Positions 1-39,548 of a DNA stretch of 39,548 bases are shown here, one piece after another. A program made the translations under genes and the position numbers. This DNA comes from a virus. Where the stretch lies: positions 1-39,548 of IMG/VR virus record IMGVR_UViG_3300032323_002587; one strand, written 5' to 3'. The notes beneath the pieces are model-generated. The model saw nothing but the letters and a program-made list of their open reading frames with translations, had not been told where the DNA came from and ran no database searches. Numbering within the stretch: position 1 is the first letter of the stretch; each line of letters begins with the position of its first letter.

Positions 1-70
1 GTAAACCAGCAAAGAGCGTAAGCTGAAAATTTGGTTAACGGTGAAACACCGGGGTTATTTTGGAGAGCTA
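1..70 (+). other. Left-edge leader with small hairpin; possible tail of an upstream gene
   Basis: The window opens just before the first complete gene. Two reading frames close early, with stops ending at 21 and at 26, so an upstream gene may end here, but the frame cannot be decided. A short inverted repeat, CGGTG-AAA-CACCG at 39-51, is followed by a weak T stretch (55-61) and could be a terminator or an mRNA-end hairpin. A GGAGAG ribosome binding site at 62-67 serves the gene starting at 71. Confidence 0.3.
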
Positions 71-1123
71 ATGGCTATTGGTCGTATTTCCGGTCAGCTC
101 CTAAAGTCAAATTTACTCCGTAGCGGCGTAGATTTAGCTTTTGAGACTGATCTTCTCTATCTAGATGTTGTTAACTCTCGCATTGGAGTAAAAACAGCAT
201 CTCCTCAATATGACCTAGATGTTAACGGACATACTCGCTCCACTAATCTTACAGTAGACACGCAATTAAACGTCGGTGATTTGCATATTACCGGCAACAC
301 AATTACCAGCGACGCTGCAACTATTAACTTTGTAGCGGCTGCAGGCGAAGCTACAGTTTATCATTCAAGACTACAGGTCGACGACCTGCAATTTGCTGGC
401 GGTACTATTTCTACCACAGTATCTAATGCTAACATTGAACTAAGCCCTAACGGCACAGGTACAGTTAACGTTAATGCTAATACAAACATCACCGGAAATC
501 TAGCAGTCACGGGCAATGTTACAGCCACTGGCAATGTTGTAATTGGCGGTAACATTACTATAGGTGATGCTCTTACTGATGTTATTGATATACGTGCTAG
601 TATTAAAAGCGATCTAATACCTGAAACTGATAATACCTATGATTTAGGTTCGGCTTCCTTTAGATGGCGTTCTATATACACAACTGATTTTTATACTACA
701 GCTATTTCAGTCCCTGCATTAGATGTTGGAAATCTAATGTTCCGTGACAATGAAATTACCACAACAACTGGATTAGATTTATACATCGACGGTAACGGGT
801 CCGGCGGAGTACGACTAGCAAATTTTAAATTTGTCGATAACACAATAACCAACGTAGTTGCCGGAGCAATTACGCAAATAGTTCAATCAGGTACTGGATA
901 TTTTAAAATTGCAGGAACTAACGGATTTGTTCCTCCAGTAGGTAATAATGCTCAACGTCCTACTGGATACGAAGCTTTAGGAATGACACGTTACAATACA
1001 TTTTCAAAAGCTCTCGAAATATGGGATGGATTTGTTTGGGCATCACCAGCAGGATCATCAGGTGCAGTTAGTATTAATCAAGCTGAAGATATTGCAGCAC
1101 AAATTGCACTAACACTAGGATAA
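71..1123 (+). CDS. Trimeric tail-fibre-like virion protein
   Basis: A 350-aa protein. The ATG at 71 is chosen because a GGAGAG site lies just upstream; an in-frame ATG at 41 has none. The N-terminal part carries a SRIGVKT.SP.YDLDVNG stretch typical of trimeric fibre heads. A long low-complexity beta region rich in N, T, G and V follows, then a TYDLGSASFRWRSIYT motif seen in many marine phage fibres. Near residues 304-328 there is a GMTRYNT...LEIWDG..W motif that recurs in all three glycine-rich adhesins downstream. No enzyme motif is visible. It heads a co-directional run of fibre genes with 4-27 bp gaps. Likely role: fibre or baseplate-periphery structural protein, inferred from composition and neighbours. 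Confidence 0.7.
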   Translation: MAIGRISGQLLKSNLLRSGVDLAFETDLLYLDVVNSRIGVKTASPQYDLDVNGHTRSTNLTVDTQLNVGDLHITGNTITSDAATINFVAAAGEATVYHSRLQVDDLQFAGGTISTTVSNANIELSPNGTGTVNVNANTNITGNLAVTGNVTATGNVVIGGNITIGDALTDVIDIRASIKSDLIPETDNTYDLGSASFRWRSIYTTDFYTTAISVPALDVGNLMFRDNEITTTTGLDLYIDGNGSGGVRLANFKFVDNTITNVVAGAITQIVQSGTGYFKIAGTNGFVPPVGNNAQRPTGYEALGMTRYNTFSKALEIWDGFVWASPAGSSGAVSINQAEDIAAQIALTLG

Positions 1124-1127
1124 TAAA

Positions 1128-1460
1128 ATGCCAACAATATTTAAACATGCACTTGTAACACAGATAGGAACGAATCCTACAGATGTAGTAGAAATCGGTG
1201 GTGGTGTTAGAGCTACAGTGATCGGTTGCAATCTTGCCAATGTCACAGATTATGATGTAATAGTTGCAGATGTATTGATAGTGGGTGCAGACACTACAGT
1301 AAGTTATTATGTAAAAGGTCTAGCAATACCTCCAAACACTTCAGTAAAGTTAGTAACTCAAGGAGAAAAACTGATTCTTCCTGAAAATACAGAATTAAGA
1401 ATAGTGTCTGACACTGCAGATAGTATTGATGCTACAGTAAGTTATGTAGAGATATCATAA
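1128..1460 (+). CDS. Small beta-rich virion protein, unknown function
   Basis: A 110-aa protein starting 4 bp after the preceding stop, with AGGA upstream of the ATG. It is predicted almost entirely beta: alternating V/I/T strands with turns such as GGGV and PPNTS, and no signal peptide, membrane segment or catalytic motif. Size and texture resemble the 109-aa protein at 15089, which sits next to the second giant fibre, so both may be small fibre-associated or baseplate-associated beta-sandwich proteins. I do not recognise a named family. The structural role is inferred from position between fibre genes. Confidence 0.6.
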   Translation: MPTIFKHALVTQIGTNPTDVVEIGGGVRATVIGCNLANVTDYDVIVADVLIVGADTTVSYYVKGLAIPPNTSVKLVTQGEKLILPENTELRIVSDTADSIDATVSYVEIS

Positions 1461-1470
1461 GGAAAAGATT

Positions 1471-1836
1471 ATGTCAGCTAATTATTATCTAGGAACTACC
1501 CCAATTGAAAGTCTAGGCGATTCTCCTAGATATTGGTATGCTCTACGTAGAAACCAAGACGGTGAATTATTTTTAGTACGCAGCGATCAAATTATCGATC
1601 GTGACGCCTACGAGTTAAATATTCCAGGTCCGCCTGAAGAAGATTTTGAAGATTTTGAACCAGGTGTAGACTATTTTGACGGATTAGATGAAGATCACGA
1701 ACTAGTAGACGAAAATATGAAATATCCTCAATATAAATGGGATGATAGATCATTATTTTATTATGTAGACAATGAAGGAATGTTTACTGTACGAATTAAT
1801 AAAGGATATGCTTATCCTAACGGAATAAGTTCATAA
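1471..1836 (+). CDS. Hypothetical acidic virion-region protein
   Basis: A 121-aa protein with a GGAAA site upstream. The N-terminal third is rich in Y and W (MSANYYLGTTPIESLGD), the middle is very acidic with runs of E and D (residues ~52-82), and the C-terminal third is aromatic-rich (DDRSLFYYVDNEGMF). It lies between a small beta protein and the first giant fibre, in the same operon and spaced for coupled expression. No family is recognised. A linker, assembly factor or minor virion protein are all possible. Confidence 0.55.
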   Translation: MSANYYLGTTPIESLGDSPRYWYALRRNQDGELFLVRSDQIIDRDAYELNIPGPPEEDFEDFEPGVDYFDGLDEDHELVDENMKYPQYKWDDRSLFYYVDNEGMFTVRINKGYAYPNGISS

Positions 1837-1850
1837 TTAGGGATTTATAA

Positions 1851-4800
1851 ATGGCAGAGTTTAAGATAACACGATTTAGATACACTTGGAAAGACCAATG
1901 GATTACTGGCGATTTATACTATAAAGACGATGTAGTATACTATCAAGGATCTTCTTGGGTATGCATAAGGCAACACACTGCCGGTGACTTTGCCGACGAT
2001 ATTGCTTTTACAGTTCCCGGAGATACTAATCCAAGCCCTGCATGGCGAAAAATGACCGATGGTAGATCATTTGCCGGAGATTGGACAGCTGATATTCGAT
2101 ACGATCCAGGAATGCTAATTAGGGCCGGCGGTAATGTTTACCTTTGTGTTACTGCGCATACATCAGCAGCTAATTTTAACAGCGACACAATCTATTGGGA
2201 ATTATTTGCTGTAGGCAAAAACTTTAGAAATACTTGGTCGGTTGAAACAAGATATCGTGTAGGAGATGTTGTAAGATACAACGGCTATACCTATCAATGT
2301 GTACTAGAGCACGTATCAAGCACAGCAGAAGAAGGAATAGTTGTTGGAGTGAATGACGGGGACGATGAGCCGCTCGACAATGACAGTACTGCAGAAACAT
2401 GGTCTACAGTAGTTGAAAATTACTCGTATGTAGGCGAATATCAACCATCTACAAAATATAGAAAAAATGATCTAGTAAAATACGGCGGTTCGATTTTAAA
2501 ATGTATATTTGAACATACATCGTCAATGATAGGCACAATAGTTGACGCTAATTTTTCTACATATTTGCCAGGATTTGAATTTGATAACGAGTGGAATAGC
2601 TCAACTTACTATGCTATTGGCGATGTAGTAAGATATGGTGGTGTGGTTTATGTTTCTGCTACAAATAATACAAATAGTCAACCTGGAAATAATAACTTAT
2701 TTGAACAAAGTAATCCAGACTGGACCGTGATTACTAAAGGCACTAACTTCCGTGGAGAATATGATCCAGGTGGTAACACACAGTATCAGGAAGGCGATAT
2801 TGTAAGACGCGGTGGTGCACTGTGGGTCAGTTTAACTAATCAATTTACTGATGATAGTAGTTTAAGACCACTAGACACATCTAATTGGCAGTTACAAATT
2901 GCTGCTCAAAACTTCCGAGGATCGTGGAGAACAGATCAAGACTATAATCTATATGATGTAGTTTATTTTAGAGGAACAGTATACTATGCAAGTACACCTC
3001 ATAACAGTTCTTTTGAAAATTTTCCAGGAGACAATGGTAACGGTATAGACTATTGGATCACAGTATTAGTTGGAGATCAAAATGCTGCTCTAACAGTGTT
3101 AGGCGATTTATTAACCTATAATCTAAAACGCAATGTTTTAGAAGACGGCAGCACACAGTTCACTCTGGGAGACGGCAGCACGTTTGGTACAACTACTATT
3201 CCTGTCGGCGAAACAGATCAATTATTAGTAGTAGAAGACAATGAAGGCAGCGTTGGTTATAAAACTTGGGGCAATGTAGCTAGAGTATATTACGTTGCAC
3301 TTGACGGAGTTGATGACAACACCGATCCAAATAGAGGCATAAACTATTTTAAACCTTTCCGTACTGTTCGCTATGCATTAGAGACTGCGGACGACGGATT
3401 TCAAGGTACAACTACCATAAATGTGCGTACCGGCGAATACTATGAAATACTACCCTTGATTGTACCAGCAAGAACTGCAGTAGTAGGAGAAGAATTACGA
3501 TCTACCACTATCAGAGCCAGCGAACCTATTGCGGCATTGGCCAACGATGCAGAATATACCTTAGAAACATTGACTAGAATTGGCACACTGCTTCCGAGTA
3601 TTATTCAGGGAATTACAGTTTCGGTATCTGCAGGAAATGATGTACCTCAAGTTACAATATCACCGTCGACAAGTACAGCATCATCTGTGCTGAATAGTAT
3701 TTGGGCTAATATAATTGATACTATCGACTATAAAGTTAATAATATCGGAAGCATGCCCGCAGTTACTGGTTCTAATACACTGACTACCGATTTAGAAAGA
3801 TTATCGGCAGTTGCTATCTTAGAAGCCAATAGAGAATTTATAAAAGCAGAAGCTATTGCATTTATGGCTGCGGAAAATCCCTCGTATGTATTTGATACTG
3901 AAAAATGTCGTAGAGATTTAGATAGATTTATAGATGCTGTAAAGTACGATGTTCGATATCCGGGTAATTATAAATCAGTGTTAGCTGGTAGATATTATGC
4001 TAATGCGGTTATAGGTAGTCAATTAGAAGACATGTTTTATGTAAGAGATACCTGCGGTGTTAGAAACCTAACTTTAAAAGGACTAGAAGGAACACTTCCT
4101 GCTCTTCAAGAAGGAGAAACATATAGAATCCCAACCGGCGGAGCTTTTGTTTCACTAGATCCAGGTTGGGGTCCAGATGACGAACGTACCTGGATTATAA
4201 ACAGAAGTTGTTATGTACAAAATGTCACAACATTTGGCGTTGGTGCAGTAGGACAAAAAGTAGACGGATTGCTACATAATGGTGGTAATCGATCTATAGT
4301 CAGCAACGATTTTACACAGGTAATATCAGATGGTATTGGTGCTTGGATGTTAAACGGCGGACGGGGCGAACTAGTATCTGTGTTTAGTTATTATGCACAC
4401 ATCGGCATGTTTGCCTTAGACGGTGGTATTATTCGTGCAACTAACGGCAACAGTTCATACGGTGATTTTGGCACAGTGGCCGACGGCATCGATCCTGAAG
4501 AGACTGTGAGATTTGGTAAAATTAATACTAGAACAGAACAAGCTATTATAGCTTCAGCATTTGCTGGCGAAATTCTAGATTTTATTCTAGCATTTGAATT
4601 TAGAAACTGCGGTCAAAATTACACCACAGCATCATATACAATTACTAGTTCAGGCGCCGGCGCTCAAGCAATACAAGAAGAATTCCGTGACAATGCTATG
4701 TTTGAGTGTCAGATTTTAACACCAGGCAGCGGATTCGCTCAGTATGGTAATCAGGCGCAGTTTGGCGGAGAATTATCTATCACATTAGCTACAGCTGAAA

Positions 4801-7388
4801 CAGTAACTGAAGCCGATATACTTGGTATGCGAATAATTCTTATATCGGGCGAAGGAACAGGTCAATACGGTTATGTACATGCGTATAATGCAGCAACAAA
4901 ATTATTAACAGTATATAGAGAGAGTGACGGTCTACCAGGCTGGGATCATATTGAACCAGGAACACCGCCAAATCCATTATTAACTGCTGGTACACGATAT
5001 CGTATAGAACCAAGAATTGAATTTAGTCCGCCTCCATATTCTGCTGAAGAAATAACCCTAACATCAGCAAACACATGGGCGTCAGCAGTCTACGGAGAAA
5101 CCAGCGAAACATTTACAGCAGTAACTGGAGAATTAGGCACAGGCACAACTGTTGAAGTAACTCCGGCGGCTGCAGAATTTACTGTAACAAAAATTGGAAG
5201 AACATATTCTGTAACATTATCAAATGGCGGTGCAGGTTATGCAATAGGCGATGAAATTGTAATTGCTGGCAACACTGTAGGCGGGATTACTGGAGAACAT
5301 GATATTCTTATTAGTGTGCTATCAATATCAGACGACAGCACAAACAGTATTTTAACTTTTGAAATTACCGATAATACAGCGATTGCTACCAGCGGCAAGT
5401 TTATTTTAGCCCCAGCTAGTGGTCACTTTGGTAGATATTCGTTAGACGGAGAAACATGGGTTAGTTTTGATTTTCCTGCAGACGGAAATTGGAAATGTTT
5501 AGCTGCAGGTAATAATAGATTTGTAGCCATTGCGAACGATTCTAGTGATGCTGCAGTGAGTACTAATGGAGTAGACTGGACGTCTGCAACAATGCCTAGT
5601 TCAAGAAATTGGAATGGGGTTGCCTATGGTAAACCTTCCACAGTGTCTACAGGTATATTTGTAGCAGTAGCAGGTAATTTAAATTCTGCAGCACGTTCTG
5701 CAAATGGAACATCGTGGGCTGCGTCGACACTGCCTACCTTCGGAGATTCTACTTTAAATGAATGGGTAGATATCACATTTGGACTAGATAAATTTGTAGC
5801 CATAGCTAATTCAGGAAACATTGCAGCAGAAGGTATTTGGAACGGTACTACCTTAACCTGGACTGGTCATATTATGGATGTGGTTGCAGATTCATCAGCG
5901 AAAGATTGGGTTTCTGTAGCTTATGGTAATAAGAGATTTGTCGCTATAAGCAGCACCGGCGATGTAGCTTATAGCTTTAACGGAGCAGACTGGTTACCGG
6001 CTACTTTACCTACACAAGATGGATCAACCGCACATAACTGGAAGCAGATTAGATACGGTCAAGGAGTATTCTTTGCAATAGGCGATACTGGCTCTCGAAC
6101 CGTAGGAGCAGAGGCAACAACAGGTCCGACAACTTTTGCAGCTACATCGTATGATGGCATTGTATGGACTAGTAGAAACTTAGCGTCTTCACAAAATTGG
6201 GGAGTAGTAGCATTCGGCAATCCAGATATTACTCTAGGAGATAGCACATTAACTAATAGTAAACCAACTTGGGTCGCGGCTCCTACAAATTCTAGCACAA
6301 CACTTAATCGAATTTATACCGGTGCTAGAGCACTAGGACGAGTAGTAGTTGGTGGTGTCGGCGTGGATTATATAAAAATCTGGGAACCAGGTAGCGGTTA
6401 TATAGCAGATCCTATAATGACACTAACAAATCCAGGTAAAACATTAGATCCTACTTATAAATCAAGATTAGAAGACGGTGTTCTAGCTCAACCAACATTG
6501 ATTACTAAAGGTACTGCATATAAAACCAGCACTACATCAGTAACTGTGTTGGGAGATGGCTTTGCAGATATAATTCCTGTAGGTAGATTTGTCACCGTAG
6601 ACGATCTAGACTTTGTTCCAGGGCCCGGCGCACAATTTTATATTGGAGGAAAGCCAGGATATTTTGTTGCGGTAATCGTAGGCATCAACGAGATAGAATT
6701 ACCCAACGGAAAAATTCGATCAACATTCCAACTTAGCCCTAGACCCGATTTAAGTGATTACCTAGAGCACGGAATGGAAGTTCTTATTAGAGAACGATAT
6801 AGTCAAGTTCGCGTTACAGGACACGATTTCTTGGATATCGGCTCAGGAAACTTTGAACAAACTAACTATCCTGAACTTTATGTAAACTATGATTTTACAA
6901 CACAACCATTCCAAGAAGTACAAAATCTAAACGGCGGTAGAGTATTCTATACATCAACTGACCAAGACGGTAACTTCCGAGCTGGCGAACAGTTTGCAGT
7001 AGAACAAGCTACGGGTGTTATTACTATTAGTGCAGATTTCTTTGATTTAGCAGGATTGACAGAATTAAGATTGGCTGGTATTAACGTAGGATCTACAGCA
7101 GTTATTAGAGAATTTTCTAAAGATGGATTATTTTTACAGAATTCAAATAATGTGATTCCAACCCAACGTGCTATTAGATCTTATCTAAGTTCTAGATTAA
7201 ACGTAGGCGGAGAAGATCTATTAACTCCTAGTATTATTGCAGGTACAGTAAAAGTTGGTCCAAACTTAGTTGAGAATACAGCAGAATTAACCATAGATGT
7301 TCCAGTAGTAGCAGATTTTTCAGGTAACGGTGTAGGAGTCAGCGGAAGTTTACTAGCGCAGACTATGTTCACTAGAAGTTTTAGATAA
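1851..7388 (+). CDS. Giant modular tail fibre protein 1 (1845 aa)
   Basis: Residues ~10-400 hold about seven repeats of the form W....Y..GD.V.Y.G..Y.C...H, like the small chitin/carbohydrate-binding modules (CBM5/12 type) found in fibres. Next comes one helical unit (residues ~660-725) with the motif KCRRD. A beta-helix-like region follows around residues 780-880 (QNVTTFGVGAVGQKVDG). Residues ~1180-1480 form BNR/sortilin-like repeats (FVAIA.....STNG.DW). The conserved C-terminal region has TGHDFLDIGSGNF, TSTDQDGNFRAGEQF and VIPTQRAIRSYL. AGGGA precedes the ATG. It is a clear paralogue of the next gene. Likely role: a long fibre that binds surface polysaccharide; the binding modules support this, but the ligand is unknown. 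Confidence 0.75.
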   Translation: MAEFKITRFRYTWKDQWITGDLYYKDDVVYYQGSSWVCIRQHTAGDFADDIAFTVPGDTNPSPAWRKMTDGRSFAGDWTADIRYDPGMLIRAGGNVYLCVTAHTSAANFNSDTIYWELFAVGKNFRNTWSVETRYRVGDVVRYNGYTYQCVLEHVSSTAEEGIVVGVNDGDDEPLDNDSTAETWSTVVENYSYVGEYQPSTKYRKNDLVKYGGSILKCIFEHTSSMIGTIVDANFSTYLPGFEFDNEWNSSTYYAIGDVVRYGGVVYVSATNNTNSQPGNNNLFEQSNPDWTVITKGTNFRGEYDPGGNTQYQEGDIVRRGGALWVSLTNQFTDDSSLRPLDTSNWQLQIAAQNFRGSWRTDQDYNLYDVVYFRGTVYYASTPHNSSFENFPGDNGNGIDYWITVLVGDQNAALTVLGDLLTYNLKRNVLEDGSTQFTLGDGSTFGTTTIPVGETDQLLVVEDNEGSVGYKTWGNVARVYYVALDGVDDNTDPNRGINYFKPFRTVRYALETADDGFQGTTTINVRTGEYYEILPLIVPARTAVVGEELRSTTIRASEPIAALANDAEYTLETLTRIGTLLPSIIQGITVSVSAGNDVPQVTISPSTSTASSVLNSIWANIIDTIDYKVNNIGSMPAVTGSNTLTTDLERLSAVAILEANREFIKAEAIAFMAAENPSYVFDTEKCRRDLDRFIDAVKYDVRYPGNYKSVLAGRYYANAVIGSQLEDMFYVRDTCGVRNLTLKGLEGTLPALQEGETYRIPTGGAFVSLDPGWGPDDERTWIINRSCYVQNVTTFGVGAVGQKVDGLLHNGGNRSIVSNDFTQVISDGIGAWMLNGGRGELVSVFSYYAHIGMFALDGGIIRATNGNSSYGDFGTVADGIDPEETVRFGKINTRTEQAIIASAFAGEILDFILAFEFRNCGQNYTTASYTITSSGAGAQAIQEEFRDNAMFECQILTPGSGFAQYGNQAQFGGELSITLATAETVTEADILGMRIILISGEGTGQYGYVHAYNAATKLLTVYRESDGLPGWDHIEPGTPPNPLLTAGTRYRIEPRIEFSPPPYSAEEITLTSANTWASAVYGETSETFTAVTGELGTGTTVEVTPAAAEFTVTKIGRTYSVTLSNGGAGYAIGDEIVIAGNTVGGITGEHDILISVLSISDDSTNSILTFEITDNTAIATSGKFILAPASGHFGRYSLDGETWVSFDFPADGNWKCLAAGNNRFVAIANDSSDAAVSTNGVDWTSATMPSSRNWNGVAYGKPSTVSTGIFVAVAGNLNSAARSANGTSWAASTLPTFGDSTLNEWVDITFGLDKFVAIANSGNIAAEGIWNGTTLTWTGHIMDVVADSSAKDWVSVAYGNKRFVAISSTGDVAYSFNGADWLPATLPTQDGSTAHNWKQIRYGQGVFFAIGDTGSRTVGAEATTGPTTFAATSYDGIVWTSRNLASSQNWGVVAFGNPDITLGDSTLTNSKPTWVAAPTNSSTTLNRIYTGARALGRVVVGGVGVDYIKIWEPGSGYIADPIMTLTNPGKTLDPTYKSRLEDGVLAQPTLITKGTAYKTSTTSVTVLGDGFADIIPVGRFVTVDDLDFVPGPGAQFYIGGKPGYFVAVIVGINEIELPNGKIRSTFQLSPRPDLSDYLEHGMEVLIRERYSQVRVTGHDFLDIGSGNFEQTNYPELYVNYDFTTQPFQEVQNLNGGRVFYTSTDQDGNFRAGEQFAVEQATGVITISADFFDLAGLTELRLAGINVGSTAVIREFSKDGLFLQNSNNVIPTQRAIRSYLSSRLNVGGEDLLTPSIIAGTVKVGPNLVENTAELTIDVPVVADFSGNGVGVSGSLLAQTMFTRSFR

Positions 7389-7389
7389 G

Positions 7390-7396
7390 ATAAATA
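7390..7396 (+). promoter_or_regulatory. T4-type late promoter element
   Basis: ATAAATA lies 19 bp upstream of the second giant fibre. With T4 late spacing the transcript would begin near 7402, giving a 14-nt leader that contains the GGAG ribosome binding site. This would give the 2552-aa gene its own transcript besides read-through. Confidence 0.55.
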
Positions 7397-7415
7397 TTGA
7401 TAATCGGAGTAAGCA

Positions 7416-10400
7416 ATGGCAGAATTTAAATTAGGTAGAATTAGATTTGTATGGAAGGCAGCTTGGGTAACCGGCACCACATACTACAAAGACGATGTGA
7501 TCAGATTTGGCGGCAAGGTATATGTCTGCCAGATAGGGCACACTGCATCTCTTGACTTTAATACAGATCTAGACATAAATCCTACTAAATGGAATTTAAT
7601 GAGCGACGGCCAGCGTTGGAGAGACGAGTGGACCGTTGGAACTACCTACGAAGAAGGCGACTTAGTAAAATACGGCGGAACTATCTATATCTGTATAGAC
7701 GGACATACAAGTGCTGCTACGGCCGCCCTAGGACTAGAAGCCAATTCTGGAGATTGGAATCAGTTTGTTGAAGGCACAGACTGGAAAGGTGTATGGGCTA
7801 CATCAACAAGATATAAACTCAACGATATAGTTAGATACGGCGGTATTAACTATATTTGTATTACCGGACACACTTCAGCCGCTACAGCCGCATTGGGGTT
7901 AGAAGACGGCTCTGTAAATTGGCAGGTATTCACTCAAGGCCAAGAATATCTAGGAACTTGGGTAACTGCCACACGTTATAAATTAAACGATATTGTAAAA
8001 TATGGTGCAGGTCTATGGATTTGTACAGCACAGCACACAGCCGCTGCAGCATTTGCAACAGATTCTGCAAATTGGGCACAGTATGTAGAAGGATTTGAAT
8101 ACGAAAGTACATGGAATTCAGCAACAGCATATCAGCCAGGTGATGTAGTTAGATATGGCGGTAATAATTATGTGTCAAAAACACAGCATACTAATTCAAA
8201 TCCGTTAACAGGTACTAGTGATTGGGATCTGTTTTCAGAAGGTTTAAGTTATCAATCAGATTGGTCTAATACAACTTCTTATAAAATAGGTGAAGTTGTT
8301 AAATTAAACGGCTATAACTATCTAGCTATTGCCGATAGCTCAAGTCTAGTATTAACAGTTACCGCAGTTACTGCGTCTAATGATCGATTCACTGTTTCTA
8401 GTACTACAGGCATTACAGCAGGGATGACTGTGAGATTTACAGGATCCACAATTGGTGATGTTTTTGTTGGTGCTAGATATTATGTAAAAACTGTAGGAGT
8501 AGGCTTTATTACTATCAGCACTACTTCTAGTGGTACAACTTATAATATAACTGCCGACGACAGTGGAGGAATGACTGCCACAGTTTCCGCAGAACCGCCA
8601 AACACATCTTACTGGGCAGCAATTAGTCACGGTATTTATTGGAGAGGTGATTGGTCCGATGATACAGAATATAATATTGGAGATACAGTCAAATACGGCT
8701 CAAACTCTTATATTTGCGTATTAGCTCATAGATCTGAAGGTGACGACGGGTCAACTGTGGGCCAAACAGGTGGTGGTCAGGTTAACAGCCGACCAGATTT
8801 AGATGCTACCGGCACATATTGGAATGCACTAACTGTAGGTAGCGAACTTTCTGTCTTAACAACAACCGGCGATATGGTCTATTATGGTGGTGCAGGTCCG
8901 ACAAGACTGCCTGTAGGCACAGAAGGCCAGGTATTACGTGTTAGTTCAGCGGGTATCCCTGAATGGGTAACCTGGGGTGAGATCGAAAATGTTTACTATG
9001 TTTCCCCAGCAGGTGAAGATCGCCCATATCCAGATTGCGGAAATACTCTAGATAAGCCTTGGCAGACTATTCGATATGCTTGCGAACAGGTAGAAAAAGG
9101 TCCAAGAAATCCTAATGCACAATATTTACTAGAACTAAATCGTGCATTTATACAGAAAGAAATTACAGCTTGGATCCGCTATCAGATTACCAACAATATA
9201 GCACCATTTACATCTAGCTTTGATTATGATGAATATAAGTGTGAGCGCGACGTTGGATTTATCATTGATCGATTGATCTGGGATATCGGTCATGGTGGAA
9301 ATTTAAAAATAAGATCAGCAGCATTTAGTTTCTTAGGAGCATTCGGTGAAGAAGGCGAGTTTTCAGCATTAGAGGAAAACTCAACTTATGTAACTTTGGC
9401 TGCAGAAGCAGATGAAGGTATTGCTGCTTACGAACAACTAAAACTGTTAGTGGCAGATGTATTGGCTAACGAAGCACCAACTACTGTGTACCAAACATTG
9501 GCCTTAGACTCTACAGCTATAGTTACACAGTATATTAACACTGATTATGTAGCTGAAACTGGTATAACTGCAACTACAGACGAACTACTAGATATTGTTA
9601 TTACCGCGTTGACAGACCAAACTACAGCCAATCTACCAGCAAGACGTGTGCCTAATAACACAATTAATATTAAGACAGGGCAGTACAGAGAAACATTACC
9701 TATTATAGTGCCAGCAGAAACAGCATTAGTAGGTGATGAAAAGCGTTCAGTAAATGCTGGCCCAGCCGGTAGTTTAATTAATAGAGACGATGCCAAATAT
9801 AGTATCGGAGCATTAGGTAGACTAGAAACTGTAGTCGGACAAATCATTCTAGGTTCGAATGTAACCGAAAGCACAGGAAATACAGAGACACAAAGTGCAA
9901 TCGTACCATTTGCTAGCTCAGTAGAAGAAACTAATATTAAACGTCTGGTAAGAACTATTCAACACCAAATTGATTTCAAAATCGGTACAACGATACTAGA
10001 GACTATAACTAATCCAACAGGATATAATTCTTCATTCTTGTCAGGTTATGGAGATGCACGTACTTTATTGAGAGAGAATAAAGAATTCTTAAAAGATGAA
10101 ATCACAGCGTTTATCGCAGTAAACTATCCTTCAGTAAAATATTCTAAAACTAAATGTCGTAGAGATGTTGGATTTATCGTAGATGCAGTATGCTATGATC
10201 TAACCTATGGCGGCAGTTATCAAACATTAACTGCAGGCCTAGCTTATTTCGATGGAAATAACAGTACAGATTTAGAAATCGACAGCACGGAAGTAGCGGC
10301 TACTGCTGCATCATATAGTAGATTGAAGACTGCGATACAGCAGATTATTGCCAATACCACAGTGACCAGATCTACAGGTAACACAGCCGTTCAATGGACC

Positions 10401-13400
10401 GACAGCACCAATTTAACTGGCGGAGCCAGTGCTAACTCTGCTGTAGGCAGTCTCATAGATATTATTATTAATATTATCCAAGGAGACTCAACTGCAAGTC
10501 TAACTCCACAGATTAATATCACAACGATTGCTTCAAATACAACATTTACTTCTACAGGACATACATTAGCCGTGGGAGATGCTGTTGTTCCAAGGACTAC
10601 AGCCAACGGATTAACTGCAGGAGTCAAGTATTGGGTAGCTGCGATTGCAACTAATACATTTACTTTAGCAGCAACCTACGGTGGATCGGCATTAACATCG
10701 TTTACCAACGGTACAGGATTAGATTTAGATTTTGAAATCATAGACTATCCAACTGCTACTAATGGTGTTACATCCACAACTGCTTTAATCACAGCAGCTC
10801 AAACATTAGATACTGCACAAGAAACTATAGTAACAAACTCTACAGCGTTCATCGCTGCTAACTATCCAACATTGACCTATAACACTGCTAAGTGTGAGCG
10901 CGATGTAAGATTAATTCTTGAAGCAGTGATGTTTGACTTTATGTTTAACAGCAATAGTCTAACACGTACCGCAGCTTACTCATATCTAAGAGCTTCGGCC
11001 AGCGATGTATTTGATCTTGGACAGAAAACGGCTACTCGTGCAGCATTTAGTTATGTTGCCACACAGGCTGCAGCCAACGTTGGCGGCAATGCTACAGCAC
11101 AGTCTCGTATTACTACGCTAATGTCACTGTTAGATGATATTGTTTACGGTGCAACTAATGAAGGTTCAATATGCCAGACTGAAATAAGATCGGCAGACTG
11201 GGCAAGATTACAGTTAGAACGCAACAGAGATTATATTGTTGCAGAAATTACAGCCTACGGTGCTGCCACTTACACTACTTCAGTCACTGCATCAGCAGCA
11301 GCTACAGATGTGTTTACCTGTGCAGACACTAGTTGGATGCAGCGTAATGCACCAATTAGATTTACAGGTACTGTGTTTGGCGGAGTTAGCACCGATGTAA
11401 CATACTACGTACAAAACGTAGTAAGTTCAACTACATTTAAAATTTCAACTACTAGAAATTCAAATACAGCCTTTGATGCATCGGCAGGCACCGGCTCAAT
11501 GACAGTAAGCCTATATTATCCAATCGGAGAATGTGAGCGTGATATCAATGCTTATATTGACGCACTGAAATTTGATCTACAGTATCCAGGAAACTACAAA
11601 TCAAGATTAGCTGCAAGATACTACGCCAATGCAGTGATGGGAAGTCTAGAAGAAGATATGTACTATCTACGCAACGGTACCGGTATACGTAATCAAACTC
11701 TACAAGGGCTTACAGGTGATTTATTAGCAGAAAATGATTACGGAACATCAAGAGTATCGGCCGGAGCATACTGCTCTCTAGATCCAGGATGGGGACCGGA
11801 CGACTTCCGTACTTGGATCATTGGTCGTTCACCTTATGTACAGAACGTAGCCACATTTGGTTATGCAGCTGTTGGTCAGAAGATCGACGGAGCATTACAT
11901 AACGGCGGTAACGATTCTATCGTTTCCAACGACTTTACACAGATTATCTCTGATGGTATTGGTGCATGGGTTACAAATAACGGGCGTGCTGAATTAGTTT
12001 CAGTGTTTACCTATTATGCTCACATTGGATATCTATCAGAGAATGGTGGACGTATTCGAGGAACCAATGGTAACAACTCTTATGGAGATTTTGGATCTGT
12101 AGCAGAAGGTTTTGATTCTACAGAAACACCTATACTCTGCGAAGTTGATAATACAGCATTTAGAGCCACTGTAGGATCAGTGATTACTGACGGTGTTGAT
12201 AAAATTTGGCAGTTCGAATATGACAATGCAGGCTCAGACTATACTGAACTAGAATGGTCAGTATCGGGCGGCGGAGCAGGAGTTGAAACTGAACAGGACG
12301 ACTTCCGTGACGGTGCGGTGTTCCAAGTTAGATTGTTAGACAATGTCGACGATTCAACTACAGCCCCAGAAGCTGATGGAAACTTTGGTGGTAGCGGATA
12401 TATTTCTAATGCCAATACTGCACAGAGCGGATCAACTACTCAATTAACTCTGGCAGCTACTGACGATGAAATCACCGGTGCTTATGTGGGAATGAAGTTA
12501 ATTATTACAGCAGGCGCAGGAGCAGGACAAGTTGGTATAGTATCTGCATTTACTGCCGGTACTAAAGTGGCTACAGTTGTTAAAGAAAGCACAGGAGCCG
12601 CAGGCTGGGATCATTTAGTTCCGGGAACTGCTATTGTAGCTCCTGATGCATCTTCGACATATATCGTTGAACCAAGAGCTTCATTTACTAGTCCAACATA
12701 CAGCAGTACTACAAGAACACTGGCTACTGCACAGACTTATACTGATGCAGCCTATGCTCCAACATTTGCGGTATATTCACCGATCTCAACTACAACCAGC
12801 GGCAGTGGTACTGCAGCTACATTCACTGTGGTAAGAAAAGGAACAAAATACACTGCTGTTGATATTTTTGCTGCAGGTACAGGTTATGCAAGACTTGATA
12901 CCGTTACTGTTGCCGGTACAAGTTTAGGCGGTGCAAGTCCTGCTAATAATATTACTATCACTGTAACAGCAGTAAATTCCACAACTGGAGCAATTACTGG
13001 ATTTGAGTTTGCCGGAGTCGGAGCAGGTGGAAATTTTGTTGCAATTGCCAGCGGATCAAGAACCACTAATACTTCTATAAACGGTACTACCTGGAGTGAA
13101 AACTTACTAGCGTTGCCAAGTACTTCAAGTTGGACCGCACTAGCAGCAGGTAAACTAACTGTAGTTGAGACTGCCGGAACATTTGTAACCGGTAGATCGT
13201 ATCGCATCACTTCATTAGGTAATACTGTATTCACCCTTATTGGTTCTGCAGCAAATATTGTAGGTACTTACTTTGTAGCTACCGGAGCAGGTTCTGGCAC
13301 AGGTACAGCAACTCCAGTGGCTAATCATTTAGTAGCTGTTTCATCTAGTACCACAGTTAACGCATATTCAACCAATGGCGGAGTAACTTGGACTGCAGGT

Positions 13401-15074
13401 GGATCATTACCTGGTGGAATTTCAGGAACAGCAGTTTCAGTAGCCTACGGTGACGGTCGTTGGGTAGTCTTAGGTTCAGGTGGTACATCTGCTTATAGTA
13501 CCAATGGTGGTGTATCTTGGGTAGCTGGCGGAGCAGTTGGATCAGGTACTTTTACTTCGATTGCCTACGGACAGGGTGTATTTGTAGCCATAACTACTGG
13601 TGCTACCACCACAAGAATTAGCACAGACGGTGGGCAAACATGGGGTGCAGGCGGTGCATTGCCCGCAAGTTCAACTTGGATTAGCATAGCATACGGTGCT
13701 AACAAGTTTGTAGCAGTGTCTACTGATGGCGCTGTGGATCCTGCTTATTCTGTAGACGGTGGAGTAACTTGGAGTAACTCTGGCGAAACAGGATATCTAG
13801 GTACAGGTACAATAACAAATGTGCGTTATGGACAAGGTGTATTTGTAGTTACAACTACTAGCAGCAACAATATGGTAAGTTCAGAAAATGGACTTAACTG
13901 GACTACCAGAGCAATAACTCGTGCCAGCGGTACCGGTGCATGGATTGCTGTTCATGGTAATCCTTCACAGTCAGGCATTTGGGTAATTATACCTTCAACA
14001 TCAACTACAGCAGCATCGAGTGCTGTGCTCGGAGCTACGGCTAAAGCTCGAGTCTTTGTGTCAGAGAATAAAATATTTGCTATTAGAATTACAGATCCTG
14101 GATCAGCTTATGCATCCGCTCCAACTATTACAATTACAGATCCTAACAATTTGTTTGAAGCACCAACACAGATAAGAATAGGTAACGGAGCCTGTGCCAA
14201 TGTCAGCTTTATTGATAGAGGTACTGGCTTTGATTCTGCTATAGTTGAGCAGGATACAGGTGATGGATTTGCTAATAACTTCCAAAGCGGTAAGTTTATG
14301 GGAGTTCGAAGATTGACCGGCACTCCGAAACCTGGTGCTAACGTGGTATTTGCTACTCAGCCAACTACCGTTTACAAACTAGTACAGGTTCTATCGGAAT
14401 CAGGAGAGTTTGATGGAGCTAGATCAGCATTCTTCCAATTATCACCTGAGATGAGTGCGTTTAACAGTCCAGCAGATGGTACTGATATTACTACTAGAAT
14501 TAGATATAGTCAAGTTCGATTGACAGGACACGATTTCTTAGATATCGGTACTGGTAACTTTGTAGAAACTAACTATCCAGGATTGCCTACACAAGTACCA
14601 ATTCCAGCGAATGAAACAGTAGACAACAATGGCGGTCGTGTGTTCTTTACAAGTACTGACCAAGACGGTAACTTTAGAGTTGGCGACTTGTTTAGTATTG
14701 AACAAAGTACTGGTGTTGCAACATTGAATGCTGACGCATTTAATATCGCAGGACTATCGGAATTGAGCTTGGGTAATATCACACTAGGTGGTAATTCAGC
14801 AACAATTACAGAGTTCTCAACAGACCCGTTCTTAACAGCAAATTCAGATAATGTGGTTCCAACACAACGTGCTATTAGAGCTTATATTTCAGCACAGATC
14901 GGTGGCGGTGGTGCAGCATTAAATGTAAATAGCTTAGTGGCTGGATTTATTGAAATTGCAGGAACACGAATTACCACTACAACAGGTAGCACAATCCAAA
15001 TGAAAGCTAACTTTAACTTCCAGGCCGGAGTAAGAGGTTACCCAGTAGCTTGGAATTACTTTTTAAATAATTAA
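7416..15074 (+). CDS. Giant modular tail fibre protein 2 (2552 aa)
   Basis: Paralogue of the preceding 1845-aa protein with the same order of parts. There are seven W...Y..GD.V.YGG..Y.C..H repeats at residues ~9-445, then helical units with KCxRD-type motifs, a beta-helix-like region (~1460-1570, TFGYAAVGQKIDG), BNR-like repeats (~1870-2200), and a C-terminal block with TGHDFLDIGTGNF, TSTDQDGNFRVGDLF and VVPTQRAIRAYI. It is longer because it has four helical units instead of one and several extra beta modules (near nucleotides 8340-8610, 10510-10750, 11275-11510 and 13160-13320). A GGAG site and its own late promoter precede it. Likely a long tail fibre recognising cell-surface glycans; the role is inferred from the modules and the fibre locus. 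Confidence 0.75.
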   Translation: MAEFKLGRIRFVWKAAWVTGTTYYKDDVIRFGGKVYVCQIGHTASLDFNTDLDINPTKWNLMSDGQRWRDEWTVGTTYEEGDLVKYGGTIYICIDGHTSAATAALGLEANSGDWNQFVEGTDWKGVWATSTRYKLNDIVRYGGINYICITGHTSAATAALGLEDGSVNWQVFTQGQEYLGTWVTATRYKLNDIVKYGAGLWICTAQHTAAAAFATDSANWAQYVEGFEYESTWNSATAYQPGDVVRYGGNNYVSKTQHTNSNPLTGTSDWDLFSEGLSYQSDWSNTTSYKIGEVVKLNGYNYLAIADSSSLVLTVTAVTASNDRFTVSSTTGITAGMTVRFTGSTIGDVFVGARYYVKTVGVGFITISTTSSGTTYNITADDSGGMTATVSAEPPNTSYWAAISHGIYWRGDWSDDTEYNIGDTVKYGSNSYICVLAHRSEGDDGSTVGQTGGGQVNSRPDLDATGTYWNALTVGSELSVLTTTGDMVYYGGAGPTRLPVGTEGQVLRVSSAGIPEWVTWGEIENVYYVSPAGEDRPYPDCGNTLDKPWQTIRYACEQVEKGPRNPNAQYLLELNRAFIQKEITAWIRYQITNNIAPFTSSFDYDEYKCERDVGFIIDRLIWDIGHGGNLKIRSAAFSFLGAFGEEGEFSALEENSTYVTLAAEADEGIAAYEQLKLLVADVLANEAPTTVYQTLALDSTAIVTQYINTDYVAETGITATTDELLDIVITALTDQTTANLPARRVPNNTINIKTGQYRETLPIIVPAETALVGDEKRSVNAGPAGSLINRDDAKYSIGALGRLETVVGQIILGSNVTESTGNTETQSAIVPFASSVEETNIKRLVRTIQHQIDFKIGTTILETITNPTGYNSSFLSGYGDARTLLRENKEFLKDEITAFIAVNYPSVKYSKTKCRRDVGFIVDAVCYDLTYGGSYQTLTAGLAYFDGNNSTDLEIDSTEVAATAASYSRLKTAIQQIIANTTVTRSTGNTAVQWTDSTNLTGGASANSAVGSLIDIIINIIQGDSTASLTPQINITTIASNTTFTSTGHTLAVGDAVVPRTTANGLTAGVKYWVAAIATNTFTLAATYGGSALTSFTNGTGLDLDFEIIDYPTATNGVTSTTALITAAQTLDTAQETIVTNSTAFIAANYPTLTYNTAKCERDVRLILEAVMFDFMFNSNSLTRTAAYSYLRASASDVFDLGQKTATRAAFSYVATQAAANVGGNATAQSRITTLMSLLDDIVYGATNEGSICQTEIRSADWARLQLERNRDYIVAEITAYGAATYTTSVTASAAATDVFTCADTSWMQRNAPIRFTGTVFGGVSTDVTYYVQNVVSSTTFKISTTRNSNTAFDASAGTGSMTVSLYYPIGECERDINAYIDALKFDLQYPGNYKSRLAARYYANAVMGSLEEDMYYLRNGTGIRNQTLQGLTGDLLAENDYGTSRVSAGAYCSLDPGWGPDDFRTWIIGRSPYVQNVATFGYAAVGQKIDGALHNGGNDSIVSNDFTQIISDGIGAWVTNNGRAELVSVFTYYAHIGYLSENGGRIRGTNGNNSYGDFGSVAEGFDSTETPILCEVDNTAFRATVGSVITDGVDKIWQFEYDNAGSDYTELEWSVSGGGAGVETEQDDFRDGAVFQVRLLDNVDDSTTAPEADGNFGGSGYISNANTAQSGSTTQLTLAATDDEITGAYVGMKLIITAGAGAGQVGIVSAFTAGTKVATVVKESTGAAGWDHLVPGTAIVAPDASSTYIVEPRASFTSPTYSSTTRTLATAQTYTDAAYAPTFAVYSPISTTTSGSGTAATFTVVRKGTKYTAVDIFAAGTGYARLDTVTVAGTSLGGASPANNITITVTAVNSTTGAITGFEFAGVGAGGNFVAIASGSRTTNTSINGTTWSENLLALPSTSSWTALAAGKLTVVETAGTFVTGRSYRITSLGNTVFTLIGSAANIVGTYFVATGAGSGTGTATPVANHLVAVSSSTTVNAYSTNGGVTWTAGGSLPGGISGTAVSVAYGDGRWVVLGSGGTSAYSTNGGVSWVAGGAVGSGTFTSIAYGQGVFVAITTGATTTRISTDGGQTWGAGGALPASSTWISIAYGANKFVAVSTDGAVDPAYSVDGGVTWSNSGETGYLGTGTITNVRYGQGVFVVTTTSSNNMVSSENGLNWTTRAITRASGTGAWIAVHGNPSQSGIWVIIPSTSTTAASSAVLGATAKARVFVSENKIFAIRITDPGSAYASAPTITITDPNNLFEAPTQIRIGNGACANVSFIDRGTGFDSAIVEQDTGDGFANNFQSGKFMGVRRLTGTPKPGANVVFATQPTTVYKLVQVLSESGEFDGARSAFFQLSPEMSAFNSPADGTDITTRIRYSQVRLTGHDFLDIGTGNFVETNYPGLPTQVPIPANETVDNNGGRVFFTSTDQDGNFRVGDLFSIEQSTGVATLNADAFNIAGLSELSLGNITLGGNSATITEFSTDPFLTANSDNVVPTQRAIRAYISAQIGGGGAALNVNSLVAGFIEIAGTRITTTTGSTIQMKANFNFQAGVRGYPVAWNYFLNN

Positions 15075-15088
15075 ACGGAGATTTTAAA

Positions 15089-15418
15089 ATGGCAACAGGA
15101 AGATTAGGTACAGCTAACATTACATCAACTTCAGATACTACGGTATATACAGTACCAGCAGCTACGTTTTCAGTAGTATCTGTAAACATTGTAAATAGGT
15201 CTAGCTCAGCATCAGCACAAATAAGAATAGCTGTGGCAAGTTCAGCAACACCGTCAGCAGCCGAATATATCGAGTATGATTCGGCATTAGTAGCGAATGG
15301 AGTATTAGAGCGCACAGGTATTGTAATGGACACTGGCAAATTAATAGTTGTTCAAACCCCAACATCAACGCCTACATTAAGCGTAGTAGTTTACGGTATT
15401 GAAACTTCAACAGCATAA
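15089..15418 (+). CDS. Small beta-rich virion protein, unknown function
   Basis: A 109-aa protein with a CGGAGA site upstream, 14 bp after the giant fibre. It is almost all predicted beta strand (TVYTVPAATFSVVSVNIVN), rich in S, T, A and V, with no cysteine, no catalytic motif and no signal peptide. Its pattern fits small phage beta-sandwich proteins associated with fibres or tail tips and resembles the 110-aa protein at 1128, so each giant fibre has a similar small neighbour. No family name is claimed. Confidence 0.6.
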   Translation: MATGRLGTANITSTSDTTVYTVPAATFSVVSVNIVNRSSSASAQIRIAVASSATPSAAEYIEYDSALVANGVLERTGIVMDTGKLIVVQTPTSTPTLSVVVYGIETSTA

Positions 15419-15429
15419 GGTAGATAATC

Positions 15430-16407
15430 ATGGGAAGAAGAACAAGCGGTCAACAAGTTGGTCTACAGACAATTGGTAATGTGCAGGCTAATGCATCAAC
15501 TTTAACAACTACACAAACCAACCAGAATCTTACATTGGATCCTAATGGCTCAGGAACAGTCGAAGTTCAATCTAGTGTTACCATTAACGGTGACATGAGT
15601 GTCGCTAACCAAGGCGATCTTAGATTACTAGAATCGTCAGGTAACGGTACTAATTATATTGCTCTTCAGGCAGCAGCAAGTATGGCTGCAAATTATACAC
15701 TTACTTGGCCTTCAGCAGTAACAGGAACTAGTGGCTTCTTTCTATCATCAGATACTAGCGGTAACTTATCATGGTCTAGTGCTGCATCAGGAATACCTGT
15801 AAGTGATTCGGGATCTACTGCTACAGTGCATTATCCGTTATTTGGTACTGACGGTGGATCAGTTCCAACTACCTTAACACCTTTAGCTAGATCTAATTTA
15901 TCTTTTGTTCCTAGTACAGGGCAACTTACTTCTACTATTGGTAGTTTTGCCAACGTAATAGGCGGCACAGCAAACAGTGGAACAGTTACTATTCGAGGAA
16001 CAAGTTCATCTACTAAAGCCACAGCAAGTGTGTTAATGACCGATGGTGTTGCATCTTCGTCAACTACAACAGGAACTTTAGTTGTAACTGGCGGTGTAGG
16101 AATCAGTGGTCAAATGACTGCTGCTAGTATTGTTGAAACATCTAGTATTGCATTTAAAGAAAATATTAATCCTATCGATAACGCTCTAGAATTAGTTATG
16201 CAACTAGCAGGTGTTACATATGATCGTAAAGACAGCAAAGAACACGAAGCAGGTCTAATCGCGGAACAAGTATATAAAATTATTCCAGACTTAGTTAGTC
16301 TAGATGCTAACGGTAAGCCACATGGTATTAAGTATACTAAATTAACTGCATATTTACTTGAATCGATTAAAACTCTCAAGCAAGATATAGAAAAATTAAA
16401 AGGGTAA
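15430..16407 (+). CDS. Tail fibre with C-terminal S74 intramolecular chaperone
   Basis: A 325-aa protein. The first ~235 residues are repetitive fibre sequence rich in T, S, G and N (NLTLDPNGSGTVEVQS, TGTLVVTGGVGISGQM). Residues ~237-325 match the Peptidase_S74/endosialidase-type chaperone: SSIAFKENINPI, then GLIAEQVYKIIPDLV, then a C-terminal coiled coil (LLESIKTLKQDIEKL). In this family the chaperone trimerises the fibre and cuts itself off at a serine at the domain start; the Ser and Lys of the SS.A.KENI motif are present. An AAGG site precedes the ATG. A homotrimeric fibre that is self-processed during maturation is the natural reading. Confidence 0.85.
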   Translation: MGRRTSGQQVGLQTIGNVQANASTLTTTQTNQNLTLDPNGSGTVEVQSSVTINGDMSVANQGDLRLLESSGNGTNYIALQAAASMAANYTLTWPSAVTGTSGFFLSSDTSGNLSWSSAASGIPVSDSGSTATVHYPLFGTDGGSVPTTLTPLARSNLSFVPSTGQLTSTIGSFANVIGGTANSGTVTIRGTSSSTKATASVLMTDGVASSSTTTGTLVVTGGVGISGQMTAASIVETSSIAFKENINPIDNALELVMQLAGVTYDRKDSKEHEAGLIAEQVYKIIPDLVSLDANGKPHGIKYTKLTAYLLESIKTLKQDIEKLKG

Positions 16408-16410
16408 TTG

Positions 16411-18408
16411 ATGGCAAATTTACAAAGTCTAACACTTGGGTCTTCAGGTTATCTTAAATTACCGTCTGGGACATCTGATGAAAGACCCGGCGATGTTATA
16501 ACATACTTTACCGAAGTAGGAACAACTAACTGGAGTGTACCAACAGGTGTAAGTTCAGTACATGTTCTAGTAATCGGCGGTGGTGGTGGTGGTGGTCAAT
16601 CACACATTGGTGGTGGCGGTGGTGGTGCCGGTGGAATGGTAGAAGCCCCAGCATATCCGGTTAGCCCAGGAGGCACTGTTTCAGTTACAGTTGGAGCTGG
16701 CGGATCTGGAAGAAACGGTTCAGGAGCAATAGGCCCAGGCAACGATACCAAAGGAGCTCCTGGCGGAAATTCTGTGTTTGGTGTAATTACTGCATTTGGT
16801 GGTGGGGGTGGTGGATCTTGGAATACACCCGGTAGTGGTGCTGGATTGCCAGGCGGATCAGGCGGCGGAAGTTCACAGCCCACAGCCGGAGCAAGCGCAA
16901 GCCAAACAAGTTTTCCAGCAGTAGGCGGTACAGGTTACGGAAATGCAGGCGGCAGTGGTGCAAATAATCCATCATACGGATCTGGTGGTGGTGGTGGAGC
17001 CGGCGCAGCTGGACAAAATGGAACAACTACCAAAGGCGGCGACGGTGGCATTGGCCGTCAAAGTTCTATCACCGGAGTGTCAACATATTATGCAGGTGGT
17101 GGTGGTGGTGGTACTTATGAACCTTGGCGCAGTGGCGGCACAGGTGGCCTAGGTGGTGGCGGACATTCAGGCCAATCAGATTATTATACGTCTGTTGAAA
17201 CAGAAATGACTGGAGGGATGCCCACAAGTAGAAACAGTCCCGATTCTGGATTAGCACATTTTCAAATGAAAAAAGGTTCAGGAATGCCTGGACAAAGAAA
17301 TACCGGAGGCGGAGGAGGCGGAAATAACAGCCATTACCAGCCAACAGATTTTGGTGGTTGGGGTGGCCCAGGATTAGTTATTGTTAGATATACCCCTCCA
17401 GCCGTAGTTACTCCTGTTGCTGGAATGACTCGTTATAATACTGATGGTAACTTTCAAGAAATCTACGACGGAACCAGATGGAAACCTGTAATTAGAACAG
17501 TAGTTACTTACTCCGCCGGCTCGGCAGTGTTTAACGTACCGCTTGGAATTAACAACGTTGATGTATTGGTTGTTGCAGGTGGTGGGTCAGGCGGTAGTCG
17601 AAACAGTGGTGGTTTCCACACAGTTGGCAATCCCGGCGGGGGCGGCAACGGCGGAACAGACGGCGGTGGTGGTGGTGGCGCTGGCGGCATGGTTGAAGTA
17701 TTCAACTATCCAGTTATTCCAGGCAGTCAAATTAGACTGCACGTGGGTATGGGTGGACGCCAAATGCTTGAAAATAATAGACAGCAAGTTGGTCAACAAG
17801 GTCAACCAAGTCAGTTTGGTGACTTAATTGCTATCGGCGGCGGCTTTGGCGGCTGCGGCCCTGGTGGCCCTTCAGCTAACGGCGGAGCTGGCGGATCAGG
17901 CGGTGGAGCTGGCGGTGGTGGAACCCCTGGACCAGCTACAAACGGTGGAGCCGGAGTGCAACCAAACATACCAGGAATGTCCGGCACTTTTGGTTACGGT
18001 TTCCGCGGCGGTAATAACCCACTTGTTGCTACATATACTGGTTCGGGTGGTGGCGGTGCAGGTGGCATTGGGGGTCAAGGCGGTAACGGAAACGTTGCTC
18101 CTGGCGGTGCCGGCCGAGCAAGTTCTATCACCGGATCTCCTGTGATATATGCCGGCGGTGGTGGCGGTGGTGGCGGTGGCCCTGGCAACGCAGCGGGCGG
18201 AGCTGGCGGATCAGGTGGTGGAGGTGTTGGTGGTTATGCGTTTGGAGACCGAAGCGGACAAGACGGAGCATCTGGACAATTCGGAACTGGTGGCGGTGGT
18301 GGTGGTGGCGCTGGAAACCCACAAGGATATAGCTATCCCGGTTCACCGTCATCTGAAGGCGGATTTGGTGGCGCTGGCGGCCCTGGAATTATTATAGTTC
18401 GTTATTGA
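16411..18408 (+). CDS. Glycine-rich receptor-binding (adhesin-like) protein A, two-domain
   Basis: A 665-aa protein; the ATG at 16411 is preferred over a TTG three bases upstream. It has an N-terminal ~25-residue segment (MANLQSLTLGSSG...ERPG) shared with the two other glycine-rich proteins. Two tandem glycine-rich domains follow (~30-330 and ~365-665), each beginning VPxGVxxVxVLVxGGGGG and ending in GPG(L/I)(V/I)IVRY. Between them at ~338-361 is the GMTRYNT...W motif. Glycine-rich tips of this kind occur in T-even gp38-type adhesins, where polyglycine-II helices carry variable loops; the relation here is by analogy. It converges tail-to-tail with an oxygenase gene, the two sharing 7 bp. Probable host-recognition protein. 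Confidence 0.75.
   Translation: MANLQSLTLGSSGYLKLPSGTSDERPGDVITYFTEVGTTNWSVPTGVSSVHVLVIGGGGGGGQSHIGGGGGGAGGMVEAPAYPVSPGGTVSVTVGAGGSGRNGSGAIGPGNDTKGAPGGNSVFGVITAFGGGGGGSWNTPGSGAGLPGGSGGGSSQPTAGASASQTSFPAVGGTGYGNAGGSGANNPSYGSGGGGGAGAAGQNGTTTKGGDGGIGRQSSITGVSTYYAGGGGGGTYEPWRSGGTGGLGGGGHSGQSDYYTSVETEMTGGMPTSRNSPDSGLAHFQMKKGSGMPGQRNTGGGGGGNNSHYQPTDFGGWGGPGLVIVRYTPPAVVTPVAGMTRYNTDGNFQEIYDGTRWKPVIRTVVTYSAGSAVFNVPLGINNVDVLVVAGGGSGGSRNSGGFHTVGNPGGGGNGGTDGGGGGGAGGMVEVFNYPVIPGSQIRLHVGMGGRQMLENNRQQVGQQGQPSQFGDLIAIGGGFGGCGPGGPSANGGAGGSGGGAGGGGTPGPATNGGAGVQPNIPGMSGTFGYGFRGGNNPLVATYTGSGGGGAGGIGGQGGNGNVAPGGAGRASSITGSPVIYAGGGGGGGGGPGNAAGGAGGSGGGGVGGYAFGDRSGQDGASGQFGTGGGGGGGAGNPQGYSYPGSPSSEGGFGGAGGPGIIIVRY
16576..16596 (+). 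repeat. In-frame GGC(GGT)6 trinucleotide tract
   Basis: A perfect GGT run encodes seven successive glycines at the start of the first glycine-rich domain of adhesin A. Similar shorter GGT/GGC runs recur throughout all three adhesin genes. Slippage here would change loop length without breaking the frame. Confidence 0.7.
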
Positions 18409-19082
18409 TCTGCAGGGTGGGAGGGATACTTCTCCCACTGCTGCTCAGAAGTCATTGTTCGACTTTGAGGACCTAGGCCTAACATTGGCCTAGTGTCATA
18501 TTTAAGTTCTTGTTTTTTTCCGTTTTTCTTTACATAGAACATAAATGCATTGATTTGTTCTTTTCCTAAATAGGGTTTACGCCAATGAGCTAGTTCATTG
18601 CCCATATACATTATAGCATCTCCTGGCTCTTGTTCAACTGTGATAATATTCTTATCTCGATTTTCTATTTCTAAAAACCAATTAGGGCAACCAGGATCTA
18701 CAGAAATACAGCAAGATACTGAGAATTCACTGCTAGATCGATCTGTATGTTTTTTCATCTCGGCACCTTGATAATAAATTCTTGCATAAGAGTATGTAGG
18801 ATATACCTCTTCTCCTATTACATTTTCAACTGCAGATTTTATTAAACTGTTTGACAGTGCTTCAAAACACAACGGAGAATACCAAGAAAATGATTTTTGA
18901 ACCATTTCGTCCCCAAAAGGAAATCGAGGATTCAATGCATCAGGTCCTTTATATGTTGGATTATGTTTATTATAATCTAAGGCTATTTCTCTGGCAATTC
19001 TAAATTCTTCTGCCAGTAGTTTGCACACATCCTTAGATATGGCATTTTTAATAATTTCATAACCTTGTTCTTTAAAAGACAT
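18402..19082 (-). CDS. 2OG-Fe(II) oxygenase (cassette A)
   Basis: A 226-aa protein with the jelly-roll oxygenase pattern. The iron ligands are likely H112 and D114 (HTDRSSSEFS) and H166 (ELAHWRKPY), preceded by TYSYARIYY and followed by a C-terminal YDTRPMLGLGP block. It is a close paralogue of the oxygenase at 32157, which has HRDRPSCEIS, DHWREKFKG and YDGRPIIGI at matching places. It starts 1 bp after the carbamoyltransferase stop with AGGA upstream, so the two are co-expressed. The family uses 2-oxoglutarate and O2 to hydroxylate substrates. The substrate is unknown; pairing with a carbamoyltransferase and facing adhesin A suggests protein hydroxylation, which is inference. Confidence 0.8.
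   Translation of the reverse strand: MSFKEQGYEIIKNAISKDVCKLLAEEFRIAREIALDYNKHNPTYKGPDALNPRFPFGDEMVQKSFSWYSPLCFEALSNSLIKSAVENVIGEEVYPTYSYARIYYQGAEMKKHTDRSSSEFSVSCCISVDPGCPNWFLEIENRDKNIITVEQEPGDAIMYMGNELAHWRKPYLGKEQINAFMFYVKKNGKKQELKYDTRPMLGLGPQSRTMTSEQQWEKYPSHPADQ
18417..18438 (+). terminator. Stem-loop just after adhesin A stop
   Basis: GTGGGAG and CTCCCAC form a 7-bp stem with an 8-nt loop, nine bases past the adhesin A stop codon and inside the 3' end of the convergent oxygenase gene. No T tract follows on the plus strand, so it is not a classic intrinsic terminator. It may protect the mRNA end or slow polymerase at the head-on junction. Confidence 0.35.
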
Positions 19083-19083
19083 A

Positions 19084-20766
19084 TTATTTTCCTATTAATA
19101 AATTAAATTCTGGAAGATATAAAAAGTTTATTTCAGAATTATTTAGAGTATCCATTGCCTGTTCAATAGTTTCTACAATACAATCACCTGCAAGATTAAA
19201 TGAAGTGTTGAATAATATTGGAATGCCTGTTAGCTCTTTAAATGATTGTATTAACTGATAGTAATGACTGTTTTGTTTTTGATCCACGGTTTGTATTCTA
19301 CAAGTTCCGTCAACATGTATAATACTAGGAATGAGATTTTTTTTATTATCCAGTACATCTACGGCAAACATCATAAATGGACTACTATCTAATCCTCGTA
19401 AATCAAACCATTGATTAACGTCTTCTAACAAAATACTGCCAGCAAATGGTCTAAACCATTCTCTTTGCTTAACACGATTAACATAATCTTTGCCGTCTGG
19501 ATCTCGAGGATCATATAAAATGCTTCTATTTCCTAGTGCTCTTGGGCCTGCTTCGCTCTGACCCTGAAAAATTGCAACTATATTTTTTTGAGATAATAAT
19601 TCAGCAACACTTTTATAATTCACGGTTTGAATAGTATTATTTTTAGCTATTTTCTTTATTTCGTCAGCGGAATAAGATTTAGTCGGCCCGTAGTATATTG
19701 AATTTTGTTTTCTAATAGTACAGTCATTAGTAGTGCTGTGCCATATATACTTGGCAGCACCTAACGCTGTTCCTGCATCGCTTGAAATAGGTTCTATATA
19801 AATGTTAATATCTGTAGGTAGGTCTTTTAGATATTCATAATTAGCTACACAGTTTAGAAAAAATCCACCAGACAAACATAAATTTTTCTGATTAGTTGTA
19901 CTAATTAATCTTAGGATTTTTTCTTTAACATATTGTTGTGTCTCCAACTGCAAAGCTCTAGCAAAATTTGCCTGTATTTGAAAATCTGTTGTATCTAAAT
20001 ATGGATAATTTTTAGTGTTTAGGTATACTTTTCTAAGATCTGAACTATGTACTGTGAATAAATCTTTATTAATAATTCCGTCTATAATAATAGGAGGAAT
20101 ATTTAAATCTTCAACACCATATGATGCCATGCCCATCACTTTTCCAGCATCTAGTTCATGAAATCCAAAATGTAATGCTGTTTTTTGAAAAGCTAATGCT
20201 GGGCTTATAAAATCAACAATTCGAATTTTATCATTTAAGCTGGTGTTACACACAAAAGGAACTAGAACTTCTTTTTCTACTAATTCAAAATTACAAGGAT
20301 AAGTGGCTGTAAATGCTGAAAATTTCTCTCGTCCATACGACCCAGGTAAAAATCTATCATCACTGATATAAAATTCTGATCCCATGCCATCTTCGATAAT
20401 ACACAACGCTTCAGAAAATCCCGAATTGTAAAATGCACAGGCCGCATGCATCAAATGGTGCTCTTCCCAAAAATCAACTATTTGTTGTTGACTATTAAAG
20501 AATGACTTATCTAGATGTCTGATAAATGTGCTATAAACATCTTGCTCAATGAAAGATTCTGCAGGAACAGTTTTTCCAACCCCAGCTATTCCGATATATT
20601 CGATATTTTTAACATATTGAGGAATTTGAGATAGTGATTGAAATGGAAATCCGTCAAATTTAATGTTAGAAAACCTTTCATTTTCGATATGAAATTCAAT
20701 TTTTCCGTTCTTTAACAGAGTTACCGCAGAGTTATGTACTCTACTAATTCCAACGATATTTGTCAT
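19084..20766 (-). CDS. NodU/CmcH-family O-carbamoyltransferase
   Basis: A 560-aa protein, full length for the family. The N-terminal Kae1-like domain (~1-345) shows EEHHLMHAA with H103 and H107, IIEDGMGS with D126, and LSGGFFLNCVANYEYL at 298-313. The spacing of H103, H107 and D126 equals that recalled for the metal ligands H114, H118 and D137 of TobZ. The C-terminal YrdC-like domain (~360-560) has GQSEAGPRALGNRSI and FNTSFN. The family moves the carbamoyl group of carbamoyl phosphate, via carbamoyl-AMP, to a hydroxyl. The ATG at 20766 is preferred over an adjacent TTG; no Shine-Dalgarno is seen and TTAAATA lies 4 bp upstream. It is followed by a 2OG oxygenase. The substrate could be a hydroxylated residue, a sugar or a modified base; it is not determined here. 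Confidence 0.88.
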   Translation of the reverse strand: MTNIVGISRVHNSAVTLLKNGKIEFHIENERFSNIKFDGFPFQSLSQIPQYVKNIEYIGIAGVGKTVPAESFIEQDVYSTFIRHLDKSFFNSQQQIVDFWEEHHLMHAACAFYNSGFSEALCIIEDGMGSEFYISDDRFLPGSYGREKFSAFTATYPCNFELVEKEVLVPFVCNTSLNDKIRIVDFISPALAFQKTALHFGFHELDAGKVMGMASYGVEDLNIPPIIIDGIINKDLFTVHSSDLRKVYLNTKNYPYLDTTDFQIQANFARALQLETQQYVKEKILRLISTTNQKNLCLSGGFFLNCVANYEYLKDLPTDINIYIEPISSDAGTALGAAKYIWHSTTNDCTIRKQNSIYYGPTKSYSADEIKKIAKNNTIQTVNYKSVAELLSQKNIVAIFQGQSEAGPRALGNRSILYDPRDPDGKDYVNRVKQREWFRPFAGSILLEDVNQWFDLRGLDSSPFMMFAVDVLDNKKNLIPSIIHVDGTCRIQTVDQKQNSHYYQLIQSFKELTGIPILFNTSFNLAGDCIVETIEQAMDTLNNSEINFLYLPEFNLLIGK

Positions 20767-20770
20767 CAAG

Positions 20771-20777
20771 TATTTAA
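20771..20777 (-). promoter_or_regulatory. Late-promoter-like element, near-leaderless
   Basis: TTAAATA on the minus strand ends 4 nt before the carbamoyltransferase ATG (20766). T4 late spacing would place the transcript start one base inside the start codon, i.e. essentially leaderless given one-base uncertainty. There is no Shine-Dalgarno. Confidence 0.35.
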
Positions 20778-20829
20778 CCGAGCACTTTATTCACACAAAA
20801 AAAACACATAAACTGAACAGTTCTTTGAC

Positions 20830-20836
20830 ATAAATA
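20830..20836 (+). promoter_or_regulatory. T4-type late promoter before adhesin B
   Basis: ATAAATA lies 38 bp before the adhesin B start. The predicted transcript would begin near 20842, with a 33-nt leader carrying an AGAGGA ribosome binding site. It sits in the 108-bp divergent gap shared with the carbamoyltransferase, which also holds a small palindrome AACTG-AA-CAGTT (20811-20822). Confidence 0.6.
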
Positions 20837-20874
20837 GTTGAATAAATCAATATTTCCGTTTTTAGAGGATTAAA

Positions 20875-22647
20875 ATGGCAAAATTACAAAATACGCTTGT
20901 TGCAGGAACCGGAGCTATAACTCCATCGTCTGGAACTGAAGGCCAACGGCCAGCCGACACTATAGTTTCATTTACTAGTACTGGTTCAACTACTTGGACC
21001 TGTCCTACAGGTATAACATCTGTAGAAGTGCTAGTAGTTGCAGGAGGTGGAGCTGGTGGCACATCAAACGCAGCAGGAGGTGGCGCAGGCGGGCTAATCT
21101 ACAGACCAAAATATACAGTAGTTCCAAATACAACATACAGTATATCAGTAGGGGCTGGAAACACTAATCCACAACGTTTTCCAGTAGATAATGCTTCACA
21201 TAAAGGCGGTAATTCAAGTTTTGATACGTTGATTGCATTAGGTGGCGGTAACGGTGGCGGAGACGACAGTCCTGGAATTCCTGGAGGATCTGGTGGTGGA
21301 TCAGCAGACAATCCAAATATGCTAGGTGGAACAGGGTTGCAATCAACCAGCGCCAGCGGTGGATACGGATACCCCGGCGGCAATACAGTAAGTTGGAACA
21401 ACGACGGTGGTACTGGCGGTGGTGGGGCAGGTGCAGCAGGAAGACACCATGGTGAAACACCAAGTTATGATGGCGGTACCGGATTGTTATTTGACATTTC
21501 GGGTACAGCAACTTTTTATGCCGGCGGCGGTGGTGGGTTTCGAAGAGATATTACTGGCTACGGACCTCCACAAGGTTCAGGCAGTCCAGTAGCTTCTGGT
21601 AGTGGACGAAGCGGCGCAGGTGGCCGCGGAGGTGGCGGCAATGCTGGTGAAACTGGCGTAGCAGGAGCAGCTAATACTGGCGGGGGTGGTGGTGGCAGTG
21701 GAACTGGGACTGGCGGTAATGGTGGTCCTGGAGTTGTAATTTTACGTTACAATACAGAAATAGGTGGATCTTCAGTAGGTTCAACTCGATATAACTCAAC
21801 ATTAGCTCGATTAGAAATAAGACAAGAAGGAAGATGGATTCCAGTTAATAAATTAATTCAAACTTTCAATTCTTCTGGCACATTTAATGTACCAACAGGT
21901 GTACAAATAGTTGATGTTTTAGTTGTTGCTGGAGGTGGTGGTGGTGGGCAAGACGTTGGTGGAGGCGGTGGCGGAGGCGGAGTTGTTGAAGCATTCGATT
22001 TCCCTGTAAGTCCAGGAAGTGCCATACCAGTAACAGTCGGCGGAGGAGGACAGGGTTCTCCTTGGCCAGGCACATCAGGTCATGGCCAACCAGGCGGCAA
22101 CTCTTCGTTTGGACCACTAACTGCAATTGGCGGTGGCGGTGGCGGATCCTGGGCTGGTAATGCTGGACAAGGCGGAGGCTCAGGTGGCGGTGCAGGTTCA
22201 TCGCCAGGGTCCTGGGATTTTGACGGTAATGGTGCTGGCAACCAACCAACTGTTTCAAATCAATATGCTAGAAATTATGGAAATCCAGGCGGAAGATCTG
22301 CTGCCGGTAACGCACCGTTATACGGTCGTGGAGGCGGTGGTGGTGGGGCCGGAGAACCGGGTCATCCTGCTAGAGGACATACAGGATGGGGAGACGGTGG
22401 TGATGGTATAGCTAGTACTATATCCGGATCAACAGCATTCTACGGTGGAGGTGGTGGTGGTACTAACGACCAAGGAACTCTATCAACATACGGCGGAAGA
22501 GGTGGCGGCGGAAGAGGATCACAAAACGCTCAACCGGCAGAAGCACAACCTTGGATGCCTGGAACAGCCAATACCGGTGGCGGTGGCGGTGGTGGAACTA
22601 ATAACGGAGCTCCGGGTGGATCCGGTGTTGTTATTGTTCGTTTTTAA
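20875..22647 (+). CDS. Glycine-rich receptor-binding (adhesin-like) protein B, two-domain
   Basis: A 590-aa paralogue of adhesin A. Its N-terminal segment (MAKLQNTLVAGTG...QRPA) matches the shared attachment-like leader. Two glycine-rich domains (~30-290 and ~325-590) each start (C/V)PTG(I/V)xxVxVLVVAGGG and end GPGVVILRY or GSGVVIVRF, separated by a GSTRYNS...GRW motif near residues 302-324. A clear AGAGGA site and late promoter lie upstream. It converges with a glycosyltransferase gene with only 3 bp between the stops. Likely an alternative or additional receptor-binding tip. Glycine-rich loops of this kind are expected to vary fast between relatives. Confidence 0.75.
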   Translation: MAKLQNTLVAGTGAITPSSGTEGQRPADTIVSFTSTGSTTWTCPTGITSVEVLVVAGGGAGGTSNAAGGGAGGLIYRPKYTVVPNTTYSISVGAGNTNPQRFPVDNASHKGGNSSFDTLIALGGGNGGGDDSPGIPGGSGGGSADNPNMLGGTGLQSTSASGGYGYPGGNTVSWNNDGGTGGGGAGAAGRHHGETPSYDGGTGLLFDISGTATFYAGGGGGFRRDITGYGPPQGSGSPVASGSGRSGAGGRGGGGNAGETGVAGAANTGGGGGGSGTGTGGNGGPGVVILRYNTEIGGSSVGSTRYNSTLARLEIRQEGRWIPVNKLIQTFNSSGTFNVPTGVQIVDVLVVAGGGGGGQDVGGGGGGGGVVEAFDFPVSPGSAIPVTVGGGGQGSPWPGTSGHGQPGGNSSFGPLTAIGGGGGGSWAGNAGQGGGSGGGAGSSPGSWDFDGNGAGNQPTVSNQYARNYGNPGGRSAAGNAPLYGRGGGGGGAGEPGHPARGHTGWGDGGDGIASTISGSTAFYGGGGGGTNDQGTLSTYGGRGGGGRGSQNAQPAEAQPWMPGTANTGGGGGGGTNNGAPGGSGVVIVRF

Positions 22648-22650
22648 GAT

Positions 22651-23358
22651 TTAATTATTAGTTGAAATCCAACCACTAGCAATTTTTGATAAAACTGCAG
22701 CCCGTTGATTATGAGGAATTCCATAATCGTGAAATAGATAATCTTCGGGCGAAGTTAATTGATAACGATCTGGTTTGTTTGAATACTCATTAAAAATTGA
22801 TGATAAACTTTTTGTTTTTAATCCGTACTTCGAAATATTACAGCTAAGTGTATAATCGTCTAACAAGTGCATGTTATCCATGCCTTTACTTTTTTCCCAG
22901 TTAGTAACTTTAATATTTTTAACCAGTTCCTCTGGAGATTCTTCTAACGGTCTCCATAAGTCTCGACACCAGTTTGAAGCAACAGCAAACCAATTACCAA
23001 TTCCGATGTGTCTACCGTCACGCTGAAACCATTCGTTGGTTTTGAATCTAACAGGAGCAAGATCAAAAGCTGCAAACATCACTGTATCTTTTTGTAAAAG
23101 TGCTGTCGGATCAAAAAAATCAGGATGTACTAAACAGTCAGCATCTAAAAATATGTTCCAGTCGTTGTTGTGAATCGCACTAAGGTTGTATATTTGTAAT
23201 TTTTCACAAGGTGCAGGATAATTAGGAAATTTTCTTTCTGAAATAATATGAAAATCAGCACCAATTTTATCTGCCCACGCTTGCATTGCCGGAAAAGTAA
23301 TTGATGTTATGTCAGTACGATAATTGTCCACTGATAAAGTATAAACTGTTTTTTTCAT
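22651..23358 (-). CDS. GT-A-fold glycosyltransferase-like protein (cassette B)
   Basis: A 235-aa protein. It begins KKTVYTLSVDNYR and has the region KLQIYNLSAIH followed by DWNIFLDADCLVHPDFF, where D72-A-D74 is the DxD metal/nucleotide-sugar motif of GT-A enzymes. A GIGNWFAVAS stretch at ~119-128, HLLDDYTLSCNISKYG and a late H210 (FHDYG) fit GT8/GT-like folds. There is no signal peptide or membrane segment, so it should act in the cytoplasm. It starts directly after the preceding oxygenase stop and ends 3 bp from adhesin B. It could glycosylate a hydroxylated adhesin, DNA or a host glycan; the substrate is unknown. Confidence 0.65.
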   Translation of the reverse strand: MKKTVYTLSVDNYRTDITSITFPAMQAWADKIGADFHIISERKFPNYPAPCEKLQIYNLSAIHNNDWNIFLDADCLVHPDFFDPTALLQKDTVMFAAFDLAPVRFKTNEWFQRDGRHIGIGNWFAVASNWCRDLWRPLEESPEELVKNIKVTNWEKSKGMDNMHLLDDYTLSCNISKYGLKTKSLSSIFNEYSNKPDRYQLTSPEDYLFHDYGIPHNQRAAVLSKIASGWISTNN

Positions 23359-23958
23359 TTATGATAACGTAGTATTAAAATTTGTATTAAAAGAAATTGA
23401 AATTCTATCAGTGTCTTGAGTGTTTGGTTCAACATAGTGTTGTAACCAGGCTGGAAATATTACTAGTTTTCCAGGGTTTGGAACCACACTAAATCTAGCA
23501 GAAGTAAAATTATTATATTCTCCAACATGATTCGGAGTTAGATGATATTGATGATTAATAGCAGGATGTTGAAACACAATATTGCCATCATTGCCTGAAG
23601 TGGAAACATAGTACACACCAGAAAATACACTGTTTTGATGTATGTGCGGTCGATTAAAACTTCCTAAAGAATTTATATTAATCCACATATTCATAATCTT
23701 TATTTCTGCTGGAATCTTTAATCTAAATGTCTCATGAAGAAATTTAGTTCTTTCTAAAATTTCGTTGTAAAGTTTTAAAATTTCAGGATGTGTATTAGCA
23801 AAATCAATGTCTTCACTCTGCCACCCTTTGACATTGCTACAAAGTCGACCTGATGATTGACTTTTTAATTTAACAGCATATTTGCAAATAGCAGAATTAT
23901 CAATAGAGGTTAAATCTTCAGCCGCAATAGGCGACATAAAACAATGATCAATAATCAT
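23359..23958 (-). CDS. 2OG-Fe(II) oxygenase, TIGR02466/PF13759-like (cassette B)
   Basis: A 199-aa protein with the family signatures MWININSLGSFNRPHIHQNS, SGVYYVST, a P.PGKLVIFPAWLQHYVEPN block and RISISFN. Likely iron ligands are H105 or H107 and H174, with R185 as the 2-oxoglutarate anchor. This subfamily has an HxH-type first motif instead of the usual HxD and is common in marine phages and bacteria, with an unclear substrate. Its ATG overlaps the stop of the upstream gene by one base (TAATG), so it is translationally coupled, and it is followed at once by the glycosyltransferase. Confidence 0.82.
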   Translation of the reverse strand: MIIDHCFMSPIAAEDLTSIDNSAICKYAVKLKSQSSGRLCSNVKGWQSEDIDFANTHPEILKLYNEILERTKFLHETFRLKIPAEIKIMNMWININSLGSFNRPHIHQNSVFSGVYYVSTSGNDGNIVFQHPAINHQYHLTPNHVGEYNNFTSARFSVVPNPGKLVIFPAWLQHYVEPNTQDTDRISISFNTNFNTTLS

Positions 23959-24566
23959 TAAAACTCAATCCACCCAGTGATAACATATTTAGATTCAGTT
24001 AACGGAGGATTTCCTCTATGGGTATGAGTAAATCCAGCTGGCCACAACAGTAATTGATTTTTCGTAGGTTTAAATCTCTTTTTAAGATACAAAAACTCTG
24101 TTTCTCCGCCGTCATCGATGTCGTTGAGGTACAGCATAAATGCAAACAGTCTTGTGCAAGATTGGCGTTCGGCCGCTTCAGTATGCCATCGGTGATAGCC
24201 TTCACCGGGGTCAGTTTTTTGAATTTTTATATCGTAAATTTTATGTTCGCCGAACTCTGACAGAATGCTGTATTTTTTAGCATATTCTGTATAACAAAAT
24301 GCCCAAAAACATGCGGTAAAATCATGATTTACATAGTGTATTCTTACATCTTTGGTCCACGACCCTGTTATTAAATCGTGGGATGTATCAGCTATCATAT
24401 GTTTTGGTATTTTTGCATTAGAATCTCTAGTACGGACTAGATTGTTTGCTTCTAGTTCTTTATAGTATTCAATGTATTTGTCACACATTTCTTCCGGAAA
24501 TGCATTGTTAAAAACTCCGATAAAATCTTCGGTTATTTCAAAATTAAAAGTGTTGGTATTGTTCAT
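23958..24566 (-). CDS. 2OG-Fe(II) oxygenase with HxE motif, prolyl-4-hydroxylase-like (cassette B)
   Basis: A 202-aa protein counted from the ATG at 24566; ATG at 24572 and TTG at 24587 are in frame, and none has a Shine-Dalgarno. The core reads GEGYHRWHTE, LFAFMLYLND, GGETEFLY, LLLWPAGFTHTHRG and KYVITGW. Likely ligands are H128, E130 and H183, with K193 ten residues after the last His, the spacing known from prolyl 4-hydroxylase. The acidic iron ligand is Glu instead of Asp. It is a paralogue of the oxygenase at 30007, which keeps the same HTE. It is the first gene of the cassette facing adhesin B. Substrate unknown. Confidence 0.8.
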   Translation of the reverse strand: MNNTNTFNFEITEDFIGVFNNAFPEEMCDKYIEYYKELEANNLVRTRDSNAKIPKHMIADTSHDLITGSWTKDVRIHYVNHDFTACFWAFCYTEYAKKYSILSEFGEHKIYDIKIQKTDPGEGYHRWHTEAAERQSCTRLFAFMLYLNDIDDGGETEFLYLKKRFKPTKNQLLLWPAGFTHTHRGNPPLTESKYVITGWIEF

Positions 24567-24575
24567 AAACATACT

Positions 24576-24583
24576 TATTTCAA
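24576..24583 (-). promoter_or_regulatory. Weak late-promoter-like element before cassette B
   Basis: TTGAAATA differs from the T4 late box TATAAATA at two positions. T4 spacing predicts a start near 24570, four bases before the ATG at 24566, which is why that start was chosen. This is weak evidence. Confidence 0.25.
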
Positions 24584-24610
24584 ACAAGATTTTCTTTACA
24601 TATTTCTGAA

Positions 24611-24638
24611 ATAAATAGAAGCGTAAAATAGATAAATA
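24611..24638 (+). promoter_or_regulatory. Tandem T4-type late promoter elements before adhesin C
   Basis: Two exact ATAAATA boxes, at 24611-24617 and 24632-24638, precede adhesin C. Predicted starts are near 24623 and 24644. Both leaders include the AAGGAAA ribosome binding site at 24659-24665. This is the only place in the window with two boxes. Confidence 0.6.
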
Positions 24639-24674
24639 ATAGCATATTCCAAAAACTAAGGAAATTTAAAAACA

Positions 24675-25685
24675 ATGGCTACACTTCAGAATACAGATAT
24701 TGCGGGTAATAGTTTTCTAGAGTTACCAGCTGGAAATACCTCCGAGCGACCAGGTAGTCCTGTAACAGGCATGGTACGATTTAACACTGAGCTAGGTGTA
24801 TTAGAAACTTGGACAGGATCGGCCTGGGCAGCAGCAGTCCAAAGAAAAGACGGAAAGTTTACCGCGGTTAGTTTTAGAGATCCGGGTAGTTACACATTTA
24901 CAGTGCCAGTGGGTGTTGATTTTGTGCAGGTATTGGTAATTGCCGGTGGCGGCGGTGGCGCCAATAGACACGGAGGTGGCGGCGGTGCTGGCGGAATGAT
25001 TGAACAGTATTACTATCCTGTAACTCCGGGCGGATCAGTTCCGCTAACTGTAGGTGCAGGTGGCCCAGGCAATACGGGCCCTAATCCTCATGGCAATCCC
25101 GGAGGACAGGGTGGCCCTTCATCATTCGGATACCTAACTGCAATAGGCGGTGGTGGTGGAGTCAGCGACGGAAATAGTCCAGTACTACCGGGCGGATCTG
25201 GAGGAGGCGGCAGTCACAATCCAGGTAACATTTCTGGAACAGGCCGTCGCTGGGACAACAATAGTGATTATTATCAAGGATATCCAGGCGGCGGAGCATC
25301 TAATGGTCCAACTACTGTTGGTGGTACTGGGCCTTTTCCTGGTACTAATCCACCACATGCAGGTGGGGGCGGAGGTGGTGCAGGCGCCGCAGGACAGCCA
25401 AGTTTTGATCCAACACACAATGGAAACGGCGGAATTGGTCGAGTAAGTTGGATTACCGGTGAAGCAAGATGGTATGCCGGTGGCGGTGGCGGTGGCAGTC
25501 ATGCAGGACAAACACATGGCGGTCAGGGTGGATTAGGAGGCGGCGGACGCGGAGGCGGCCACGCACAACCAGGTGTTCCGGGCACAGGTGGCGGAGGCGG
25601 CTGTTTTAGTAACAACAATCCAGCCGGCGGCACTGGTGGAGACGGAATTGTAATTGTTAGATGGACAGAAAAAGGACCTTTATGA
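24675..25685 (+). CDS. Glycine-rich receptor-binding (adhesin-like) protein C, single-domain
   Basis: A 336-aa paralogue of adhesins A and B. It keeps the shared N-terminal segment (MATLQNTDIAGNS...ERPG), followed at once by the GMVRFNT...W motif (~32-54), then a single glycine-rich domain (~70-330) that starts FTVPVGVDFVQVLVIAGGG and ends GDGIVIVRW. It lacks the second domain of A and B. Two late promoter boxes and an AAGGAAA site precede it. The stop overlaps the start of the next small gene (ATGA). Likely a receptor-binding tip; it may be the ancestral single-domain form or a shortened version. Confidence 0.75.
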   Translation: MATLQNTDIAGNSFLELPAGNTSERPGSPVTGMVRFNTELGVLETWTGSAWAAAVQRKDGKFTAVSFRDPGSYTFTVPVGVDFVQVLVIAGGGGGANRHGGGGGAGGMIEQYYYPVTPGGSVPLTVGAGGPGNTGPNPHGNPGGQGGPSSFGYLTAIGGGGGVSDGNSPVLPGGSGGGGSHNPGNISGTGRRWDNNSDYYQGYPGGGASNGPTTVGGTGPFPGTNPPHAGGGGGGAGAAGQPSFDPTHNGNGGIGRVSWITGEARWYAGGGGGGSHAGQTHGGQGGLGGGGRGGGHAQPGVPGTGGGGGCFSNNNPAGGTGGDGIVIVRWTEKGPL

Positions 25686-25906
25686 AATCTACAGCAGAAA
25701 TTAAAGAAATGTACAAACGTTTTAAAATTTATACATGGAATGATACTATTCCAAATTTATATTTAAAATGGAATCAGTTAAATCCTGGATTAGCATTTTC
25801 GGTAGAATTTAACAGCGATTTAAATCTAGCCTGTTTTCATACCAACGGAATCGCAGATTTTGAAACAGATGAAGATATGAGAAGTAAAATTGGTGAACTT
25901 GAATAA
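25682..25906 (+). CDS. Hypothetical 74-aa protein coupled to adhesin C
   Basis: The ATG at 25682 overlaps the adhesin C stop (ATGA) and has AGGA five bases upstream within the adhesin gene; an upstream in-frame ATG at 25661 is buried in adhesin C. The protein starts MKSTAEIKEMYKRFKIYTW and ends in an acidic tail (TDEDMRSKIGELE). No family, signal peptide or membrane segment is recognised. Strict coupling suggests it works with adhesin C, for example as an assembly chaperone or scaffold as T-even adhesin accessory proteins do, but that is inference. Confidence 0.55.
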   Translation: MKSTAEIKEMYKRFKIYTWNDTIPNLYLKWNQLNPGLAFSVEFNSDLNLACFHTNGIADFETDEDMRSKIGELE

Positions 25907-25907
25907 T

Positions 25908-26486
25908 TTATTTTTTTAAAATAACATTAACATTCATATTCACTCTAAGACAGGTATTTACTGGATTAGATTGTGTGTGATATATAGATCCGTCGAATAA
26001 TACACAAGATCCTTTTTTAGGTGTTACTCGACGGATTATTTTTAAATTTTCTTTTGTTAGATCAGTTGGAGTTTCAAAAAATATAGTGTCTCCATCTGAA
26101 TCATTAATATAATATAATAATACATGATGTGGATCTGGTATATCTACATGAGGTCCGTTAAAGTTATCGGGTTGATATCCTGGCACAGGTGTAGTTATGC
26201 TTAGTTTTATTCTTAATAACTCTTCAATTTTAACATTAAACTTTTCAGCAATATCATTAACTAGATGCTTCAAGCCTAACTGTTCTTCGTAGTATACAGA
26301 GTTGGCTTTTCCGTCACGATATGCAACATGAGAAAATCCTCCAGTTTTAAAAAATCTCTTATCGTAAACTTCCCCGTTAAATCCGCTAATATTTTCATAA
26401 TAAAAATACGGCATCTCTGTAGTGGCTATTTTTTCAAGATAATCTTGTAGATCTTTCGGTATAATATTTTCTATAATTTGAATCAT
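25908..26486 (-). CDS. 2OG-Fe(II) oxygenase (cassette C, last gene)
   Basis: A 192-aa protein. Ligands are probably H113 and D115 (GPHVDIPDPH) and H170 (DGSIYHTQ), with R181 as the 2-oxoglutarate anchor. LLYYINDSDGDTIFFE and VTPKKGSCVLFDG are shared almost word for word with the oxygenase at 31566, so these two are paralogues within one operon. Its ATG overlaps the halogenase stop (ATGA). It is the distal gene of the ten-gene operon and ends 1 bp from the convergent 74-aa gene. Substrate unknown. Confidence 0.82.
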   Translation of the reverse strand: MIQIIENIIPKDLQDYLEKIATTEMPYFYYENISGFNGEVYDKRFFKTGGFSHVAYRDGKANSVYYEEQLGLKHLVNDIAEKFNVKIEELLRIKLSITTPVPGYQPDNFNGPHVDIPDPHHVLLYYINDSDGDTIFFETPTDLTKENLKIIRRVTPKKGSCVLFDGSIYHTQSNPVNTCLRVNMNVNVILKK

Positions 26487-27955
26487 CTAACACCACCACG
26501 CACTAGTTCCAACATTTTTTTATGAGAAATCCCAACAGTTTCATTTAAAAACTTTACGTGATTTAATTCAAATGCATAGTCGGCATATTTGTGATTTTTT
26601 TCACTGAGCATGTCATATTCATGTTTAATCGACGATATATCAAACAATTCGAGACCGTGCAATATCATGAGGAAATGCATGTCTTTAAATAATTGATAGT
26701 GAGTTTTACCTGTAAAATCTTCCCTAATTGGTAAATGATGTTTCCAAATTTTAAGATTTTCTTCTAGAGATTCAGGCAACGGTAAATTCGCCACTTCTTT
26801 CCAAAACTCTGTATCTCTTCTTTTACAAATAAAATGCAATACTACAAAGTCTCTAATGTTTTCAAGAAGTTCTGTAACAGATTTATTATACTGATTAACA
26901 ACTGCGTCATTATAATTAATTAATCGATGCATCAACATAAAAGTCTGCTGTATGGTGGTACCAATACTCGATGCCTCTATAGGCTCAACAAAACTCGCAC
27001 TTAGTCCAATAGCACAGCAATTTTTAATCCATACACGGTCAATTCTACCTGGATCAAATTTAATAACTTTGCCAATTTCAACTTCGTGACCAATATATTC
27101 TTCGGCTTCTTTTTTAGCATCTTCTTCCGATACGTGCTGATCATTAAAAATATATCCGTTGCCCCATCTTCCCCACACCGGAGTTCTGAACATCCAACCG
27201 TGTTTCATCGCTTTGCTTGTAGTATACGAGTTGTATTCGTTAGTATCGGGTGTTTGAAAAACCATAGTAGCATTTGTTTTTAGATACTTACTGTAGCTTA
27301 CCCACTTTGCACCTAGTTTAGAAATCAATACTTTTTTAAATCCAGTGCTATCAATATAAAAATCATATTCATATTTTGATTTTTCTCCGGTTAACGTAGA
27401 AATTTCTCCATCTTCATTGATAGCAACATCTAGAATTTCATCGTCGATGATAGTAATACCTTTACGATGGGCTATTTTTGTTAGATACGAGTTTAATCCA
27501 AATGTGTTGAAGTGGAATTGATTAGTAGGAAATTCGTTTGGTCTGGCAATAAACCATGTGTTAATTTTACTTTCCCAATATCTGGTACTAGACATGTGCT
27601 TAGAATCGAGTCCTTGACTAATTTGTCTTCCATAGATTAATGGGTATTGTGCCGATTGTTGATCATATCCTGTTTGAATACTATGCATAAAATCCGGAAC
27701 TCCCCAGTCTTTAAACATTGTACCTGCTTTGTATGTAGCACCAGTTTCGGTTATCATCTCGTACTGATCTAAACCCACAATATCCATGAATTCTTTCCAA
27801 TGTTCAGTACTTCCTTCACCTACTCCAATAATGCCAATTTTCTTGGAACAAATAATATCTATCTGCATCGAGGGAAATCTAGATTTAAGAATTAGTGCAG
27901 AAACCATTCCGGCTGTGCCGCCACCAACTACTACAATTTTTTTAATATCTTTCAT
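26483..27955 (-). CDS. Flavin-dependent (tryptophan-type) halogenase 1
   Basis: A 490-aa protein. The N-terminal FAD-binding motif is VVVGGGTAGMVSA (8-20), followed by GVGEGSTEHW. K76 (TYKAGTMFKDW) aligns with the catalytic lysine of PrnA-type halogenases, and SFVEPIEASSIG (321-332) holds the catalytic glutamate region. The diagnostic WxWxIP motif appears as WMFRTP at 254-259, with F for the second W and T for I, followed by GRWGNGYIFN. The family makes HOCl/HOBr from FADH2, O2 and halide and passes it to the substrate through the lysine. A phage enzyme of this kind, VirX1 from cyanophage Syn10, halogenates broadly. No flavin reductase lies in the window. Substrate unknown. Confidence 0.85.
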   Translation of the reverse strand: MKDIKKIVVVGGGTAGMVSALILKSRFPSMQIDIICSKKIGIIGVGEGSTEHWKEFMDIVGLDQYEMITETGATYKAGTMFKDWGVPDFMHSIQTGYDQQSAQYPLIYGRQISQGLDSKHMSSTRYWESKINTWFIARPNEFPTNQFHFNTFGLNSYLTKIAHRKGITIIDDEILDVAINEDGEISTLTGEKSKYEYDFYIDSTGFKKVLISKLGAKWVSYSKYLKTNATMVFQTPDTNEYNSYTTSKAMKHGWMFRTPVWGRWGNGYIFNDQHVSEEDAKKEAEEYIGHEVEIGKVIKFDPGRIDRVWIKNCCAIGLSASFVEPIEASSIGTTIQQTFMLMHRLINYNDAVVNQYNKSVTELLENIRDFVVLHFICKRRDTEFWKEVANLPLPESLEENLKIWKHHLPIREDFTGKTHYQLFKDMHFLMILHGLELFDISSIKHEYDMLSEKNHKYADYAFELNHVKFLNETVGISHKKMLELVRGGVR

Positions 27956-28540
27956 TTAAAACACCCAAGACACAAAACTGTGTCTTGTTCCTTTAGTTAT
28001 CGGAGTAATTTTGTGAGGATATAGAAATATACTAGGAAAAATAATTATGTCTCCTTTGTTTAATGTGTACGTTATATCCTCAAATAATACTAACTCGCCG
28101 CCTTCATAATCATTATTCAACAAACCTATAATAGATAATACAGGGATTCCCTTTATTGTTCCGTCAAAAATATCAGAAATATGATCACAGTGATTAACCA
28201 TCTGTGTTCCGACTTCGTATTTGTTAAATTTAATAGGTGTATATCCGTTCCAACTATTATACCATGAAAAATTAGCGGTATCACTAAAATATTTTTTTAG
28301 GCATATGTAAACAGTTTCCATTAATTCTTTGTAACAATCTCTATTAAAAAATGCATTATTATCTAAATGAGGACTGTATGTTTCCGGATCGCCTACCTGA
28401 CTTATTTTATTTTCATGATAATTTACAAATTCGTGTTTACTAAATTTAATAGTCTTCAACGATTCTAAACTTGCATCACTTAAAGAATCGGGTATTACAT
28501 TGTTAAAGATTTTAACGTAAGAAGTTAGTTCTTTATTCAT
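27956..28540 (-). CDS. 2OG-Fe(II) oxygenase between the halogenases
   Basis: A 194-aa protein with H117 and D119 (NHCDHISD), H176 (LYPHKITP) and R186 (KGTRHSFVSW), the His-to-Arg spacing being ten. VLSIIGLLNNDYEGGELVLFED and GDIIIFPS give the standard prolyl-hydroxylase-like core, and the C-terminal half resembles the larger oxygenase at 32834 (DYDGGNL, IVVFPG, TRGTRYSLVLW). It overlaps the upstream halogenase stop by ATGA, and its own stop touches the start of the second halogenase. Placement between two halogenases suggests joint action on one substrate. Confidence 0.82.
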   Translation of the reverse strand: MNKELTSYVKIFNNVIPDSLSDASLESLKTIKFSKHEFVNYHENKISQVGDPETYSPHLDNNAFFNRDCYKELMETVYICLKKYFSDTANFSWYNSWNGYTPIKFNKYEVGTQMVNHCDHISDIFDGTIKGIPVLSIIGLLNNDYEGGELVLFEDITYTLNKGDIIIFPSIFLYPHKITPITKGTRHSFVSWVF

Positions 28541-30003
28541 TTCGATTCTCTTATTTTTTTGATGTATTCTTTATGGGTAATTGACGGCATAGTTTTTTCG
28601 TAGTGCCGAATATTGGTTAATAATTTATCTGCGTGATCGTGTAATGAACTTTCTAAAGCATTATATTCTTTTTTAATACTATCAGAATTAAATAATCCAA
28701 GGCCGTGCAACACCATTGTAAAATTATGTTCTTTAAACAAAGAATAATCACTCTGACTATTAAAATCTTCCCCTATCGGTAATTTATGTTTCCATATTTC
28801 TAATCGATCGGCAAGAGTATCCGGAATCGGCATTTCAGCCACATCCTTCCAAAACTCAGTGTCTTTTTTATTAGTGATATAGTGCAACGCCACAAAATCT
28901 CTAATATTATCTAAAATAGTATTAACTGATTTGTTGTATCGTTCGATAGTTAAATCGTCATAGTTAGCTAATCGATGCATTAATAAAAATGATTGTTGTA
29001 TAGAAGTTCCAATGCTCGACGCCTCCATTGGCTCTACAAAGCTAGCACTTAGTCCAATAGCACAGCAATTTTTAATCCATACTTTGTCCAATGCACCCGG
29101 ATCAAATTTAAAAGTTTTGTTTATTTCAATGTTATGACCAAAATATTTTTCTACTTCTATTTTTGCTTCTTCCTCAGAAATATAGTCGCTGTTAAAAATG
29201 TAACCATTGCCATGTCTACCCCAAACCGGTAATCGAAATAACCACCCAGCCTTCATAGTTTTTGCCAAAGTCCAAATATTATAATTGTCTGTATCGGGTG
29301 TTTGAAACGCAATCGCCGAATTTGCTTTTAAGAATTTACTATAAGATTGCCATTTTGCTCCAAGTTTAGAAATCAAAATTCTTTTAAATCCAGTGCTGTC
29401 GATGTAGAAGTCATATTTGTACTGGTTATATTCTCCAACGAGATTATCTATGCCGCCGCTGTTATTGAGATTTACATCTAATATCTCGTCATCTATGATA
29501 CCTATACCTATCGACATTGCTTTATTAGTTAAAAATTCGTTGAGCTTTCGAGTGTTAAAATGAAACTGTACTGACGGGCACTCTTTTGGATTGTCAACAA
29601 ACCAAGTATCTACTTTATTTTCCCAGTAACACTTTAAAGAAATATCTGACGAGTCCACACCGTCGCCGATTAGTTTGCCATATAGATAAGGATATTGACT
29701 TATTGATTGTGTAAATTCTTTTTGAACGCTATGAAAATAAGGCTTTTCGGACCAGCCTTCGAACATAATACCTAATTTACAGGTAGCATCTGTTTCTTTA
29801 ATTAAAGTATAAACATCGATGCCCATAAATTTTAAAAACTCGTTCCAGTGCTCAGTACTTCCTTCGCCGACTCCGACTATTCCAATTTTATTAGATTGTA
29901 TAATATCTATTTTTATTTTTGGAAATCGAGTTTTAAGAATTAATGCAGAGACAAATCCCGCGGTTCCGCCACCTGCAATTGCTATCGAGTTTATTTTGTT
30001 CAT
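28537..30003 (-). CDS. Flavin-dependent (tryptophan-type) halogenase 2
   Basis: A 488-aa paralogue of the halogenase at 26483, aligning without a gap over the first ~330 residues. It keeps the FAD motif (IAGGGTAGFVSA), GVGEGSTEHW, catalytic-lysine equivalent K76 (ATCKLGIMFEGW) and SFVEPMEASSIG. The WxWxIP equivalent is WLFRLP at 254-259. Differences from copy 1 are spread over the protein and include the region after residue 85, suggesting divergence after an old duplication. It starts 3 bp after the upstream oxygenase stop; a TAGGG sits almost on the ATG. Both copies appear intact, so the products may differ in position or substrate. Confidence 0.85.
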   Translation of the reverse strand: MNKINSIAIAGGGTAGFVSALILKTRFPKIKIDIIQSNKIGIVGVGEGSTEHWNEFLKFMGIDVYTLIKETDATCKLGIMFEGWSEKPYFHSVQKEFTQSISQYPYLYGKLIGDGVDSSDISLKCYWENKVDTWFVDNPKECPSVQFHFNTRKLNEFLTNKAMSIGIGIIDDEILDVNLNNSGGIDNLVGEYNQYKYDFYIDSTGFKRILISKLGAKWQSYSKFLKANSAIAFQTPDTDNYNIWTLAKTMKAGWLFRLPVWGRHGNGYIFNSDYISEEEAKIEVEKYFGHNIEINKTFKFDPGALDKVWIKNCCAIGLSASFVEPMEASSIGTSIQQSFLLMHRLANYDDLTIERYNKSVNTILDNIRDFVALHYITNKKDTEFWKDVAEMPIPDTLADRLEIWKHKLPIGEDFNSQSDYSLFKEHNFTMVLHGLGLFNSDSIKKEYNALESSLHDHADKLLTNIRHYEKTMPSITHKEYIKKIRESK

Positions 30004-30006
30004 ACC

Positions 30007-30567
30007 CTATTTAATAAAGTTATACCACCCTGTGATAATATATTTGGTTTCTTCGGGTGCTTTTATTCCTCTATGAGTATGTGTCCAATCCGCTGGCCAA
30101 ATTACTGTTAATCCTTTCGTAGCCACAGTTTCAGTATTCTGATGAAAAAATTTTGTCCCGCCACCTACTTTGATAGAATTTAAATACGTCATAAAAACAA
30201 GATGTCTCGAACTATTAGGGTACTGGCATGACCCACGTTCGGTGTGAAAATCCAAATATCCGCCACCGGGATTATATTCTTGTATCTTAACATTTTCAAT
30301 TATAGAAAACGGTCCGTAATTATTACAAAAAGGGTATAACTTAATATAAGCATCTAACGATTGTTGAAGTTCTTTGAAATACGGAATTAATTTCTCGCTG
30401 GTCGGACTATGAATTGATTCGATACTATTTTTACTATTATGATTTGATTGATTATCTAATCCAGGAGTTGCAATAGTTCCTGAACTTTTCATTGACGTTA
30501 AATGCAGAGAAATCAGATCATCGCATACTGTTTCTGAAATCATTGTTAGATTAATAAAGTTATTCAT
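30007..30567 (-). CDS. 2OG-Fe(II) oxygenase with HxE motif, prolyl-4-hydroxylase-like
   Basis: A 186-aa protein. GGGYLDFHTERG gives H108 and E110; WPADWTHTHRG gives H165; K175 (ETKYIITGW) lies ten residues on. The layout and the HTE variant match the oxygenase at 23958, its nearest paralogue in the window, so the HxE substitution is inherited and not random. The N-terminal half is rich in S and N (residues ~28-55). Its ATG overlaps the stop of the upstream gene (ATGA). Substrate unknown. Confidence 0.8.
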   Translation of the reverse strand: MNNFINLTMISETVCDDLISLHLTSMKSSGTIATPGLDNQSNHNSKNSIESIHSPTSEKLIPYFKELQQSLDAYIKLYPFCNNYGPFSIIENVKIQEYNPGGGYLDFHTERGSCQYPNSSRHLVFMTYLNSIKVGGGTKFFHQNTETVATKGLTVIWPADWTHTHRGIKAPEETKYIITGWYNFIK

Positions 30568-31217
30568 GATTGTTTTTTACATACATAATCGCTAATAACA
30601 AACAGTAAGGTAGTTCTAGGTTCAGCATTGCCAATAAAAAAGTTATCGGGCTTATGAAAAATTTTAGAATCATAAGTCACTAATCGATTATACATATTAC
30701 CAATAGTTAAAGTTTTTTCAAATAAAGAATTATGCGACGTGACTGCGTCAGAATACACAGTTTGATCAATAGGTAAATTTTTATTAAAATCTTCTCTAAT
30801 AGCTGCTACATCTGGAATATCAGATGTCTTGGGTGCATAAAAAGATGTTCCGGCAGAAAAATTAGCTATTCCCTTATTAAGATAGCATACTCCTGCTAGC
30901 AATTCGTGATCGACATGTACCCAACCTTGGTTAAACGGATCGTTAATATTTTGAGAATACAGTGGGTATCTATGAAAGCGTATGTCAATGGTCATAGACA
31001 CAATGTCTTTATAAATTTGCGTAACAAGAGATTCTATAAAATCGTTGGCAAAATTTAAACACATTGAGTTTTTTGATGTAGCAATATTTTCTGTACGAAC
31101 TCCGGGAAAAGATTTACTAGTTACAGTATATTCTAATGAATCAGCTAGTTCTAAAACCGTATCCGGATCTGCAAAAAAATTATTTTTACAAAATAAAAAA
31201 TCCGAATACGGGTGCAT
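30564..31217 (-). CDS. DUF6445-like 2OG oxygenase-fold protein
   Basis: A 217-aa protein. The pattern SFPGVRTENI near 36-45, WVHVDHELLAGVCYLN with H101 and D103, FHKPDNFF with H188, and R201 fits a divergent 2OG-oxygenase group I associate with DUF6445. It differs from the other oxygenases here by a long spacing between the iron motifs (85 residues) and its N-terminal region. No Shine-Dalgarno is visible, so translation probably depends on coupling to the 111-aa gene 4 bp upstream. Substrate unknown. Confidence 0.65.
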   Translation of the reverse strand: MHPYSDFLFCKNNFFADPDTVLELADSLEYTVTSKSFPGVRTENIATSKNSMCLNFANDFIESLVTQIYKDIVSMTIDIRFHRYPLYSQNINDPFNQGWVHVDHELLAGVCYLNKGIANFSAGTSFYAPKTSDIPDVAAIREDFNKNLPIDQTVYSDAVTSHNSLFEKTLTIGNMYNRLVTYDSKIFHKPDNFFIGNAEPRTTLLFVISDYVCKKQS

Positions 31218-31221
31218 TATA

Positions 31222-31557
31222 TTAACTGTTGTTTTTTATGTGTTCTACAAGAGTATCCAATTTTCTAACATCTTCAGACACGCCAATTAATGGATAATGT
31301 ACATTATCGATATCGGTTCCTACCTGAACCCAACCTTGTACAGCACAATAAATTCCTGCAGCCTGGCAGGCCTGAAAGAATTTACTTTGTGATAGATCAT
31401 ATCTTTTGGGTTCTTGAACTTTAAATCGCTGTTTAATAAGTTCGGCTAAATTATCTTGACCGAAACTTTTTACAAATCCCGCAATTTCTTCTGCTGCTTT
31501 TTTATGGTCTTCATTAATACTGCCATAATCAAATGTTGGAATTAAATTTTCTGACAT
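31222..31557 (-). CDS. Hypothetical 111-aa protein in the oxygenase/halogenase operon
   Basis: A small soluble protein with a strong TAGGAG site. The N-terminal half is predicted helical (EDHKKAAEEIAGFVKSFG, NLAELIKQRF), the middle has KFFQACQAAGIYCAVQGW, and the end is helical (VRKLDTLVEHIK). It lacks iron-binding HxD, FAD or sugar-nucleotide motifs, so it is the only gene of the ten-gene operon without a recognisable enzyme core. It could be a substrate, carrier or adaptor for its neighbours; nothing in the sequence decides this. Confidence 0.55.
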   Translation of the reverse strand: MSENLIPTFDYGSINEDHKKAAEEIAGFVKSFGQDNLAELIKQRFKVQEPKRYDLSQSKFFQACQAAGIYCAVQGWVQVGTDIDNVHYPLIGVSEDVRKLDTLVEHIKNNS

Positions 31558-31565
31558 AACTACTC

Positions 31566-32156
31566 CTAAATAAAATTAAAATTAATTACTAATCGGGTAT
31601 CGTGATTATTAGGATGACGCCCGGAATGATAATACTTACCATCAAATACAACAAATCTACCTTTCTTAGGTTCTACTGTTTTAATAATTTTATATTCACC
31701 GTTTAGCTCTTTAAAAAAAGTAGTATCTCCGTCTGAATTGTTTACATAATAAATCGCAACTTTGTGTTTCTGATTGGAATCAATATGCGGTGTATTATAA
31801 AATTCTACATTATTGTGATTTTTTTGAGGTTGAAGATTACATTTTATTCGATAAAATCCTTCAATTTCTATATGAGATTTATTTACAAGTTGTTCAAATA
31901 AAGAATTTATAATTGAAAAATGCGGAGATTTTATTTCACCCTCGACTATAACTGTATGAACTAACTGAATATGATCTTTAATTTTTAAATTGGTAGATTT
32001 TAAAGAACTATGAGATGTTGGATCGACGGTATAGTTGTTTGGCGTGTTAGAAAGATACCATGGAAAATTAGAATCTGTTAATAGTTGTTCAATTTGATTC
32101 TGCATTTCCATTGATATACAATCATCGTAGATATTAATATCTTCACTATCGATCAT
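31566..32156 (-). CDS. 2OG-Fe(II) oxygenase, paralogue of the 25908 gene
   Basis: A 196-aa protein with H124 and D126 (NTPHIDSNQ), H177 (GKYYHSGRHP) and R188 (DTRLVINF). AIYYVNNSDGDTTFF and VEPKKGRFVVFDG align directly with the oxygenase at 25908. Its start codon follows the upstream stop with no gap, and its stop lies within the ribosome binding site of the 111-aa gene. Substrate unknown; the pair bracket the halogenase block in the same operon. Confidence 0.82.
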   Translation of the reverse strand: MIDSEDINIYDDCISMEMQNQIEQLLTDSNFPWYLSNTPNNYTVDPTSHSSLKSTNLKIKDHIQLVHTVIVEGEIKSPHFSIINSLFEQLVNKSHIEIEGFYRIKCNLQPQKNHNNVEFYNTPHIDSNQKHKVAIYYVNNSDGDTTFFKELNGEYKIIKTVEPKKGRFVVFDGKYYHSGRHPNNHDTRLVINFNFI

Positions 32157-32843
32157 TTATAGTCGTTGAAAAGTCTTTGGGATACCAATAATAGGACGAC
32201 CATCATACATGTTTTGATACGGGCCGGTTGCATCATTATAATGTAAAAATGTTTGAGCATGGCACAGACCTTTAAATTTTTCTCTCCAATGATCAACTTC
32301 ACACCCGCGATATACAATTAAATCGCCAGGTTGTAATGAAATAGGAGCAGAATCTTGTCCAGGTATTTGTGTAGTTTCAACCCAAATATCCCAATTATAA
32401 TCTGGATCTTTTTCTTGATCTATATTACTATTGTTATATCCGAGACACAGTGTAGCACTAATCTCACAGCTTGGCCGATCTCTATGGCGAACTAATTCTT
32501 CCCCTAATTGATATAATCTCCAATAGCTATATGTTGGAATCAAATTCAGCCCAGTATATTTTTCAATCATAGGCCGAGCAGTAGCAAGTAAGGTATCCAT
32601 TAATACATCGCCGTATGCACTATAACTGCTAGGAGCTTGAGAATCTCCAAAAGTTCCATCCCAGTCGGCGTTGTAATTTTCTAAGTCAAATGTAGTTTTA
32701 AAATCGATTTGTTGAACTTTAGCAAGACAATATTGATAAACAAGGCCAACAATATTGGGATCTAGAAAATTACGAACAACTACATATTTGTGATTTTTAA
32801 AATATTCTTGAATGTCTTGTGTGTTTTTGTCTATCATTTCCAT
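32157..32843 (-). CDS. 2OG-Fe(II) oxygenase, paralogue of the 18402 gene
   Basis: 228 aa from the ATG at 32843, chosen because AGGA sits five bases upstream; ATGs at 32861 and 32837 are alternatives, the last overlapping the preceding stop as ATGA. Ligands are H120 and D122 (VRHRDRPSCEIS) and H185 (EVDHWREKF). TYSYWRLYQLGEE before the HxD and YDGRPIIGI near the end match the cassette A oxygenase closely. The insert at ~137-165 is longer than in that paralogue. Part of the ten-gene operon. Confidence 0.82.
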   Translation of the reverse strand: MEMIDKNTQDIQEYFKNHKYVVVRNFLDPNIVGLVYQYCLAKVQQIDFKTTFDLENYNADWDGTFGDSQAPSSYSAYGDVLMDTLLATARPMIEKYTGLNLIPTYSYWRLYQLGEELVRHRDRPSCEISATLCLGYNNSNIDQEKDPDYNWDIWVETTQIPGQDSAPISLQPGDLIVYRGCEVDHWREKFKGLCHAQTFLHYNDATGPYQNMYDGRPIIGIPKTFQRL

Positions 32844-33595
32844 GGTTTTCCTAAGCTCCATAATACCAAACTGTATCTAGTTCCTCTTGTTACAGGAGTT
32901 ACACAATGATTAACAAATCCGGGAAACACAACAATGCTTCCTTGCGGTCGTATTTCTACGCATTCGTGATATTGATCACCGTCAACATGAGATCCAAAGT
33001 CAAATTTTAAATTACCGCCATCATAATCGCCTGGTTCATTAAGATTAATAGTCAAGCTAATCTTTCTGACTTTTCCAACCATATTATTATTTGTAGTGTA
33101 TTTTCCTGGTAGTTTCCCATCCGGCTTGAGAGGTAACTGCGTTATTCCGTGAATATACCTTCTAAAGATTCCAAATTGATCACTGTCTCCATCTTTATGC
33201 CAAGAATAAAATTGTCCAGGATTATATACAGTAAATTGAAAAGGTTCAGAGAAATCCCATTGCCAATTCCAGCCAGCATTTTTATTTGCTTCGTGTATAA
33301 AAGGATGAATAGTGTCATATAACCATTCGTCGTCTAACCAAGCGGTTTCGCTATCTCTAACATAAAGTTCTTTGGTATTGACGCCTTCTTTTTTTAATTC
33401 TTGACGCGAAAATTCTCCCTGCGGCTTTGTTACTCCAGGGGATCCTTTTTGAGTTTCTCCGAATGTATAAGCATTTGTACTGAATCCTGCTGCTTTATCT
33501 GCTTCAATTTTTGCTTTCCCTAACTCAATAATTTTTTGACAAATTTCTGGGGTTAAGGCCGATTTAAAATAATAATAAGTATTTTTAAGTTCCAT
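32834..33595 (-). CDS. 2OG-Fe(II) oxygenase, prolyl-4-hydroxylase-like, first gene of cassette C
   Basis: A 253-aa protein. FTVYNPGQFYSWHKDGDSD gives H133 and D135; VVFPGFVNHCVTPVTRGTR gives H230 and R240, spaced by ten as in prolyl/lysyl hydroxylases. ISLTINLNEPGDYDGGNL is a standard core strand pair. It is the longest oxygenase here, with an extended N-terminal region and an insert near 145-175. An AGGA site precedes the ATG, and a late promoter box lies 30 bp upstream with a 24-nt predicted leader. Very similar proteins are common in marine T4-like phages, and their substrate is not known to me. Confidence 0.85.
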   Translation of the reverse strand: MELKNTYYYFKSALTPEICQKIIELGKAKIEADKAAGFSTNAYTFGETQKGSPGVTKPQGEFSRQELKKEGVNTKELYVRDSETAWLDDEWLYDTIHPFIHEANKNAGWNWQWDFSEPFQFTVYNPGQFYSWHKDGDSDQFGIFRRYIHGITQLPLKPDGKLPGKYTTNNNMVGKVRKISLTINLNEPGDYDGGNLKFDFGSHVDGDQYHECVEIRPQGSIVVFPGFVNHCVTPVTRGTRYSLVLWSLGKPWK

Positions 33596-33624
33596 TAAAC
33601 GAACGTCCTTGAATAATCATCCTA

Positions 33625-33631
33625 TATTTAT
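33625..33631 (-). promoter_or_regulatory. T4-type late promoter for the cassette C operon
   Basis: ATAAATA on the minus strand, predicted start near 33619, upstream of ten tightly coupled genes (33595 down to 25908). No other promoter-like box was found inside that operon. Confidence 0.6.
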
Positions 33632-33640
33632 GGGGAGTTT

Positions 33641-33683
33641 TTTAAAAAATTTTAAAAGTGGCCACTCTTATGTTGGCGCCACT
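33641..33683 (-). terminator. Likely intrinsic terminator after the neck/tail operon
   Basis: On the minus strand AGTGGC (33683-33678) pairs with GCCACT (33662-33657) across a 15-nt loop and is followed by TTTAAAATTTTTT. It spans the stop codon of the 86-aa gene and lies just before the late promoter of the next operon. The A interruption in the T tract makes it imperfect. Confidence 0.45.
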
Positions 33684-33928
33684 AATTTTATTTTTAAATC
33701 CAACTGTTTTCTAATAGCCGAAATTTTATCTCGCATTTCGTTGCCCATAGTGGGCAGTTGTTTGGCATAGACCATGTCCACATACATATTATCCATATTT
33801 TTAACTTCGTAGATTAGGTCGTTGAGTAATTTTTTTGCCGCTAATTTTTCCTGCTCGTTGACAATTTTATCTATAGCATCGTTATATCGAGCAAGATCGT
33901 TTTTAAATCTTTCAGTATGTTGAAGCAT
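33668..33928 (-). CDS. Hypothetical 86-aa helical protein
   Basis: A highly charged, almost fully helical protein (RFKNDLARYNDAIDKIVNEQ, then KMRD/RKQLDLKIK-type heptads) with coiled-coil character and no cysteine. It overlaps the end of the Nudix-like gene by 17 bp in another frame, and it is the last gene of the gp14-gp15 operon before a terminator. A small structural or assembly protein is likely; no family is recognised. Confidence 0.6.
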   Translation of the reverse strand: MLQHTERFKNDLARYNDAIDKIVNEQEKLAAKKLLNDLIYEVKNMDNMYVDMVYAKQLPTMGNEMRDKISAIRKQLDLKIKLVAPT

Positions 33929-34307
33929 TGTGTTCTAACTCCATTATGGTATCAATTTTAGTTCTAATAATAGCGTTATTTAATGTAATTTTTAACCCTG
34001 TGTGTAATTGTTTAGGCAGATGATCTAAATCGGCCCAACATATTGTAGATGATGCAGTAGTTAAAAATTCATTGTCAACTAGACAGACATAAGTGCCGTA
34101 TTCAAAGCCTCGATCTTCTGATAGGTATAATTCGATAGGTAATATCCGACCTTGACAGTAGCTGTCTAACAGTACACGGGCATCTTCTAACAACGGTCCA
34201 GATCTTGCGAATGTAGGCACAGTCCACTTAGAATCTTCTAAGATTAACAATATCCTACCTGTAGTTTTGGCTAAAAATAATAATCCGGCACGCTGTTGCA
34301 TGCACAT
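33912..34307 (-). CDS. Degenerate Nudix-fold protein
   Basis: A 131-aa protein. The start AGLLFLAKTTGRILLILED and the end WADLDHLPKQLHTGLKITL resemble the first strands and the tail of phage Nudix hydrolases, where a W.DIDDLP.PLH.G segment is common. The Nudix box, normally GX5EX7REUXEEXGU, should lie at ~30-55, but the sequence there is WTVPTFARSGPLLEDARVLL with no REXXEE and no paired glycines. Metal-dependent pyrophosphate cleavage is therefore unlikely. It sits between gp15-like and the 86-aa gene, so a structural or binding role is plausible. The fold assignment is from pattern only. Confidence 0.5.
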   Translation of the reverse strand: MCMQQRAGLLFLAKTTGRILLILEDSKWTVPTFARSGPLLEDARVLLDSYCQGRILPIELYLSEDRGFEYGTYVCLVDNEFLTTASSTICWADLDHLPKQLHTGLKITLNNAIIRTKIDTIMELEHNASTY

Positions 34308-34314
34308 ACTTAGC

Positions 34315-35835
34315 TTAGACTAGTTTGAAGTTCCAATCTCCTGGGCCGTATTCGCCTTCAAATGCCTTGAGCCACTGCTCTCCGTCCCACTTGTATTTGA
34401 TACCAGTGCGAATATTTTGGATTACTATGTTAGCATCCGCTTCTGCAGGATCCCAGATAGTACTCCATTGACTGCCAGTCCACTCTATGATAGAGTTGGC
34501 TGCAATCACAGGATCAGTGCCATCTTGATTAACCCAAGAGCTATCGTCGTTGCTAGGCTCGCGCCAAGCCTGCGGACCTCTATATGGGACATTGGTGCTA
34601 TCTGCAGGATTGCTAGGATATTCTATAAATCCATCACGATTTTTACTGTTGTTGACATCGTCTAGCATTAAAAATCTAACTCCTACAGGAATACCGGCAT
34701 GACTGCCATAGACTTCTAAAGGATTGTATTTGTAAGGATTGATAATAGCATCTACTGTACCTCTGGTTTCTGTCGAGCCCGTAATATCATCATTACCTGG
34801 ATATGTATCAGCATCTAAGGTCACTGTTAATACAGTACCATCCAAAGGGTTGACTACAAATGTACCTAGTATTTCTGTGCCATCGGATTTTTTAAACCAT
34901 ATTTCACTGCCTGGGGTATATCCGCCTTGTAGTTCCAAGATAGCCTGCCACTCAACTGGTTCACCATTGGCGTATTCTTTCTGATCTAATCCTAGTGCTA
35001 ACACAGCATGTACCGGATTTACCAGTGTAAGATCATATTGATGATCTGATAGGTTGCCTGTGTTAGATTTAAACAATAATACTCGATATCGATTCGTAGT
35101 TGTACCAAAACTTCCGACAGATCTATTAAACACAAGATCATCAAGACCTACAATGTCTCCGCTTTCTGTAAACACATTTGAGATCACTGATTGTACGATA
35201 CCTAATTTTTTAACCTTAGCTGGTGGACTAATCCATACCGGCATTTCAAACTCCATGGTACAAATATCAATTTCTGATTCGGCACCTGCAGGAATTGTTC
35301 TGCTGCTAAAATTAGTAGAAGTCAAGTACATGGTACTAAGGCTAGTCCAATCTATGTAGTTGTCAGTTGTTTGTAATTCTAAACTTGGTGTGAACAGCAC
35401 CGCGATCTGCTCAAACAATTGTAATTTTTGGTCAGTATTTGAAGTCCATAGGTCTGCCTTCATAGTCAACTTATAAGGAGTGGGCATTAGTCGTTCAACT
35501 GTGTAGTTACCGCCTTGAACGTTTTGATACTCTCTAGTACCTCCAGCATCTGTGTACCTACGTTCTCTGATGTGTACCTTACTGACAAAGGTTGGATCTG
35601 ACAAACGGTCAGTGGCCATTTCTAGACCAGAAATATAACAGGCTATTCTTGGAACCGTGGGCATTTTGTTTTCTGAGTTTTCTTTAATGATAGCTGCCAC
35701 TTGTCTGGTCATGTCGCCATATAGCACAGGCACAGTAGACAGTGTGCCGTCTCCGGCCTTGTACTGAAACCCTATGAACACACGCATAAACTGCGTGACG
35801 TATCTTCTTATTTGTCCGTCATAAAACCAATCCAT
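34315..35835 (-). CDS. 15: gp15-like tail completion / sheath stabiliser protein
   Basis: A 506-aa protein. The N-terminal part (MDWFYDGQIRRYVTQFMRVF, GDMTRQVAAIIKENSEN, PRIACYISGLEMATDRL, EQIAVLFTPSLELQ, MEFEMPVWISPPAKVKKLG) fits the gp15 family of T4-like phages, which caps the tail tube and sheath and joins tail to neck. T4 gp15 is roughly half this length; here ~250 extra residues follow, rich in G, D and N and ending W.GEQWLKAFEGEYGPGDW. The ATG overlaps the gp14 stop (TAATG). Acts in tail terminator assembly. Confidence 0.8.
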   Translation of the reverse strand: MDWFYDGQIRRYVTQFMRVFIGFQYKAGDGTLSTVPVLYGDMTRQVAAIIKENSENKMPTVPRIACYISGLEMATDRLSDPTFVSKVHIRERRYTDAGGTREYQNVQGGNYTVERLMPTPYKLTMKADLWTSNTDQKLQLFEQIAVLFTPSLELQTTDNYIDWTSLSTMYLTSTNFSSRTIPAGAESEIDICTMEFEMPVWISPPAKVKKLGIVQSVISNVFTESGDIVGLDDLVFNRSVGSFGTTTNRYRVLLFKSNTGNLSDHQYDLTLVNPVHAVLALGLDQKEYANGEPVEWQAILELQGGYTPGSEIWFKKSDGTEILGTFVVNPLDGTVLTVTLDADTYPGNDDITGSTETRGTVDAIINPYKYNPLEVYGSHAGIPVGVRFLMLDDVNNSKNRDGFIEYPSNPADSTNVPYRGPQAWREPSNDDSSWVNQDGTDPVIAANSIIEWTGSQWSTIWDPAEADANIVIQNIRTGIKYKWDGEQWLKAFEGEYGPGDWNFKLV

Positions 35836-37241
35836 TATTCATCCGCCTGTGGTCTAAGAGCCTTTGATAGGCCCTGTTTTTCTTTGACGGTGTGTCCGTC
35901 AATTTCGTTAGTTGTGATATTATTAATGAACGTTGTTTTTTGTGTCTGTCGAATTTCTTTACCTTCGAACAAATCGCCTTGACCAACATTTTCACTGCCG
36001 AGATTGTTCATGGTCATACGCACATTGTCCTCAAACTTAACCCAACGACTGCCGTTGAATCTAAACAGTCTGTGTGGTAGATAATCTTTACGCAGAGCAA
36101 ATTGTCCCTCTACTGGATTTATTGGGAATGCAATGCCTGCAGTAAACGGAGCACCATTGGGCGGTATACCGTCTTCAGTTAGATACCCATCATATCCTTT
36201 ACCATCTGCAGTCTGTAACATAGTAGCTGCATTGATGCCAACATATATAGGATCGTTATTTTCATCAAATAATAAATTTCCATCTACATCGGTGGCCTGT
36301 GTTTGGCGATCCACACTATATTCAGCGACAACATCATTGTCTACAGTGACTAACTCTGCTCTACCCGTTTCGCTGTCTCGCTGAAGAGTATAGAACTTAC
36401 TAGTGTCATATCCACTCTTAGGAGCATCAGCTTCGGCTTGATTTAGCACTGCCTGAGTAATCTGCATCTCTCGATTATATGTAGATACAATATCTCTTAG
36501 ACTGTCTGCTAATTGATAGTAGGTAGTGTTAGGAGGTGCAATACCTGTAACTTCTTGAACGACCTCATATTTCTTACCATCGGGTCCTGTAACAATGTCG
36601 CCCGGATAATAGGTAATTGCTGAGTTATATGTGCCTTTGTCTGCGTCACTGTTGGCGATTCCATCTAGTATCTGTTTGTATTCTTGACTGTCTACCAGCG
36701 GCTTACATTTGGCACGATATAAATGTGGATACCAAGTTACTGAAAATCCCTCTGCGGCTCTGCTTACTTCTTCTATCACATAAAATCTTTTTAGAGCATA
36801 GTTTAAATCGTTAAGAGCATATTCGTCTTTTAGGTGTGGTAGTTCAATAACATCACCTGCTATAATTTTTCTGCCAAGTTTTTCCACAGTATCAGTGATA
36901 TGGAATGTCATAAAGATAGTATCATTTTGTAAAAACAAACCAAACTGACTGAGATTAAAATCTATATCTGATAGATTATACACGCCTCTTAATACGTAGA
37001 CATCAGGATCATATTTGCGATCTCTGTTTTCTAAGAACAGTAGATCTTGAATATTAAAAGGATTATCGCCACCTGTATATTCTGGAGTGCTAGGTGTATT
37101 TCCAGAAGCTGCAGCAGCAGGTCCTATATATTTGTGCACCAGTATATCCGTGCCGCCAACTTGGAACATTTCCCAGGCGGTTTTATCGATAAATTTGTAG
37201 TCGTTGCCCTTTTCAGGACGATAGAGGCTTAATCTTGGCAT
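35835..37241 (-). CDS. 14: gp14-like neck protein
   Basis: 468 aa from the ATG at 37241 (MPRLSLYRPEKGND). Upstream in-frame starts (37247, and a codon at 37301) are disfavoured, because 37301 would overlap the divergent gp13 gene and 37247 precedes the predicted transcript start. NPFNIQDLLFLENRDRKYD, the AGDVIELPHLKDEYALND block and RFYVIEEVSRAAEGFS fit gp14, which with gp13 closes the DNA-filled head and receives the tail. It is longer than T4 gp14 because of insertions after ~residue 200. No Shine-Dalgarno. Divergent from gp13, coupled to gp15. Confidence 0.75.
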   Translation of the reverse strand: MPRLSLYRPEKGNDYKFIDKTAWEMFQVGGTDILVHKYIGPAAAASGNTPSTPEYTGGDNPFNIQDLLFLENRDRKYDPDVYVLRGVYNLSDIDFNLSQFGLFLQNDTIFMTFHITDTVEKLGRKIIAGDVIELPHLKDEYALNDLNYALKRFYVIEEVSRAAEGFSVTWYPHLYRAKCKPLVDSQEYKQILDGIANSDADKGTYNSAITYYPGDIVTGPDGKKYEVVQEVTGIAPPNTTYYQLADSLRDIVSTYNREMQITQAVLNQAEADAPKSGYDTSKFYTLQRDSETGRAELVTVDNDVVAEYSVDRQTQATDVDGNLLFDENNDPIYVGINAATMLQTADGKGYDGYLTEDGIPPNGAPFTAGIAFPINPVEGQFALRKDYLPHRLFRFNGSRWVKFEDNVRMTMNNLGSENVGQGDLFEGKEIRQTQKTTFINNITTNEIDGHTVKEKQGLSKALRPQADE

Positions 37242-37248
37242 AGTCATA

Positions 37249-37255
37249 TATTTAC
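37249..37255 (-). promoter_or_regulatory. Late-promoter-like element before gp14
   Basis: GTAAATA on the minus strand. T4 late spacing puts the start at 37243, two bases before the gp14 ATG at 37241, i.e. an almost leaderless transcript. It forms a back-to-back pair with the gp13 element. Confidence 0.4.
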
Positions 37256-37262
37256 CGCTACG

Positions 37263-37269
37263 ATAAATA
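37263..37269 (+). promoter_or_regulatory. T4-type late promoter before gp13, leaderless
   Basis: ATAAATA ends five bases before the gp13 ATG, so T4 late spacing places the transcript start on the A of ATG. No Shine-Dalgarno is present. Confidence 0.5.
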
Positions 37270-37274
37270 ACAAT

Positions 37275-38033
37275 ATGAGCACATCTGATCAAGCAAAACA
37301 AGCAGTCTACGACTATTGTAAAGCCATGCTGGGCGAAGGTATGATTGACGTAGAATTAGACCCTATACACTACGAAACAGCATTAAACAGAGCGTTGGGC
37401 GTTTTCCGCCAAAGAAGCGATAATGCTGTTGAAGAAAGTTATGCATTTTTAACTCTCACAGAAAGTCAAAATGAATATATTCTTCCTAAAGAGATACAGC
37501 AGGTACGACAGATTTTTCGTCGAAGTGTTGGATCTAGAACAGGCAACGGTACAGGCGGCACAGTATTCGAACCATTTAATCTAGCATACACAAATACCTA
37601 TTTGTTAAGTTCGACAAACATGGGCGGATTATTAACCTACGAACTATTTGCACAATATCAAGAGTTAGTAGGTAAGATGTTTGGATCCTTTATTAATTTT
37701 ACCTGGCATCCACAGAGTCACAAATTGATTATTCATCAACGCCCTCGAGGCGAAGAATCAGTGATGCTACAGGTATACAATACCAAACCAGACTTTGCTA
37801 TCATCGATGATGTCTATGCCGGTCAATGGATCAAAGACTATTCGTTGGCCAACTGTAAAATTATGTTAGGCCAAGCACGTGAAAAGTTTGCGAGTATTGC
37901 TGGACCACAAGGTGGTACAGCACTTAACGGATCCGCAATGAAGTCAGAAGGACAGGCAGATATTGATAGACTAACAGTAGAGCTAACTACATCAGTATCG
38001 GGCGGTATCGGTTACACATTTATTACTGGATAA
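37275..38033 (+). CDS. 13: gp13-like neck (head completion) protein
   Basis: A 252-aa protein. The N-terminal IDVELDPIHYETALNRALGVFRQRS-type helix, ENEYILPKEIQQVRQIFRR and the C-terminal YAGQWIKDYSLANCKIMLGQ pattern are characteristic of gp13-like neck proteins in marine T4-like phages. Slightly shorter than T4 gp13. With gp14 it seals the portal vertex after packaging. It is divergent from gp14, whereas in T4 genes 13, 14 and 15 run together. The stop overlaps the next start (TAATG). Confidence 0.82.
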   Translation: MSTSDQAKQAVYDYCKAMLGEGMIDVELDPIHYETALNRALGVFRQRSDNAVEESYAFLTLTESQNEYILPKEIQQVRQIFRRSVGSRTGNGTGGTVFEPFNLAYTNTYLLSSTNMGGLLTYELFAQYQELVGKMFGSFINFTWHPQSHKLIIHQRPRGEESVMLQVYNTKPDFAIIDDVYAGQWIKDYSLANCKIMLGQAREKFASIAGPQGGTALNGSAMKSEGQADIDRLTVELTTSVSGGIGYTFITG

Positions 38034-38368
38034 TGAAAGCATCAGAATTTATATTTGAAGAAGACGAAACTCTCTATGATGCCAAATTAGTATGGGGTGT
38101 GGGGAAGAAGTCAGCTCGCAGCGGAACTACAAAATTAAAATTCCGCTGTACCAGTGGACCAAGGAAGAGTCGACAGGTTAGTCATCCTTCGAAATGCCAC
38201 CAACCTATAAATCAAGCCAAAGCACAGAAAATGAAAACTACTCGAGCTAGGACTAGTGTGCAGGCTGCCCGAAGAACAGATCGCACCAAATCTATTAATA
38301 CTGCCAGCGTATTGGCCAACAAGCTAAACAATCCTGGTAAACCAAAAACACCAAAACCCTATTATTAA
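38033..38368 (+). CDS. Small basic virion-region protein, unknown function
   Basis: A 111-aa protein. A short acidic N-terminus (MKASEFIFEEDETLYDAKL) is followed by a very basic stretch with FRCTSGPRKSRQVSHPSKC and runs of K, R, T and A up to the end (KPKTPKPYY). Proteins with a KFRCTSG.RKGR motif next to neck genes are common in T4-like marine phages, and no role is known to me. Its basic charge suggests DNA or RNA contact, perhaps at the head-tail junction. Coupled to gp13 by a TAATG overlap. Confidence 0.6.
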   Translation: MKASEFIFEEDETLYDAKLVWGVGKKSARSGTTKLKFRCTSGPRKSRQVSHPSKCHQPINQAKAQKMKTTRARTSVQAARRTDRTKSINTASVLANKLNNPGKPKTPKPYY

Positions 38369-38371
38369 AAT

Positions 38372-38400
38372 TTGACAATCTAAAAAATCTATTGTATAAT
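38372..38400 (+). promoter_or_regulatory. Consensus sigma70 promoter for the dNMP kinase
   Basis: TTGACA at 38372-38377 and TATAAT at 38395-38400, separated by 17 bp: both hexamers match the bacterial consensus with optimal spacing. A start near 38407 would give a short leader holding the GGAGG site. It lies in the 52-bp gap after the small basic gene. Confidence 0.75.
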
Positions 38401-38420
38401 ATCTTTAATTGGAGGATGTT

Positions 38421-39077
38421 ATGATTATAGGTGTATGCGGATTTATTGGTAGTGGTAAAGATACTATTGCCGACTATCTTGTTAATTTTCATGAATTTCG
38501 TAGAGAAAGTTTTGCATCAACCCTCAAAGATGCTGTGAGCGCGGTGTTTGGCTGGGATCGAACTATGCTAGAAGGCCGTACCAAAGAAGCCCGTGAGTGG
38601 CGAGAACAGGTAGACCCTTGGTGGGCATCTAGACTAGACATGCCTACGCTTACTCCTCGTTGGGTACTGCAATACTGGGGTACAGAAGTATGCCGCAAAG
38701 CCTTTCACGACGATATCTGGATCGCCAGCTTAGAAAACAAACTCCGCAACAGTAAAGACCATGTAGTAATCTCAGACTGCCGTTTTCCTAATGAAATTAG
38801 TTCTATTAAGAATGCAGGTGGACAAATTGTTTGGGTACAACGTGGTGCTTTGCCCGAATGGTATGAAGCTGCAGTAGATGCTAATCGAGGCAGCAATGTA
38901 GCGTTGAATGAACTAAAACGATTAAAAATACATGCTTCAGAAACTGCTTGGGTAGGCACAGAGTTTGACGCTATTATTGATAATAACAGCACTATAGACG
39001 AACTATATCAGCAAGCACAAACCCTAGTAATCGGCAATCAAATCACCTTGACGCCAAGCAATACCCTCCTTGCCTAA
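38421..39077 (+). CDS. 1: Deoxynucleoside monophosphate kinase (T4 gene 1-like)
   Basis: 218 aa from the ATG at 38421, which follows GGAGG at ideal distance (a TTG at 38409 overlaps that site). The P-loop is GFIGSGKDT at 7-15. FRRESFASTLKDAVSAVFGWDR, WVLQYWGTEVCRKAFHDDIW and VISDCRFPNEISSIKNAGGQ are hallmarks of phage dNMP kinases. The enzyme turns dNMPs into dNDPs in the cytoplasm, feeding phage DNA synthesis. It has its own host-type promoter although it sits among late virion genes. The last 54 bp overlap the convergent HNH-like gene. Confidence 0.9.
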   Translation: MIIGVCGFIGSGKDTIADYLVNFHEFRRESFASTLKDAVSAVFGWDRTMLEGRTKEAREWREQVDPWWASRLDMPTLTPRWVLQYWGTEVCRKAFHDDIWIASLENKLRNSKDHVVISDCRFPNEISSIKNAGGQIVWVQRGALPEWYEAAVDANRGSNVALNELKRLKIHASETAWVGTEFDAIIDNNSTIDELYQQAQTLVIGNQITLTPSNTLLA

Positions 39078-39359
39078 TACTTGAGCACAGTTGCAGCAGA
39101 CGGTCTTTAGATTAGTAAGACGACAGTTGTCAAGATTGCCGTCAATATGAAAAACTCTAAAAACTTCAGGATGTGGGCTACGATGCCCACATTTTTCGCA
39201 CTGCGATTTTATACGATAGCCGGCTCGCTGCCATCGAGGAACCCGATGTCCTAGACCGTGTGTTATGCACAATTCGCAAAGTCTACGATAATAGGTTTTA
39301 TTATTTTTTTTATAGTTGACCGCACATGGTCGTTGCCCGCATTTACACAGTGGTCTCAT
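39024..39359 (-). CDS. HNH-like zinc-binding protein
   Basis: A 111-aa protein beginning MRPLCKCGQRPCAVNY. Cysteine pairs occur at 5/7, 28/31, 54/57 and 89/91, able to bind one or two zinc ions. FRVFHIDGNLDNCRLTNL resembles the HNH nuclease core (H71, D73, N75, N78), but the usual third histidine after CxxC is replaced (CCNCAQ). Similar proteins are often annotated HNH endonuclease in T4-like marine phages. Activity is uncertain here. It has no Shine-Dalgarno; TTAAATA lies five bases before the ATG. Confidence 0.65.
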   Translation of the reverse strand: MRPLCKCGQRPCAVNYKKNNKTYYRRLCELCITHGLGHRVPRWQRAGYRIKSQCEKCGHRSPHPEVFRVFHIDGNLDNCRLTNLKTVCCNCAQVLGKEGIAWRQGDLIADY

Positions 39360-39364
39360 ATGTT

Positions 39365-39371
39365 TATTTAA
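39365..39371 (-). promoter_or_regulatory. Late-promoter-like element before HNH-like gene, leaderless
   Basis: TTAAATA on the minus strand ends five bases before the ATG, so T4 late spacing puts the transcript start exactly on its A. No Shine-Dalgarno is present. Confidence 0.35.
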
Positions 39372-39434
39372 AAGATCTGGACCTTTTTAATCCCTTTATC
39401 TAGTGTTATAACCGCCCAATTTTACAATAACCCG

Positions 39435-39441
39435 CTAAATA
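39435..39441 (+). promoter_or_regulatory. Late-promoter-like element before the tail sheath gene
   Basis: CTAAATA, predicted start near 39447, giving a 26-nt leader with a GGAG site at 39461-39464 before the sheath ATG. Confidence 0.45.
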
Positions 39442-39472
39442 ATATGAGCAACTATTACCAGGAGAAAATGGG

Positions 39473-39548
39473 ATGGCACTACAATCACCAGGCGTACAAG
39501 TTACGGTAATCGACGAGAGTTTTTATACACCAGCTGAACCTGGTACTA
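39473..39548 (+). CDS. 18: Tail sheath protein, gp18-like (5' end only)
   Basis: The first 25 codons read MALQSPGVQVTVIDES and continue in frame to the window edge. This opening, with SPGVxVxxxDxS, is typical of T4-like contractile tail sheath subunits, whose N-terminus links neighbouring subunits. A GGAG site lies eight bases upstream of the ATG. The rest of the gene is outside the window, so the assignment rests on this short match and on neck genes being close by. Confidence 0.75.
   Translation, partial: MALQSPGVQVTVIDESFYTPAEPGT

Follow-up and report, generated by a model that had tools for sequence, protein, structure and literature searches.

Gene organization

The window, meaning the whole 39,548-nucleotide stretch of viral DNA analysed here (IMG/VR record IMGVR_UViG_3300032323_002587), carries a hypervariable 'host recognition cluster' (HRC) of an aquatic T4-superfamily (T4-like) phage. 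Fibres, adhesins and enzyme islands span positions 41-33595 and are followed by a neck-type gene (phrog_211) at 37275 and then by the start of the tail sheath. Fibre genes and variable non-structural genes adjoining a gp14-type neck gene are the hallmark of such clusters, and the content varies across about 45 relatives. The start of the window falls inside the fibre block. The HRC of pelagimyophages and cyanomyophages (PMC7029224) and the cyanophage g15-g18 hyperplastic region (PMC2984593) likewise combine hypervariable fibres, glycosyltransferases and metabolic genes in the structural region near neck genes. However, the island is depicted there as variable or as a set of host-surface and metabolic genes, whereas specific adhesin-enzyme pairs are conserved as modules in the case presented here.

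Three plus-strand glycine-rich genes (A, B and C), all matched by PF21722 (Gly_rich_2), have their 3' ends at most a few bases away from that of a cassette of enzyme genes on the minus strand (Table 1). The ends of A (18408) and the facing oxygenase gene (18402) overlap by 7 bp, B stops at 22647 opposite 22651, and C with its small follower gene stops at 25906 opposite an oxygenase gene ending at 25908. In cassette 1 a NodU/TobZ-type carbamoyltransferase accompanies an oxygenase of the phytanoyl/2OG type, cassette 2 encodes a 235-aa protein along with two oxygenases of the 2OG type, and the ten genes of cassette 3 comprise seven for oxygenases (one of them DUF6445), two for flavin-dependent halogenases and p111. 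Positions, strands and convergent 3' ends agree with a preliminary description of the region, as does the make-up of cassettes 1 and 3. The gene behind C, given there as 74 aa, reads as 81 aa from 25661 or as 74 aa from an internal ATG.

Table 1 Genes and late-promoter-like motifs of the adhesin/enzyme region
Feature	Position	Strand	Remarks
Adhesin A	16408..18408	+	glycine-rich, 666 aa, two PF21722 domains (Pfam)
PHYHa	18402..19082	-	2OG/phytanoyl-type oxygenase, cassette 1; phrog_2954; HxD...H retained
CARB-I	19084..20769	-	NodU/TobZ-type O-carbamoyltransferase; PF16861 + PF02543; HHLMHA at residue 104
ATAAATA	20830..20836	+	T4-type late-promoter-like; 45 bp upstream of adhesin B
Adhesin B	20875..22647	+	glycine-rich, 590 aa, two domains (Pfam)
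235-aa protein	22651..23358	-	putative GT-A-like glycosyltransferase (DAD motif)
OX5	23359..23958	-	2OG oxygenase; PF13759, TIGR02466
OX61a	23958..24587	-	2OG oxygenase; PF13640
Two ATAAATA	24611..24638	+	late-promoter-like; 64 and 43 bp upstream of adhesin C
Adhesin C	24675..25685	+	glycine-rich, 336 aa, single domain; its best-matching domains, in G051 and G052, face HALb-OX61c
p81	25661..25906	+	small gene between adhesin C and halogenase cassette
OX274a	25908..26486	-	2OG oxygenase
HALa	26483..27955	-	flavin-dependent halogenase (PF04820)
OX61b	27956..28540	-	2OG oxygenase
HALb	28537..30003	-	flavin-dependent halogenase; invariant Lys76, Glu327; 60% to G051 HALb
OX61c	30007..30567	-	2OG oxygenase; 54% to G051 OX61c, order identical
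DUF6445	30564..31217	-	2OG-like oxygenase; PF20043; profile similarity to 2OG families
p111	31222..31557	-	phrog_10937; recurs beside CARB-I, OX61d, glycine-rich genes
OX274b	31566..32156	-	2OG oxygenase
PHYHb	32157..32861	-	2OG/phytanoyl-type oxygenase, recurrent pair with OX61d
OX61d	32834..33595	-	2OG oxygenase (PKHD/PiuC-like)
ATAAATA	33625..33631	-	late-promoter-like; 36 bp upstream of cassette 3

The catalytic residues of the cassette enzymes are retained. In the iron triad (HxD/E...H) of the 2OG oxygenases the first His is invariant in all ten proteins and the distal His is aligned in nine, the tenth (27956) having it one column off; the oxygenase at 23359 carries HxH. The halogenases possess the GGGTAG FAD motif and the catalytic Lys/Glu of PF04820 (G11-G13, K76 and E327 invariant among 17 homologues). 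The canonical WxWxIP motif is replaced by GWLFRLP and GWMFRTP, with an invariant first Trp (W254). HALb shares family and phage origin with the viral halogenase VirX1 (PDB 6qgm), but VirX1 is the weakest of its 30 PDB matches and bacterial Trp halogenases score higher.

An ATAAATA late-type motif is present at 27 of 89 enzyme unit starts (5.5 in the permuted control) and at 33 of 96 structural starts (control 3.1), and at only 4 of 221 internal enzyme genes. The exact late promoter TATAAATA does not occur in the window; ATAAATA is the enriched form. Similar classes of enzymes are found in phage base-modification systems, and 2OG oxygenases, a glycosyltransferase and a carbamoyltransferase might thus hypermodify DNA bases. 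This reading is very improbable, since the promoters of the cassettes are late-type instead of early, tail genes are their neighbours and they are paired with adhesin subtypes; furthermore, no DNA-modification family was matched.

Adhesin A and the carbamoyltransferase

The distal domain of adhesin A (aa ~365-666) represents a carbamoyltransferase-associated subtype characterized by Thr417-Asp418, Cys483, Tyr543 and Ser546, and its nearest relatives face CARB-I. The AF2 model (pTM 0.82) gave the Pam3 fibre as top PDB match in Foldseek (E 1.3e-5, TM 0.46/0.54), and the predicted structure resembles both the Pam3 fibre tip and the CARB-I-facing glycine-rich protein of S-TIM4. Family (PF21722) and predicted fold thus both point to a glycine-rich receptor-binding tip of the kind known from Pam3 gp24 and S16 gp38 (PMC9608196). 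Pam3 gp24, however, is a single glycine-rich tip with a chaperone, whereas here one or two PF21722 domains are combined with convergent tailoring enzymes.

CARB-I contains Carbam_trans_N and Carbam_trans_C, a HxxxH-type motif and a TobZ-like sequence. Its PDB matches (TobZ, GdmN and novobiocin carbamoyltransferase) are all of the O-carbamoyltransferase type; Pfam gives only Carbam_trans N/C, with no match to the aspartate/ornithine carbamoyltransferase family (PyrB) that appears in published annotation.

The A-subtype distal domain faces this one O-carbamoyltransferase clade, 3' end to 3' end, on unrelated phage backbones, among them the cultured phages S-CAM8, S-SSM5, S-TIM4 and S-MS29 (glycine-rich proteins AGN33875, ADO98030, AXF41177 and WLW37189, respectively). 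A glycine-rich gene is faced convergently by 10 of 11 dereplicated CARB-I members compared with 0 of 39 other carbamoyltransferases (Fisher 1e-9), with 3' overlaps of 4-54 bp in ten loci. PHYHa is 56-61% identical to the PHYHa beside CARB-I in three of the loci (G051, G053, G054). The reciprocal search was a DNA-pattern scan with the adhesin motif GTDGGxGxGAGG only, used because a profile built from the aligned CARB-type domains had yielded just four loci; of the 60 ORFs that this signature alone picked out and whose context is visible, 31 lie opposite a carbamoyltransferase and 14 more precede same-strand oxygenases. For 10 of 12 CARB-facing distal domains the nearest neighbour from another locus is CARB-facing as well (0/2000 shuffles), and CARB identity follows facing-domain identity (Spearman 0.77; 0/5000). 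The backbones of CARB-I loci are remote from the window (neck 21%, ANC1 26%, fibres 28-59% over part), and CARB-I is absent from phages with an 82%-identical ANC1. One CARB-I lineage (L285-L287, L292, L293) adjoins replication-type genes, and no adhesin is visible there. The sequences show that the distal domain of adhesin A, PHYHa and the O-carbamoyltransferase recur as a unit, in permuted order, in phages with only distantly related core genes.

Adhesin C and the halogenase/oxygenase module

The distal domain of adhesin C reaches normalised scores of 0.57 and 0.51 against its counterparts in G051 and G052, every other domain scoring at most 0.41. Homologues of p81 occupy the same place in both loci, on the same strand in G051 and flipped in G052. 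Both loci carry an A-type and a C-type module in swapped order, each with the matching adhesin type. By these comparisons the distal domain of adhesin C, p81, HALb and OX61c also recur as a unit, in permuted order and in phages with only distantly related core genes. HALb relatives at 55-57% accompany other adhesin types too (L123, L088). OX61d and PHYHb were considered as an adhesin-specific pair, which was partly rejected because they are also found in a block of core genes (tail tube/capsid and replication) that has no adhesin close by (L373).

Adhesin B and cassette 2

No module relatives were found for adhesin B and cassette 2. A tblastn search with adhesin B in phages returned no matches, probably as a result of the low-complexity filter. 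The two oxygenases of the cassette belong to 2OG families as previously described; the glycosyltransferase named with them is a protein for which Pfam, PHROGs, NCBIfam and PDB all gave no family match. It has one homologue (32%) and a poor AF2 model (pLDDT 41.5), and the label derives solely from the DAD motif (FLDADCLVHPDF).

Exchange of modules among relatives

The thrice-repeated layout had been regarded as hard to explain by unrelated cargo. Convergence in itself was rejected as evidence, because any minus-strand cassette among tandem genes on the plus strand inevitably lies opposite the 3' end of the gene preceding it, so that the geometry is partly forced. What stands is that the same pairings of adhesin and enzyme turn up again on unrelated phage backbones, which on the loci compared is not chance.

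It had also been proposed that each adhesin allele travels with its own cassette. This holds for A with PHYHa and the carbamoyltransferase and for C with the OX61c-HALb end of its cassette, but not for most other oxygenases, which reshuffle among relatives. Most relatives with a close backbone have three tandem adhesins and one mixed-strand island (L022, L024, L090, L093, L123, L128, L129, L131, L132), so that most of the oxygenase cargo shows independent assortment, the outcome named beforehand as speaking against the proposal, which is therefore supported in part; 'one cassette per adhesin' was rejected as a rule for the same reason. On the sequence evidence, two pairings, those of A and C, do travel as modules. 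Adhesin and enzyme modules are exchanged among these phages; modification of the adhesin by the enzymes would be the functional side of this linkage.

Roles proposed for the many 2OG oxygenases, halogenases and carbamoyltransferases of cyanophages and pelagiphages include 2OG signalling, pyrimidine supply and DNA repair. Metabolic or moron genes could pile up beside fibres by frequent recombination, their products targeting host metabolites (2OG level, pyrimidines, small molecules) and their linkage to adhesins being mere hitch-hiking. Hyperplasticity of this region has been described (PMC2984593, PMC7029224), most oxygenases do reshuffle, and 2OG/NtcA signalling (PMC3037559) and pyrimidine synthesis (PMC9146016, PMC10436341) are published proposals for the function. 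Nevertheless, hitch-hiking leaves subtype-specific pairing at 50-60% divergence across unrelated backbones unexplained, and the pyrimidine proposal fails on family, CARB-I being a TobZ-type O-carbamoyltransferase and not PyrB. Such an origin of the linkage is considered improbable.

Possible function of the modules

We slightly favour the view that the host-recognition cluster is made up of exchangeable modules in which a glycine-rich receptor-binding gene is backed by convergent tailoring enzymes, and that the enzymes modify the facing adhesin tip. Adhesins and enzymes would be co-produced late in infection, and the enzymes would act on the distal tip ahead of virion assembly. The 2OG enzymes may hydroxylate the tip, CARB-I may O-carbamoylate a tip hydroxyl (candidates are Thr417, Tyr543, Ser546 or a newly introduced hydroxyl), and HALb may halogenate aromatic or His residues in adhesin C, by which receptor binding could be tuned or protected. 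The remaining, more freely assorting oxygenases may act on several fibres. We know of no case of protein side-chain O-carbamoylation by a TobZ-type enzyme. In mycobacteriophages, phage-encoded enzymes are thought to glycosylate the phage's own virion proteins. That system (mentioned in PMC11256854) concerns capsid and tail and differs in having no adhesin-specific convergent modules, carbamoyltransferase or halogenase.

The main rival is that the enzymes alter the host surface molecule recognised by the paired adhesin, which would spare late progeny and superinfecting phages from binding to debris or infected cells. As adhesin and enzyme would both be specific for one receptor, an identical linkage of allele and cassette is predicted. 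Carbamoyltransferases, glycosyltransferases and the ADP-heptose genes of relatives are typical of glycan chemistry, some carbamoyltransferases of the other clade adjoin heptose genes, and host-surface alteration was proposed for glycosyltransferases of the same cluster in pelagimyophages (PMC7029224). We nevertheless regard it as unlikely, as the CARB-linked module spans unrelated backbones including Synechococcus phages and one receptor would be needed in very different hosts, and as the conserved Thr, Tyr and Ser positions of the adhesin signature look framework-like. In seroconverting phages (P22-type gtr), enzyme and receptor-binding protein are linked to one receptor. This type of seroconversion needs a membrane flippase/GT-C and a lipid-carrier GT, whereas no such membrane or carrier-lipid component, nor any strongly hydrophobic segment, was found in the cassette proteins (top 19-residue hydropathy 1.64, in a halogenase).

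Under the favoured reading, i.e. tailoring of the adhesin itself, the co-inheritance of adhesin tips and modification genes suggests that such phages chemically decorate the tips with which they grip the host. With slightly less confidence than in tip modification as such, an 'adhesin tailoring code' is conceivable, in which each tip subtype brings its own PTM enzymes (hydroxylation and O-carbamoylation for one, halogenation for another) and receptor specificity is the sum of sequence and covalent chemistry. That one clade of carbamoyltransferases pairs with one subtype of adhesin irrespective of the backbone yields a definite hypothesis on the substrate, which mass spectrometry of virions from cultured phages could test. 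If true, which hosts abundant aquatic phages can infect depends on a covalent chemistry of the tail tip ignored by sequence-only predictors.

With respect to the halogenases, the His content of halogenase-facing domains is 2.5% compared with 0.8% in CARB-facing domains, and three His specific to the subtype are common to all three C-type domains; this enrichment is suggestive only. Bacterial halogenase operons were rejected as a guide to the substrate, the nearest bacterial homologues (~30%) being too remote. The neighbours of these homologues are TonB receptors (38 of 80 loci), SapC (23) and Cupin_8/JmjC proteins (20), which is suggestive of surface proteins.

Gene content and probable late expression

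The window is a single IMG/VR virus record of 39,548 bp that derives from a T4-superfamily phage, within its structural region. Its fibre genes are followed by the glycine-rich adhesin genes A, B and C with their cassettes, the small genes p86 and p131, the sheath-stabiliser-like ANC1, a further virion gene (ANC2), a neck-type gene, a dNMP kinase and the beginning of the tail-sheath gene. The region corresponds to the host recognition cluster described in PMC7029224. Enzymes of the cassette families are already known from cyanophages. Gene positions and family matches agree with the preliminary description, including the convergent 3' ends; its inventory stands, except that 'glycosyltransferase' is a putative label for the 235-aa protein, in which only a DAD motif was found. 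The catalytic residues of the cassette enzymes are kept, since K76 and E327 are invariant in 17 compared halogenases and the first iron-binding His is present in 10/10 oxygenases, the distal His in nine and a near-aligned His in the tenth. The PHROGs labels 'ferrochelatase' and 'DNA endonuclease V' on three 2-oxoglutarate (2OG) oxygenases look like misannotations propagated to GenBank phage records. A small Cys/His-rich HNH-like ORF lies between dNMP kinase and tail sheath, where a homologue of ~111 aa is kept in relatives.

Coordinates of features discussed in the text
Feature	Sequence	Position	Strand
2OG oxygenase	window	18402-19082	
2OG oxygenase	window	25908-26486	
2OG oxygenase	window	31566-32156	
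Conserved anchor gene	window	34315-35835	
HNH-like ORF	window	39024-39359	-
p81 homologue	relative L460	15019-15306	inverted vs window and G051

The window contains seven copies of the T4 late-type motif ATAAATA, six of which lie, on the matching strand, no more than 64 bp ahead of a gene start. In the merged set of relatives, 27/89 enzyme-unit starts (permuted control 5.5) and 33/96 structural-unit starts (control 3.1) have the motif upstream, but only 4/221 internal enzyme genes do. This distribution suggests co-expression late in infection and speaks against the enzymes working at the nucleotide or DNA level.

The adhesin A–carbamoyltransferase module

Sequence comparison has shown adhesin subtypes to be co-inherited in a modular manner with specific enzymes. 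CARB-I comprises carbamoyltransferases at least 50% identical to that of cassette 1 (dereplicated at 85%; genes with visible context counted). A glycine-rich gene is met convergently by 10/11 CARB-I vs 0/39 other carbamoyltransferases (Fisher 1e-9), or by about 6/7 when counted by broad lineage. Cultured cases are the Synechococcus phages S-CAM8, S-MS29, S-SSM5 and S-TIM4, with 3' overlaps of 26-54 bp. One CARB-I lineage (loci L286, L292) is an exception: it sits between genes of replication type, and its visible surroundings contain no adhesin.

The CARB-facing domains form a recognisable subtype (TDGG insertion, GPG motif, Y-x-GSGGGG), represented in the window by the distal domain of A but not by its first domain, either B domain or C. 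For 10/12 of them the nearest neighbour is CARB-facing in a different locus (shuffle mean 1.8; 0/2000 reach 10), and CARB identity correlates with facing-domain identity (Spearman 0.77; 0/5000 permutations), figures which are not strict probabilities because the phages are related by shared history. The stronger argument is the remoteness of the backbones, which share little with the window and match it at 21% (neck), 26% (ANC1) and 28-59% over partial length (fibres). The proposed joint travel of adhesin and cassette is thus borne out for A.

A reciprocal scan of viral contigs used a DNA pattern encoding GTDGGxGxGAGG, in which the enzymes played no part. It returned 70 glycine-rich ORFs, 60 with visible downstream context; 31 of these face a carbamoyltransferase convergently and a further 14 lie before same-strand 2OG oxygenases (counted from the listing). 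For the AF2 model of the A distal domain (pLDDT 76.7, pTM 0.82) the best PDB match is the Pam3 cyanophage fibre. Its best viral structural match, with a lead of seven orders of magnitude, is a glycine-rich S-TIM4 protein of 387 aa, agreeing in length and phage with the gene facing CARB-I there.

Carbamoyltransferases of this kind have been described as pyrimidine-synthesis genes (PMC9146016, PMC10436341); those at L268, L270, L271 and L272 are named PyrBI or pyrimidine genes in the S-MS29 and S-SZBM1 literature. This identity is contradicted by the family, as the window homologue is a TobZ/NodU O-carbamoyltransferase. A link between these enzymes and glycine-rich adhesins was not found in open-access text.

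Members of the family to which CARB-I belongs (TobZ, GdmN) carbamoylate hydroxyls, which neighbouring PHYH/2OG enzymes could provide. The CARB-facing subtype has hydroxyl residues missing in most other glycine-rich domains (Thr417, Tyr543 and Ser546 in A). Strongly hydrophobic segments are absent from the cassette enzymes, which would modify the adhesin tip in the cytoplasm ahead of assembly. Modification of a host receptor instead predicts an identical adhesin–enzyme linkage, but is less likely, as the spread of the module among phages whose backbones differ and the lack of membrane components both lean against it.

The adhesin C–halogenase module

In the 147.6-kb record G051, S74 is followed by a glycine-rich gene and a p81-like gene facing the halogenase–oxygenase pair HALb-OX61c (60% and 54% identical to the window's, order unchanged), then by two TDGG-type glycine-rich genes facing PHYHa-CARB-I (61% and 61%, order unchanged) and finally by the conserved anchors ANC1 (43%) and ANC2 (46%). 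G052 is similarly ordered, with the oxygenase OX61a replacing PHYHa beside CARB-I. The C distal domain of the window best matches the halogenase-facing genes of G051 and G052 (normalised score 0.57 and 0.51; every other at most 0.41), and the A distal domain best matches CARB-facing genes in G053, L353 and G054. Both pairings are thus kept within single genomes though swapped in chromosomal order. Cases are fewer for C than for A because HALb homologues of 55-57% are found alongside different types of adhesin as well.

The small gene p81 lies between C-type adhesin and HALb in 3/3 (window, G051, G052). Its strand is reversed in G052, a sign that the association is functional rather than operonic. 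An inverted homologue in L460 holds the same place. In bacterial genomes (L185-L264) the genes next to the closest halogenase homologues frequently encode TonB-dependent receptors, SapC and Cupin_8/JmjC oxygenases, a further instance of a surface receptor adjoining a halogenase and oxygenase set.

Variation among relatives

The cultured Pelagibacter phage HTVC008M has an S74 fibre, a glycine-rich gene and a small gene facing a minus-strand cassette of five oxygenases, directly ahead of the neck genes. In Mosig, HTVC023P, HTVC033P, S-SM1 and S-RSM4, retrieved by oxygenase similarity, glycine-rich genes lie near oxygenases on the same strand (5/5); orientation is therefore variable and proximity constant. 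In L373, of a different T4-like lineage, an OX61d-PHYHb pair lies away from the fibres among tail-tube/capsid-like, helicase, sigma-factor and recombination-like genes.

Relatives were gathered via the conserved anchor gene (Table), a choice neutral with respect to adhesins and enzymes, and supplemented with halogenase and S74-fibre relatives; all were gene-called and labelled. Usually S74 comes after the fibres and is followed by a tandem of three paralogous fibre genes, a single enzyme island with genes on both strands, and p86. The triplet is glycine-rich in L022, L024, L090, L093, L123, L128, L129, L131 and L132 and of another family elsewhere (L020, L032, L127); fibre genes are interleaved with islands in L075+L171, L014+L175, L009+L182 and L088. 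One cassette per adhesin, as first described, is therefore not the general layout, and many oxygenases reshuffle. In L058, the closest backbone (ANC1 82%, fibre TF2 71% identical), the enzymes are just 30-58% identical to the window's.

Tandem fibre triplets of near-equal length follow S74 or the p15089 gene in L024, L053, L090, L093, L123, L128, L129, L131, L132, L178, L020, L032 and L181 and span at least four unrelated sequence families; the fixed copy number of three could reflect a heterotrimeric tip. Furthermore, GroEL-like (~555 aa) and GroES-like (~102 aa) genes lie within the enzyme island beside p86 in L024, L090, L123 and L007.
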